From: Coffea arabica
Lineage: Eukaryota; Streptophyta; Magnoliopsida; Gentianales; Rubiaceae
Direction of reading: 5' to 3'
NCBI RefSeq assembly: GCF_036785885.1
Contig: NC_092312.1
Location: 25,438,001-25,502,000, forward strand
DNA: 64,000 nucleotides
The notes beneath the pieces were generated by a model, which saw nothing but the letters and a program-made list of their open reading frames with translations, had not been told where the DNA came from and did not search any database. Made by a program: the position numbers and the translations under genes. Shown here piece after piece: positions 1 through 64,000 of the stretch. Numbering within the stretch: position 1 is the first letter of the stretch; each line of letters begins with the position of its first letter.

Positions 1-3000
1 TAAATTCGAGCATAACCCTTTCTGTGAACATCTTGTTTCAACCTGCAACAAAATATTAAGTAATGCAACTAATAGCAGATAATCCCAAAAAAAAAAAAAA
101 TATAAGGAAAGATTTTGTTTTCGGCTTCCGAGAAAGAAGTGCTATACATGGGATGAGGCCTTTATGTTCAGATATCCTCCCATTTGTTTTTTATTTAAGA
201 TTCAACCCAAAAGAAAAGGACTACAAAGAAATGAAAAAAGAAAATGTCTCAAGATAATTTCCAGCACAACAAGCATCTTTTCCAATGGAACAGTCAAAAA
301 ACAATTAACAATTATGTTATCTAAAATTTATAGTTTTCTAGCTAGTGTGAATGACCTACTGAATATAACATTATGAGTTCAAGTTTTCCATGGGTCAAGA
401 TCACCCCTCAAATGCAGAGGCTTAAAGAGTTATGACCATAATTTTCTAGGGATGAATAATTCTTTCCCCCACCCTTCCCCAACTTCAAATAGAATCCAAG
501 GAATAAGATGAGATGCTTACTTTATGCTTTCGCGATCAACATAAAACTGAAGAAAGTACTCCCTTAAGTGACAGAATACATTCACCTTAGAGCTCATAAG
601 TCCTTAAATAGCCAAATAAAGATTAGAATACATGACAAACCTTGGTTCTTGAGTTCCAAGATGAAATACAACCACAAAGCAGCATCCAATGGCTATTGAT
701 ATGTATGCAATCCAGCGGTACTGCTCCAATTTTAGGAAATTCAGAACATAAATGAAAGAAAGTAAAAAAGAAAGCACATTCTGAAATTTCAGAAACCTGA
801 TTCTCAACAGAAATTGGTGTTCCTGATGTTTTGACCTTGAAGACAAAGAATGCAACAGCATACAAGCTAAGGTTGGCAACCTTCCAACAAAAAGTTCAGG
901 GTAAAAGGCAGAGAAAAACATAAATTGATTAATTTACTGAAAGCATAAACAAAGTTAAGCTTTGAGCAGTAGAGAGAGCTTCTAACCATTGTAAAAGCGT
1001 TGCGGCAGCTAGCTAAAACTACTCTACTTGTTGAATTTAGTGTGATGCAATTCACCATTGACCTTCAATGAGTCATCAGCCATACAGTCATTTCTTTTGG
1101 GAAAAAACCATTAACTAACTTTAATGCAACAGCACAGCAAGGAAAAGTAGTGTAATTGACTTTTCTTAAGAACTGGCATTTGACTTTGGTGAACTCTTGC
1201 AGATCAATGTCAAAACTTGGTTATATACTCCTTGGGATGCTTAAAATGAAGAAGAATATATGGTAGAGGAATTCCCATACATATAGGAGAACTAATAGCC
1301 CAGGACTGTTATCCATCTAGCTTAGAGAGAAAAGGGACGTTCATGTCTAACACTTGGTGAAATCATAGACTATAGCAATCTTTGCATTTATACAGAAACT
1401 AAGGCAATTATGACAGTGCATATCTATAAAATGGATCATATGGGTCGGCAGATATGCAGAAGGAAACCAATTACAGTTGTCCGATTAAATTTGAGCAGGA
1501 GTCAATACATATGCGACACTTGAGTAGCAGCCCAACCCACGTTGAAGATTGCAGCAAATGTGCTATATCCAACAGTTTTCAGAGTTGAAGAACTGGAACC
1601 AAGAACTTTGCACGGGAGGCAACCACCAAAGACTGAAGAAAATGAAATTGCAACTAAAAGTGATCCAGCAGCATGCCATATTTTGAAGTGTCCAAACCTG
1701 TCAATCTAGAATGTGAAATATTAAGTTATTAGGATATTCAAGGTTTGAAATAAGTTTCATGGATGATGAAGATTTTCCTAGAGGTACTTGGATCTGATTC
1801 CCGCCATGTAAAATTTAGAAATTCAGGAAAAATCATTTCTTACACTAGTTGCATTGGTTGTGAAATCATGTGCCACGGACAGTTAAACAAGCAAGGTTGG
1901 ATAAACAAGCATAACGCATCTGATGAGGGTCACTCCATGCACAGCAGCATATTTAGAGCTATCCCATATTCCTGCTTTCTCTGAATTTTGAGTTTCCTGG
2001 ATTTATGTTTTCTATGCAATAAGCTTATGTGATGGTTAGAAGCGGTTACAGGATTTTCAACAAAGATACAGTCAGACAAGTCCACTTCTAATTTCTTTAC
2101 AAATCAACTACTATATTATGCTCAGAATGCTACAACAACCTGTAAAATTACAAGCACAAATCTTCCATTTATTCTCTGCTTTTATGAGAAAGAAACATAA
2201 CAAGTGAAAAATGGCTCAGAAGACAGATTGATTGGATATATTTCTCCACAGCACAGTGTTTCAAGCATGAAAGTAAAATCATGATAGGAACTCCTAAAAT
2301 ACAAAAATCTAAAATGTTTCTGAATTGTGTTATCTTGGTACATACCAATTCACCAGCAAATATGGTGGTAAAGCCATCAGCTATCTGGCCAGAAAGCATA
2401 ACAACCGCAGCATTACTGTCAAACAGAAATGGCAAATGGATTAGAAATAGTCATATCTTGCCAAAAAAACTGATAAAATAAATCATGAAAAGAAGAGCAT
2501 AGGATCCGACAAGATACGGAAAATCAATCCAAAATAAATCAATGAAACAAGTTCAAGATACCAGGTAAACCAATATCCAGATTGAACAGAAAGAGATAGT
2601 AACTCTACTCATTCCTCCTTCAACAGGAAAAGAAACAATTTATGATTCTTTAGTGCAAAGGAGTTTATTCCAACTCTGTTTCTCTTTTCTGTTAACTAAT
2701 AAAATCTAAAGTGGTAGAATACAGTAAATTACTGTTAATATAGGATTTCAACGGCTAAAAGATTGCTAAATTCTTACCAAGACTATCAATTGGATAAATG
2801 CAGACAAGGATCCAAGTAAAAAAAAAAACAGAGAGAGTTTCAGAACATGCCATCCTCTAAAGCACAGTTGTGCTAAAACAGCAACGTGGAAGAGAACCAT
2901 CAGGAGGAAAATTGTAAATTAAAATGCATTCTTATCATACCCGAAGGGCTTTCTGTCATGAAAAACCACAACAGTTTCTGAGCAACTCAGAACATAATTG

Positions 3001-3344
3001 CATTCCATTATTCAGCCAAATAGGAATGTGCAGCTTTGAAGATTCTTGAAAGTGGTTTTGCAGTAATACATTTGAGCACTTTTTAGGTAATTAACATGCA
3101 CGAGCAAACCAGAAAAAGAAAGATCTGGAAATGGAAAAATTCATTAGTCAGGAAAAAAAACAAACCTTGGGGATAATCCTATATCAGTCAAGAAGACCAA
3201 GAGATAAGTGAACCAGCAGGCAGATGTTATGTCATTCAGCATGTGCCCTACACCATAATAGAAGACAGATAACCTCCTGAGGGGCTTGGTGCCCAATTCC
3301 TCATCTTCAGTATTGCTGATCATAATGTTTAACAGGCTTGCCAT
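1..3344 (-). CDS. MFSD12-like major facilitator transporter, 5' part, runs off left edge
   Basis: Multi-exon gene, likely a multi-span membrane transporter of the MFSD12-like branch of the major facilitator superfamily. Seven exons can be chained in phase with GT-AG introns: 3166-3344 (start ATG at 3344, directly preceded by an in-frame TGA), 2346-2415, 1509-1705, 987-1062, 797-880, 641-720, and 42 to beyond base 1. The product begins MASLLNIMISNTEDEELGTK, then a first membrane span containing GVGHMLNDITSACWFTYLL, then SNAAVVMLSGQIADGFTT across the exon 1/2 junction, DRFGHFKIWHAAGS, SMVNCITLNSTSRVVLASCR and LGTQEPRLKQDVHRKGYARI. All fit the family as I remember it. About 228 residues are visible; the family is about twice that, so the C-terminal half lies to the left. 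The last exon was placed by its acceptor at 43-50 and by phase. The substrate in plants is not known to me. Confidence 0.88.
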
Positions 3345-4694
3345 TCACTATAGCAATTAGTGGAGACCCTGCAATAAACAAGAAGTTTCAGAAAAAGTTA
3401 TACACAACAACAGCTACCATCTAAACGGTACTAATCTAATATGCAATCTTCAAATGACACATCTTTTTATCATTCAACTTGCTAAAATAGAAGTAATGTA
3501 GTCTTCCGCAAGGACAAAAAGTTGAACTCTTTGAACCTTGTCCGAGACAGGCTGATGAATGGATTATACATTTATACTACCTTTAATTCAGAATCCCACT
3601 ACACTTTTGACTTACCTCTAAAAATTCAAAAGACCGCCATAGCAACTTGGAAATCTAAGCAAGAAGTTCAATCCTAGAGGACTGGTAGTCTGCTAGGATT
3701 TCCTAATATAAGGGATGAATTTAACTTTGGCAGTCTGTCTGAGGCTAAGGATGTCATTTACCCCTGCACAAGACAAAGACTACACGCAAATCCATTAGTA
3801 ATGGTTCTGAGTGATTGTTGCTTTGAGATAACAGATACTATAACGACTAAATTAAGTAACTTTCCAATAGCTGGACACTGAGGAATATATTTCTGCATCG
3901 ATCCCCATAATCATTTCCATGATATTTATTTTGTTCAATCTATCAAGAGAAAATCCAAGAAAGTTGGCTCAATCAGTGCACAAATTTTCCATGGTTAGAA
4001 GAAACCACAAAGGCACAAAAGGAAAAACCAACATTCCTGGTAAAAAGAAAAAAAATCACGATAATGAATTCATCAAAACCATATAAGCAGCTGCTATTAA
4101 GTAATAAATGGTTATCTGCGTCCAATTTAGCCCATATTTAAGAGAGGAAAAAACAAATGAGAGAGAAAACATGAAAAAGGAAAAATAAACAAACAAAATA
4201 TGTTTCTTTGAGAAATGCATGGTTTATTATGCATTCATGGTGCAAGCAAATTAACCTGCAAGCGTCAAGACCCCTTTCAATACCTGTTGGTTAGAATCTA
4301 TCAACATGGAACAGGTTTCAGATTTTCATTTCCAAAAAATAGGGAACTCACAGTACCTGACTAGAATTATGCAAGAACTCACATAAGCATTTCTCGAGGA
4401 GAATTGCACCTTTTTCTTTCCTCTATTTTAATGGAAAAAGAATACACTGAACTGCTAAGAAAAGGGAAAAGTGCGAAAGAAAGAGAGATTCTTGTATTTC
4501 ATTAAAGCTTTGCCGGTGAAGAAGCTTGTGATAACAAGTGTGAACTATAGTTTGTTTCGTTTTGTTCTTTCTCATTACGGCGGTTTGCTTGGTAATGCAA
4601 CTACCTGTCAAGTTTCAACGCTTGGAACTGTCCATGGTGGAAACTGTCCATGATGGGAACTGTCTGGATGTTTGCAACTCGACAAAACAAAGAA
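3345..4694. other. Upstream region of the MFSD12-like gene, no coding sequence seen
   Basis: This stretch holds the 5' UTR and promoter side of the minus-strand transporter gene. It is AT-rich, and I saw no conserved protein, clear TATA box or repeat boundary. A non-coding 5' exon could lie here, because the base just upstream of the start ATG is already untranslated. Confidence 0.4.
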
Positions 4695-5586
4695 GGTATA
4701 ATTTCAAAAACCTCCCTGAGGTTTCTAACTACTTCACTGACCTCCTTTCAGGTTTTAAAAATTACATTAATCTCCATTAAAATTTATTATTTTATAACAT
4801 CTAGGTCCAACCAACACTTAAAAAGGGATATTGGGAGAGAGAAAATAATATGATTCCGTCATTACCCCCTCATCAACTAAATTATTTAATTAATCTAATA
4901 TCCATCCAAATATTAAAGAAAATACTATAATTTATTGTTTATCATCAGGGATTAAATCACATGTGGCATAAAAAATAGTATATCATTATATTTATATATT
5001 TATTTATTTATTTAATGTAAGATCTAAGTTGTTCTTTTCGATCATAAACTCATCGTCAAGCATGGTTAATAACAAAAAATCTGTAATCAAAATATATTAA
5101 AAAGTGAACTTTGATACCATAAAATTCTCAGTAACTAACCTTAATATATTCATAAGAATATTTATGATGTTAAAATTTAATTTCTATAATATTTTGGTTG
5201 CAAATTTTTTGATTATTTGTTTTTGATAATATTTGATAATGGATGTATAACTTAAAAGAGTAATTTGAATCTTGTATTAAGTGAAAAATATAACATGATA
5301 TACTATTTTTTGATACTATATACGATTTGATCCCTAATGATAAATAATAAATTTTAGTGTTTTTTTAATGTATGGGTTGGTATTAAATAAATTAAATAAT
5401 GTAGCGGATGAGAAGCAATGATGGAATCATATTATCTTTTCTCTCTTAATATTACTTTTTAATTATCGATTGGATCTAAATGTTATAAGATAATTAATCT
5501 TAGGGGAAGTTAGTGTAATTTTTAAAACTTATAGGGAGGTTAACAAAATAGTTAGAAACACCAGGGGAGGTTTCTGAAATTATCCC
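4695..5586. mobile_element. Mutator-type foldback element, non-autonomous
   Basis: The element begins GGTATAATTTC and ends with the inverse of GGGATAATTTC. It is flanked by a perfect 9-bp direct repeat AACAAAGAA (4686-4694 and 5587-5595), the target-site size of Mutator elements. The inverted repeats are not limited to the tips: the left arm (about 4695-5000) pairs with the right arm (about 5290-5586) through shared blocks such as the one around 4835-4880 and its inverse at 5415-5460. Only a short AT-rich loop remains. No transposase is encoded. The terminal text (CCTCCC and GAGGTTTCTAAC motifs) recurs at 6069-7237. Confidence 0.85.
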
Positions 5587-5595
5587 AACAAAGAA

Positions 5596-6068
5596 AGCAC
5601 GATGTCATACATAGTTTTTGGGTCCTCATGCAATCTAATTACCTTTTTTTTTTCTCCTTCGCATTTTCTTTTTGCAAACTTTATAGTACTTATTTGCTGA
5701 GAAATTTATTTGTTATTGCTAAAAGAATCACTTACAGTAAAAACAAAAAGAAACATAATAACATTTCAATTCATCAAATTTGTGTTGTCCTTCCATTAAA
5801 TTCTTGACAAGTGAAAAGTACTCTAGAATCATACCTCTTATTTCTTATATCTCCAAATCAAAATTTCCAAACAAGTCTTTGCTGGAGTTTACTTCTAGAA
5901 AAGTGGCAAAAATAAATTCTGCCCTTACCCATAAGGATATAAACGAGTCTAATTAAACAAAATATATAATGTTCAAACTCGTATAATTATTTTAACGAGT
6001 TTGAAATTTTGTTCAATATTGACTTGTTTATTTGCAAATGAGTTTTTTTATGAACTTGAAAATTAAAA
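5596..6068. other. Intergenic AT-rich DNA with a dispersed repeat fragment
   Basis: No gene is seen. The part at about 5940-6050, with AACGAGTTTGAAAT followed by TTGTTCAA and a GACTTGTTTA-like block, is repeated with changes at about 52830-52990. The two are probably eroded pieces of the same repeat family. Confidence 0.4.
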
Positions 6069-7237
6069 GGGTAATTGCACAAACCTCCCCTAATGTTTTT
6101 AATTATTGTAGAGAACTCCTCTCAAGTTTTAAAAATTACATATATCTCCTTATTTTTACTATTTATACAACAATGTAGGCCCAAGAAGTTAGATTCTCTC
6201 TTAAAAATCTTAAACTACCCTTTTGTACAAAATAAACAAAGAAAAATATAATCAACTCAATCACCTTTTTTTTTTTCATATTTTGCACACATCTACGATC
6301 CTAATATTTAACAACTATCCATACATAAACTCTAGTTCCAAGTCCAAGTAGTTGTCTAAAAAATCCCAAGCTGCATACACAGTATCAATGCTTGTCATGG
6401 AAAAAAAAAATTTACACACACACACACACATACCCTCCTCACTTATTGATAAGTAATTTTATGCTCCAAAATTAAATCTCAACGACTCCAACACCTTTGC
6501 AATCTAGTATAGAACCACCATTATAACACTTTTATGTTCTTAAAAATATGAACATCTAAGAAGTAAAAAATAAGTTCCATCTCTATGCCAAAATCATAAC
6601 CAACAATTACTAATCCAACGAAACAAATCCGTATGCAAATTATTGATATTTTACAAAACTTTTTCTTGATAATAGACAAAATACTACAATTTCGCATCTT
6701 TGGTCATTTTTCTTATTTTAATAATCAATTTCATTATTTATTTCTCTATTATTGCGAGCCTCATCATTTCTTTCTAATTTGACACATAAATTGCTCCTTT
6801 GTTGATTTTACAATCTCAGTTTGCTAATATTCATAAAACTGAAAATAATAAAAAATGGCATAGTAATATAATATCTAGAAAAGAAAAGGGTGAAAATAGA
6901 CACGAGAAAGAAAAATATGATTTTTTTTTGGCTTTATAAATCTATTGTCTTAAACTGTGAATTGTCTATCAAGTGAAGGACATTATAGGTACTTTACCAT
7001 GCCAAGTGATATAAGTGTAAATGTTTAAACCTGAGAGGAGCTGAACGAAATTGTCAGAAATCGGAGGAAGGCCTTGCTTGGATTGCTTGTTTCTGTCGAA
7101 AAATATTGTCGTTTTCCGTGATCATATTTTCCTATCACCTTTTTCCCTCACATATATCAAATCGCTACAGTAATTTTTCCATGAAAAATGACGGAAAATG
7201 CAATCCAAACATAACCGAAGGTTTCTGATATTATCTC
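6069..7237. mobile_element. Second Mutator-type TIR element, related to 4695-5586
   Basis: The left end GGGTAATTGCACAAACCTCC and the inverse right end GAGATAATATCAGAAACCTT carry the same terminal pattern as the element 1.4 kb away, including the CCTCCC, GTTT and AAAATTACA blocks. The flanks AAATTAAAA and AACATAAAA agree at 7 of 9 positions, which fits an old 9-bp target duplication. The interior is AT-rich and has no coding capacity. The right terminal repeat is split by a small MITE at 7070-7216. Confidence 0.7.
7070..7216. mobile_element. Small MITE nested in the right arm of the preceding element
   Basis: The terminal inverted repeats are GGCCTTGCTTGGATTGC on the left and GGTTATGTTTGGATTGC on the right (inverse). 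The flanking 3-bp direct repeat is GAA (7067-7069 and 7217-7219). Removing the insert plus one GAA restores the expected terminal repeat of the host Mutator element, so the nesting order is clear. It is 147 bp and codes for nothing. The TTTGGATT core links it loosely to the MITEs at 14203, 54374, 55204 and 63022. Confidence 0.75.
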
Positions 7238-7266
7238 AACATAAAACGATGTTCAACTCTAAATCG

Positions 7267-7573
7267 TACTCCTTCGTCCCACTTTGATAGTCCTGTTTCT
7301 TTTTCCACACAGTTTAAGAAAAAATAATTAACTTTGTTGAAAAAGTAAATTTAGATTGCTATTTTTCTAAAATACCCTCACATTAAATATGGTATAACTT
7401 TATGGGAACTTGAATTGATGATAAAAAAAGAATCAACTCTTATTAAATGGGGTAAGTTTATAGTAACAACTACTCACATTGAATAAGAATATTTTACAAA
7501 AATTAAAATACAACTACATTTTTTAATTTAATTGAAAAATGAACTATAATTTGGGATAGATGAAAAAGGAATA
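7267..7573. mobile_element. Stowaway-like MITE (Tc1/mariner type)
   Basis: The left end TACTCCTTCGTCCCACTTTG is the usual CTCCCTCCGTCCC-type terminus next to a TA. The right end, about 7540-7573, holds the decayed inverse (AACTATAATTTGGGA, then AAAAAGGAATA). About 300 bp, AT-rich, non-coding. Confidence 0.65.
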
Positions 7574-10195
7574 CAGGACTAATAATTATTAACTTGACGT
7601 CCCTAGGAACGGAATAGTAGAATATATAAGTATACTAAAGCAGTAATTAATGCGTATTCTTGAAATTGATGAAGCAGCTTCTGCGGCTCTGATTACGTTA
7701 TTCGTCTGTTAGTATCTTTTCAAGGAAGTCCCGAGTAGTATTATCTACGGAGCCTCGGAATTTGAGCAACCCTCTATTTTCCTTTATCACCGCCCTCAAA
7801 ACTGCCACTCTCAGTCTCAGGCTCTCAGCTCGCCATGAGGTCATTGTTGACTTGAAGTGTGGAGGACTTGTTAAAAAGTTTGCTTACAAATTCTGCATCG
7901 AAAATGATACAGGGCCAAGCTGCATCTGGGTAGGGAATCATCTTCATGTTTCTAAGTACAACCGCAAATTTGCTGTCGATCTAAAGCTATATCTTGGAAG
8001 CGTGGAAAAATGGTCGGAAAATGGGATTGGTTTTCGTGTTTGTTTTTGTTTGGGGGGGGGGGGGGGGTGGGGAGAGTCGGCCTCTTTTGGATAGTTGGCT
8101 GCAATTTCTCATGTGAGGCAACTACTTGACAAGTCTTGTAGTTAATTTTTGACTAATAAAAATGTTCCAAATAAGATTATGAACTCATTGTTTTCACATT
8201 AGATAGAATGAGATTGTAAGATCTTATTTATCCAATTATCAGTATTAATCCTGGTTCGAACTGATATAAAATTTCTCAGTAGTCTGTAAATAGATGAACA
8301 AAGCATTATACCATGGACAGCATGTATATCAGATTTTGACATTTGATTAAAACATCATTCAAGAATCAAACTTCAAAATTAGAAAGTTAGAATTATACAT
8401 TTTAGCAGAAATACGTCTAAGAAACATATCAACCACCCTTACATTGATGTAAGAGGATTGACAAAATTCAGTGTCTTGGCGGTTGGAAGCATTGGACATC
8501 ATCTCTGCGTGCAAAGTTGCTGCAAAATCTGACTGTATTTCACATAGACTTGCGGTAAACGGCAAGGGATTGCCTGTTTGAGCCATCCAATTATAACTAA
8601 ACTGGTATGGCTTTTCACTATCAGAGTCTCTGTATTTCTGCAAGTTGTAACCAGTAATTGGCAATACTTTGTGCTAAAAATGGAAAAAGATGGAAACTGG
8701 CCACCGGGGACAATAAAAACAAGCAAGCCAGGTTTCAATTTGGCTTGTATAAGTCATTAGTAGATTGATGGAGGACATTGTAGACAGAAATTCTGTTGAT
8801 TCTGAAACCTGAAACCTAATCCAAGCAAAAGGATTAAAGGAATCTCTCACATGTGAAGACGGACATGGATCAGATTGCATGTTATCCTATCTATTTCACA
8901 AAAACTGATGGTGCAGACAATTTTGTTACGCAATGAAAACTACAGTATGTGTTTCCATAAGTTCCTTGTCCAAAATCTCCTCGTTTTGATAAGGCTTCAA
9001 CTAGTGTAGGTAAGTTTGGATTGCCGGTTCTTGAAGATGCGCATTATAAAGGGTCCTTTCCAAAACATCCACGCAAGTAGGGAAGAAGGCACATTAATTA
9101 TGAAGGTATATTGATGATAGAACCAAGATCGGATCCTTCCAGGATTCCATTTCCAATCTACTACTATAAAGGGCCTGAATGTTTTGCTCGTGAAATTCAT
9201 CAGATCATAAGATTCTGAATCCGGAAACTCTTAAAGTTGATCAAATGGAAAGAGAAAAAATAGCTTCAAGGCACTGAAAAGGCTGAAGAGGAGAAATGGC
9301 ATGCACCAGAAACAGGACACGAACCACACTCAACAAGAGAAAGAATCATATGATTGAAAGAATCTTGCCCGGAATTTGACTTGGTATTAAACTCCTGGCT
9401 TAAGGAAATAGTTAAGTGCAAGTGGAAAGATAAAATTTTTCATATAATTGAAAGCTGGTTGAATAATTCCATCAGTATTCCACAAACGTAAAATAAAAAA
9501 CTCATATCTGATTTGAGCATCGGACTAACCTCAAGGAAGAAACCCTTGTCAATCTGGAATTTCTATTCTGGAGTGCTCAGGTCGGATTATCTATTAATTC
9601 TCTTACAAGGACAGCTTATCCTCTGAGATCAGCTCAGTTCAAACCCGCTTTTACAGTTTCAATGACCTATTTAATCCAGCACTGGAATTGTCCTTGGTCT
9701 GAGTTTTTACATATTGTGTAGTGTTTACAAATGTGGATGAGAGACATACTCGAGGTTAAACTGGTGTTGGAATTCTTGGAGATTTATATGCGCAGGGGTT
9801 CATTGTTCCAGTACAAGAACTTCCATAAAGAGATCGCTTAAAGATTTGACGCATTTTATTGATTGCAGAACCAAGTCTACACTTTTCAACTACATTATTC
9901 CAACCTATATCTAAGTACCACTACTATAAAGTGCCTTTTTTCTTTTCATAGGAACGTTATCAGCTAGAACTAGAAGGATCCCCCCTCATCTTCTATGTAC
10001 TGCAACAAAAGATTCCCAACCAGAAAACCGTAGATGGTCAATGGGGGAAAGAAAAGTTCATCAATCATCAAAAAGCTATGATAACAAGCAGCAGCAATGA
10101 GCACCAGGATCATAACTTGGAACAAAATGAGAAAAGCTCAAAGTACAGTATTCCGAACAGCAAGGAGAACCATATCATCTGATTTTTTGCTCGCC
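7574..10195. other. Unassigned intergenic region
   Basis: No protein family was recognised. An open stretch at about 7762-8094 (+) has no ATG start where it opens and runs into a G homopolymer at about 8050-8067, so I do not call it. The span from about 9950 to 10195 is probably the 3' UTR of the lipid transfer protein gene. A diverged internal duplication is visible: about 9105-9176 and about 9860-9937 share TATTGAT, AGAACCAAG, TTCCAA and CTACTATAAAG blocks. Confidence 0.4.
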
Positions 10196-11135
10196 TTAAA
10201 TGATCAAGTTTGAAGTGAAAGACCACAAGAATAGAGTGGTAACAACAGCTTCCACTCCAAACCATTGCTTTCCACTACGATTTCCATCACTGTGCTGTTT
10301 AGCGTTTGGTCCTGGACTACTGGCTGCTGCAGGGGAACCAGCAGGTTAATAAAGCAGTAAAATGGTTCAAGTCTTGTACTAAATCTAATTGCAGAAATCA
10401 TCCAAATCATCCATTTGAACATTCCATTCACCAATTAAGCCATTAAGTATCCTATTGTAATTGTACTGTGTATATAAAATACTTTTTGTTTCCTGTACCT
10501 GTTGCAGTAGGACCGCTTACAGGACTACCAGCAATACTGCTAGATGCATGACCGTTCTGATAGAAAACCTGTGCATCGGGTGAATTAGGATCCAAGTGGA
10601 GCAGAGCTGCATATTCACAGCCAAATTCAGAGGAAATAATCGCAATCAAAGATGCAAAAATAAAAGCAGCATAATCATCAAAATGATCTTAATTATGCTG
10701 CTCTATCTAAAAGAATTGTCAGTTCAAATTTCTGGGATTTTCGGTTTAAATGCTTTTGTTCTTCAATATCGTCTAAGTCTACTCACCAGGGCATTCAGAA
10801 ATATTGGCAGGGGCATTACAGACTGATGGCAGGCCTAGAGCGAGTGTAACATTGATGCTGAGGCCTAAGTCTGGATCATTTCGATCTTTGATTACTAGAC
10901 ACAGACACTTCTTGTTGGTCTTGAGGACTTCTTTCAAACCACTGCAACAATCTGGTGTTGGGAACTTTGCATTTCCACCAACATAAGGTAAACATGTGGC
11001 TAGCCCAACTAGAGCATTTGTACATTCTTGCTTATCCTTGGCATCATCAGAAATTGCACATTCGAACATCAGTGACACCAACGCTAGCGTAATCAAACAC
11101 AATTTCCCTTTATTCGACTTCATTTTCAATGCCAT
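10196..11135 (-). CDS. GPI-anchored non-specific lipid transfer protein (LTPG/xylogen-like, YLS3-like)
   Basis: Three exons: 10787-11135, 10499-10606 and 10196-10326, with short GT-AG introns (180 and 172 bp), giving 195 residues. Residues 1 to about 29 form a signal peptide. The eight-cysteine lipid-binding fold is complete: C38, C48, C63, C64, C77, C79, C106 and C115, spaced X9, X14, CC, X12, X1, X26 and X8. A Ser/Pro/Gly-rich linker follows ([14 protein letters not shown] and onward). The C-terminal hydrophobic tail, [11 protein letters not shown] and then SNLII, fits a GPI-attachment signal. Family knowledge places such proteins on the outer face of the plasma membrane or in the wall, carrying lipids for cuticle or wall assembly. 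The exon 3 acceptor is a tandem CAGCAG, so proteins with or without one extra alanine are possible. The start ATG at 11135 is the first one in the open frame. Confidence 0.9.
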
Positions 11136-12070
11136 AAGCTAGAGAATGAGAAGTTTAGCAGCCCCTGGTTATGTAATATATAGATTAAATAGGGAGAAGG
11201 CCAAAAAGTGCTTGTGGAAAGATGAAATATTGTATCTTTGCCTTTCATCCTGTTGAATCATTAAGCTCACTTCCTTGTATTACTTGGCACAGCATGATTG
11301 ATGAAAGCATGGCGGATAGAAGAAAACAAATGTTTTTTGGGATGAAAAAGTGAGAGGTGGCAATCATGCTCAGTTTTTAGTGGCTGAAAAGTGTTTAAAC
11401 ATTCTTTACTCTTCAGTTCTTTGTAGAAGAGATTCTTCCAATATTCCAAGGACTTCCTAAAATTTCAAGGCAGCATATGATGACCTCACAAGAAAAAAAA
11501 AATTGAAGAGCTTTTGTTTACAAGTGTCAGAGTATTGGCTGAAAGTGTTCACAAAGTGCCCCACTTCACCAACCCACTATCTAGAGGCAACGGTTCTGGG
11601 CCATTTTTTTTTTTTTTTTTTTTTAAAATATAACGAACGTACACTTATTCTATATTAAGGGAAAGGGGACCTAAGGCAAAGAGGTTCAAGAAAAATCCTG
11701 AAGGGACTGAACTATCATCGACCCAAAGGGGTGCCTACGCAACTGCTAACGACATTCTTAAGAAAGTATGGATATTAGAATGTAGGTGAAGGGATTTAAT
11801 CCCTTTTAAAGCTTTCTTGGTGGCCAACTATTCTAAAAATAGTTGGTTTTATGTGCCATTTTTGTGCTTCATGCTAGTTTGCAGTTTCTGTTTATTCTAT
11901 GTGATGTCAATTTGCATGTGAATGACTTCATCTCAAACATTGACTTAAAAATAGATAGCTGAAAGTTATGTGGAAAAGAAAAGGCCAAAAAATGAGAAAG
12001 TAGAAATTCATGTAATAGAAGAAAAGGTATGTGAAAATGGGCATTAGCTAACCAATGAAGAAAGCATAAC
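11136..12070. other. Promoter side of the lipid transfer gene and unassigned DNA
   Basis: The promoter of the minus-strand gene should lie at about 11140-11300. A sequence such as TATATAGATTAAAT near 11177-11190 could be its TATA region. No further gene is seen. A SINE-like piece occupies about 11604-11825. Confidence 0.4.
11604..11825 (-). mobile_element. Probable tRNA-derived SINE, tail-adjacent part
   Basis: A long T run at about 11604-11625 reads as a poly(A) tail on the minus strand. Next to it, the minus-strand text has AGGTCCCCTTTCCCTTAATA and a TATA-rich stretch before the tail. This resembles the 3' tails of the SINEs at 24978-25208 and about 36713-36948. No target duplication was established. 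Confidence 0.4.
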
Positions 12071-12484
12071 TAGGGCTGCAAACAAATCGACTCGCGAGCG
12101 GCTCGAGTCGAGCTCGAGCCAACTCGAGTCCAACTCGAGCTCGAACTCGAGTTAAGAATATTAAGCTCGTTAGCTCGCGAGCCTTGAGTATATATATATA
12201 TATATATATATATTTTATATTTTTATTTAATAATAAAATTACGTATATTATATATATATATATTTTTTTTTATTTTTATAGTAAAATTACGTATATATCC
12301 TTAATATTTTATTATTTATTCAGAAAAAAATATTATTTTATTTATTTTTTATTTTTTTTCGAGCTCGAGCTCGAAAATTGCCGGCTCGTTGAGCTCGAGC
12401 TCGAGCTCGAGTTTGGTAAAATTTAGTCGAGACTCGGCTCGATTAGCTTAAAACTCGACTCGGCTCGACTCGTTTGCAGCCCTA
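12071..12484. mobile_element. hAT-type foldback MITE with CTCGAG-rich arms
   Basis: The ends are TAGGGCTGCAAAC and its inverse GTTTGCAGCCCTA. The arms are runs of GCTCGAG-like words around an AT-rich core with a TA microsatellite (about 12188-12213). Flanks AGCATAAC and AACATAAC match at 7 of 8 bases, the 8-bp target duplication of hAT elements. Non-coding. A relative lies at 56222-56637. Confidence 0.85.
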
Positions 12485-13098
12485 AACATAACCAATTTCA
12501 AAAATAAATTTGGGAAGGTGCCTAGAAATTAAATAAAGAACATATAATTGTTTTAAATTTTGGCATGTTATTTGCTAGATTCTTAAAAGCTAGAAGTTAC
12601 CTAATCATGTTCTAGAAAAACTACTACCAAAATAAGATGAAGAGAAATTCTTGGGTGAATCTGGACTATGTTTCCACTTGTGGAATTTATGGTTGCTCAA
12701 ATGTCTTGAGTCATGAACCTCATTCATAATATAACATTAGCCTAACCCACATTGCTGATGTAATATGACGTCACATTATTAACTTAGGCTCTTGGGTTGG
12801 GTGCAGTAGAAAATTTTTTTAGTTGAGGACACAATCACAATAAGGTTCTTTGTCAAAAGCACTGCAAAATACTGAAATAATTATAACAAGCAATTATCAA
12901 AGATCAATTAAAACGACCAGAAAAATATAGCATTAATGATCTACAAAAGCTCGCTAGTAAATTAAGTCCCTTAATTGTACTGAGTTTGTCCATACTATCA
13001 TCATCAAGTAATGAATAATGTCCATACAAAAGCGCACTAATGCCCCCACTAAACATTAACTTTTTTGTTGGATGGAGTACATGATGCTCATTGACTCT
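12485..13098. other. Intergenic DNA, nothing recognised
   Basis: AT-rich sequence with no protein-coding, RNA or clear repeat signal that I can see. Confidence 0.4.
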
Positions 13099-13370
13099 AA
13101 AAATTCTTCTGTCCTATTAAAAAAATGTTGTATTTTCCATTTTGAAATGTCTTAAATATTTGTCATGTCGAGAAAAATAAAGCACATTTCAGTCTCTTTT
13201 TTCAATACAGTCCCTTCCTTTGATTATATGCATATTACTATTCAAATTCAAATTTTGAAATTTTGAGGGTAAGATTAGAAAGAAAAGCACAAATATTGCA
13301 ATCAAACCGCTATTATTTAAAAGTTGCATTCCTTAAATATAACAAAATAATTGGGACGGAAAAAGTACTA
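13099..13370. mobile_element. Stowaway-like MITE, eroded
   Basis: The left end (TTCTTCTGTCCTATTAAAAA) and the inverse of the right end (AGTACTTTTTCCGTCCCAAT) share the TCYGTCC motif of mariner-type MITEs. About 270 bp, AT-rich, non-coding. The exact ends are approximate. Confidence 0.55.
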
Positions 13371-13443
13371 CTCTCCACAAAAACACTTTAAAAGCGTACC
13401 TCACATTTCAAAGTACAAAATAACCTAAGTTTTTTAGACAGTT

Positions 13444-13603
13444 GGGATTCTCTGTGTCACTACTCGGTGCCAAATCCGGTGTCCATCCCACTTATCACGT
13501 GATGGTAGAAGAAATTTAAATAAACAACACATGATAAATTAAATAAACAGGACATTTAGCATAAATATAGAAGTGACACTGAAAAAGTGGCACTGAGGAT
13601 CCC
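13444..13603. mobile_element. Short MITE with GGGATYCTC termini
   Basis: The inverted ends GGGATTCTCTGTGTCACT and GGGATCCTCAGTGCCACT match at 15 of 18 positions. It is 160 bp and non-coding. I could not see a convincing target duplication, so the superfamily is left open. Confidence 0.6.
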
Positions 13604-14202
13604 TTGTGTTTTTTAGAAGCTGAAACAATTTAATGTTCAAGCACAGGATATATTATCCTAAACTTCTTGAAAGAAATCCCACTTAAAATTTTAGTAGTGA
13701 ACATGGCAAAAATTTTAAATGGTGAAAACTACATCAAGTTAAAACAATTTTACATTTTATTTTTTATAAGTGAGAGGTCTTATATTTATAATTTCTTTTG
13801 TCTTACCATCCAATTTGACTCTCCCAAAACAATTTTACATTTGATGAGACTACAAGATGAAAATAAGACTCTTCAATTTCTACTGACGCTTGAATTTGCT
13901 ACACCTCATCCGGCTTCACCAAATTTGGGTCCTTATGCTGTCTAATAGCTGGGCTGAAAAGAAGAGTAGAACCCACTCCAAATCCAAAGTGGCCTGATAA
14001 TTTCAAGTCCAGATTTACGTATAATCTGCTCTTGACATCTGAGTTTAAGATTTCTATTAGCCCGCGAAGGTTTTGGTCCAGTCCTATGGTTTTGTATTTT
14101 AGCTCAATCCTCCTGATCGGTGGGCTCTGGATTCCCCTTCTGAGTTTTAACTGAAAATTAGTTTGGACTCCTTTGCTTGCGTCTCTTACTTAAAAATTAG
14201 AT

Positions 14203-14379
14203 TCGTTTGGATTGGCATATTTTTTAAATATAATATTACAGTCATACATAAATAAAAAAATTTAAAAAATATCTCTTTCATACAATATATCAAATATTTC
14301 AAAAAATGCAAAAATTTTTCATTTTCACTGTTACAGTAAAATATTTCAAAAACACCCCAAAAAACAACTAATCCAAATG
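14203..14379. mobile_element. MITE of the TTTGGATT group
   Basis: The left end is CGTTTGGATTGG and the inverse right end CATTTGGATTAG. The inner text near the right end (ACAGTAAAATATTTCAAAAA and ACACCCCAAAAA) is the inverse of the left inner text of the element at 63022-63266. It is about 177 bp and non-coding. Confidence 0.6.
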
Positions 14380-17300
14380 GAGCGAAACTCTTTAGCAAAA
14401 TCAGTCTTATTGCCATTTGGAGTTTGCCCAGCTGGTAAAACTCCTTCAATTATTCTTTCTGGTATTTAAAGATTATCTTATTGACAAAATTTTTTTTGTT
14501 AATTATCAGAGTCGAATTCGTGTTGAGATCCAGATACCAATTCATTCTAAGATTTCAGCTAATATCACCATCTTAAAATGCAAAATATCCTTATATAACC
14601 ACCACGTTCCTTACCTTTTCTTTCCCCGCACTGCTGTTTTTTGGCTTCATTGGCACCCAGAATGAGTTAATGAATATTAAACTCTCTTATATTATACTTT
14701 ATAATTTCTTTCCATCAAGACTTCAAATCTTCAACATTCGACAGAGTATTACTTAAAATAACTATTCTTTAAGTGAAACAACAATCATTTCCTCCTTTCT
14801 ACATTCTTTACCCTTTTCTTTGGGTACTACCATTTCTTGAATTTTGCACTCCATCACTATGTAATAGAAAATAAACATCCATGATTCTGCATAAAGGAGG
14901 TAGAGTGGACCAGCCACGCACACATAAAGAAATGGACGGCAGAACTAAAGATGCCTTGCTCTCTTGGCACTGCACTTTCGGCGTTCTCACACATTTGGAT
15001 CAAATAAATTATAAATTATAAGAGGATTGAGGAGCAGTGCATTGGTATAGGTTTATTAATGGAGATTTTAGTTTCATTAAGAAGTCTATTTCAGTATTCC
15101 TAATTTGTTCAGATGATGTCTCATATTTTGAGCAAACACTTTTGTTTTAAATATGCAGGTATGAGCCCTTTTCTCTCTCTCTTTTTTTCCCCTTGTTTTT
15201 TTGAAGCAAAGGTCTTAGTTCGTAGTTTTTATACGTTTAAATGTTCAAGCCTAAAAAGATGGTTAGAGTAGTGGAATGGCATTATACCACCATTAAGATA
15301 TATATGGTTTTGATGTTTCTCTAAATAAAGCACCCCTTCACTGCCTTTATCTTTTCTTGGCTTCAACATCAATCATGATACACTCAAAGAAGATGTGTTA
15401 CCTAATAACGGATAAGGGTCTCCAACGGTTTGTCACAAAACCGTTTGGATCGATTTTGTGCAAAATGCACAAGATATAATTTTGTATATATACGGTGTAA
15501 CTCACTTTCAATAACGTGTTACTATAAAACAAAATTTTAAGAACTCCATAAATAGTGTGAAAAACGATATACAAGATGCAATTTAGACTTCACATTTTTT
15601 TTAGCCAAATTTTGGCCGTGAACCTTCAGGAGCAGTTGCTTCCTGCAATCGTTGCCGTCCCTTCTCCCCCAATAACCATGGTAATTGTAAGTAGTTCTAC
15701 AACTAAGTTACTCTTATTTCTTCCACATTTGTAGTCCCAAGTTTGGTCGAAAATTTCACCTGTGATCCTGGTGATACATGGGGCAGGATTAACAACATTC
15801 ATCACAGGTTATATAAAACCGAGCTATTTGTTTTTCCTTATCATATTGGTTACCTTCCTTAGTTGTTTGCGCTTGCAGACAGACATATCTTACGTGACTT
15901 GTGCAGTTTTCCTCTGGTACTCCACTACTATTGGTGCCGTCTACTGCCAAGTTGATCAATTGGCTAGCTAGGGCAGCTTTTCCAAGTGAAGAACCTCTTT
16001 GTTACCTGGATAATTATCTCCTCAAAAGTTGACATATTTTCAGAAGCATCTTATGGGAGCACCAAAATTCGTTCTATCTAAAATAGTGGAATTTTTTTTT
16101 TTTGGCCTCCTCCCACCCCTCTTATCACCCTTTTCATCCCCAGCTGTCAGCTCAAGATTCGAATTTTGAATCTCGCAATGAAAAGATTTTAAGAGCCATC
16201 GTCTGATCATTGAATAGTAGATCTAAGTGTCATTCAAACCTCAACATTTGTACTAACTTTTTATCCAATTATCCGTATTAACTCCCCCCACCCCCCTCCC
16301 TCCCCCCAAAAAAAGAAAAATGTCTACGACCGTATTATCAGTCATCAAATTCTAGCATCTGTTGACATGACGAACAAGAAAGGAGGACGGACTTAGTTTT
16401 GTTTCAGAATCCTTAAAGAACGTTAATTAATCTAAGTGGTCTCTCTAATTGGAGACATTCTTTCCAATTTTTTTTAAAAAAGTGCTGGGGCCACTGTTTG
16501 GATCGTTCTGGCTAACTGCTCTTTCTAAATGCCCTTTTGAGGGATGCATCAGATGGAGATTGGAGAATGGAGACTCTAAAAGAGAAGAAGCGTCGAGAGA
16601 AATCCAGATTAAATCTCTCAAGGGCCCAGGAATATTAGTACTTCAGTACAACGAAATCATGAATTGAAGTATATAGTGTATTCGAGAATGGAGTAATAAT
16701 TAAATTAATGCCAAAAAATTTAGTTCGTTAAACCCAATTCAATTAATAAAGATTGCTTAATAGTGTATCCAAGCTATGATTGCTTAATGATATGGAACAA
16801 TCATTCCAAAATATCTAAGTATGGGCGAGGAGAATCTCTCTACCACAATCTTTTCCTTGATTCTTTTTCATCTTTCATCAAGAATTACATAATTGAAGTT
16901 CTGATGTTGAATAAAAGAGAAAGAGCCGAATTTGCATGTTGCATTTACTAATAGATGCAGCCATCATGTTGACTTAATCAAAAGTTATTAGTAGGCAACG
17001 AGACTAGAGGGACCTGTTTTTCTTGTTTTGTTACAATAATTCAACACTTAAATTAATGCATCTACTGCATCAGACTCGGAGCTATACACTATTTTTCTTC
17101 AGTGAGCTGTTGTATACTAGTACCTAGAACATACACGTGCACAAGTCTTGCCAAGTGAGCATATTTTTGTTTGGCAGACTTTCCTTTTGTCTACAATGGT
17201 TTCCCCAATGGCTAAGTCTTGTGTGGAACTTGACCTAGGTAGCACTAGATCGTGACAACATGCAGCAAGCTAGATTTAAAGTGTTGGGTCCAGCATAAAA

Positions 17301-17789
17301 GATAGCAAGGTTTAGTCATCATCTAAAGAGGGGATGATCTAGAGCCAAAGAGAAGTAAGTGGAGCCCCATTTCACCAACTAACCAAATTGACTAGAAAAA
17401 GTTAGATTAAAGTAGTTAATCAATGTAGGGTTTTAGTTTTTCTTTGTGCTTTCAGCTTCACATCAATCAGAGAGACGTCAGATGCTTTTGTAGTGGTTTA
17501 ACCGACAATTAGATTTGTTTCTAGTTTCAATTGACCTAAGCTTGATAGTCTCTTTCTCCATTTCATTCACATCGTCTAAAACAAATGTAACCATGAACCT
17601 AAAGCACATTTTTTGTTGCTCAAGGGTTTCACTACAATTGCTGTTTTTCTTTCTCGAGTAAAACTAAGGAGATGAATAATTACCGACTTCCTGTCACATC
17701 TTTCGCAAGATAATATCAATCAGAAAAGTCAAGACTATTGTTTTCTTAACCACAATTATTTACCAATAGATTCCTACTCTATATATATC
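14380..17789. other. Unassigned AT-rich region, with a SINE-like piece near 16.1-16.3 kb
   Basis: I recognise no gene in 3.4 kb. Short open frames at about 15762-15971 and 16449-16667 have no family resemblance. At about 16089-16290 a T run is followed (minus strand) by a possible SINE head with a B-box-like GAGATTCAAAATTCGAATC and an upstream A-box-like GACGATGGCTC. Both boxes are weak. Confidence 0.35.
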
Positions 17790-17838
17790 TATCCAAGATG
17801 GTTGGTTAAAGATTTTTTCTACAAGGGGTTAGATTATT

Positions 17839-18943
17839 GGGAAAATCGTCCAAAACGTCCCTCATATTTTGTAAAATGACTTTTTTCGTCCCTCATTTTT
17901 AAAAGTGTGATTTTATGTCCCTTACATATTCACATCGGTCAAATTTAGTCCCTAACTAGGTTTCCGATCATTTTTTGGCCGGAATCTATCACGTGCAAGG
18001 CACGTGATCATTTTTGAAGGGTAAATTTGTCAAATTATATTTTACATAATCTAATCTATAGTCCTCCACATTTTACAAAACAAATTTTTTCGTCCTTCAC
18101 ATTTTATAAAATGATTTTTTCATTCCTCACATTTCATAAAATGAATTTCTCCATCCCTCACATTTCAAAAAATGAATATTTCCATCCCTAACTAATTATG
18201 TATGTGAGGGAAACCCTAAAAAAAAATGTGTGTGAATATATTTTGTTTAAACACATGTATATGTCTATTTGATTTTGTTTAATAACACGAATAGCATAAA
18301 TATATATATGTGTCTATTTGATTTCACTTAACAATACGAATACCATATATTATACGTGATCATTTGATTTAATCTGGTATTAGCTAGTAAATAATCTTGC
18401 ATTCATTGTCAAGTTGGCCAACAAAACTATTTTCGGTCAAAATACAATAAAAATATGCAAATTAAGGTTCTATTGGTAAATATTAATCATAATCATACAA
18501 AAAGAGAAGATAACCCACAAGTTGGGCCCAATTACATACATGTGTTTATGCTATTATTATTAAGCAAAATCAAATAGACATATACATGTGTTTAAAAAAA
18601 TGTATTCACACACATAATTAGTGAGAAATGAAAATTTCATTTTTTGAAATGTGAGGGATGGAGAAATTCATTTTGTGAAATGTGAGGGACGAAAAAATTT
18701 ATTTTATAAAATGTGGAGGACTATAGATCAGATTATGTAAAATATAATTTGACAAATTTATCTTTCAAAAATAATTACCTGCCTTGTACACGATGGATTC
18801 CGGCAAAAAAATAATCGGAAACCTAGTTAAGAACTAAATTTGTCCGATATGAATATGTAAGGGATATAAAATTACACTTTTAAAAGTGAGGGACGAAAAA
18901 AGTTATTTTACAAAATGTGAGGGATGTTTTGAACGATTTTCCC
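17839..18943. mobile_element. Mutator-type foldback element, copy A only
   Basis: The ends GGGAAAATCGTCCAAAACGT and GGGAAAATCGTTCAAAACAT (inverse) begin arms of about 390-430 bp that pair with only modest divergence around a short loop near 18270-18555. The target duplication is 9 bp, TAGATTATT (17830-17838) and TAAATTATT (18944-18952). Copy B has the unoccupied site, TAGATTACT followed by TGTAAAGACG, at about 35161. No coding capacity. Confidence 0.9.
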
Positions 18944-19420
18944 TAAATTATTTGTAAAGACGTATTTTTCTGCCATTTCATATTAAAACTACTATGTGAT
19001 GGTCACCCACCTCTAAGTGAGTAATTGCCCACACCAATCTTTCTTGGTCTTGGCTTACGCGTAAGCAACTAAATTATAGACACTGGGGCCATCTATCACT
19101 CAAGATCTGGTCCTGGCCGGTGACAGATGCCAGCTCCTCAGCAGTTAAAACTTTTTCCAACTGTGCGAATCTAAAGTCCAAATCATACAATCTCACCGGC
19201 CATTTCCGCTGTACATCATGTTGGCAAACTAAAGCGAAGGATCCTATATTGCATCCAAAGTAAAACCAACCCAAAGCTTATTTTTCCATTATTTTTTCCG
19301 GCTTCTCAAGTGGGCTTCTTGGATTATGCAATTAAAGAAAATTGAATTGTTGGCATAGCTAAGCAACTCCTCAGTTTTGACAAAAAAAAAAAAAAAAAAA
19401 AGAAACAACTCCTGAGTTGC

Positions 19421-19428
19421 TATATAAA
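19421..19428 (+). promoter_or_regulatory. TATA box of the small membrane protein gene
   Basis: TATATAAA lies 133 bp upstream of the ATG at 19561. This implies a transcription start near 19450, so the open frame that begins further upstream cannot be the true start. Confidence 0.65.
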
Positions 19429-19560
19429 CAGTGTTCAAAGCTCGACAGATCTTCACTCTTCACATCCCAACTGTCACACACACTTCACCTAGCTCAGTCA
19501 GCAAATAATCTCCAAACCCTTTTATCCTTAAGCTTTGCTAAGACTAAATTGGCTGGAAAA

Positions 19561-19929
19561 ATGGCTGATAACTATTCTTCTTCATCTTATTCTCAGCCCA
19601 CTTTGCCACTACACCTTTGTTTCTTCCTTCTGATATTGTTCACCTTTGTTAGTGTCACATGGTACATCAACTATGAGAATATCTTCGAACCCTTGTTTGA
19701 TCAGGTTAAGTTGATCCTCGTGGTTTCTCCTTTACTACTTCTTCTAGCGATGCACCTACTTTCTTCGTTTGACTGGTCTTGGATTTATTTACCAATTCCT
19801 GATCAAGACTCACTTCACAGGGCTGGTGGAACTCCATGGGGTGTTGGTCTGCTTCTTGTGATTCTTCTCTTCATGGTTTCTTACCAATCTGGCTTGAGAG
19901 AGCGGTGGTTCCCTCTTCTAAGCAGATGA
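19561..19929 (+). CDS. Small plant membrane protein with three predicted spans
   Basis: Intronless, 122 residues, starting MADNYSSSSYSQPTLPLHLC. Predicted membrane spans are at about 18-37, 49-69 and 92-108. A conserved-looking stretch, HRAGGTPWGVGLLLVILLF, precedes the C-terminal RERWFPLLSR. I recognise the type as a plant-specific uncharacterised membrane protein family but cannot give a function. The start is set by the TATA box at 19421 and by hydrophobic spacing: the frame is open further upstream, but that part would lie upstream of or at the promoter. Copy B lacks this gene. Its sequence jumps from the equivalent of about 19306 directly to about 20597, so only one functional copy exists here. 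Confidence 0.8.
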   Translation: MADNYSSSSYSQPTLPLHLCFFLLILFTFVSVTWYINYENIFEPLFDQVKLILVVSPLLLLLAMHLLSSFDWSWIYLPIPDQDSLHRAGGTPWGVGLLLVILLFMVSYQSGLRERWFPLLSR

Positions 19930-20596
19930 TGAAGATGGCTTCTCCTGGATTGTGGTGATCATGATTTTAAGTGGGAATATCTGCAACATGGAGAAAACTG
20001 GTGAAAAATCTTGTGGTGTTTAGTCACAACTATGTATATTTTGAGTTTTAGGCAAGGGTGATAATTGAGAATTGAGTTTGTCAATCTCTTTCTCTCTTTG
20101 GCTGAGTTTCTATGTACTTCTTTTGACCTCTAGTATATAGCAGTAATAGGGGAATGGTTAATGAATGGCCACTTCTTTTGTGTTCTGTAATTAATCAACT
20201 TCAGTGGCGAAAACAATGAAGAATTTTGCTCCTATAGTTAGGCCAAGGGGGCTGGGCATTGTGTAATTATATTGACTGTGCCTTTTGTTTTGTATCTCCT
20301 GTGGCATGCTTTTCCACTTCTTGTTGTATACGTTTTCTGATTCAATATTCCAGGGCCTCTTAATTTGTAGCCAGAGAATTTGTGAACTGAAACGACAACC
20401 TTCATAAGAGGAAAGTCAAAGAAGGGCAACAAGATTCTTTCATCTTTGACCTACCTTATAATAGGAAAAAAAAATTTTAAAAAAAATTTGTGGGGTATTT
20501 TGGCATTTTTTAAAGAAATAAAATGGGAAATGACAAAGATGTCCACAAGTCACAACAGCTAGATTACTACAATAGAGTCGAGTGGTTAAAGGCTTT
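19930..20596. other. 3' flank of the membrane protein gene, absent from copy B
   Basis: The 3' UTR probably extends to about 20180. The remainder is non-coding. This stretch belongs to the 1.29 kb that is present in copy A and missing in copy B. Confidence 0.5.
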
Positions 20597-20959
20597 TCCT
20601 CTTGGAATGGAAGTTAATGTCTAATTATTTACACATCCACACATGCACTTCACCTATGTCGGTCACAACAAATCTTCTATGTCGCTTAACAACGAAAAAA
20701 GAAAAAATATATATACATATATATATATGATAAAAAGCAAACTACAACAAATCAAAAAACAATATATGAAAAAAAAGTAAAATAATAAAAGAAATTTCTA
20801 CTACAAGAACATTACAGAAAGTGAGACAAAAGTTATGAAATTGGAGTTGGAGTTCGGCAAATCTCTTAAACTTCTACTAAAGGAGGGAGAGCTATAGCTT
20901 CTATCTCTCCTTTTTATTTTCTTCAATGATTGAAAATAGATCTCTTGGTGGGAGATCCT

Positions 20960-21892
20960 TTACGAGGGGTCCTGATTGATAAACGTAACAATTCGTTTCA
21001 TCAAAACCCTGGCACGCTCAGAAGTGGGGTTAGGCAGATGAAAGCAATGTCCCTCCTCTTCAGTCTCCATCATTTCCAATTCTCCATCCCATCTACTTTT
21101 CTTCAATGCGCTGTAGTAAAGCAAACTTCTCTCTCTTATGAAATCCTTCTCCGCTGTTAAAACCAGGACCCTTTTGCAAACAAGCCTCGACAACAGATCA
21201 GGATGCGCCATAGGATGCAACCGGGGATCATCACAGCTGATGCTGCTATCTGGGGCTATGCTGGAGAAAATCTTATCAGGCTTACCATCACCAAAAAAGG
21301 GATGCACCAAAATCATCCCCGCGATCTTTACTTCATCCCCTGGTCCAATTTTTTCACTGGCCCTGACCATTACATCATGTGCAATATTAGCTCCAGCACT
21401 GTCACCTGCCAAAAAGATTCTAGCAAAATCGGCATGGTTATTGATCCACGCTTCAGGACCCTGTGCAGAACTAGCATGTGCAAGAACCCATTCGAATGCT
21501 ATCCAAGAATCATCATAGCATGCGGGGATAGGATGCTCCGGGGCTAGTCTGTACTCGATGGAAACAGCAATCGCCTTGGCTTCAGCTGCTAGGGAGTTAA
21601 GGTAGGGATGGTATAGAGGAGAAAATGCTGATTCAATCACAAAAGCACCTCCGTGGATGTAGATTATGATGGGAAGCTTTTCATCAGGAGTGGTGGTTCT
21701 GGGAAGGTAAAGGCGGACTGAAACGTTATTCTCTGGTGGAATAAGGATATCTTTGGATTTGACGCCTGTTTGGGGATCCTCTGAAGGCGGGGTGTAGGGG
21801 AACTCTGCAAATTTCTCGATCCGGCCATCCTTGTATACACGAAAGTAGGGATAGGAGTCGTGAAGCACCTCGGTTGATGGGGATGAGTCCAT
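20960..21892 (-). CDS. Plant carboxylesterase (alpha/beta hydrolase-3, CXE type), copy A
   Basis: Intronless. The open frame begins at 21931 with MPPSPFLLPSIPT, but I prefer the second Met at 21892 (MDSSPSTEVLHDSYPYFRVY) because family members usually start just before this point; that gives 310 residues. Counting from the upstream Met, the HGG oxyanion motif is at 93-95, the nucleophile Ser178 in GDSAG, Asp263 in AEKDF and His295 in EEGHCFHL, so the full triad is present. The family (CXE, including 2-hydroxyisoflavanone dehydratase-like and gibberellin-receptor relatives) hydrolyses small carboxyl esters. The canonical catalytic Ser and HGG argue for an enzyme rather than a receptor. The substrate is unknown. 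Copy B encodes a protein with 10 differences in 323 residues, eight of them before residue 107. Confidence 0.92.
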   Translation of the reverse strand: MDSSPSTEVLHDSYPYFRVYKDGRIEKFAEFPYTPPSEDPQTGVKSKDILIPPENNVSVRLYLPRTTTPDEKLPIIIYIHGGAFVIESAFSPLYHPYLNSLAAEAKAIAVSIEYRLAPEHPIPACYDDSWIAFEWVLAHASSAQGPEAWINNHADFARIFLAGDSAGANIAHDVMVRASEKIGPGDEVKIAGMILVHPFFGDGKPDKIFSSIAPDSSISCDDPRLHPMAHPDLLSRLVCKRVLVLTAEKDFIRERSLLYYSALKKSRWDGELEMMETEEEGHCFHLPNPTSERARVLMKRIVTFINQDPS

Positions 21893-22036
21893 TGTTGGAA
21901 TTGATGGAAGGAGAAACGGAGACGGAGGCAAGTATTTGGACTTGTGATTTACGCTTATAGGATGTTATCTAACTACTAGATAAGGACACCGGTGGTTTCC
22001 AAGACCATTTCCGTCGTTCTCGTTCCCCGTGCACAC

Positions 22037-22042
22037 CACGTG
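22037..22042. promoter_or_regulatory. G-box (CACGTG) upstream of carboxylesterase A
   Basis: The palindrome CACGTG lies about 145 bp upstream of the preferred ATG and is kept in copy B (39228-39233). bZIP or bHLH factors bind this motif in plants. Regulation is inferred from the motif alone. Confidence 0.4.
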
Positions 22043-22114
22043 ACTCAATTTATTTTTTAACCACCGTTTGATTGGGAGGTTTTGTACCCCCCTCCCCCCA
22101 ACAATGGGAATAAG

Positions 22115-23155
22115 CAATGTTTTAAAAATCGGATCGTTAATTGAACCGGTAAAGTGAAAGGGTCGAGATTTAACCGGTCGGATCGATTCAATCTCGATTT
22201 AATAAATTTTTTAAAAAATAATTTATATAAATATATATATGCATAAAATAAGACATGTAATGGACTAATTTAATATTTTATATGATGAAAGTTTACTATT
22301 TTTTAATAACTTGGATTTTTAAAAATAATTTTTTAAATTATAAGTTAAAACAAATAAATTTCATCTCAATTTCAATTATATCTAAATCCAACCCAAAAAT
22401 ATCACAAAATTTTGAAATTATTCAAAATTCACGTCTATGAGAATTTAGACATTGTGAACTTAAATTTTAATTTACGTTTTGGGATTTAGAGATTGCAATT
22501 TAAAAAAGGAAGTTTGGAATTCAAACGAAGTCAAGAGAATCGAAAATAGAAATGTAAACTTGATAAGAAACAAAAAAAATGAGATAAAAGTGAGTGGTTG
22601 TGGCATTAAATAATTTGGGTTAAAGAAAAATAATTCTTTTTTAACTTTTTTCAATTTAATGGACAAAAATAAAATTAAAAGATGAAAGAAAACATCAATA
22701 AATTAAAATAAAGAGATTTGATTAAAAAGGGAGTGATAAAAGAAAAGAGGATAGAGAGAGAGAGTTGAAGATTAAAAAGAAATAGTCATGAGAAAATGAG
22801 ATTTTGTAAGAAAAATGGAAAAAAGAAATATGAATGTTTGTTTTATATAAATAAGTTATCAAAAAAAACTAAAAAGATGTGATGGTGCAGCAATTAATAC
22901 ATTGGTCTTCTATTACAAAGGTCTTGAGATCGAATCTTGATAGTTGCATTTTGCAAAACTTAAAAAAAAAAAAGGGGGAAAGTTAAAAACCGGAAAATCG
23001 CCGATTCAATCTGGCTCGACGGTTTTCACGGTTCAACCGGATTTTGACCGATTTTCTGCCAAAGTCAACAATCGCATAAAATCGGACCGGTGTCATGGCC
23101 GGTTCGCGATTCAACCGATCAAACCGGCCAATCCGGTCCAAATTTCAAAACATTG
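22115..23155. mobile_element. hAT-type element, copy A only, with internal tRNA-like module
   Basis: The ends are CAATGTTTT and AAAACATTG. The 8-bp flanks GGAATAAG (22107-22114) and GAAATAAG (23156-23163) are the target duplication, and copy B has the single unoccupied GGAATAAG at 39289-39296. Both ends are rich in ACCGGT and CGGTTYRACCGG words, so they can pair. The 1.04 kb interior is AT-rich with no transposase. A relative in opposite orientation sits in copy B at 35232-35972. Confidence 0.85.
22876..22975 (+). repeat. tRNA-like (SINE-like) module inside the hAT element
   Basis: A-box-like TGATGGTGCAGCAATTAATA and B-box-like GGTCTTGAGATCGAATC lie about 30 bp apart, followed by TTGCATTTTGCAA and an A run. 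This layout is that of a tRNA-derived SINE. The same module is present, inverted, in the copy B element (about 35405-35500), so it belongs to the element family and is not a private insertion. Confidence 0.5.
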
Positions 23156-24284
23156 GAAATAAGAGGGTAATGAACTCCCATTGATAGTGTTTGGTAGACC
23201 ACTGTGAGGAGCGCTTGGTTCTTGCTTTCGAATTAGAAAGGGAAATGGAATAATGGATAGAGGGCTCCCTAACGAGAGTTTTGGTCAATTTCTTTCAATT
23301 TGATCGGGAATCATGAATGGCCAAATTTTGAGGCATGATTCTAATATTTTAATTTTTTTTGCATTGGACTAAGCGCGCAGTATTGGAATTATTGTAATTT
23401 CAAGTACCAAAACTTCTAAATTAAGTGGTTTTCCAATACCAAAAAACCCATTGCCCACCGATTTGTGCATCCGATCCTTAAGGAGTTTCCTTACTGGGTC
23501 TCACTTTAAAAATTTAACATTTGTAACAACATTGACATCCGCAAACAAATCTTTTTTTTCATTATAAGAGTAGTGACTTTTTAGAATTCCTAGTCAAGTA
23601 AATCACAGTTATTTGAGAGTGATTTTTTAGAATTCTAAGTCAATTACAAATTTTCAAATTAAAAAAAGGGTGTACAAAGTGACAGAAAAAATTGGATGCT
23701 GAGAGGATTAAGAATAATTTTGATTATGAGTTTATAGATTTTTATTTGATGTGATTTCTCGTTATTGATGCACTGACTGGTTTTGCAATATTCAAGAGGA
23801 GCGAATAGCCAAATAGATTTCAATGTAGGATTGGATTAATGAAATCATATGAGTTGTTACATATATCAAAATTTTAGAATGAGGGCCGGTAAAAGAGCAC
23901 CTTAATTAAGGGGGCTGAGGATCGATGCACAAATTTGGGCACTTTCGCTTCTCATTACCCGCATTCTAGAAGAAGGTCCAAAATAAAGCAAAATTGAAAC
24001 GGGTAAAAAAATACGAGAGAGAAAAAGAACGCATATCTTTCTTTCTCCTCCCTCCTATGTATCGCTGCATTTTCTTCCCCACTCCTCCGCTCTTGCCCCT
24101 CTACTTCATCCCTCACTTCTCCCACCCTCCATACTGCCACTGCTCCATCTCCCACTTGCTCTTCTACTTCACCTTTTGCAGCTTCCCTTCCATCCCTCTC
24201 ACAACACTAATTAAGTTTTTTTTAATATAGTTTTGCATAACAAATTTGTAATTGGAATCAATGAGTTGGTTACCTACGAATCAT

Positions 24285-24893
24285 GCTGCAATTGATCAAC
24301 GATATACGTACAAGCAGGTAGCGGTGGTGAAGGCTATGGGAGGTGATGGTAGTAATGATAAAGAGTTTAAGAGAGAGAAAAAAAAAAGGAAAAAAGTGAA
24401 AAAGAAAAAGTGGCAGAGGGAGATGGATTTGCAGTGGCCAAATTCATGTGTTCTTCCTCATCTTGAGCCTTGCCATCCTCAGTTTCTACTGCAACTTACC
24501 TATCGCAGTGGTGATGCAGTGGATATGAGTAACAAGATCCATCCCAGCTGCGCCATTAGCTGATCATATTGGTTGCCTTGGTTGAACCTTTGGACACTTC
24601 CTGTATTAGCAATTTATATGAACTTTTGCAATTCTCCTTTATATCTATAGCAATTTATGCCGTGTACCAAGGTGGCCAATGGGCAATGGGGCGGGTTCAC
24701 ATTGGCTTTAATCGGGGAAAACGGATAGACCGGGGAGGAAGCAATGGTACCACTACCCATGGACACTGGTCACCCTTGTGGTACATCGTACTTCACACCT
24801 ATATATAATAAGCTGTTAATCATGTATTGCAGGTATACAAAACAGTTCCAACTTGGATTAACTGACTAGATTTTGTGCTCTTCGAGTAATCAT
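24285..24893. other. 609 bp present only in copy A
   Basis: The segment lies between two AATCAT repeats (24279-24284 and 24888-24893). Copy B has one AATCAT and no intervening DNA. There are no terminal inverted repeats, so a deletion in B between short direct repeats is the simpler reading. Within it, an open frame at about 24252-24563 is Lys-rich and low in complexity and is not called as a gene. Confidence 0.5.
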
Positions 24894-24977
24894 TTGCAGG
24901 ACGTCCTGCACATTCAACTACATCATATAACATAAGATCTACCTTAGAGAAAACATATATATGACATACAAAAAGAA

Positions 24978-25208
24978 ACCACTGGGCCAATGGCGCAGTG
25001 GCCAAGTCCCTCTTTAGGCTGTAGGTGAACCTCACCTGCAGATTCTTCATCTGCAGCGAAAAAAATCTAAGAGTTGTGCCATAACACTTTATTGGTTTAG
25101 TTGGGTCTGTATACCCACTAGCCCCTACCACAGCCTCTTTAAGCTCCCCCTCCCCTCTAGATTAGGATAAAATAGATTATACAATTGTGTCGTTGCTGAA
25201 AAAAAAAA
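24978..25208 (+). mobile_element. tRNA-derived SINE, copy A only
   Basis: The head carries an A box, TGGCGCAGTGG. The tail has CTCCCCCTCCCCTCTAGATT, then a TTATACAATTGT stretch and a poly(A) run. A 14-bp direct repeat, ACATACAAAAAGAA, flanks it exactly (24964-24977 and 25209-25222). Copy B has the unoccupied site at about 40536-40549. The length is 231 bp. The 3' tail matches the SINE at about 36713-36948. Confidence 0.9.
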
Positions 25209-25860
25209 ACATACAAAAAGAATATAGTCAAGACTTATTATTAGGTGAGCATAAGTCATATTTTGTTGTGATTCATAAACATCACAGGTACATTCTCTTG
25301 TTCAAGATTAAACAGTAAGTGATGTTGAATGTTGATTAGGATTATTAGCTTAGATAGGAGGGACATTAATTAGTCAAGATACTATGAGGTTTCTGATAAG
25401 GTTTGCAGTCTCCTCTTAAAAAGAAAAAAAAAAAAAAAGAATCTACCAATGCAGGTAGTAAATCAAGTACACATAAGTATCTTCTAGTTATGATGCACAC
25501 TACAAAAACAAAGTTGGCGCAGTGCAATCTGAATGAACAGTTCACGAATGGCCATGTTGAGGCTCATTATGGTACAAGGCTTGTAATTAATTACCCTAAA
25601 CTTATATTACTTCGGCCATCTCTGTCTATTAGTAGCCTATTCTGCGAACCACGACCGAATGCGTGTCCATTTTCACTTAGAAATAAACAGATGTGTGGGC
25701 TACGGGCTCAACATTTTCTCGTTGGGGGGCCATTTAGTCAAAACTAGGACTATGGGGCCTTGGGCTTTCCGGCAAAGGGCCATTGTATGTCATGGAGGAA
25801 TGCTAAAAGAGAGTATATGTTGTACCTTGACTCAACTGAAAATGATCCAAAGTATTGGAA

Positions 25861-26130
25861 GTCGTTAACTAACTCCCTCTAGAGCAGTTGGCCACCACAT
25901 TAATTATGGATGGGAGGTCAAGGGTTCACCCAACCCTTAACCTCCCATCAATGTGCCTCAATATGAGATTTGTTCTAAATTCATACAGATGTATAGTACA
26001 TCCGTAGGGTCTAATGGTGATTTAGTCCCCATCAGGTTCCCTCAATCAAGTTGAGCCATTCCAAAGAGTAGGTTCCCCCCTTTAGGAGTACGAGTAGGCT
26101 AGGGTTAGATGTGCCTTTAAGTAAAAAAAA
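25861..26130 (+). mobile_element. Second SINE family member, copy A only
   Basis: A-box-like CTAGAGCAGTTGG and B-box-like GGTCAAGGGTTCACCC are followed by about 190 bp of body and a poly(A) run. A 12-bp direct repeat AAAGTATTGGAA flanks it (25849-25860 and 26131-26142), and copy B is unoccupied at about 41106-41122. The length is 270 bp. The body does not resemble the SINE at 24978, so it is a different family. Confidence 0.85.
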
Positions 26131-27489
26131 AAAGTATTGGAACTTGTTTGCTGCAATTTTTTTTTAATTCTTCTCGAGTACCTATTCATTTATTTTAAGA
26201 CATGAACTGGCAAATGCCTAAGAAAACTGTGAAAAAAAAGGTAGTAATACAACTATTTCATTCTAATAATAGAATTTTGCATCATTAAAAGGTGACTTAA
26301 AGTAGAATGAGTTCAGCACTTTAATTTAGACTTTGCTTGTGAGCTCAAGAAGGGAAAACCACACAAAAAAAGGTACACCATTTTATGTTTATGGTTCATT
26401 GCTAACAGTAAAAAACAGAATGATCATGAATATTTGACAATGCTATAAGCAAGAAACAACAAAGAATGCATGTTACTTCATGATTGCACAGTCTTGGAAA
26501 AAGAATCACATTTAGAATTACAAAGGGTTTTCGACATGAACAATGAAAAAAATGTCTTTTAATGAAGGTATTCTTGGGAGTGAGAATAATGTTTTCCATT
26601 GGCTAAAGTGTTAGGCCCAAAAAAGCAAAAGGCAAAACCTGATAAGTTAATAGTGAAGAAGATATGGATGGGACAAGTGGTAAATTAACCAGATGATTCA
26701 TGGATGATTTGTAAAGGGATTGCAAGTAGAAGAAAAAAATATGCAGAAGACTACTCAGCTGTAATTAAGATTACCTTCACCAAAATAATATTGTATTATA
26801 AACCCCCTTAATGGTTTAAATATCCTTTTACATTTCTCATCATCAAATAATCAAACCAACAATAGACATAAATTACCATGGCAGAAGAATAAGATATGGG
26901 ATACGACCTTTATGTCATTATTGGTGACATAGATCAGGCACGATAATGGAAGAACATGAGGCATTTGAAATTTCGACATTCCACGTGAGTCTCCTTTTGT
27001 CTTTATTCTTATTCTCAAGAAATTTAGATTTCCCATTGGGCTGACAACCACTAATTTTTTCACCTGAACCAACCATGCTTGTAGCTTTTGTTACATGTCA
27101 ACAGAAAGCACTGTTCTTTTCTGTTGTGGGTATTAGAATTTCAACCATTTATAATGTAAAAGTGAAAGAGCTAAAAAGGAAAAAGAATATTTAATTTTTG
27201 GGCAATGCTTGCTGGAATGTTCCTTTCCAAACCATGAAAAAAAAATTCGATTGCAAAAGATATGTCTTTTTAGGTTAAGGAAATAAATACAACTTTGATA
27301 AAAGGATTATTAAAGTTGAAAAAAATAAAAAGCTAAAGATGGCTCTTTCTCCAACTACAAGAAAAAGAGTGAAAAGAGGAAAGAAAATAAACGAATGTTG
27401 TAACTTTATTGGGATGCGCATAACATTATTGAGGCTGCAGAGAATTTCTTGGGACAATTAGTGCATTGGTGAGTATGATTGATGACAGA

Positions 27490-28951
27490 TGTCGAGCATG
27501 TGTAATAATAATAAAAAATCTAGCTACCATCAAAAGTAGACAATAATCAATTTCAGGTACTGGAGTAGAGACTTTAAATGTGCAATGAGTTACTTGATTC
27601 ACCATGATTCCGAAGAATTTGCTTAATCTGATATATCAGAATTAATTAACTGACAAAATTTAATAATTATTAGACAGTGGCAAGTAGGGTCGTCTCCTCA
27701 GGGACTGGGGAAATGTTCATTCCTTTCGAGTCAAGACAAACGGGGGGTTTAGAATTAAATGCTAATGAATTGCTAACTAAATAAATTAAATGCGAAAAAT
27801 AATTAATTGAAAGAAATAATTGGGAGAACTCTAGCCAAAGATACACTTCAAAAATGGTTCATGCAACTGATCATTGATTCAGTTATAATTCCAACATTCA
27901 TTAATAGATTAATTATAGTTGTCATACATGTGATAAACAACCAACTTTTCCTTACTTTTTCGATGGACAAGGTACGACCATTAATTATTTTTTTAACCAA
28001 GAAATAATCCTAGATACGATCGTAGGATTTAATTTCTAAATTGTATTAGGAATTAGAAAAACCCAACCCTAACTAACAAACACGCTACGAGGGTTTATTT
28101 AAGTTAGATCGCATGTTTTCCTGACATAAATCTAATTATGCCAGTTGCTACCGAGACGGAAGTAATCGAACAATTACAGATTGAATTACCCCCAATTAGC
28201 AAATAGATAACGTGAATAATTAAATATTGTGCATCTATTCAATCATACACGCTAGCTATAACAATTAAAAATAGAAAACATACAAATACCAATAAATGAA
28301 GGAAACAGTTAAAATAATTTAGATCTCACAGTTATCGTCGAATCAAATCTTCAGTTGTTCCCTTGACTAGAAGTGGATGATTAGTTCATCATCCTTGGAG
28401 TAATCCAGCGCGAATTAAGTGTTCTCGTTATCATTAGAGACTCTCCAAAGAAAATAATGAACAATCGTTTTTTTTTTTAATATTACAATCGAAGGAAAAC
28501 AAAATAATAGCAATAGATTTGAGGCCGAAGCCGTTTTGTTTCTTGTCCCTTCTTGCTGTCCTTCTCTTCCGTCAAACTTAAGCTAAAAAGACTTCCTAAT
28601 AATCTAGAATCCTAGTTTATATGAACTTTCCTAATCTAATAGATTTCCTAATAAAAATAGTTTCCTCATAGTACTCAACTACTAAATAGAAAAAAGTAAT
28701 AATTATTCCGGCATAGTTTCGGATTTGAAATTCACCATTCTTTGGAAACTGCCACCGTACGCATGAAATCCCGACTTCTCTAAACTTGACAGTAATTCTT
28801 GGAAAATTATCCCTTTTATCACATTTTGCTTATTTTCCTATAATTGGCACCATTATATCAAATATAAGTAGAATCAATCAATTAATGCAATATTTGGCTA
28901 GAATAAAAAGGAAAATAATTATAAATTAAATAATAATTTCACACCCTATCA
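27490..28951 (-). repeat. LTR (3' LTR in element orientation)
   Basis: About 1.46 kb, beginning TG and ending CA in plus reading. It repeats 31957-33280. It adjoins the purine-rich tract of the internal region. Confidence 0.75.
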
Positions 28952-31900
28952 GTTTCCCCCACATCTAAATTATATTTGTCCTCAAGTGTAAGAACAACAA
29001 ATCAAACAATCAAATTCAAACAATGGCTATTGTTCAGATCTTTTATTGCCAAGATACAATTAAAACACATGTCAAGTATTAGTGATTAAATTCCAAGAAA
29101 TATTTCTCCAATTAGTTTTCAAGATTAAGAACTCCTCCAATTTATGACTAACTAAGTTAAGAATATAAAATATCCAACCAGTATTCAAAAGCAAATTGTT
29201 CGACTATTAAGCAAAATCTCAACATTAAAATTCATGGATCAGCGGGCTAACAATTCATTCAGACACTTCCACATGTTTCACTATTAGCGAGTAAATTTTT
29301 TTTATTTTCTAGAATATCTTTACACTTGATTTTTTTTTCAAGGGAAATGCTTAGTCTTTAGCTATTTAAGCATTTTGACTCGAATTCCGACATCTACCAA
29401 ATAAAAGAGCCCGGTTATTCAATTTTTTGTCGCAAAAGGACCACATACTCATAGTTATTGTCACTTTTTTGATGCGAAAATCGACACTTGTGGTGAAAAT
29501 CTCAGGTTACTAGGCAACGATACTAGTGAAGTATAGCCGAATACTATTCATAAATAAGCACCAAATTAAAATTAAAAATCACACAAACCCGCTTCATTTC
29601 TTAAATATGAAAAACTAAAATTAATAGTTGAACCAATTTGCATAAAAAAAATGTTAGACAAATATTTACAATACTTAAAAAAGTTAACCGAAAAGTGCAG
29701 AGGTTACAAAATCTCAAATATTCACCAAAAAATACTCTTAGATTTAACCATGTCATACTTAACATTTTAGAGTGTAAAATTTTAGCAATAGAAAAATTTG
29801 AAACATCTAACCATCGTTTATCAGGAACAATCACAAATATGCACAAAGATGGGCAAAAATTGGATAAAATTCAACAAAGTCAAACAAAAAATTTCAATAA
29901 AAATGCCTACACTTGCACTTTTTCAATAAAATATCAATATACTACTCTCTTTCACACCTAAATCTTACATTGTCCTTAATGTAAGAGATAAAGAATAGAA
30001 TACGAAATAAAAGGGACAACGAAACTTCCCTTAGCACGTAATGGAAGGTCTCGAGCAGTTATGGCATAGGTGGGATTGGTAGTGTGAAGCCAATATGATG
30101 GATCTTCACTGCCCCCAAACCAAAATCAGAGATGCCAGCAGATAGCGGAAATGGAAATGATCATGGGAGGTGGCTAGCGGCGGCAGCATGGTGTGGTAGC
30201 GATGGTGACAAGCAGAAACGGCACAAGCAGCGGAGTTTGAGGTCCTAAGGTTGTGGTCTTGTGACTGGAAAAGGAAAGAAAGAAAGAAAAAGGAAAGTGG
30301 GAGAAGAATAAAAGAGAAAGAAAGAGAAAGGAAGAAAGAAAGAGAAAGAGAAAAAAAAGAAAATGGAAAAAGAAAAGGAAAAGGAAGAGAAAAGAAAAAA
30401 AAATTTTGAACCACTGCGTTAGGTGTGGGCACGCTTAATTGTCCTCGAGTCTTCTGACCAACTCTCGAAAATTAACTTCCTTAAGCGTGACCACATAACG
30501 TGGGCATGCCTAACTACTAGAGAGTTTTTTGACTATAGACAAGAATTGCCTTCTTTAGGCGTGACCACTTGGCGAGAACACGTCTAACTACTGAAGAGTC
30601 TTTTGCCCGCAGACGAAAATTGCCTTCCTTAGGCATTACTATTTAGACGCGGACACACCCAACTACCAGTTTCCTGCCACAAAAATAACAAATCACTAAA
30701 CTAAACTAACACTTAACATAAACTCCATAAATATAAGAAAACTAAAATAAAGAGGCTTGGGTTGCCTCCCAAGCAGCGCCTTTCTTTAATGTCGTTGGTT
30801 AGACATTGCCCTGTTTATTAACAAAGGATAAAATCGTGTAGCTCGTTTCAGTGCTTCATCTTCTATGTAGTTCTGATATCCCTCGTAAATAGAGTAATTC
30901 TTGAACACACAAAGTACGGTCTTCCATGAATTAGTAGATGGCGCCAAACAAATAAATAATGATCTTAATTCTTCACCCACTCTTCCATCACCAGCATTTA
31001 TTGGTTCGAGATATTTTGCCATCATGACTCTTAACTTATTCCGGTCATGAAACTCAAAATTTTCTGGTATAATAAAATCAATTTCATTAACAGGAATTAA
31101 AGAATAAGAATCAGGAGAATATTGATTAAGGAATGGAGGAGATATCACCGCAATTGGAGATTGTTCACTGAATTCATCCACTTGAACAATTTGATATTAG
31201 GGTTCTATTTCTTGCATTTCAATTTCCTTTTCAACTGCATTTTTAGATTCTTCTTTGTGAAACTCATGCAGTTCCATGTCACTTGTCAGGATAATTGTAC
31301 TCTCATCTTCTTTAAGGTCGATGTTGGTCTGTGAGGGCAATTATTCACATATTCGAGAAGTCAATTTCACTATCTTAGATGTCAATTGATTCACTTGATC
31401 CGTCAAGTTACGAATACTCGCTTGTGTATCTTGATGAAAATCTATTGTCTCCTGATGAAATTGATGTTTGTTAGCAGCTATTGATTTTATCATTTGTTCA
31501 AGAGACATACCTGACATAGATGATGGCGGTTGAGACTCTTGCTGTTGAAAATCCATTGACCCTTTTGCATAATTAAGATTGAAATTATCCCGCCATTCTT
31601 GATCATACACGTTTGAATATGGATCATACAACGTGTGATATTGGGGTGAAAATCTCCAATAGTGTCAATTGGAGCACTTAGGCCATCTTGAGATGCGGAG
31701 TATATGTTGGTTGAATGATTTGAGCCAAAATAACTCCCATAATTTATAACAGCCAATTGATCATTAGAAAAAGTACGAGTCTCATAACCCCTTTTAGAAA
31801 TAAAATCCAGTCTACCACCAAAATACAAAAGGTTAGCAGCCATAAACTATATATAAAAAGATAATAAAAAAATAAAAAAATGAAAACAAGATGAACTTAT

Positions 31901-31956
31901 AAAGAAACAAATTAATCAGGCACCAGTCCCCGACAACGGCGCAAAAAACTAACAGG

Positions 31957-33280
31957 TGCTGAACTTATGTAATAATAATCAAAAATCTAACTACCATCAA
32001 AAGTAATCAACAATCAATTCCAGATACTAAAGTAGGGACTCTAAATATGTAATGTGTTACTTGATTCACCATGATTCCGAAGAATTTGTTTAATCCGATA
32101 TACCAAAATTTAATTGACAAAATTTACTAATTAGTAGACAGTGACAAGCAGGATCGTCTCCTCAAGGACTGAAAAAAAGTTCGTTCCTTTCGAGTCAAGA
32201 AAAACGAGAGATTTTGGGATTAAATGCTAATGAATTTCTAACTAAATAAATTAAATGCGCAAAATAATTTATTGAAAGAAATAATTGGGAAAACTCTAAC
32301 CAAGAATACACTTCAGAAATGGTTCATGCAACTGATCATCGATTCAGATATAATTCCAACATTCATTAATAGATTGGTTATAGTTGTCATACACGTGATA
32401 AACAACCAATTTTTTTTTTTTTACTTTTTCGATAGTCAAGGTACGACCGTTAACTATTTATCTAACAAAGAAATAACATTAGATACGACCGTAAGATTTA
32501 ATTTCTAAATTGTATTAGAAATTAGAAAATCCAACCCTAACTAACAAATATGGTACGAGGGTTTGTTTAAATTAGATCGTATGTTTTCTTGATATAAACT
32601 CAATTATGCCAGTTGCTACCGGGACGGAAGTAATCGAACAATTACGGATTGAACTACCCGCAATTAGCAAATAGATAACGTGAATAATTAATTATTGCGC
32701 ATCTATTCAATCATACACGATAGTTATAACAATTAAAAGCAGAAAACATACAAATACCAATAAATGAAGGAAACAGTTAAAATAATTTAGATCTCACAGT
32801 TATCGTTGAACCAAATCTTCAGTTGTCCTCTTGACTAGAAGTGGATGATTAGTTCATCATCCTTGAAGTAATCCCGCGCGAATTAAGTGTTTCCGTTATC
32901 ATCAGAGACTCTCCAAAGAAAATAACGAATAATAATTTTTTTAATATTACAATCGAAGGAAAAAAAATAATAGCAATAGATTTGAGGCCGAAGCCGTTTT
33001 GTTTCTTGTCCCTTCTTGTTGTCCTTCTCTTCCGTCAAACTCAAGCTAAAAAGACTTCCTAATAGTCTAGAATCCTAGTTTATATGAACTTTTCTAATCT
33101 AACAGATTTCCTAATAAAAATAGTTTCCTCATAGTACTCAACTACTAAATAGAAAAAGACAATAATTATTCCAGTATAGTTTCGGACTTGGAATCCACCA
33201 TTCTTTGGAAACTGCCACCGTACGCGTGAAATCCCGAATTCTCTAGATTTGACAGTAATTCTTGGAAAATTACCCCTTTT
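31957..33280 (-). repeat. LTR (5' LTR in element orientation)
   Basis: It repeats 27490-28951 and adjoins the primer-binding region at about 31922-31945. Its outer side meets DNA that matches copy B again (from about 44110). Confidence 0.75.
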
Positions 33281-33396
33281 ATCCACGTGTCTCGAACATT
33301 GCATGTCTCTCCTCACCTTCTTCAGTTCTTTGCGCAAATATTCATTAATTTAGTGTTTGTCGTTAAGCAAATTCCCTCAACTGCTGTGATTATCCT

Positions 33397-35110
33397 TCAT
33401 AAATGTATCATAGTTAGTAATTGTTGGTAACGTAAATGTATAATACATATTGTATGTATCATTTACAAATGTTAAGTGTTTTAATAAATTTATTTTCTAG
33501 GTCACAGGTATAAAAGTTAAGGTTGTACTAATGTAGCATAATCTTTGAAAATTATAGTAAATTTACCCATATATTAAGTTTTGTGAGTTTCAAATATATT
33601 TTGTATCATTTACAATATGGATTTATATGCACATTTTTATCAAAATTATTTTTAATTGGCAAATAGTATGTAAATTATTATAAAATGTCATTTTATAATA
33701 ATCATAATTTTTATAGGTTGATGGTATATAAACTGCTAAAATTGTCAATTTATAAATGAGTAAATCTTACTACTTTATGGCATATTTTCCTTAATTAAAT
33801 GTACGTTGGTTGTTAATTTGAAAATTGCATCCCTGTCACTATTTCATTATTACTACCACAAGTTTTTCTAATCAAAGTAAAACAAAATCAAATATCTATT
33901 CCTTTTAATATGCAGTATTTATGTTTAGTAAAAAATTAATAAACCATGATTACATTTCATAATTTCTAATGAAATTAGTAACATTTTCTAAATAAATTAG
34001 AATAATTTGTAATATATGTTATTTTTTTTACCAATATAATCAAAAGAAATTTGTACTCTTAAAAAGCAAATGGGAAGAAAGGACGATGGTATAAATATAA
34101 ATGTGAGCAACTATATGCATATCACACCATGAGTTTAGGTTTGATTTGTTCAAAACAACGGTAATTTATTTGTTATTAGATATAAAATGCATATTATTTT
34201 TCTGCATATGAAAAATACAATTTCATATATACTAACCATTAACAGAATATGTAGTTTGAACACGATCAATTGAACTCATATTTCATTTGTTTAGTTATCA
34301 TTTATTTAGTTACTTAGGTTGAATATTTACATTTGAATAGAGTATTGATATCAGAGCTTCAATTATTCCCAATGACACTAATTTTGTGCTGATAAAAGTT
34401 GGTCTAGACAATTAAGTGTCAATGACAACAATTGCTAGAATATATTTTTTTAAATTTTTTTTGAAAATTAACAAAAAAATTACACTTTTTTTGTGAAAAT
34501 ATCAAATTGTTAATTCAATTCAAATTAATTTTATAATAAAAAATGTTATTCCTCAAAGTAGTTGCTTAATTTGTATCTATGCCCGTACTAGTGTCGAATG
34601 GATAACTAAAATAGGAAATTGCAACAAAAAATAATGTTACAATAAAGGTGTAAATAGGTAGGACTTTTGCTAATTTTAACCCAAAATGATAAAAAAAAAA
34701 AGATAGGCTTTTTTGTTGTTTTGAATTCAAAAGTGTTGTGGTTGTGATAGAATTCTTTGTTAAAATTTGAAACAGTTCAGAATTCCAGAGATAAGTGACA
34801 AGGTGATTTTTTATTTAAATATGGAAATTTTTTACTTTTAGTATTAGTAAGTTTAATTTAAACAAAAGTAAATTTTGTCAAATAATAAGTAAGTTAAATT
34901 ACTCAAAGTGTAAATTTCTATTTCTGACTAAAACTTATCTTTCAGGCATATACTTACTAGTTTTAATTAAAAACTTACTAAAATTAATATTAATTAGTTT
35001 AATATAATATTTAAAAAGTTGCTAAAAAACTTGATCTGTCACTAAAGGTAATAGAAACCTACAATAGTAGGTTTCCCTAATATCGTTATCATAACTATAG
35101 GCACTGTAGC
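33397..35110. other. AT-rich spacer between the two duplicated copies
   Basis: About 1.7 kb of very AT-rich DNA with no coding potential. It is bracketed by an 8-bp direct repeat ATTATCCT (33389-33396 and 35111-35118), which could mark an insertion, but I see no convincing terminal inverted repeats. Near the right end, CACTAAAGGTAATAG and the palindrome AAACCTACAATAGTAGGTTT vaguely recall CACTA subterminal repeats. The identity is open. Confidence 0.4.
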
Positions 35111-35231
35111 ATTATCCTATCTATCCAAGATGGTAGGTTAAAGATTTTTCCTAAAAGGGGTTAGATTACTTGTAAAGACGTAACTTTCTGCCATTTCATA
35201 CTAAAACTACTATGTGATGCTCATCCACCTC

Positions 35232-35972
35232 CAATGTTTTGAAAATCGGACCAGACCGGCCAGTTCGACCGGTTGAACCGCGAACCGCCATGGCACCGGT
35301 CCGGTTCAATGCTACAGTTGATTTTGTCAGAAAATCGGTCAAGAATCGGTCGAACCGTAAAAATCGCGGTCGAACCGCTATTGAACCGATTTTCAACCTT
35401 CCCTTTTTTTTTTTTGTTGCAAAATGCAACTATTAAGATTCAAACTCAAGATCTTTGTAATAGATGACCAATGTATTAACCGTTGCACCATCACATCCTA
35501 TTAGTTTTTTTTGATAACTTATTTATATAAAGTAAACATTCATATTTCTTTTTTCCATTTTTCTTACAAAATCTCATCCTCTCATGGTTCTTTCTTTTTA
35601 ATTTTCAACACTCTCTCTCTCTCTCTATCCTCTTTTTTTCGTCACTCCCTTTTTAATCAAACCTCTTTATTTTTAATTTATTGATGTTTTCTTTCATCTT
35701 TTAATTTTGTTTTTGTCCATTAAATTGAAAAAAGTTCAAAAAGAATTATTTTTTTAACCCAAATTATTTAATGCTACAACCACGCACTTTTATCTCATTT
35801 TTTGTTTCTTATCAAGTTTACATTTCTATTTTCGATTTTCTTGACTTCCTTCGAACTCCAAACTTCCTTTTTTAAATTGCAATCTCTAAAATGTAAATTA
35901 AAATTTAATTTCACAATATCTAAATTCTCATAGACGTGAATTTTGTATAATTTCAAAATATTGTGATATTTG
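35232..35972. mobile_element. hAT-type derivative, copy B only, one abnormal end
   Basis: The left end CAATGTTTTGAAAATCGG matches the inverse of the right end of the element at 22115-23155, and the body matches that element in inverse orientation, including the tRNA-like module (about 35405-35500). The homology stops at about 35971, roughly 280 bp short of the other terminus. Even so, TCCACCTC (35224-35231) and CCCACCTC (35973-35980) form an 8-bp target duplication, and copy A shows the single site at 19006-19013. Eight bases or so inside the abnormal end, CAAAATATTG differs by one base from the true end CAAAACATTG. Confidence 0.75.
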
Positions 35973-36463
35973 CCCACCTCTAAGTGAGTAATTGCCCACA
36001 CCAATCCTTCTTGGTCTTGGCTTACGCGTAAGCAGCAACTAAATTATAGACAATGGGGTCAATCATAGACAATGGCATGTAGCCGTGTCTAGAAGTAAGT
36101 AGGTAGTACTTATTTGAATTGACATACTGCTACTAAATTGCATTGATGTCACAAAATGGTAATCGTGCACGCTAATAATTTGTTTCTTTCACTCCTAACC
36201 TGCTAGATATGATGAACCAATGGTTAGCATCCTATTAAAATTCGCTTTTATGGACCATTACCATGTCCTCATATTTATTCTTCTTCCTTCTTTTTTGGAA
36301 ATTGAATGGAACTGTGACATACTTTTGTACGTGTTGTGAATTTGTGGTCTTGGTAATTTTGATGGGTTATGAATGAAATTCAAAACATTTCCAAAGTTTC
36401 TTTTTAAAAAAAATAAATAAAATAAAATTTTAATTATTTGGCTTCAAATGAATTCAATTGATT

Positions 36464-36948
<485 letters not shown>

Positions 36949-37448
36949 ATTGCCCACATAATGTCTATAATTGCCCACACCAATCTTTCTTGGTCTCACT
37001 CAAGATCTGGTCCTGGCCGGTGACAGATGCCAGCTCCTCAGCAGTTAAAACTTTTTCCAAGTGTACGAATCTAAAGTCCAAATCATACAAAATCTCAGCG
37101 GCCATTGCTGCCGTATAGCATCATCATGTTGTCAAACTAAAGCGAAGGGTCCTATATTGCATCCAAAGTAAAACCAACCCAAAATTATTTTTTCCGGCTT
37201 CTCTTGGAATGGAAGTTAATGTCTAATTATTTACACATCCACACATGCACTTCACCTATTTCGGTCACCACGAATCTTCGACGTCACTTATTGTACCGTT
37301 CACTTTCTCATAGTGTATTACATTGCTATCTATCCTTCACGAACTTCCTCAAAAAGTAAAAAGGGGAAAAAAAAACATAAGATAAAAAGCAAACTACAGC
37401 AAATCAAAAAACAATATATGAAAAAAATAAAATAATAAAAGAAATTTC

Positions 37449-37986
37449 TGTTAGGGTGGTTATCTAAATCTAACCACCGGTGAAAACCATCACCTTTAAA
37501 CCCAAGATCTGTATGGCGATTATTAAGAAATAAATTAACTGTAAAATAGCGGAAGCGTACCTGAATCCATATTGATAAACTTGATACTTGAATCCCTTAG
37601 ATGTTTAGGGTGACCTTCCAGGTCAACAGGTATTCACTGATCCTTTGAGAGAGGCCTTTAGTTTATCTCTGATATCTTTCCTGACGATGGGATATCAGAG
37701 AAGAGATATTTTGTGGTATTAGGAAATACGACAACTAAAACGATACCTGTGACCTGGGGACCATAACCCTATTTATAGGTAACATTCCTGTTACCTTTGG
37801 AGCCCTATTTCAGCCCATCATTGAAATAGGAGCTCATAAGTTTCTACACATAAAAGGGCCCACATCCTATTAGATACATTAAATCCAAACTATATTTGAT
37901 TACTTTAATTGAGTTTAACCTTAATTGACAGTTTGCAATACATAATTATTTACATATAAATCCAATGTTGGATTAAGGATACAACA
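37449..37986 (-). mobile_element. Solo LTR of an LTR retrotransposon, copy B only
   Basis: The sequence begins TGTTAGGGTGG and ends GGATACAACA, with a 5-bp target duplication ATTTC (37444-37448 and 37987-37991). Copy A has the single site at 20794-20798. A CTATAAATAGGG promoter motif reads on the minus strand near 37770, which sets the orientation. The length is 538 bp. No internal region remains, so this is a fossil left by LTR-LTR recombination. Superfamily (Copia or Gypsy) is not settled. It is younger than the duplication. Confidence 0.85.
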
Positions 37987-38150
37987 ATTTCTATACAAGA
38001 ACATTCAGAAAGTGAGACAGAAGTTATGAAATTGGAGTTGGAGTTCGGCAAATCTCTTAAACTTCTACTAAAGGAGGGAGAGCTATAGCTTCTATCTCTC
38101 CTTTTTATTTTCTTCAATGATTGAAAATAGATCTCTTGGTGGGAGGTCCT

Positions 38151-39083
38151 TTACGAGGGGTCCTGATTGACAAACGTAACAATTCGTTTCATCAAAACCC
38201 TGGCACGCTCAGAAGTGGGGTTAGGCAGATGAAAGCAATGTCCCTCCTCTTCAGTCTCCATCATTTCCAATTCTCCATCCCATCTACTTTTCTTCAATGC
38301 GCTGTAGTAAAGCAAACTTCTCTCTCTTATGAAATCCTTCTCCGCTGTTAAAACCAGGACCCTTTTGCAAACAAGCCTCGACAACAGATCAGGATGCGCC
38401 ATAGGATGCAACCGGGGATCATCACAGCTGATGCTGCTATCTGGGGCTATGCTGGAGAAAATCTTATCAGGCTTACCATCACCAAAAAAGGGATGCACCA
38501 AAATCATCCCCGCGATCTTTACTTCATCCCCTGGTCCAATTTTTTCACTGGCCCTGACCATTACATCATGTGCAATATTAGCTCCAGCACTGTCACCTGC
38601 CAAAAAGATTCTAGCAAAATCGGCATGGTTATTGATCCACGCTTCAGGACCCTGTGCAGAGCTAGCATGTGCAAGAACCCATTCGAATGCTATCCAAGAA
38701 TCATCATAGCATGCGGGGAAAGGATGCTCCGGGGCTAGTCTGTACTCGATGGAAACAGCAATCGCCTTGGCTTCAGCTGCTAGGGAGTTAAGGTAGGGAT
38801 GGTATACACGAGAAAATGCTGATTCAATCACAAAAGCACCTCCGTGGATGTAGATTATGATGGGAAGCTTTTCATCAGGAGTGGTGGTTCTGGGAAGGTA
38901 AAGGCGGACTGAAACGTTATTCTCAGGTGGAATAAGGATATCTTTGGATTTGACGCCTGTTTGGGGATCCTCTGACGGCGGGGTGTAGGGGAACTCTGTG
39001 AATCTCTCTATCCGGCCATCCTTGTATACACGAAAGTAGGGATGGGCGTCGTGATGCACCTCGGTTGATGGTGTTGAGTCCAT
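38151..39083 (-). CDS. Plant carboxylesterase (alpha/beta hydrolase-3, CXE type), copy B
   Basis: Paralogue of the gene at 20960-21892, intronless, with the preferred start at 39083 (MDSTPSTEVHHDAHPYFRVY) and an upstream in-frame Met at 39122. HGG, GDSAG, AEKDF and EEGHCFHL are all intact, so it should be an active esterase. Ten residues differ from copy A in upstream-Met numbering: S17T, L23H, S26A, Y27H, K40R, A42T, P105R, L106V, I135F and I318V. Two of these (105-106) lie just after the oxyanion loop, close to where substrate is bound in this family, so the two enzymes might differ in substrate preference. By eye, about 11 of 16 coding base changes alter the protein, near the neutral expectation. 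Confidence 0.92.
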   Translation of the reverse strand: MDSTPSTEVHHDAHPYFRVYKDGRIERFTEFPYTPPSEDPQTGVKSKDILIPPENNVSVRLYLPRTTTPDEKLPIIIYIHGGAFVIESAFSRVYHPYLNSLAAEAKAIAVSIEYRLAPEHPFPACYDDSWIAFEWVLAHASSAQGPEAWINNHADFARIFLAGDSAGANIAHDVMVRASEKIGPGDEVKIAGMILVHPFFGDGKPDKIFSSIAPDSSISCDDPRLHPMAHPDLLSRLVCKRVLVLTAEKDFIRERSLLYYSALKKSRWDGELEMMETEEEGHCFHLPNPTSERARVLMKRIVTFVNQDPS

Positions 39084-39227
39084 TGTTGGAATTGATGGAA
39101 GGAGAAACGGAGACGGAGGCAAGTATTTGGACTTGTGATTTACGCTTATAGGATGTTATCTAACTGCTAGATAAGGACACCGGTGGTTTCCAAGACCCTT
39201 TCCGCCGTTCTCGTTCCCCGTGCACAC

Positions 39228-39233
39228 CACGTG
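39228..39233. promoter_or_regulatory. G-box (CACGTG) upstream of carboxylesterase B
   Basis: Same motif and position as in copy A, about 145 bp upstream of the preferred ATG. Confidence 0.4.
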
Positions 39234-39296
39234 ACTCAATTTATTTTTTAACCACCGTTTGATTGGGAGGTTTTGTACCCCCACAATGGGAATAAG

Positions 39297-42200
39297 AGGG
39301 TAATGAACTCCCATTGATAGTATCTGGTAGACCACTGTGAGGGGCGCTCGGTTCTAGCTTGGGAAATAGAAAGGGAAATGGAATAATGGATAAAGGGCTC
39401 ACTAACTAGAGTTTTGGTCAATTTCTCCCAATTTGGCCGGGAATCATGAACGGCCAAATTTTGAGGCATGATTCTAATATTTTAATTTTTATTGCATTGG
39501 ACCAAGCGCGTAGTATTGAAATTATTGTAATTTCAAGTACCAAAACCTCTGAACTAAGTGATTTTCCAATACCCAAAACCCGTTGCCCACCGATTTGTGC
39601 ATCCGATCCTTAGCCTCCTTAAGGAGTTTTCTCACTGGGTCTCACTTTAAAAATTTAACATTTGTAACAACGTTAACATCCGACAAACAAATTTTTTTTT
39701 TCATTATAAGAGTAGTGACTTTTTAGAATTCCAAGTCAAGTAAATCACAGTTATTTGAGAGTGGTTTTTTAGAATTCTAAGTCTATTACAAATTTTCAAA
39801 TTAAAAAAAAAAGGTGTAAAGAGTGACAGAAAAAATTGGATGCTGAGAGAATTAAGAATAATTATGATTGTGGATTTAGGGTTTATAGATTTTTATTTGA
39901 TGTGATTTCTCGTTATTGATGCATTGACTGATTTTGTAATATTTAAGAGGAGGGAATAGCTAAATAGATTTTGATGTAGGATTGGATTAACGAGAAATCA
40001 CGTGAATTGTTACAAATATCAAATTTTTAGAGTGAGAGCCGGTAAAAGAGCTCCCTAATTAAGGGGGCTGAGGGTCGGATGCACAAATTTGGGCACTTTC
40101 ACTTCTTGTTACCCACATTCTAGAAAAAGATCTAAATCAAAGCAAACTTGAAACGGAAAAAAAAAAAAAAAAAAATACGAGAGAGAAAAAGAACGTATAT
40201 CTTTCTTCCTCCTCCCTCCTATGTATCGCTGCATTTTCTTCCCCCATCCTCCGCCCTTGCCCCTCTACTTCATCCCTCACTTCTCCCACTCTCCATACTC
40301 CCACTGCTCCATCTCCAGCACTTGCTCTTCTACTTCATCTTTTGCAGCTTCCCTTCCATCCCTCTCACAACGCTAATTAAGTTTTTTTTTTAATAGAGTT
40401 TTGCATAACAAATTTGTAATTGGAATGAATGAGTTGGTTATCTACGAATCATTTGCAGGACGCCACAGAGTTGGATCCTGCAGATTTAACTACATCATAT
40501 AACATAAGATCTACCTTAGAGAAAACATATATAAGACATGCAAAAAGAATATATGTCAAGATTTATTATTGGGTAAGCATAAGTCATATTTTGTTGTGAT
40601 TCATAAACATCACAGGTACATTCTCTCGTTCAAGATTAAATAGTAAGTGATGTTCAATGTTAATTAATTAGGATTATTAGCTTAGATAGCATGAGGTTTG
40701 TGATAAGGTTTACAGTCTCCTCTTAAAACGGAAAAAAATCTACCAATGCAGGTAGTAAATCAAGTATACATAAGTATCTTCTAGATATTATGCACACTAC
40801 AAGAAGAAAGCTGGCGCAGTGCAATCTCAATGAACAGGTCACGAATGGCCATGTTGGGGTTGATTATGGTACAAGGCTTGTAATTAATTACCCTAAACTT
40901 ATATTACTTCGGCCATCTCTCTCTATTGGCAGCCCATCCTGCGAATGTGTGGGCTATGGGCTCAACATTTTCTCGTTGGAGGGCCATTTAGTCAAAACCA
41001 GGACTAGGTTTGGGGCCTAGGGCTTTCCCACAAGAGGGCCTCTGTATTTCGTGGAGGAATGCTAGAAGAGAGTATATGTTCTACTTTGACTAAACTGAAA
41101 ATGATCCAAATGTATTTATTGAACTCGCTTCCTGCAATTTTTTGTTTGTTTGTTTGTTTGTAATTCTTCTCGAGTACCTATTCATTTATTTTAAGACATG
41201 AACTGGCAAATGCCTAAGAAAACTGTGGAAAAAAGGGTAGTAACACAACTATTTCATTCTAATAATAGAATTTTGCATCATTAAAAGGTGACTTAAAGTA
41301 GAATGAGTTCAGCACTTTAATTTAGACTTTGCTCGTGGGTGAAAATATTACAAGCCTTGTAACTCAGTCTCCTTTTGGAATTTCTCACTTATATTCCTGC
41401 TCCGGTACTGCCCAACTCATTCCTCCCCTGTAACTCATTCTCCTTAATGACCAAAATATAAAATTTTGGATTTTGCTTATTTTTCAGATTAGATAAGTGA
41501 AAACGCTGGTAGTATGATAAAGCTTTTGGCCTCTAACAGCCCAAAAACAAGAAACAAGAGACTAAAACTGTAGATTTCAGCTGATTCAAAACCAAAAAGG
41601 GAAAAGAAAAAAAAAAAAAAAGCAGATGAGCACACGCATACATAAATTGTCATTGAAAGAGAATCCAAAGCTTCATTTTGTAGGCCTTTGTTAATTGCTT
41701 TTGTCAAATGCTTTTTCTTTTCCTCTTTCATATAAAGCTATAATTCAGACAGAATTGATGCTTCTTTCTTTTGCCCACCCCTTACCCCCCATCTTTTGGC
41801 ATCCACAACTAACTTGGTAAAGAAGACTCCTAAAGCCTTTGACTAGTAGCTCATAGAAAGATGGTAGCAACATGAGCTCAAGAAGGGAAAACCACAAAAA
41901 AAAAGGTACACCATTTTATGTTTATGATTCATTGCTAACAGTAAAAAGCAGAATGATCATGAATATTTGTCAATGCTATAAGCAAGAAACAACAAAGAAT
42001 GCATGTTACGTCATGATTGCACAGTCTTGGAAAAAGAATCACATTTAGAATTACAAAGGGTTTTCGACTTGAACAATGAAAAAAAGGTCTTTTAATGAAG
42101 GTATTCTTGGGAGTGAGAATAATGTTTTCCATTGGCCAAGTGTTAGGCCCAAAAAAGCAAAAGGCAAAACCTGATAAGTTAAAGGTGAAGAAGATATGGA

Positions 42201-44217
42201 TAGGACAAGTGGAAAATTAACCAGATAATTCATGGATGATTTGTAAAGGGATTGCAAGTAGAAGAAAAAAAAATGTAGAAGACTACTTAGCATGTAATTA
42301 AGATTAGCTTCACCAAAATAATAATCATATTAAGAATACCTAGCTAGATATTGCATTATAAACCCTCTTAATGGGTTTAATATCCTTTTACATTCTCATC
42401 ATCAAATAATCAAACCAACAATAGACATAAATTCCCATGGCAGAAGAATAAGATATGGGATGCAACCTTTATGTCGTTATTGGTGACATAGATCAGGCAC
42501 GATAATGGAATAACATGAGGCATTTGAATTTTTGACATTCCCCGTGAGTCTCCTTTTGTCTTTATTCTTATTCTCAAGAAATTTTGATTTCCCATTGGGC
42601 TGACAACCTCTAATTTTTTCACCTAAACCAACTATGCTTGTAGCTTTTGTTACATGTCAACAGAAAGCACTGTTCTTTTCTGTTGTGGGTATTAGAATTT
42701 CAACCATTTATAATGTAAAAGTGAAAGAGCTAAAAAGGAAAAAGAATATTTAATTTTGGGCAATTCTTGCTGAAATGTTCCTTTCCAAACCATGTAAAAA
42801 AAATTTCGATTGCAAAAGATATGTCTTTTTAGGTTAAGGAAATAAATACAACTTTGCTAAAAGGAATATTGGTAAAGATGAAAAAAATAAAAAGCTAAAG
42901 ATGGCTCTTTCTCCAACTGCAAGAAAAAGAGTGAAAAGAGGAAAGAAAATAAACGAATGTTGTAACTTTATTGGGAGGCGCATAACATTATCTAAAGCTT
43001 TGGCTGCAGGGAATTTCTTGGGACAATTAGTGCCTCATGTATCTTCCAAAATAATGGGCCATCCAAACAAATCACATGTATTTGTTTTTCTTCCACTATT
43101 ACTTCCTCCTACTTAATTAACTTTTACGCAACAAAATAGTTGCTTCCTACTTCATAGTTGATTAAACCTCAAAATCTTCGACAGCAATAAATGAAGAGAT
43201 GAATACTTATGATAAGTACTACAGCCACTATTTTAACAACAAAAAGTGATGCATAAGGGTCGTCAGAAATATGATTAGGAGTGAGGCAGTAGTAAGTAGA
43301 TTGTTCATTGTCTCATGATGACCAATTGATGAGTACTTTAGAAAATGAAGAATACCTGGAGACCCATGATTCTGACTGCACAGTTGTCTTGCCTGTAAAG
43401 ACTACCCGATGGATAAAGATAAGAATAAGAAACAAAAGCATTTATCGAAAGCAAAAGGTGCCCAGCTGCTTATGTCCCATTGCGGGAGCGGTTATCTCCT
43501 CACACACACACACAGACACAGACACATAGACATTGTTAAACCAATCACTGCTGCAGTGTAGGATTAGGTTTGATAGAACAAGATTAAGGGTTGGTTTGAT
43601 AACATAAAAGATTACGATAAATGAATCTAAATAAAACACTTACTGGTGAGGTCATGGTTGAGCATTGAAGCTACATCATTTCATTTATCAAATGTTTAGA
43701 GGGCAAGTACTAAAATCAAATTGATTTCATGGTTGAAATGAAGCTACACCATAGCTCTTCGCAGACTGACTCAAATTTGTTTCATTGAGGGATGAAAGAG
43801 TTGAATAGATTTGAATCTTAAACCACTTTTTCTACATCCAAAATTTCATGCACGACAATATTGAACCCTTTTCTAGTTGTACGTACTCACAGAATAAATG
43901 GTTGACAAGCAAGTTGTAAAAATACTCAAACTACTTTCTCAAAAATCCAAGATTTGTGCAGCAATTGATGTGGCCTTTGCAAAATCAAGAATAACGCACA
44001 TATACAACATCTCTTTGAATTTGTCCACGGATCTGACAAAAGGTAAAGCATTATCTAGACAATTTAGAGTGCACGTATATTTCCAGACCCAAGAGAACAA
44101 GTGAGTAATTATCCACATGTCTCGAACATTGCATGTCTCTCCTCACCTTCTTCAGTTCTTTGAGCAAATCTTCATTAATTTAGTGCTTGTCGGGAAGCAA
44201 ATCCCCTCAGCTGCTGT
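39297..44217. other. Non-coding part of copy B
   Basis: No gene is supported in this part. It contains 41337-41872 (535 bp) and 43026-44110 (about 1.1 kb), both absent from copy A, and a CA/GACA microsatellite at about 43499-43530. Short open frames shared with copy A on the minus strand (for example 42410-42622 and 26851-27072) show about as many replacement as silent changes, so they look non-coding. Confidence 0.45.
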
Positions 44218-45079
44218 AACGTCCAAGATGGGCTCCTCATTTTCTTGGCAAATTTCATGTCAGTCATTCCTGTTGGCACTAATGATCGTACATTAGATAA
44301 GGACTAAAATGGATAAGACGTGGTGTCCATCATTCATGCTTTTTACTAAACTCAACACACCTTATGCCCAAGGCTGCTTAGCTTAGTTCGACCAATAAGT
44401 AGCTGAGGAACAGTCTTAAAAATTTAAGGAGTGTGCCATATTTCAATGTTGTGATAAGTGGAAAAGGTATTCTAAAATGCCACCAAAAGTCTTTCCTAAA
44501 GAGACAATTAGTGCAGAAAACGTGCCATTGAGATTGAAATCAACATCTATGATGTCATGCGTCAACAATAGTCACAAATTACCATAGAGTTTCATTTTAG
44601 GTGACCAAGCACTACAAAAAAGATTCCGCTTGAGGATGACGAAATAAGAGACTAGTAAACAAATGCCAACAACCACAATATTAATTTTGCAAATCAAAGG
44701 TGAAGAAACATAATTAATTATAGGCATGATATAGTGAGCTGAAACAGCAACTATAACTTCAGTTGTTTACTAAACAAAGTTGGACTTAAGAGTCATTCCT
44801 CTTTTTGTATCTATTCACTCAACAAAAAGACATTCAAGGGCACAAAGTATGGTGTGACTCCAATTCAGCTTCAGCTACATGAAAGAAAAGAAAAGACGCA
44901 GACCATTCTGCTTTCTTTTTTGCTTTATCTTTACTGCTGCTTTTCTCAACCCTTAAACAGTGTCTTTCAGACTTCTGTCTTTGGCTCCATCCCACCATAT
45001 CCTAATCCATTCCGCCACAAACAATCCCTCTACGATATCATGCAAACTCCAGCGCTTTTCTTTGTCTTTTCTCTTTGCA
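44218..45079. other. Intergenic region and promoter side of the AAA-ATPase gene
   Basis: DNA right of the duplication end. No gene or repeat is recognised. The promoter of the AAA-ATPase gene should lie in the last few hundred bases. Confidence 0.4.
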
Positions 45080-45086
45080 TATAAAA
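45080..45086 (+). promoter_or_regulatory. TATA box of the AAA-ATPase gene
   Basis: TATAAAA lies 67 bp upstream of the ATG at 45147. It predicts transcription starting near 45110, which rules out the in-frame ATG at 45075. Confidence 0.65.
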
Positions 45087-45146
45087 CCCGCCATCCAACT
45101 CCATCAACAAACAAAGACAAAACCTCAATTCCATCAGAAAATTAAT

Positions 45147-46733
45147 ATGGAGATATTGTCACAGTTGTGGTCTCTGCTAGGCCTTCTGACAGTCCTCCAA
45201 AACATTCTTCCAACCCAACTCCTCTCGTTCCTGCACTCATTCTATGAATCTCTCCAAGATTTCTTCAGCCCACATGCCTACTTTGAAATCCCAGAATTCA
45301 ATGGCTATTGTGGAGTTGACGTTAATGATCTCTACCGCCATGTTAACCTTTATCTAAACTCTGTTTACCCCTCTTCCTCTTGTCGCCGTCTAAGCCTTTC
45401 AAGATCAAAATCTTCCAACCGCATTGCCTTTACTGTTGCACCAAATCATACAGTCCACGACTCTTTCGACGGCCACCATCTCTCTTGGACTCACCATGTC
45501 GAGACCATCCAAGATTCCCTCGAAGAAAAGAGAAGCTTCACTCTCCAGCTTCCCAAGCGCCATCGCCTCACTCTCCTTTCCCCCTACCTCCAGCACGTCA
45601 CCACAAAAGCTGAGGAGTTCGAAAGAGTTTCAAGAGAGCGGAGACTCTTTACCAACAACGGACATGGCTCGTATGAATCCGGCTGGTCATCCGTTCCCTT
45701 TCGCCACCCCTCCACATTTGAGACACTAGCACTCGAGCCAGAGCTAAAAGATCAACTCATGGATGACCTAAAAGCATTTTCTGAAGGAAAGGAGTTCTAT
45801 CAGAAAATTGGACGTGCATGGAAACGCGGCTACTTGTTACACGGTCCTCCAGGGTCCGGAAAATCCAGCCTCATTGCAGCGATGGCAAATTTCTTATGCT
45901 ATGATGTGTACGATCTTGAACTTAGCAAAGTCTCAGACAACTCTGAGCTGAGGGCTTTGCTCATTCAAACAACCAATCGTTCAATAATCGTCATTGAAGA
46001 CATAGACTGCTCGATTGACCTCACCGGTGACCGGCTAGCAAAGACTAGGGGAGAATCATCCATCCACAACCACAAAAAGGGTCCTCCTAGCAGACATGAT
46101 CATCGCGGCTGCAGTGACAGTGGAGGTGGAGATGAGGGGCGGGTGACTTTATCAGGACTCTTGAACTTCACGGATGGACTGTGGTCTTGTTGCGGAGAAG
46201 AGAAAGTGATTGTTTTCACCACAAACCACAGGGACAACGTCGATCCGGCGCTTGTTAGATGCGGGCGCATGGACGTGCATGTTAGCCTTGGCACGTGCGG
46301 CATGCATGCGTTCAAGGCCTTGGTGAAGAACTACTTGGGGGTGGACTCAAATGCGTCCTTTGATGTTGCGGAGAGCTGTATAAGATCAGGTGGGGCCCTC
46401 GCGCCAGCTCAGATTGCTGAAATCTTGTTGAGGAATAGGAAGGATGCTGACGTCGCGGTCAAAGCTGTGATATCTGCCATGCAAGCAAAGATTTTGGGTG
46501 TTGAAGGAGCAGGAGATCACCATGGGGGTGGTGAATATGATGACCTGGCAAAATCACTGGAAAGTTTTGACCGGAGGCTGATGGGTTCGCCGGATAACTG
46601 GGAGGGCTCACCGGAAAAGCTTGTAGGGAAGAAGAGGAAAGATGGATATAGTTGCTCTTGGGAGAGGAAGGTCAACCTGCTTGTGAGACTTAAATCTTTG
46701 ACTAAATCTGATTCTGGAAGAAGGGGTGTATGA
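45147..46733 (+). CDS. BCS1-like AAA-ATPase (At4g25835/At5g57480 type)
   Basis: Intronless, 528 residues. An N-terminal hydrophobic segment (about 3-30) is a likely membrane anchor. Residues about 31-125 form the AAA-ATPase-associated N domain (SPHAYFEIPEFNGYCGVDVN, then DLYRHVNLYLNS). The ATPase core has Walker A GPPGSGKS at 233-240, Walker B with IIVIEDID at 280-287, sensor 1 in FTTN (to N360) and the arginine-finger region GRMD at 373-376. A polar insert (about 300-330, rich in His, Gly and Asp) lies between Walker B and sensor 1. The plant BCS1 clade is made of membrane-bound AAA-ATPases in mitochondria, ER or plasma membrane, several of them stress-induced; the exact location is not clear here. 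The start was chosen at MEILSQLWSL because the TATA box lies downstream of the earlier in-frame Met. Confidence 0.93.
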   Translation: MEILSQLWSLLGLLTVLQNILPTQLLSFLHSFYESLQDFFSPHAYFEIPEFNGYCGVDVNDLYRHVNLYLNSVYPSSSCRRLSLSRSKSSNRIAFTVAPNHTVHDSFDGHHLSWTHHVETIQDSLEEKRSFTLQLPKRHRLTLLSPYLQHVTTKAEEFERVSRERRLFTNNGHGSYESGWSSVPFRHPSTFETLALEPELKDQLMDDLKAFSEGKEFYQKIGRAWKRGYLLHGPPGSGKSSLIAAMANFLCYDVYDLELSKVSDNSELRALLIQTTNRSIIVIEDIDCSIDLTGDRLAKTRGESSIHNHKKGPPSRHDHRGCSDSGGGDEGRVTLSGLLNFTDGLWSCCGEEKVIVFTTNHRDNVDPALVRCGRMDVHVSLGTCGMHAFKALVKNYLGVDSNASFDVAESCIRSGGALAPAQIAEILLRNRKDADVAVKAVISAMQAKILGVEGAGDHHGGGEYDDLAKSLESFDRRLMGSPDNWEGSPEKLVGKKRKDGYSCSWERKVNLLVRLKSLTKSDSGRRGV

Positions 46734-46879
46734 ACTTGTAATTTGGCTATGAGCTGAATATCGTTTTTGTTTAATTAGTTGTACTTTTGAGGCTTATTTT
46801 ATGTTCTTGAAAAGTTCGACTAGTCTTATGTATGTGGGACTGAATTCCTTTTCTTGGCTTACTTTTACTACAATTTTTT

Positions 46880-46917
46880 GGTGGTTGTCACACACACACA
46901 TATATATATATATATAA
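46880..46917. repeat. CA/TA compound microsatellite
   Basis: A short run of CA units passes into a run of TA units about 150 bp downstream of the AAA-ATPase stop codon. Confidence 0.8.
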
Positions 46918-49684
46918 CATCAAAATAATTAATTGTGGGATGGCCTACAGCATATAATTAGTGTGTGCAAATTGATCCAAAGCAGTAAACGTTGATGATG
47001 ATCAGTAAGATAGCATAACGTTGTATGTTATTTACTCTAGAAATTTTGGACTTTTTTATTTCAAAAAAAAAAAAAGATGACTATTATTAGAGATTATTAG
47101 AAATCGTCCAGCATGAATTGCTCTATAAAATCTGGTGGAGAATCCGATGAGAAATCCACGAGGTTAGTAGATGTTTTAACACGAAAAACTAATTCTTGTT
47201 TGCAGTCCTGGGAAACAAAAATTTTAGCATGGAAAGCTAATCCTAGGAAAGTTTTGGACTTTCTAATCCAGAATCATTGTTTAATCAAATTCGTGAGTTA
47301 GGCCTGCAACTCGTGCAAATTCATGAGACAGTAAAATTTGAAGGAAACAAGAGAAATCCGTCTGTATGATATGTAACAGGTTGTGCGGAACGTTTCAAAG
47401 TGATTCTAACGTTGGAATGCAACTCATTTTGCAATGTTTAGGTTCGAATCCGTGAAGGATATTCGAAAATGGACGGACTATTATAAAGTTCAAATCGCAT
47501 GAATCATCATATATAATTATGTAAGAACAAAAATTTCAGCTGCTGAGGAATTGAATTGAAAGAGACGTATGTTAGATCTGACCAGAGTTGATGCTTCGTC
47601 ATCTCCCTGTGGAATCAATTGAGAATTGAGGATGCTTCTTAATTTGTTAATATATAAAATGGTCAGTGATCAAATACAATCGTATGTGGTTAGGGTTTAA
47701 CATATTCCCTTATTATTAAGAAGGGAACTGAAATCTTCTTGTTTGGATCGTAAGTTTCTGAACTTTTTTTTTTGTAGAAAGATGTGCTATAACGATGATG
47801 TAACGTAACATATGCGAGATAAAAAATGTGTCGAAGAAATGGTTAGGTAAAATCAATGAACAGTTTATTGCACTTTTGCATAGGCGGTGGATAAAATTCT
47901 AATCAACGAGATTGAACTCTGTCTGGACATCACTTTTGAGCCTTGCAGCAAACTATTGATGTCTTATTTCGATGACATAAATATTCTTCTTTCATATATA
48001 CTTTCCGCATGAGAAAAGTAACCCAAAGAAGAATCTAGTAAATTATCACCAGCTGCAATACTGCATTTGCATCCAATCCTATCTGCATCAATGCTCGATC
48101 GCCCTCCTCCTCCTCCCTATAACCTTCTTCCCTTATTATACTTTTATTTTGCTATTCCACTTTAGATTTAGTCAAATGAATAATTTTGAAGAGTTGGAGT
48201 AATAAAAAATCTAGTGACTCAAGCAACTTTTTGGACCTATTCATCCCCTGTACAAGTCCGGTTATAGGAGTAGCGTAAATTATTGCCGTTAGACCCAGGA
48301 AAAAAAAAAAAAAAAACCACAACCCAAAGTGTTTCAGCAGCTGATTTGGAACTTCGTTGAAACAGCTAGAGTCTTGTATTCTTGGCTTTTTAGTCATAGC
48401 TAGAGGAAGCATGTTAATCTGACCAAGAACTGTCAAAAACCTTTTGAATATGGCCTTGATATTGTCAAATACAAGCAATCGAGGGACACTCAGAAAAGAC
48501 ATCCATAGATTCATGTTCTACAAGTGGCCTCAATGGAACCCCGGTTTCTTAGCCTTCCTTGATGCGCGATCCGTACATGCCATCTTCCAGCCTAATAGTT
48601 ATAGAGACCAATTATAGGGTCAACTTTGTTACTCACTCCATAATTCATTCAGAACCCTTTGTTTTAAGCTTAAGCAAGAGCCCAAGTAGAATTGTTTATG
48701 TCGATATATATCTCTCTGTTAATTTATCAATTTTCAACGAATCGGTGAAGAACGCCAGTGTGGGGACAGTTACGGCAGCCCATATCGTTTTCGAGAAGCC
48801 AACCGTTGTTTCAATGCACTGACGAAGAAGAACCGCAACCAAATGGAATTTTTATTGCCATCTCCTTGTATTCTCTTTCTTTTGTCCATGCCATGATCAA
48901 GGAGAAGGAGAGTGCGGGGCAAGAACGATTATCAGATTAGACCAATTGTACCTGAATGCTGTAACATTTTTTAACGTTTTATAAATTTAATTAAATTGCT
49001 TCAATGATCTTATTCCTTATAATAATAGAGGTGTGATATTTTGTTACTATTCATGTGAATTCCATGCATGATAATTGTGTGTCCAGTTCACATAAAATTA
49101 AACTCCGTTCCGTTCAAAAAATATTACAATGTTCAAAATAATTGTCAGAGTGCCCAGTGAAGAACACTTATGGGACAATTAGGGCACGTCTCGAATGGTT
49201 ACCCTTCTTTGTATTCTCTTTCTTTTGGAAGGCATATTAGGGAGTATCCCTCTCTCGGATGATGGTACTAAAGTGATTTTATTTTATTTTTAACGAATTG
49301 CATTGTTCATTATACCAAAAAAAAAAAAAATCATTTCCATTACAAATATAATCTACATTTAAATTATATATATATATATTGTATATCTAATCATATAATA
49401 ATGTATACATCGTTAGTGCATATAAGATTTAATCTGGTAAGAATTCCTTCAAAAAATAAGTAAAGGAAAAAAAAAAGTATTGGCAAGTCATGTAGCAATG
49501 GAACACGTCCTGTTTTGACCTACAATTGACAAGAAGCTCCCACACTCCCACCAAACAAAACCATGTGCCCGAAACGTCTGTCCGTGGTTCGAAATCAAAA
49601 GCGACTCCTTTTCAACAGTCTCGCGAAATATCTCGACTCAATTAAACAAAAATGATTAAAAAAATTGCTCTTTGTTTCTCCCAA
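46918..49684. other. Unassigned intergenic region
   Basis: No gene family was recognised. Open frames at 48152-48514 (-) and 48559-48822 (+) are short, overlap homopolymers or lack any family resemblance. Several A runs and an AT microsatellite near 49365 are present. Confidence 0.35.
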
Positions 49685-49692
49685 TTATAAAT
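49685..49692 (+). promoter_or_regulatory. TATA box of the EF-hand gene
   Basis: TTATAAAT lies 96 bp upstream of the ATG at 49781, a normal distance for a plant gene with a short 5' UTR. Confidence 0.6.
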
Positions 49693-49780
49693 CCAGCTCC
49701 CACAACTCACCGCTCCACACAAGAACACGCACAACACACGCAAGAAAACACACACTTGGCCTAACAGAGAGAACCGAGAG

Positions 49781-50203
49781 ATGGGGGTGGTGATAATCGA
49801 CGGCTCAACAGTCCGAGACTTCGTCGCCAACGAAGCCGAGTTCAACAAGAGCGCCGACGAGAAATTCGCGGCCTTAGACTTGAACAACGACGGCGTTTTA
49901 TCCCGCTCAGAGTTGCGGAAAGCCTTCGAGTCGTTTCGGCTCCTGGAAACCCACTTCGGAGTCGACGTGGCCACGCCGCCGGACGAGCTGACTAAGCTGT
50001 ACGACTCGATTTTTGAGAAGTTCGATTGCGATAACAGCGGGACGATCGATCGGGAAGAGTTTAGGAACGAAATGAAGAAAATTATGTTGGCCATAGCTGA
50101 TGGGCTCGGCACCTGCCCTATTCAGATGGCTCTCGAAGATGACGATGATAGCTTCCTCAAACAGGCCGCTGATCTCGAGGCGTCCAAGGTTAATTCTGGT
50201 TGA
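49781..50203 (+). CDS. Small EF-hand calcium-binding protein
   Basis: Intronless, 140 residues. Two canonical EF-hand loops are present: DLNNDGVLSRSE at 33-44 and DCDNSGTIDREE at 82-93, each with Asp, Asn or Ser at positions 1, 3 and 5 and Glu at 12. The spacing between them is longer than in calmodulin (37 residues between loops). A conserved-looking C-terminal tail follows (ADGLGTCPIQMALEDDDDSF). There is no signal peptide or membrane span, so it is likely a cytosolic or nuclear calcium sensor of the plant two-EF-hand class. The coding sequence is GC-richer than its surroundings, as expected for a real exon. The partner is unknown. Confidence 0.9.
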   Translation: MGVVIIDGSTVRDFVANEAEFNKSADEKFAALDLNNDGVLSRSELRKAFESFRLLETHFGVDVATPPDELTKLYDSIFEKFDCDNSGTIDREEFRNEMKKIMLAIADGLGTCPIQMALEDDDDSFLKQAADLEASKVNSG

Positions 50204-53200
50204 TGTAATAAGGGTACTTCATCGAGCAGAAGAAATAAGAAGGCTAGGCCCGTTGGGAATTTCTTGGCCCTGCTGCTTGTATATTTTGTCCCAAATTAAG
50301 TGTAAATTCTGTACGATGTAACAAGGTAGCAACAGAACCTTGTAACATGGATTTATGCGCTATACTTTGAGCATAAGATTGAACAATGTGTGTAGTATTT
50401 GAGAACCCAATATATGATTTATAAACATTTTGAGAGTTCATTGTTCAGTTCTTAATACTAGGATGCATTCAAATTATGTGTCCATTTTAGTCATTCATAA
50501 GCTTAAAGGGTAGATGATTTTTGGTTTTAAATTTTGATTGTTCGGCCCTCACCACCATTGGCTTTGCGTCTCTGTCCTCAACTGTGTATTAAGTCCTATG
50601 AGTTCATGCAGTAGGCTTGTATGCCTAATACTACTGCAAAGGTTCAATTTGGAATTTGCCTACAAGAGCCACTGCAAAGCTTTAACCTGAAAATTGAAAG
50701 CATGAACCATCCATGTGCATTAACATGAGATCTTTAGCAAAACATTAAACCTGATAGATTATCCAATGCAGAATTTCAATGTCGATTTTGGACTGTTACA
50801 AGTCCTAACAGAATCCACATTCCCAGAACAATGAACTGAAACTGGATATCTGGATGATTAGATGATGCATCAACTTCATTTAGGACATGGAGATCACAGA
50901 TTATTCAGCTGTGGCCCTGTGGAAAAATCAGAGATTAGCTAGAGTCTAGGAAGCAATCATTGAAAACAGGAAACTAAGCAAGAATGCCACTCATCAGTTC
51001 AATTTGCAGGGTCACCCTAAAACATCTTTAAGTGCAAAATCCTTCAACAGAGTCAATTTAACGAATTACACAATGACGAAGGGCAGGAAGTAGTAACACA
51101 TTGGCATTTGCACAACTCCCCATGCATTACTCTCCTTTATCCATAGTTTTACCTCAAATAGCGAATACCGACTAATGCATTGATCATCCGGTATTCGCAA
51201 GGAACTACACAACTAATAAATGCAGAGAATCCAACCATACTGAAGACAATTTAATAATTCAGCAACCAAATGACAGCAATCATTTCCACAAACAAGCAAA
51301 TTTGATGTACAAATAGTAAAACGGATTGGCAAATGATGAACCTGAAAGGAGAGGGCTTGGGGAGCCGGAGTGTGTGTGTAAGCGCATGTGAGATTAACAG
51401 CTTTTATGCATCTTAAAATTGCTGTTGGAATATTCATATGCTTGATATGAAATCAATCTCTATCTTACGATCATGATATTTCCAAAACACAACTGAAACT
51501 TGACACAGAAGATCATTTAATAACTTCATTTGAGCACCCCATTTTTTATAAAATGTCAAAGCTTAACAAGCTAGGGTATCAAGTACAACAGAGTCTGCTT
51601 GTCAAGCATGATGTAGCACCAAAATATAGATTAGAAGACAAAGTGACCAAATTCTAAATGGAGAGTTTAGCCATCCAACAGTTCCCATAAGCCAAAACCG
51701 TGGCGCCACCTGCTCCACGTGAAGGTATAAATGGCCATTGAATTGCATGCTACCCATCAGAACTTTTCTCCTATAAGCACCTCTGAAATATCACTTGGCA
51801 CAGCCAGGGTGTACCCTACATCCAAGTTCCAACCAGGCACCTAAGTTTTAAAGGTCTTTTGGATGTAAGATAGCCCTTGTCCATTCCAAAGGACCAGGCA
51901 CCTAAGTTCTCTGAATAAGCTACAATAAGCCGTTTTGCATTCAGAACATTCCAAGACAGTAATGGCAACAAGCATCAAACTTTATGTAATAAATACCTAA
52001 AATTAGTCTACTTAACCTGCATGAGCATTCAATCAGAACCAGCTATGGAAAACTGTTTCAATCTACCTGAACAAGGTTGAGAAAATTGAAAAGATTACAA
52101 TGTTGGGACATCTGAATGCATAAGCCTGAAAAAAATCAATAGCCCATGCCAGAATCTCAGCCCCATTTTCGTTATCGGCAACGTACAGCACTGAAAACGC
52201 TATCAAGAAAGCGATTCAGAGACTCTAATTTGTTGCCTCTTCGTTCCCAAACAACAACTATTTTCCATGAAAATAAATACAGAGAGAAATTTTAAAAAAA
52301 AAAAAAAACCTACTCCATCAATCTTGGAATGTTTAACTCATTTACTCCGAGGAAACCCAATTTTCTTAACCAATAATAGTTCTACCTAACATCCAAACTC
52401 AATTACTGGAACAAATTCATAAAAATTGTGAAAGATTCAAAGAAAGGCAATTGCAGAAATAATGTAAAAGTTCATGACCGATGAACAAAAATACGTATCT
52501 GGTCGTCGGAAATTGCTTCCGATGTGAGCGTGACGATCTGGAAATGAACTTAGCGAAGGGTTTTAAAGTTGGGAGTACTGAGGAATTACGCTGCCTCGGC
52601 AAATCTAGGCGCTCGGCTGGCCCCCAAAAGAAAACCCTACTGGGCCTGCTCATGTATTCTTCTAGACACTATTTGGCCCAAATCATAAATGAGAAAGTAG
52701 AGGAGATCTTACAAGCACTTCAACTCCATGTAGCATAGATGGGAGAGTTAGTAGTAAATTACCCAACCAAATAATTGGATGAGGAGTAGGAACTTAGATG
52801 AGCTTAATCAAGTCCAACATTCTAATGTTAAAACTTGTTTCGTTGTTTTAACGAGTTTGAAATTTGTTCAAATTTGGCTTGTTTACTCGCTGAACCGAGT
52901 TTGAATGAAATTTTTTTTTTAAATCAAATTTGAATGTTATTCAATATAAAATGTTGTTCAAATTTGATTTGATTAGTCGACGAACCAAACTAGAACAAAC
53001 TCTTATCAAGTCAAAGTTCGATTCAAATATCAAGTAGTTCGGTTCATCCTGTAGGGGCTTGGTAGGATTGAAATATGCTAACTGGAATTGACCGAGTGGT
53101 AAGTAAGATCACCTAATCCATTCGGCACTGGGGACATAGTAATTAAAGGAATACAAACCCTTTTAATTCTGAAAGTTGCTGTGGCAAGGGATAAAGAAAT

Positions 53201-53285
53201 CAATTTATGACTTATGTTGAAAATTTTGTGGCTTTTGAAATTCATTTGATTTCTCAATTTATATATTGATAATTTTGGAATCGCA
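50204..53285. other. EF-hand 3' UTR, then unassigned DNA
   Basis: The 3' UTR of the EF-hand gene probably ends near 50440. Beyond that I see no certain gene. On the minus strand, a GC-richer block at about 52500-52640, then pieces near 52150 and 50900, could be exons of a small gene or a non-coding transcript, but no protein family matches. The fragment at 52830-52990 repeats 5940-6050. Confidence 0.35.
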
Positions 53286-53299
53286 AAACCTTATCAATT

Positions 53300-53650
53300 T
53301 TTTTTTTCCCAACGATAACATTTTATTTAAAAACTGACAATTGGTACTAATTTCGAGCAACTGCTCCTACTCCTACATCTACTCTAGCTAGATTAACTAA
53401 CCAGAGAGGGAAGGAGCCCTTCCACTTAACTTCACTAATCAAGTTAATGGCATACTTTGCCAACTTGTCCCTTCTAACAAAAGAGAAGTAACACACTCTA
53501 AATTCCCTCTGCAGCACCTAAATATCATGCAGGAGTCACCCAATCTTCGGGTCAGCAGTGTTCCCCAACATAATTTTCTCTGCTGCTACTTTACAATGTG
53601 TCTGAATCTCCAACCTCCTCCACCCTTCCAACTTTGCTTTAACTAGTGCA
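53300..53650 (-). mobile_element. 5'-truncated LINE, 3' end with RNase H-like remains
   Basis: The T run at 53300-53308 is the poly(A) tail of a minus-strand insertion. Direct repeats AAACCTTATCAATT (53286-53299) and AAGCCTTATCAATT (53651-53664) are the target duplication. The minus strand reads like the C-terminal end of a plant LINE RNase H domain (KLEGWRRLEIQTHCKVAAEK, then SFVRRDKLAKYA) with two stops. It is a dead-on-arrival copy with only the last 350 bp. Confidence 0.8.
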
Positions 53651-53664
53651 AAGCCTTATCAATT

Positions 53665-54373
53665 GTTCCACTAATTTCTGGGTTTAACTTTGGAATGAGA
53701 GGGACTGGAATCAGTCCCACTTAAAGAGTTATATGGGTCCATATCCCTTTGCACGGTTACCCTCAAACTTACCAAAAAATGAGGATATTTATTTAATGGA
53801 CGGAGATGATTTAGAATTTCAGTGTAAAGAGAAGAAAAGGAAATTTTGGGCGATTAAATAATCTTTCTTTTTTTCCCCTGCTACTAAAGCACTTAAAACT
53901 TGAAAGGAATAATATCTTTCTTGTAATACATAAAGATTTAGCATACAATCTTTAAAGCTTGGAGGCTTGAAGCAGTGTCTAATTTTTTTTTTTTTTTGGG
54001 GGGGGGGGCTCCCATATATCAGAAATTGAAGTTATTTTTCTTCTTTTTAGGGATTATTTGGGTCAAAGTTTGAAGTTTAATCATTTCTTGTAAGGCACCA
54101 TTAACTAGTCATTTTTCCACTTTACTCAATTAATATGTGAGTCTTACACTACCAGATTGGGTCAAATAAAGGAGAAGGACAACTACGAAACCTCTCCCTG
54201 GCCAAGCCAAAGAAACCAGCCAATTCAGACCCAATTTCGCTCAAGTTAGGTAATTTGTTGTATCATGTAATTATGAATCAGTTGGGTTAGGCCAGATGGC
54301 CCCTTAAGCTGCTCTCACTGTTAAAATTAGGATTTCAAATTGTTTGGTGTTTTCACTGTCTATATGCCACATT
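53665..54373. other. Intergenic DNA, nothing recognised
   Basis: AT-rich, with a T run and a G run at about 53982-54008. No gene or RNA is seen. Confidence 0.4.
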
Positions 54374-54977
54374 GTGTTTGAATTAGCTGTTTTTTAAAAT
54401 GTTTTTGAAATATTTTACTATTACAGTGTATATTGTATTATAGATTTTTTTGTCATGTTTTTGAAGGGATTTTTAGAATATATTTTAGGATATCTTTTAA
54501 AATTTAAAAAATTTTTAAAGTATTTTTTAAAAATTAATACTATCGCTCACAACCACCACCACCACCTCCCTCTTTCTTCTCTCTCTCTCCTTCCTCCTTT
54601 CCTCCCTTCTTTCTCGTTGCAATCTAGTCGAGGCCAGATAGGGTAGGGTGGGAGGAGAGGAGAGGGGGTGGGGTGGTAGGGAGAGGGAGGGGAAGAGGAA
54701 AAAAGAAGGAGAAGAGAAAAGAAGGAAGAAGAGGGAGGAGGAAGAGGAAAGGGAGAAAGGAAGAGGGAGGTGACGGTGACGGTGGCTGTAGTGTGTGGTG
54801 GTAATAGGTGGAAGATGTTGTAAAATTTATATATTTTTAAATTCTTTTTTTAATATATTTGTGAGTTGCTTTTGATATATTATATGGATGAGGTGTATTT
54901 GGAATTGTTTTTATATGTGTATTATTATGGCATTGTATTTGAAAACTAGTTTTTGAATAATAGCTCATCCAAACGCA
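54374..54977. mobile_element. MITE of the TTTGGATT group with a polypurine interior
   Basis: The left end GTGTTTGAATTAGCTGTTTT and the inverse right end GTTGCGTTTGGATGAGCTAT are related terminal repeats, with long AT-rich inner arms. The centre is unlike other members: a pyrimidine-rich stretch (about 54549-54620) is followed by about 150 bp of nearly pure purines (54635-54780). Confidence 0.6.
54635..54780 (+). repeat. Polypurine tract with G-quadruplex motif
   Basis: Almost pure G and A on the plus strand. Runs of three or more G with short loops at about 54664-54691 (GGGGGTGGGGTGGTAGGG, then AGAGGGAGGGG) fit the G-quadruplex pattern. A pyrimidine-rich stretch lies just upstream on the same strand. 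Confidence 0.75.
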
Positions 54978-55203
54978 ACACCACGGGTTGTTTGTAGTAT
55001 TATTTTGATGCGCTTCATTTGTACTCATCCAACATTGTCGATTTGAGTTGGATTTGATTGCAGGTTTATTTCTCCACTTTTTTACTACCATGGATCCATT
55101 AGACTTGTATAGATGGAGCAACCTTGGTATTAGTCTTATCTCTTATCCCCAGCACCAAACTATACACGTCAATGCCAATACAAGTTCACTTCTTCATAAG
55201 AGT

Positions 55204-55351
55204 TTGTTTGGATAGGAAGATTTGCAAAAAAATTTCAAATGTTGTTCTACTTACATCATAAACACAATTTCCAACTACCTTTTTATCTTACATGCATCAC
55301 ATCACAAAAAGTGTTACAGTAATTATTTCAAATAATCTCCTATCCAAACAA
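55204..55351. mobile_element. Short MITE with TTGTTTGGATAGGA termini
   Basis: The left TTGTTTGGATAGGAAGATTT and inverse right TTGTTTGGATAGGAGATTAT ends pair over about 20 bp. It is 148 bp and non-coding. The target duplication is unclear. Confidence 0.7.
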
Positions 55352-56213
55352 GTGTGTTTTAATTCCGTTATCGGTGTAAAATTGTGTTGGTCGATTATTT
55401 GTAGGAACCTATGTAAGCAACTTATGATATCAAAAACATTGTTTTTGTCTTATAATAGTGATTGTAACGAAATCCGTATGTATTTTTCCTACCAAAAGAA
55501 AAAGAAAATACACATCAATAATTTCTTGTTAAACTTCAACACCGAGGAGCTATACAATGCTTCAACTTTAAAACCACGCAATCAAAATCAAAAGTTAAGA
55601 AGCTGTTTGAAAAAAAAAAAAATCAAATCCATGATTATGAGTTAGAAATTTTAGAAAAAAGTGTTATTCCAAAAAGACCTCTAAGCCTTATAGGCTTATA
55701 TGAAGAAAAAAAAAAGACCTCTAGGCCTTATACGAAGAATGAAATCTTTTTTAACCGTAAAAAGCTTAAGAACACCTAAAATTAGGCTTCAAATCAACTA
55801 CTCAAAATTATTATGGATTTTATAAAACCTCATTTAACTTAACTTGTGTCGTGCAATTGCAAAAGTCAGTGTCATCCACAGTTCCACACCGAGACACATC
55901 TCTTAACGATTTGCGAATGACTTGTGCAGAAACTTTACTCAAAAGCATGAAAGTAATGTAAAACTACTTTTTATCCCATGATAGTGATTCATGGCCAATT
56001 ACATAGGATGATGATGACACTTTCCAACCATCTATGTCTACTATTTCCCAAAAGAACCAGGACCCCAATTTCATGCATCAAAACGTAGTACTCCTCGTTC
56101 CGTATGCTTTAACTCAATTTATGTGATCAGCATCCTGCAGATTCTTCCATTAACTATTAACTTTCTACTAAACAAACAAAATCCCACCAAAAATAAAAGT
56201 AGATTCAGTTTTG
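55352..56213. other. Intergenic DNA, nothing recognised
   Basis: AT-rich sequence with A runs and a short local repeat near 55676-55735 (GACCTCTAAGCCTTATA and GACCTCTAGGCCTTATA). No gene is seen. Confidence 0.4.
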
Positions 56214-56221
56214 TGCAGAGT

Positions 56222-56637
56222 CTAGGGGTGTTTCGCGAATCGAGCCGCTCGCGAGCGGCTCGAATATGAGCTCGACTCGAGTTCGTCAATATCGAGTTCG
56301 AGTCGAGCTCGAGCCAATTAAGTCGATCTCGAGCTCGAGCTCAAAAACATTAAGTTCGTTGGTTCGCGAGCGGCTCGCGAGCTCAATTATATATTTATTT
56401 TTATTTTTTATTTAATAGTAAAATTACATATATATCCCTAATATTTTATTATTTGTTAAAAAATTATTATTTTATTCATTTTTAAAAATAAATAATTATT
56501 TTTTATTTTTTAAAAATAAAATAATAATTATTTTTTTTATTTTTTAAGCTTGAGCTCGAGCTCGAGCTTGATATTTTGAGCTCGTCGAGTTCGAGTTTCA
56601 CAAAATTAACTCGAACTCGGCTCGTTTGCACCCCTAG
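56222..56637. mobile_element. hAT-type foldback MITE, relative of 12071-12484
   Basis: The ends are CTAGGGGTG and CACCCCTAG. The 8-bp flanks TGCAGAGT (56214-56221) and TGCAGACT (56638-56645) match at 7 of 8 positions. CTCGAG and GCTCGCGAGC words fill both arms around an AT-rich core. It ends 31 bp from the 3' end of the tRNA-Ser gene. Confidence 0.85.
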
Positions 56638-56667
56638 TGCAGACTACAAAAAGTGGGAAAAAGAAAT

Positions 56668-56749
56668 CGTCGCCTGAGAGATTCGAACTCTCGCGGGGAA
56701 ACCCCATGTACTTAGCAGGCACACGCCTTAACCACTCGGCCAAAGCGAC
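56668..56749 (-). tRNA. tRNA-Ser(GCU)
   Basis: Nuclear tRNA gene of 82 nt with the long variable arm of serine tRNAs. On the minus strand it starts GTCGCTTTGGCCGAGTGG (A box), has the anticodon loop CTGCTAA (anticodon GCU), a variable arm with GGGGTTTCCCC, the T arm with GAGTTCGAATCTC (B box), and ends GGCGAC plus the discriminator G. The acceptor stem pairs over seven bases with one G-U. There is no intron and no encoded CCA. A T-rich Pol III terminator (TTTCTTTTT) follows the 3' end. Confidence 0.96.
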
Positions 56750-57737
56750 GCTGTTTGTTTTACTTTTCATTGATATTTACTTCTCTAAACCAGATCGTTT
56801 TTCAGTGTCGATTCATGAAGTTGACTCGTCCAACCAAAATAACCTACGGTACAGCGCACGAGAAACTGATGGACCCCTCTTTCCAAAATAAAGTGATGGA
56901 CCCTACCCTTGTCACATGTTTCAGTCCGCTATTCTTTAATCGGCATCGGATTGTTTGAGTGGTCACTAATCAGAATTCTCAAAAAATGCTGGAGACATTT
57001 GGGGAAATTATTCTTGGTTAAAATTGAAAGTTGGGGAAAAAAAAAAAGAGTCTAAAGGTATGATAGGTTCTGCAATTAGATGATGATCTTTTATACAATG
57101 TTTAATGTTTATGTATATAGTTCTTATGTTTACATTAATTATTTTATTATCTACATTTTTTTCGTAAAATCACTAGTATTAATCTTGTTTTGTTTGTTAC
57201 CTTCATTTTACACTAATCGTTTAATTGTCTCATAAAATAAGTACTGATAACTGCCCCGAATTTGATCTCGATTTGATCCAAATTTGATCAAGAAATAATA
57301 TTTAAAAATAAAAATTAAATAATAATTTGGATAAAAGTGACAATAAAAATAAGTGCATTCGTTTGAATAGTAATTGAGAATGTGCTTAATAATCCAATTC
57401 AACAATTAAATCCAATGCATCCAGATCTTAATATATTTAGATGCATTTGATAATAAAATATAAAACATTTAAATTAATTAAATGGCATCGAATTTCAAAA
57501 GTAAACTTACTCCAAAAATAAGTGATAAGGTATTCACTTATCACTTAATGTGATACACAGTGTATTACACACTCAAATGTATTAGATTTGTCAATTAACA
57601 ATTCAGGGCTTGTTTTGATAAACTGCAAATTGAAGTTTGAAAATTATTGTTGAAAGTATTAAGTTACTGAATTGTTTAAGTTATACGCGTTTGATAACTA
57701 ACTGGATTATGATACTGAATTGAAATATTGCACAAAT
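56750..57737. other. Upstream of tRNA-Ser and unassigned DNA
   Basis: No gene is seen. The DNA is AT-rich. Serine tRNA transcription is driven by its internal boxes, so little promoter is expected here. Confidence 0.4.
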
Positions 57738-57750
57738 ATTATGAATCCAA

Positions 57751-58153
57751 CAGGTAGTTTGATGGTAACCTCTTTGGGTCTTTACTCCAAGGTTACCAGT
57801 TTGCCTCCCGCTGGTTACTGTGTGGGACCTTGTTGGGATGAGCTCTGTGTGATCGCAGGAGGACTAGTCTAGCGTAAGTCAAGATATTTCTGTGTTCAAA
57901 AAAACGAAAATGAAATAGTGTTTTTTTTTTTTGGTCGACGCGGGGGTATCCGAGTCAATTCTTATGAAACTCGATTAATCCCTGCGCCTCGAGCCCGACG
58001 CCCTAACCCGATCAAGGCACGATAAGTGCATAGGCGTCTCCATAGCACAGTTTCAAACCCGGGATCTGAATGTCCCAAGGGAACGCTGCTACCATGTGAC
58101 TAAACCCGTGAGTGCTTAATATATCAAATGGTAAAACATTTCTATTACAAAAC
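57751..58153 (+). mobile_element. SINE with a second, inverted SINE in its tail
   Basis: A perfect 13-bp direct repeat ATTATGAATCCAA (57738-57750 and 58154-58166) brackets the block. The first part (57751 to about 57910, plus strand) has an A-box-like TAGTTTGATGGTAAC and a tail with GACTAGTCTAGCGTAAGTCA and an A run. The second SINE is inserted inverted at about 57913-58125. Confidence 0.65.
57913..58125 (-). mobile_element. Inverted SINE nested in the preceding one
   Basis: The T run at about 57919-57931 is its poly(A) tail. The minus strand has an A-box-like TAGTCACATGGTAGCAGC and a B-box-like CCGGGTTTGAAACTG about 30 bp further, then a body with GGCGTCGGGCTCGAGGCGC. No separate target duplication was established for it. 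Confidence 0.65.
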
Positions 58154-58406
58154 ATTATGAATCCAAAAAAGTCACGAGTGAATTAATTTTCAGCCATAGA
58201 CTTATCAGCCGGACCCTAAAACTACATCTAAGAACAAATGGCTCAAGAGGGAAGAGACCCCCTTGCTTGTTTTTTCCGTTTTATATCTTTAACTTGGTTT
58301 CACCACTGCCCTCTCACTTGAGAATAAAGTACCAAAAAATTCCTTTACCCGGTAAAATAAATCCTCCTGAATTTTTTTAATTCCCCGCGACTCAGGCCAA
58401 AAAAAA

Positions 58407-59501
58407 ATGTCAATATCCCCACCCACCACCACCAATAACAACAGCACGGCCACCACCGTCGCCGGAGCTACTAACTCCACCACCGTCCACCACCAGACTT
58501 ACTGGTGCCATGAATGTGACATGAGTGTCCTCCTCGAACCTCTCTGCTCCTCCACCCCTTCCACCACCTCCACCACCACTTTTCCACCTATCTGCCCTCA
58601 CTGCCGCCATGACTTTCTTGAACAAATGGACTCCTTCACCCCTTCTCCCCATCCCAACCCCACCAATCTCTACCCAAATCCCCTATCATTCTTTGAACCC
58701 TTTTCCCCAATGGATCCCATAAACCCCTCCGAAGACACCTTCCTCCTGGAAAGCCCATATCTCCACCGCCTCATCCACCACCTCATGACCAACACCAACA
58801 ACATCCCCAACCAAACCAGCCCCACCCCACCTCAATTCAACTCCCCAGCTTCCAAACATGCTATAGAATCCCTCAGCCATCTAATTGTAGACTCCACATT
58901 TCTTGATTTAGATCCCTCTTTAGTCTGCCCAGTCTGTAAGGACCAATTTCTTGTATCTTCTGAGGCAAAAGTATTGCCTTGTAATCATACTTATCATGCT
59001 GATTGCATTGTCCCCTGGCTCGAGATGAATAATTCGTGCCCGGTTTGTAGGTATAGGCTCCCTAGCGAGTCTGATGAGAGGAAAAAGAATGAGGCAGTAC
59101 GGGGGAGGGAGACTTTTATTGGGGCGGCGAGGTTGGATGAGTTGTTGGATGATGAGCAAGATTTATTCGGGTTTACTAGTATTTTGAGGAATGTTGTGAG
59201 GAGGCAACAGTATAACAATGGAAATGATGATGAGGAGTATAGTAGCAGTTGGAATAGGAGGGTTCAGTGGGATAATGACGTTTTGTTATCGCCAACGCAG
59301 ATTGGGGAGGCTGAGGGTGTTGGTGTGGGTGGTGGAATTGGGGCTCATGTAGAGAGGGCTAATAGTGCGGAGACAGTGTCCAGTTGGCCGAGGTGGCCAA
59401 CGGAGGGCGGTGCTAGCGGGAGTGGAAGTGGAGATGGGGAGATTGGTGTTGGTGTGGCGGGTGGAGGGGCAGTGATAAAGGGGGATGCTGTGAGGTCTTG
59501 A
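58407..59501 (+). CDS. RING-H2 E3 ubiquitin ligase with N-terminal zinc ribbon (RING1/RDUF/CIP8-like)
   Basis: Intronless, 364 residues. The N-terminal zinc ribbon has C34 and C37 (YWCHECDMSV) and C63 and C66 (CPHC), as in the RNF126/BCA2-like class. Low-complexity Pro/Ser/Thr linkers follow. The RING-H2 domain at about 174-214 has all eight ligands: C174, C177, C192, H194, H197, C200, C211 and C214, with the conserved Trp204 (IVPWLEMNNSCPVCR). The C-terminal third is Gly-rich and probably disordered. It should pair with an E2 enzyme to ubiquitinate targets; the target is unknown. The start MSISPPTTT is the first ATG after the A-rich leader. The coding region is strongly C-rich at the 5' end and G-rich at the 3' end, which creates open frames on the opposite strand that I leave out. 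Confidence 0.93.
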   Translation: MSISPPTTTNNNSTATTVAGATNSTTVHHQTYWCHECDMSVLLEPLCSSTPSTTSTTTFPPICPHCRHDFLEQMDSFTPSPHPNPTNLYPNPLSFFEPFSPMDPINPSEDTFLLESPYLHRLIHHLMTNTNNIPNQTSPTPPQFNSPASKHAIESLSHLIVDSTFLDLDPSLVCPVCKDQFLVSSEAKVLPCNHTYHADCIVPWLEMNNSCPVCRYRLPSESDERKKNEAVRGRETFIGAARLDELLDDEQDLFGFTSILRNVVRRQQYNNGNDDEEYSSSWNRRVQWDNDVLLSPTQIGEAEGVGVGGGIGAHVERANSAETVSSWPRWPTEGGASGSGSGDGEIGVGVAGGGAVIKGDAVRS

Positions 59502-59585
59502 GTTTCGGGAAGTCTTTATTCAAGCCATTCTGCGTAGAAGATTAGAGGTAAAATTGATTCTTTTGTTGGGTGCTCAAATGTAAAT

Positions 59586-59695
59586 TGGTGATATGTGTTT
59601 AAATGTGTTAAGTGATGTTGGTGATATGTGTTTAAATGAGTTAAATGTGTTAAGTGATGTTGGTGATATGTGTTTAAATGTGTTAAGTGATGTTG
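59586..59695 (+). repeat. Minisatellite in the 3' UTR of the RING gene
   Basis: About three copies of a 33-45 bp unit built from GGTGATATGTGTTTAAATG and TGTTAAGTGATGTT. It lies about 85-195 bp after the stop codon and is probably transcribed. Confidence 0.85.
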
Positions 59696-62600
59696 ATTCC
59701 TGGATTTTTTGTCCTGTCAGGTATTATTGTTAATGGAAACATTGCCTGGTATTAAGTGACTGTGGACGTTTTATTCGTGTGAATTGCCAAAATGGATAGA
59801 CTGTTGAACTCAAGTCAATGTCGAAATTGGTTCATTTCTTCATTTAAAGCTTTAGATCTGTTCCATATATTTTTTTGAGGTTTTGGCCTCTGTTTTGTCA
59901 TGGCATTAGTGGGAAGTCTTTTGTACAGATTATCACATGTGCCAATTATCTGGCCACTAGAATACATACTCCAATACCCATTGTCTTCGATTATCTGAAA
60001 GGAGAAAAGTAAACATTATTCTAGGCTATCATCAAGCTTCAAATTTACCTGTAGCAACTGATGTTACTGCTTACGATTGCAATGTTGCTTAGGATGAAGA
60101 TGATTGATGCCCACTTAAATGACTAGGAGTCAAGAGCATACTGTTGCTTGTATTGGAGTGGCCTTGTAATTATGCAGCTTTATCATATAATTGGAATTTG
60201 GATGTTAGATTAATTACTAATGCTTTTGTTTGTGCTTGGGACTTTGTGGTCTTAGTAAAAACATTCCCAGACAGCACTCATTGTGTCTCTGCTTATAACT
60301 TTCCCGTTGTTCACTTGGTAATTCTCTAATTATGGCTGTCTTGAACTTGGTAGATAAGCTTAAAAAAGACAAATGATCAAAATCTGAAATTTTTTCGTGC
60401 ATCAGCCTCATTTGCAGGTACTGCGCTCTTCAACATGTCCTGTGCTTATAGAACTAGGGATAACTTTTTTACTCTGCAATTGTAAGCTTGAATTTTGCTA
60501 TTATGTAGTAGTAAATTCTGGTAGTGTTTGCAGCATTTCTCTTTAACGTGTTGTCTTTGTTGAAAGTAAGGCACTCTTTGACCTTTTGATTTGGATAACA
60601 TGATTCTGCATGGCACACAAGTTGCAAGCACATAGTAGTAAATTCTAGTAGCGTACTTTTTCTATACTTGTCCTCATGCAGTCACTCATGCCATTTTAAC
60701 ACCTAAACTTTTTCTATATTGTTTCCGGGATGCTGCATTTAGGAGTTGTAATCTAGCTCTGGCTGAATTTATGGATGAGAAACTATTTTCTTTTTCTTTT
60801 GTAACTTTCCTCTTTACAACTGTCTCCAAGCAGCGTTGTTTGGTATGTCTGGGTCACAGGTTGAGTTGCTTGCAGCCAATCAGGTTTTAATCCCGTTTTA
60901 TCTGTCACAATTTCGGCATTTATACTTAGTTTCTCTTGATATTTTTTTTATGACACTGCTTGTAAAATTCCATGAGCTGCGGGTATCATCCACATCACAC
61001 TGGCAACAAGTTTTATGCCTGTGTACAGCTTCATTGTCCTGTGGTGAAGGACTTAATGCATTAGCTTTGGTACCAGCACCTCATCATACCTTTGTTGCTA
61101 CTTTGGGGTGTATTGATGCTTCTGCAAATATGGAAGATTCCTGCGATGATCAGTTACTCAAACGATCTAATTATTCTTTGGTTCTGGTGGTCTATGTGGA
61201 TGCTTTCATGTTTACTTGAAATCAGTTTGCTCCCAGAAAAGCAATAATGTGATCCTGGGAAGGTCTTTGACATGCGTGCATTGCTACTAGTGAGCCACAA
61301 ACTTTGTGTTTGTGGAATTTGTTTTTATCTATCCAATTTTCATGTTTTTGCAGATTGTTCAAGCAGCAATAAGGCTTCCCTTCTAACATAATTTGAATTT
61401 TATCTGCAGATTATGTATAGGCTATAGCTCTTAGGTGCCGGCACGTCAATTGCCTAGCCATGTCTAAATGACATTCAAGGATGAGGCTTCTTTGCAATAA
61501 TGTGATGTCAAGTGTATAGATTTTCACCTCCTGATACAGAGTTGACAGGAGTCAAAGTATTGGTTGTAATAAACTTGTATGCACCAATTATTCCTGAAAC
61601 TTTGATTTATTTTCTTTCAAACCGAGATAGAGCAGGATTTGATGTTAAAATTTAGGACAGTTACATTTCATCATTTAAAAAGCTATAAAAGTTTTGGTTG
61701 ACAAGGCTATGGTGATCTTTCTATCGTTCTCCCAATTTCCTCTTACCTTAGTTCTTCACTATGGCCAAATGTCATCCAGAATGCTTGCGATTACCAAGTA
61801 TGACGCTTGCCTGCACATTTTAAATTTGTTATCTTTCTGGGTAGCCCTTTTTATTAAGCATGTTTTGGCGGTTGCTATATCTGTTTCACTCTTATAACTT
61901 GGCATTATCCCCTCCCTAGTGTGGAATGAATCACAGGTTTTAACCATGGTATAACTTGATGGCTACATTGCTTATACCTAGAAGAGCAGGTCAATGATGC
62001 ATGTGGTTTTAAAGATCAAAGGTTGGCACCAGCCTTAAACTCTGTCCTTATTGAACCAGAATTTGACTCACTTCTTGCATTTGCGGCACATATTCCCCTT
62101 TCCAAAAAGAATATCTGATGTTTTAAGCATTGTGATTTGTCCATCATGACGTGAAAAATATGAAGAATTGGATCCTATGACAGCAAAAAAATATTGCATT
62201 CTCGATTTGCTGCTTGCCTTTCCCTCTCGTGCAGCATTGGATTTCACAAATCTTTTCGTTTATCTCAACTCGTTTGTTCGTTGCGTGAAGAACCCTTTCA
62301 GCATCTTGGTTCTTCTTTTGTTATGTAGGATTCTTTGACACGGCATATGTATGTTGGACATATCTCTCAGGATGCCATTGTAACGATGAAATAGATGTAT
62401 CATAATCTTGCTTAAGAACAAAACGGAAAATTTTATTATGGTTTTCAATACATATTCAAGGGACCTCTTTTCTGAACTCAAATTAGCTGCAAAAAAGTGG
62501 AACAACTTTGAACTGATTGCGTTGGCCAAAAGTAATTCAGACATGACATGATTTGCTCTCCTTGCTAAACTATGTTAAGATCTCAAATAGTTCGTGTTTG

Positions 62601-63021
62601 AAAAAATGTCAATTTAGTTCACTTCCCCAAGCAAATGAGTTGAGGAAAATGTAACGTTTAACTAATGCAAAAGGCAAAAAAGTGAAATAGTTTGTTACAC
62701 TAAACAAACCGGTGTGTAAAGGATGCAATACAATCTAATACAAAGTAAATTGTACTGGATACAAAAGAATAAAGTCTAACAGAGAGATCTTTGATGCAAA
62801 TCGTACTATCTTTTTTCAATTTTTGGTAGGAAAAATTTTGAGTATATTTGGCTCTAATCACCACCACGAGTCAGTATTTCCCCTTTGTACCATATATTGC
62901 TTACAAGGGTTGGGTCGGTTTGGCATTAGGGTATATCTTTGGGATTGTAAGCCCCTTATAAGGGTTTTATAGATTGCTTACCAATACAGTTTTCATATTG
63001 ACAACGACATTCAAACACTCT
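59696..63021. other. Long region after the RING gene, no coding gene recognised
   Basis: T-rich on the plus strand, with many TTTGCAG-like acceptor motifs (for example before 60835 and near 61410), the texture of introns of a plus-strand transcript. It could be a spliced 3' UTR of the RING gene or a long non-coding RNA. Open frames such as 60836-61219 match no family I know. Confidence 0.3.
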
Positions 63022-63266
63022 TTGTTTGGATTAGCTGTTTTTTAGGGTGTTTTTGAAAAATTTTACTGTAGCAGAGTTTTTAGAGTTTATTTTGGGATTT
63101 TTTAGAAAATATTTTGAAATATTTAAGAGTAGTAGAGTTAAAATATATTTTGGGATATTTTTTAAACATAAAAAAAAATTTAGACCACTTTTCAGAGTAG
63201 CTTTTAGAGTACTTTTTAAAAGATTTTTGAAAAATTAGTTTTTGAAAAACTGAAGGATCCAAACAG
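63022..63266. mobile_element. MITE of the TTTGGATT group
   Basis: The left end TTGTTTGGATTAGCTGTTTT and inverse right end CTGTTTGGATCCTTCAGTTT share the TGTTTGGAT core. Inner text (TAGGGTGTTTTTGAAAAATT, then TTACTGTAGCAG) matches the inverse of the right side of 14203-14379. It is 245 bp and non-coding. Confidence 0.65.
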
Positions 63267-64000
63267 TTTTAAGTTCGTCGTTATCAACTGGACCAACCTG
63301 TGTTGGCTATCATTTTGCTAGTTGCTAGCCGTGCCTGTAATTGATTCAGTTGATACTAGAGTAAGTGGTAGAAATTATAACGTAAAATTGCAGCAAAAGC
63401 CCCATAAGTTCCGTTTTGTTACCATCTAAGGTGAATCATGGACGCTATCTTTAATTTAATTTCTAGAAGAACCATTTTAACATGACACCTAGAACTATCA
63501 ACCCAAGTCGCTAAAATTGCAAAGAAAGAAATGGGAACACAAATAAAAATAATCATAAACTGAGATATCAAAAAGGAAAACTATCCACTACACAAGCCGC
63601 CTTGAATAATTCTGACTAGTCTGAACTTATACAACATGATTTGAGCAATGATGTTTCTCCAAATCCTTCTTCTTCTTTTTTTAAAGAAAGGACTAAGAGA
63701 AAAGGGGAATGAGTAATGGTGTCCCTAACTTGCGAGTTTGCCGTCATTGACAGCGCTTTTTACGTGTTGCCTTGAAAATTATTCAATACACACAACACGT
63801 AATATTGACATTTGACCATGTTCTGAAACTTTATTACTTTATGCCCTATGATTGCCATCAATCTTTTAGCACGAGAGTTTCTCAATAAACGTATTATTCA
63901 TTAGGCAAATCAGAGTTAAAAAAAAAAAAAAACGAGAGAGAGAGAGAGGGAAAATGGTTAAACATGTAATGTCGTTTGGATTTTTATTTTCTAAGACAAA
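63267..64000. other. Right-edge intergenic DNA
   Basis: No gene is recognised. A long A run and a GA microsatellite lie at about 63917-63949. Confidence 0.4.

What the first reader, a model, noticed from the sequence alone, without database searches (positions are those of the whole stretch)
17790..44217. Tandem segmental duplication that dates its own mobile-element insertions
Two same-orientation copies (A 17790-33387, B 35119-44217) can be aligned block by block. About seven insertions are present in one copy and empty in the other: in A the foldback 17839, the hAT 22115, SINEs 24978 and 25861, and the LTR fossil 27490; in B the hAT derivative 35232 and the solo LTR 37449. Most empty sites retain a single target sequence. 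This gives a relative clock for several element families at one locus.
Basis: seen in the sequence. Interest (0 to 1): 0.75.

Follow-up and report, generated by a model that had tools for sequence, protein, structure and literature searches.

The report
Coffee esterase tandem duplicates, patchily homogenised
This is a real, old tandem duplication of a plant esterase gene in what is almost certainly Arabica coffee; most of the mobile elements noted landed in one copy after the duplication, but one does not fit and the two copies have since exchanged sequence, so the site orders events only roughly.

Summary
The tandem pair is real: A 17786-33387 and B 35118-44217 align block by block. The genome fits the 1,198-Mb Coffea arabica HiFi assembly; C3 is probably chr2c, and C4 its homoeolog, which carries four copies of the unit, three with an intact carboxylesterase. 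Using C4 as an outgroup revises the finding. (1) Six of seven named insertions have a target duplication and empty sites elsewhere. The LTR fossil has none in six copies probed; B and C4-4 hold other sequence there. (2) Several unlisted A/B differences are not insertions; A 19309-20598 is a deletion shared by B and C4-2. (3) The edges 17786 and 33387 are not the original breakpoints: C4 joins 45616-equivalent to 11270-equivalent, and a truncated repeat sits at the A/B border. (4) Around the gene A and B group by subgenome, while the left flank groups by ortholog (11:3 against 0:10, P=0.00015), so copies were partly homogenised after the species split. The clock gives an upper bound for six elements and a tighter one for four. 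An ordinary kind of locus, well resolved.

The parts
17786..33387 (+). Copy A of the tandem unit as now delimited
   Evidence: block alignment; chain
35118..44217 (+). Copy B of the tandem unit as now delimited
20960..21892 (-). Carboxylesterase (CXE) gene A, intact 310-aa ORF, Pfam PF07859
38151..39083 (-). CXE gene B, intact 310-aa ORF
17840..18943 (.). Foldback / MULE-like element in A, ~324-bp inverted arms, 9-bp target duplication (one mismatch); empty in B, C4-1, C4-2; family of many copies
22115..23155 (.). hAT-type element in A, 8-bp target duplication (one mismatch); 223 bp upstream of the CXE-A start codon; empty in B, C4-1, C4-2, C4-4
24978..25205 (+). SINE 1 in A, A-rich tail, 14-bp target duplication; empty in B, C4-3, C4-4
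25862..26140 (+). SINE 2 in A, A-rich tail, 12-bp target duplication; empty in C4-3, C4-4, locally altered empty site in B
27500..33283 (.). LTR retrotransposon fossil in A (LTRs 27500-28822 and 31967-33283); no empty site in six copies, no target duplication seen
35232..35972 (.). hAT derivative in B, 8-bp target duplication (one mismatch); same family as the hAT in A (opposite orientation); empty in A, C4-1, C4-2
37449..37986 (.). Solo LTR in B, TG...CA ends, 5-bp ATTTC duplication; empty in A, C4-1, C4-2, C4-4; family occurs as pairs about 6 kb apart
19309..20598 (+). Segment kept in A and C4-1 (right end also in C4-4), deleted in B and C4-2; holds a short membrane-protein-like ORF (19381-19929)
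41338..41872 (+). Segment present in B, C4-4 and (left junction) C4-3, absent from A: most likely a deletion in A
43034..44108 (+). Segment shared by B and C4-4 that A lacks; the LTR fossil stands in its place in A
36059..36995 (+). Local rearrangement/gain shared by B and C4-2, absent from A and C4-1: marks B and C4-2 as orthologs on the left
33406..35117 (.). Left-truncated copy of a multi-copy repeat at the A/B border; secondary scar, not the original duplication breakpoint
20981..21469 (.). 489 bp with no A/B difference although the C4 copies differ: homogenised tract in the 3' half of the CXE gene

Best explanation
The window lies on what is probably chromosome 2 of Arabica coffee, in the C. 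canephora-derived subgenome. An ancestral carboxylesterase (CXE) unit was tandemly duplicated before C. canephora and C. eugenioides split. The array then evolved by birth and death. In the homoeolog it has four units, three with intact CXE genes, and it retains a duplication junction that joins 45616-equivalent to 11270-equivalent. In the window the material between A and B was lost and a truncated repeat now sits there. Six mobile elements inserted into one copy or the other, each leaving its target duplication; one LTR fossil stands in place of 1,075 bp instead. In parallel, non-allelic exchange (gene conversion or unequal crossing over) homogenised patches around the CXE gene within a subgenome, while the left flank kept its orthologous relationships. 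Shown: copies, junctions, empty sites and topology switches. Inferred: order of events, the exchange mechanism, the species and the subgenome assignment.
For: Block alignment. C3/C4 collinear flanks and four units on C4. B and C4-2 share two states absent from A and C4-1, the deletion of 19309-20598 and the 36059-36995 gain, so that duplication predates the C3/C4 split; the two segments shared by B and C4-4 (41338-41872, 43034-44108) are compatible but may be ancestral. Noncoding A/B transversions 2.34% (74 of 3,160) against 0.82% (204 of 24,984) for five C3/C4 flank blocks, P=9e-13. Six insertions with target duplications and empty sites. Informative sites for A, B, C4-1, C4-2: left flank 10 ortholog, 0 subgenome, 1 other; gene 3, 11, 0; Fisher P=0.00015 on the first two classes. 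GENECONV-like run of 20 of 88 variable columns agreeing between A and B, permutation P=0.0115. CXE A/B dS 0.030 against A/C4-1 0.035. Species: 1,197.96 Mb in 131 contigs against 1,198 Mb in 132 scaffolds; a methyltransferase exon on C1 is identical to PDB 2EFJ at 120 of 121 aligned residues.
Against: The permutation P values are not corrected for ten pairs; A/C4-4 (P=0.006) and C4-1/C4-2 (P=0.029) also stand out. The C4 copies could have been homogenised instead of A and B; the sites do not say which. Right of the gene the quartet signal is mixed (1 ortholog, 20 subgenome, 14 other), so no single history holds there. Selection lowers gene divergence too. Species and subgenome names are inferred; C2 shows three methyltransferase hits near 0.7 Mb where the paper reports two copies on Chr1e, and I examined only one of the three. 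No reads were seen.
Confidence: 0.85

Rival explanations
1. Assembly error: allelic haplotypes or homoeologs wrongly placed in tandem, so that the 'copies' are alleles.
For: Closely related copies in tandem are a known failure of assemblies; I could not see reads.
Against: A and B differ by about 6% in noncoding blocks, three times the C3/C4 difference in five single-copy flank blocks; the outer flanks are not duplicated within the window; C4 independently has an array; no N in 104 kb of C3 or 160 kb of C4; the matching paper describes a di-haploid accession (start of abstract).
Confidence: 0.03
2. The high identity of the gene block reflects only purifying selection, with no exchange between the copies.
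For: Most pairs of the five gene-bearing copies are more alike in the gene than outside it; dN is below dS in all ten pairs.
Against: Selection does not regroup copies by subgenome: 11 sites join A with B against C4-1 and C4-2 in the gene where 10 sites join orthologs in the left flank. The B protein is a mosaic: its first part is C4-4-like and its later part, with an indel state shared by A and C4-1 but not C4-2 and C4-4, is A-like.
Confidence: 0.1
3. The duplications in C3 and C4 arose independently after the species split.
For: Copy number and one junction differ between C3 and C4; within the gene A and B group together.
Against: B and C4-2 share a deletion and a gain that A and C4-1 lack; left-flank sites join A with C4-1 and B with C4-2, 10 to 0; A/B divergence exceeds C3/C4 divergence.
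Confidence: 0.07
4. The LTR fossil is not one insertion but the product of recombination between two nearby elements, which removed the DNA between them.
For: No target duplication seen and no empty site in six copies; 1,075 bp of B missing in A; its two LTRs differ by K2P 0.0985, more than any of six A/B blocks; the first 801 bases of the 5' LTR match a copy on C15 (90%) slightly better than the partner LTR (88%).
Against: 35 bp at its left edge are unexplained. Transitions are inflated in the LTRs (ts/tv 4.4 against 1.6 pooled), and transversions (1.7%) do not exceed A/B (2.3%), so one insertion plus a flanking deletion fits as well.
Confidence: 0.35

Closest known systems
Tandem plant gene arrays evolving by birth and death with gene conversion
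   Same: Copy-number differences between relatives, mosaic copies, patchy homogenisation, elements inserted between and inside units.
   Different: Nothing basic; what is useful is that two homoeologous arrays in one genome give each of six elements three or four empty sites in other copies.
Class I plant carboxylesterases (CXE); nearest solved chain 2-hydroxyisoflavanone dehydratase (8ea1), then CorS, tabersonine and catharanthine synthases
   Same: Same alpha/beta hydrolase family by Pfam and by sequence search; residues 5-305 of 310 match 8ea1.
   Different: Overall similarity to the solved proteins is moderate; substrate unknown.
DXMT tandem duplication on C. arabica Chr1e (PMC10805892, passages read)
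   Same: A tandem duplication whose copy number differs between homoeologs.
   Different: A different gene and chromosome; there Chr1c is single-copy, whereas here both subgenomes have arrays.

Membership tests
Tandem segmental duplication | Two collinear same-orientation copies close together, beyond chance | tested here: met
Tandem segmental duplication | Breakpoint junction between units identified | tested here: inconclusive
   Found on C4 (53645|53656); in the window overwritten by repeat 33406-35117
hAT elements (22115, 35232) | 8-bp target duplication and short inverted ends (criteria recalled) | tested here: met
   each duplication with one mismatch; family copies
hAT elements (22115, 35232) | hAT transposase or relation to an autonomous hAT | not tested
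   No ORF of 150 aa or more in either element; no transposase search done
MULE / foldback (17840) | Long inverted arms and about 9-bp target duplication (criteria recalled) | tested here: met
MULE / foldback (17840) | Mutator transposase | not tested
   none searched
SINEs (24978, 25862) | Short element, A-rich 3' tail, long variable target duplication, dispersed copies | tested here: met
SINEs (24978, 25862) | tRNA-derived head with Pol III boxes | not tested
   no promoter or tRNA search was run on them
Solo LTR (37449) | TG...CA ends, 5-bp target duplication, same sequence found as LTR pairs elsewhere | tested here: met
LTR retrotransposon (27500-33283) | Two direct LTRs | tested here: met
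LTR retrotransposon (27500-33283) | Target duplication / empty site | tested here: not met
LTR retrotransposon (27500-33283) | gag-pol domains | tested here: inconclusive
   No relevant Pfam family in the four ORF pieces searched of the 12 ORFs listed for 27500-35117
Plant carboxylesterase (CXE) | Abhydrolase_3 domain over cut-off, full-length intact ORFs | tested here: met
   Pfam on copy A only; five of five ORFs open
Concerted evolution by gene conversion | Paralogs within one genome closer than orthologs in a bounded tract | tested here: met
Concerted evolution by gene conversion | Direction and non-reciprocal nature of the exchange | not testable with these tools
   needs outgroup species or population data

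The most novel reading that the evidence does not exclude
The CXE arrays of the two coffee progenitors were each homogenised over the coding and proximal promoter region, under pressure to keep a species-specific esterase, and the hAT insertion 223 bp upstream of gene A, inside that region and absent from the four other copies that have the site, is a recent event that freed A's promoter from homogenisation and gave it different expression.
Probability: 0.12. Interest if true: 0.5.

Novelty: new member of a known kind. Interest (0 to 1): 0.33.

Why it matters
It is a compact worked example of how far presence/absence between tandem copies can date insertions. The homoeologous array turns a two-way comparison into one with up to five informative copies per site: it upholds six of seven insertions, exposes one false case, reclassifies several differences as deletions or shared states, and shows that exchange between copies makes raw divergence an unreliable age. 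For coffee biology it identifies a CXE array with different copy number in the two subgenomes and a promoter-proximal insertion in one gene.

Tried and rejected
Rejected: all A/B length differences are insertions (one search shows several are deletions or shared states). Rejected: the finding's edges are the original duplication breakpoints. Rejected: A 19309-20598 is a retrocopy or mobile element; of eight matches in the genome three are A, C4-1 and part of C4-4, and five are only 30-37 bp. Rejected: LTR divergence as an age for the LTR fossil. The foldback arms (K2P 0.136) were not used as an age, since arms can diverge before insertion. CG/CHG context did not explain the excess of LTR transitions: 28 of 96 in the LTR pair and 32 of 108 in three A/B blocks. 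Pfam on four internal ORFs of the LTR fossil gave nothing useful. For the species test, exons from C17 and C18 and C2:10.7 Mb were paralogs, not near-identical; one C2 locus near 0.7 Mb was close to xanthosine methyltransferase, and the C1 locus gave the 120-of-121 match. Paper searches (listings) showed no paper on this cluster; I did not read beyond passages of three papers, so this is not proof that none exists. Columns with gaps were dropped from the counts (run test).
Full report
What was checked. blastn of 17.7-33.5 kb against 34.9-44.4 kb gives a collinear chain of plus-strand blocks from A 17786/B 35118 to A 33387/B 44217. Identities including gaps run from 85 to 97% outside the gene (one 29-bp block is 100%) and are 98.2% over 20793-22091/37986-39282.

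Where it is. The window is C3:25438001-25502000 of a 1,197,963,845-base genome in 131 contigs. CXE-like genes recur in neighbouring contig pairs such as C3/C4, C5/C6, C11/C12, C15/C16 and C19/C20 (128 of 204 candidates scored). A paper on Coffea arabica lists a HiFi assembly of 1,198 Mb in 132 scaffolds, with 22 pseudochromosomes for the species (PMC11018527, passages read). A methyltransferase exon on C1 is identical to PDB 2EFJ, 3,7-dimethylxanthine methyltransferase, at 120 of 121 aligned residues; that 2EFJ is the C. canephora enzyme is recalled. PMC10805892 (passages) reports a single DXMT on Chr1c and a tandem duplication giving two copies on Chr1e; here C1 has one hit near 0.8 Mb and C2 three near 0.7 Mb (120 of 215 candidates scored), of which I examined one, so the match is good but not exact. 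I infer that odd contigs are canephora-derived, that C3 is chr2c and C4 chr2e. The two species split 4-6 million years ago according to PMC11018527 (passages).

The homoeologous array. C3 and C4 are collinear on both sides. C4 carries four units, in kb after 25.8 Mb: C4-1 up to 53.6, C4-2 53.7-71.1 (broken by inserts), C4-3 91.5-98.0 (no CXE hit there) and C4-4 100.4-108.5. CXE ORFs of 310-312 aa are intact in A, B, C4-1, C4-2 and C4-4, five of five examined. On C4 the sequence runs from 45616-equivalent to 11270-equivalent across 53645|53656, with a short filler (TTGATGAAAGC) between that also occurs about 30 bases further on. I read this as a duplication junction made by end joining with a templated filler; that mechanism is an inference. 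It shows that one unit reached well beyond 17786 and 44217. In the window a repeat, 33406-35117, lies between A and B. It has 10 other places in the genome covering at least 1,640 of 1,727 bases at 92-95% (40 of 795 candidates scored), and the four of these that I fetched all extend further left than the window copy. So the present edges are scars.

Insertion by insertion (sequences; probes against six copies, where a copy can answer only if it has the flanks). Foldback A: filled in A, empty in B, C4-1, C4-2 (probe identity 91-94%). hAT A: filled in A, empty in B (89%), C4-1 and C4-2 (82% each) and C4-4 (77%); one search shows these sites directly. hAT derivative B: filled in B, empty in A, C4-1, C4-2 (93-94%). 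Solo LTR B: filled in B, empty in A, C4-1, C4-2, C4-4 (93-95%). SINE1 A: filled in A, empty in B, C4-3, C4-4 (90-94%). SINE2 A: filled in A, empty in C4-3, C4-4 (84-85%), and in B with a local change (77%). LTR fossil: filled in A, no empty site in any of the six; B and C4-4 carry another sequence there. Right-junction hits that began at base 41-46 of a probe, and a partial flank hit of the hAT probe in A itself, cover only shared target and flank sequence and were not counted.

The elements as families. Each search scored 40 candidates including the window's own copy; counts are therefore lower bounds. The other scored places ran at 94-96% for the foldback half (of 2,984 candidates; lower rows there are second arms or pieces), 86-93% for the hAT (of 1,597; four further rows are fragments), 77-90% for SINE1 (of 969), 75-85% for SINE2 (of 420), 94-96% for the solo LTR (of 784) and 86-90% for the first 801 bases of the LTR fossil's LTR (of 5,986, its own partner LTR included). 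Solo-LTR relatives occur in pairs about 6 kb apart, such as C22:47972804 and 47979177, as LTRs of full elements do. The two hATs are the same family, K2P 0.121 apart.

Differences that are not insertions. A 19309-20598 is kept in C4-1 and at its right end in C4-4, and is missing at the same point in B and C4-2: most simply a deletion before the species split. It holds an ORF with a MADN start that is open in A and C4-1 and has no Pfam match at E 0.001. B 36059-36995 is shared by B and C4-2. B 41338-41872 is shared by B, C4-4 and, at its left junction, C4-3. B 43034-44108 is shared by B and C4-4. The left of B therefore goes with C4-2 and the right of B with C4-4, so B or the C4 array has been reshuffled. 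A 24285-24887 is missing from B but largely present in C4-3 and C4-4, apart from 24642-24880, which was seen only in A.

Divergence and order. Pooled over five noncoding A/B blocks, transversions are 74 of 3,160 (2.34%) and transitions 118 (3.73%). Five C3/C4 single-copy flank blocks give 204 of 24,984 (0.82%) and 327 (1.31%); these flanks may include genes and so may understate neutral divergence. The C3/C4 comparisons of unit blocks that I take as orthologous, the gene left out, gave K2P 0.021-0.072, the highest being B/C4-2 36575-37449. The duplication is therefore older than the split, by a factor I would put at roughly two and not more exactly. The LTR pair has K2P 0.0985, above all six A/B blocks (0.016-0.082), with ts/tv 4.4 against 1.6 (P=0.0002). 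By transversions alone it is 22 of 1,312 (1.68%), below A/B but not significantly (P=0.18) and above C3/C4 (P=0.003). So LTR age taken at face value contradicts presence/absence here.

Exchange between copies. For A, B, C4-1 and C4-2, sites supporting orthologs (A with C4-1), subgenomes (A with B) and the third grouping number 10, 0, 1 in the left flank (three blocks, 478 sites), 3, 11, 0 in the gene block (1,358 sites) and 1, 20, 14 to the right (895 sites). Left against gene, first two classes: P=0.00015. With C4-4 in place of C4-2 the gene block gives 7 ortholog, 11 subgenome, 1 other, and the right block 2, 5, 4. From 20981 to 21469 A and B do not differ. In 21529-21853 the seven ortholog sites join B with C4-4 and A with C4-1. 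The CXE proteins show the same mosaic: B is C4-4-like in its first part and A-like later. The longest A/B run, 20 of 88 variable columns, has permutation P=0.0115, not corrected for ten pairs; A/C4-4 had P=0.006 and C4-1/C4-2 P=0.029, the other seven above 0.05. I conclude that copies exchanged sequence within a subgenome, without knowing the direction or which subgenome. The hAT in A lies in a region where A and B group together on both sides yet is absent from B, so it probably came after that exchange.

What the clock gives. The foldback, the hAT derivative and the solo LTR are absent from the C4 unit that I take as orthologous on that side, and the hAT of A is absent from B and from the three C4 units with the site; these four probably postdate the species split. 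The SINEs are bounded only by the duplication, because A's right half has no clear ortholog in C4. The LTR fossil is unbounded by this method.

Verdict. A genuine and well-preserved example of a common kind of locus.

Noticed in passing
window 19381-19929: Intact short membrane-protein-like ORF (from MADN) kept in A and C4-1, lost in B and C4-2 by a shared deletion; no Pfam match.
   Followed up: partly
window 24642-24880: About 239 bp found only in copy A, with no clear target duplication; nature unknown.
   Followed up: no
C4:25852153-25853645 (window 44127-45616 equivalent): A second copy of the start of the AAA-ATPase gene region ends at the C4 duplication junction.
   Followed up: partly
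C4:25898812-25900352: Fragments of the window's 48743-49695 region, and the first 91 bases of the EF-hand probe, lie between C4-3 and C4-4: traces of a further duplication.
   Followed up: no
C9:1488394 and C10:1660927: Sequence 83% identical to part of the region upstream of the CXE gene (40000-40400) on another contig pair.
   Followed up: no
C2:680461, 689450, 700928; C1:806662: Three methyltransferase hits near 0.7 Mb on C2 against one on C1; a paper reports two DXMT copies on Chr1e.
   Followed up: partly
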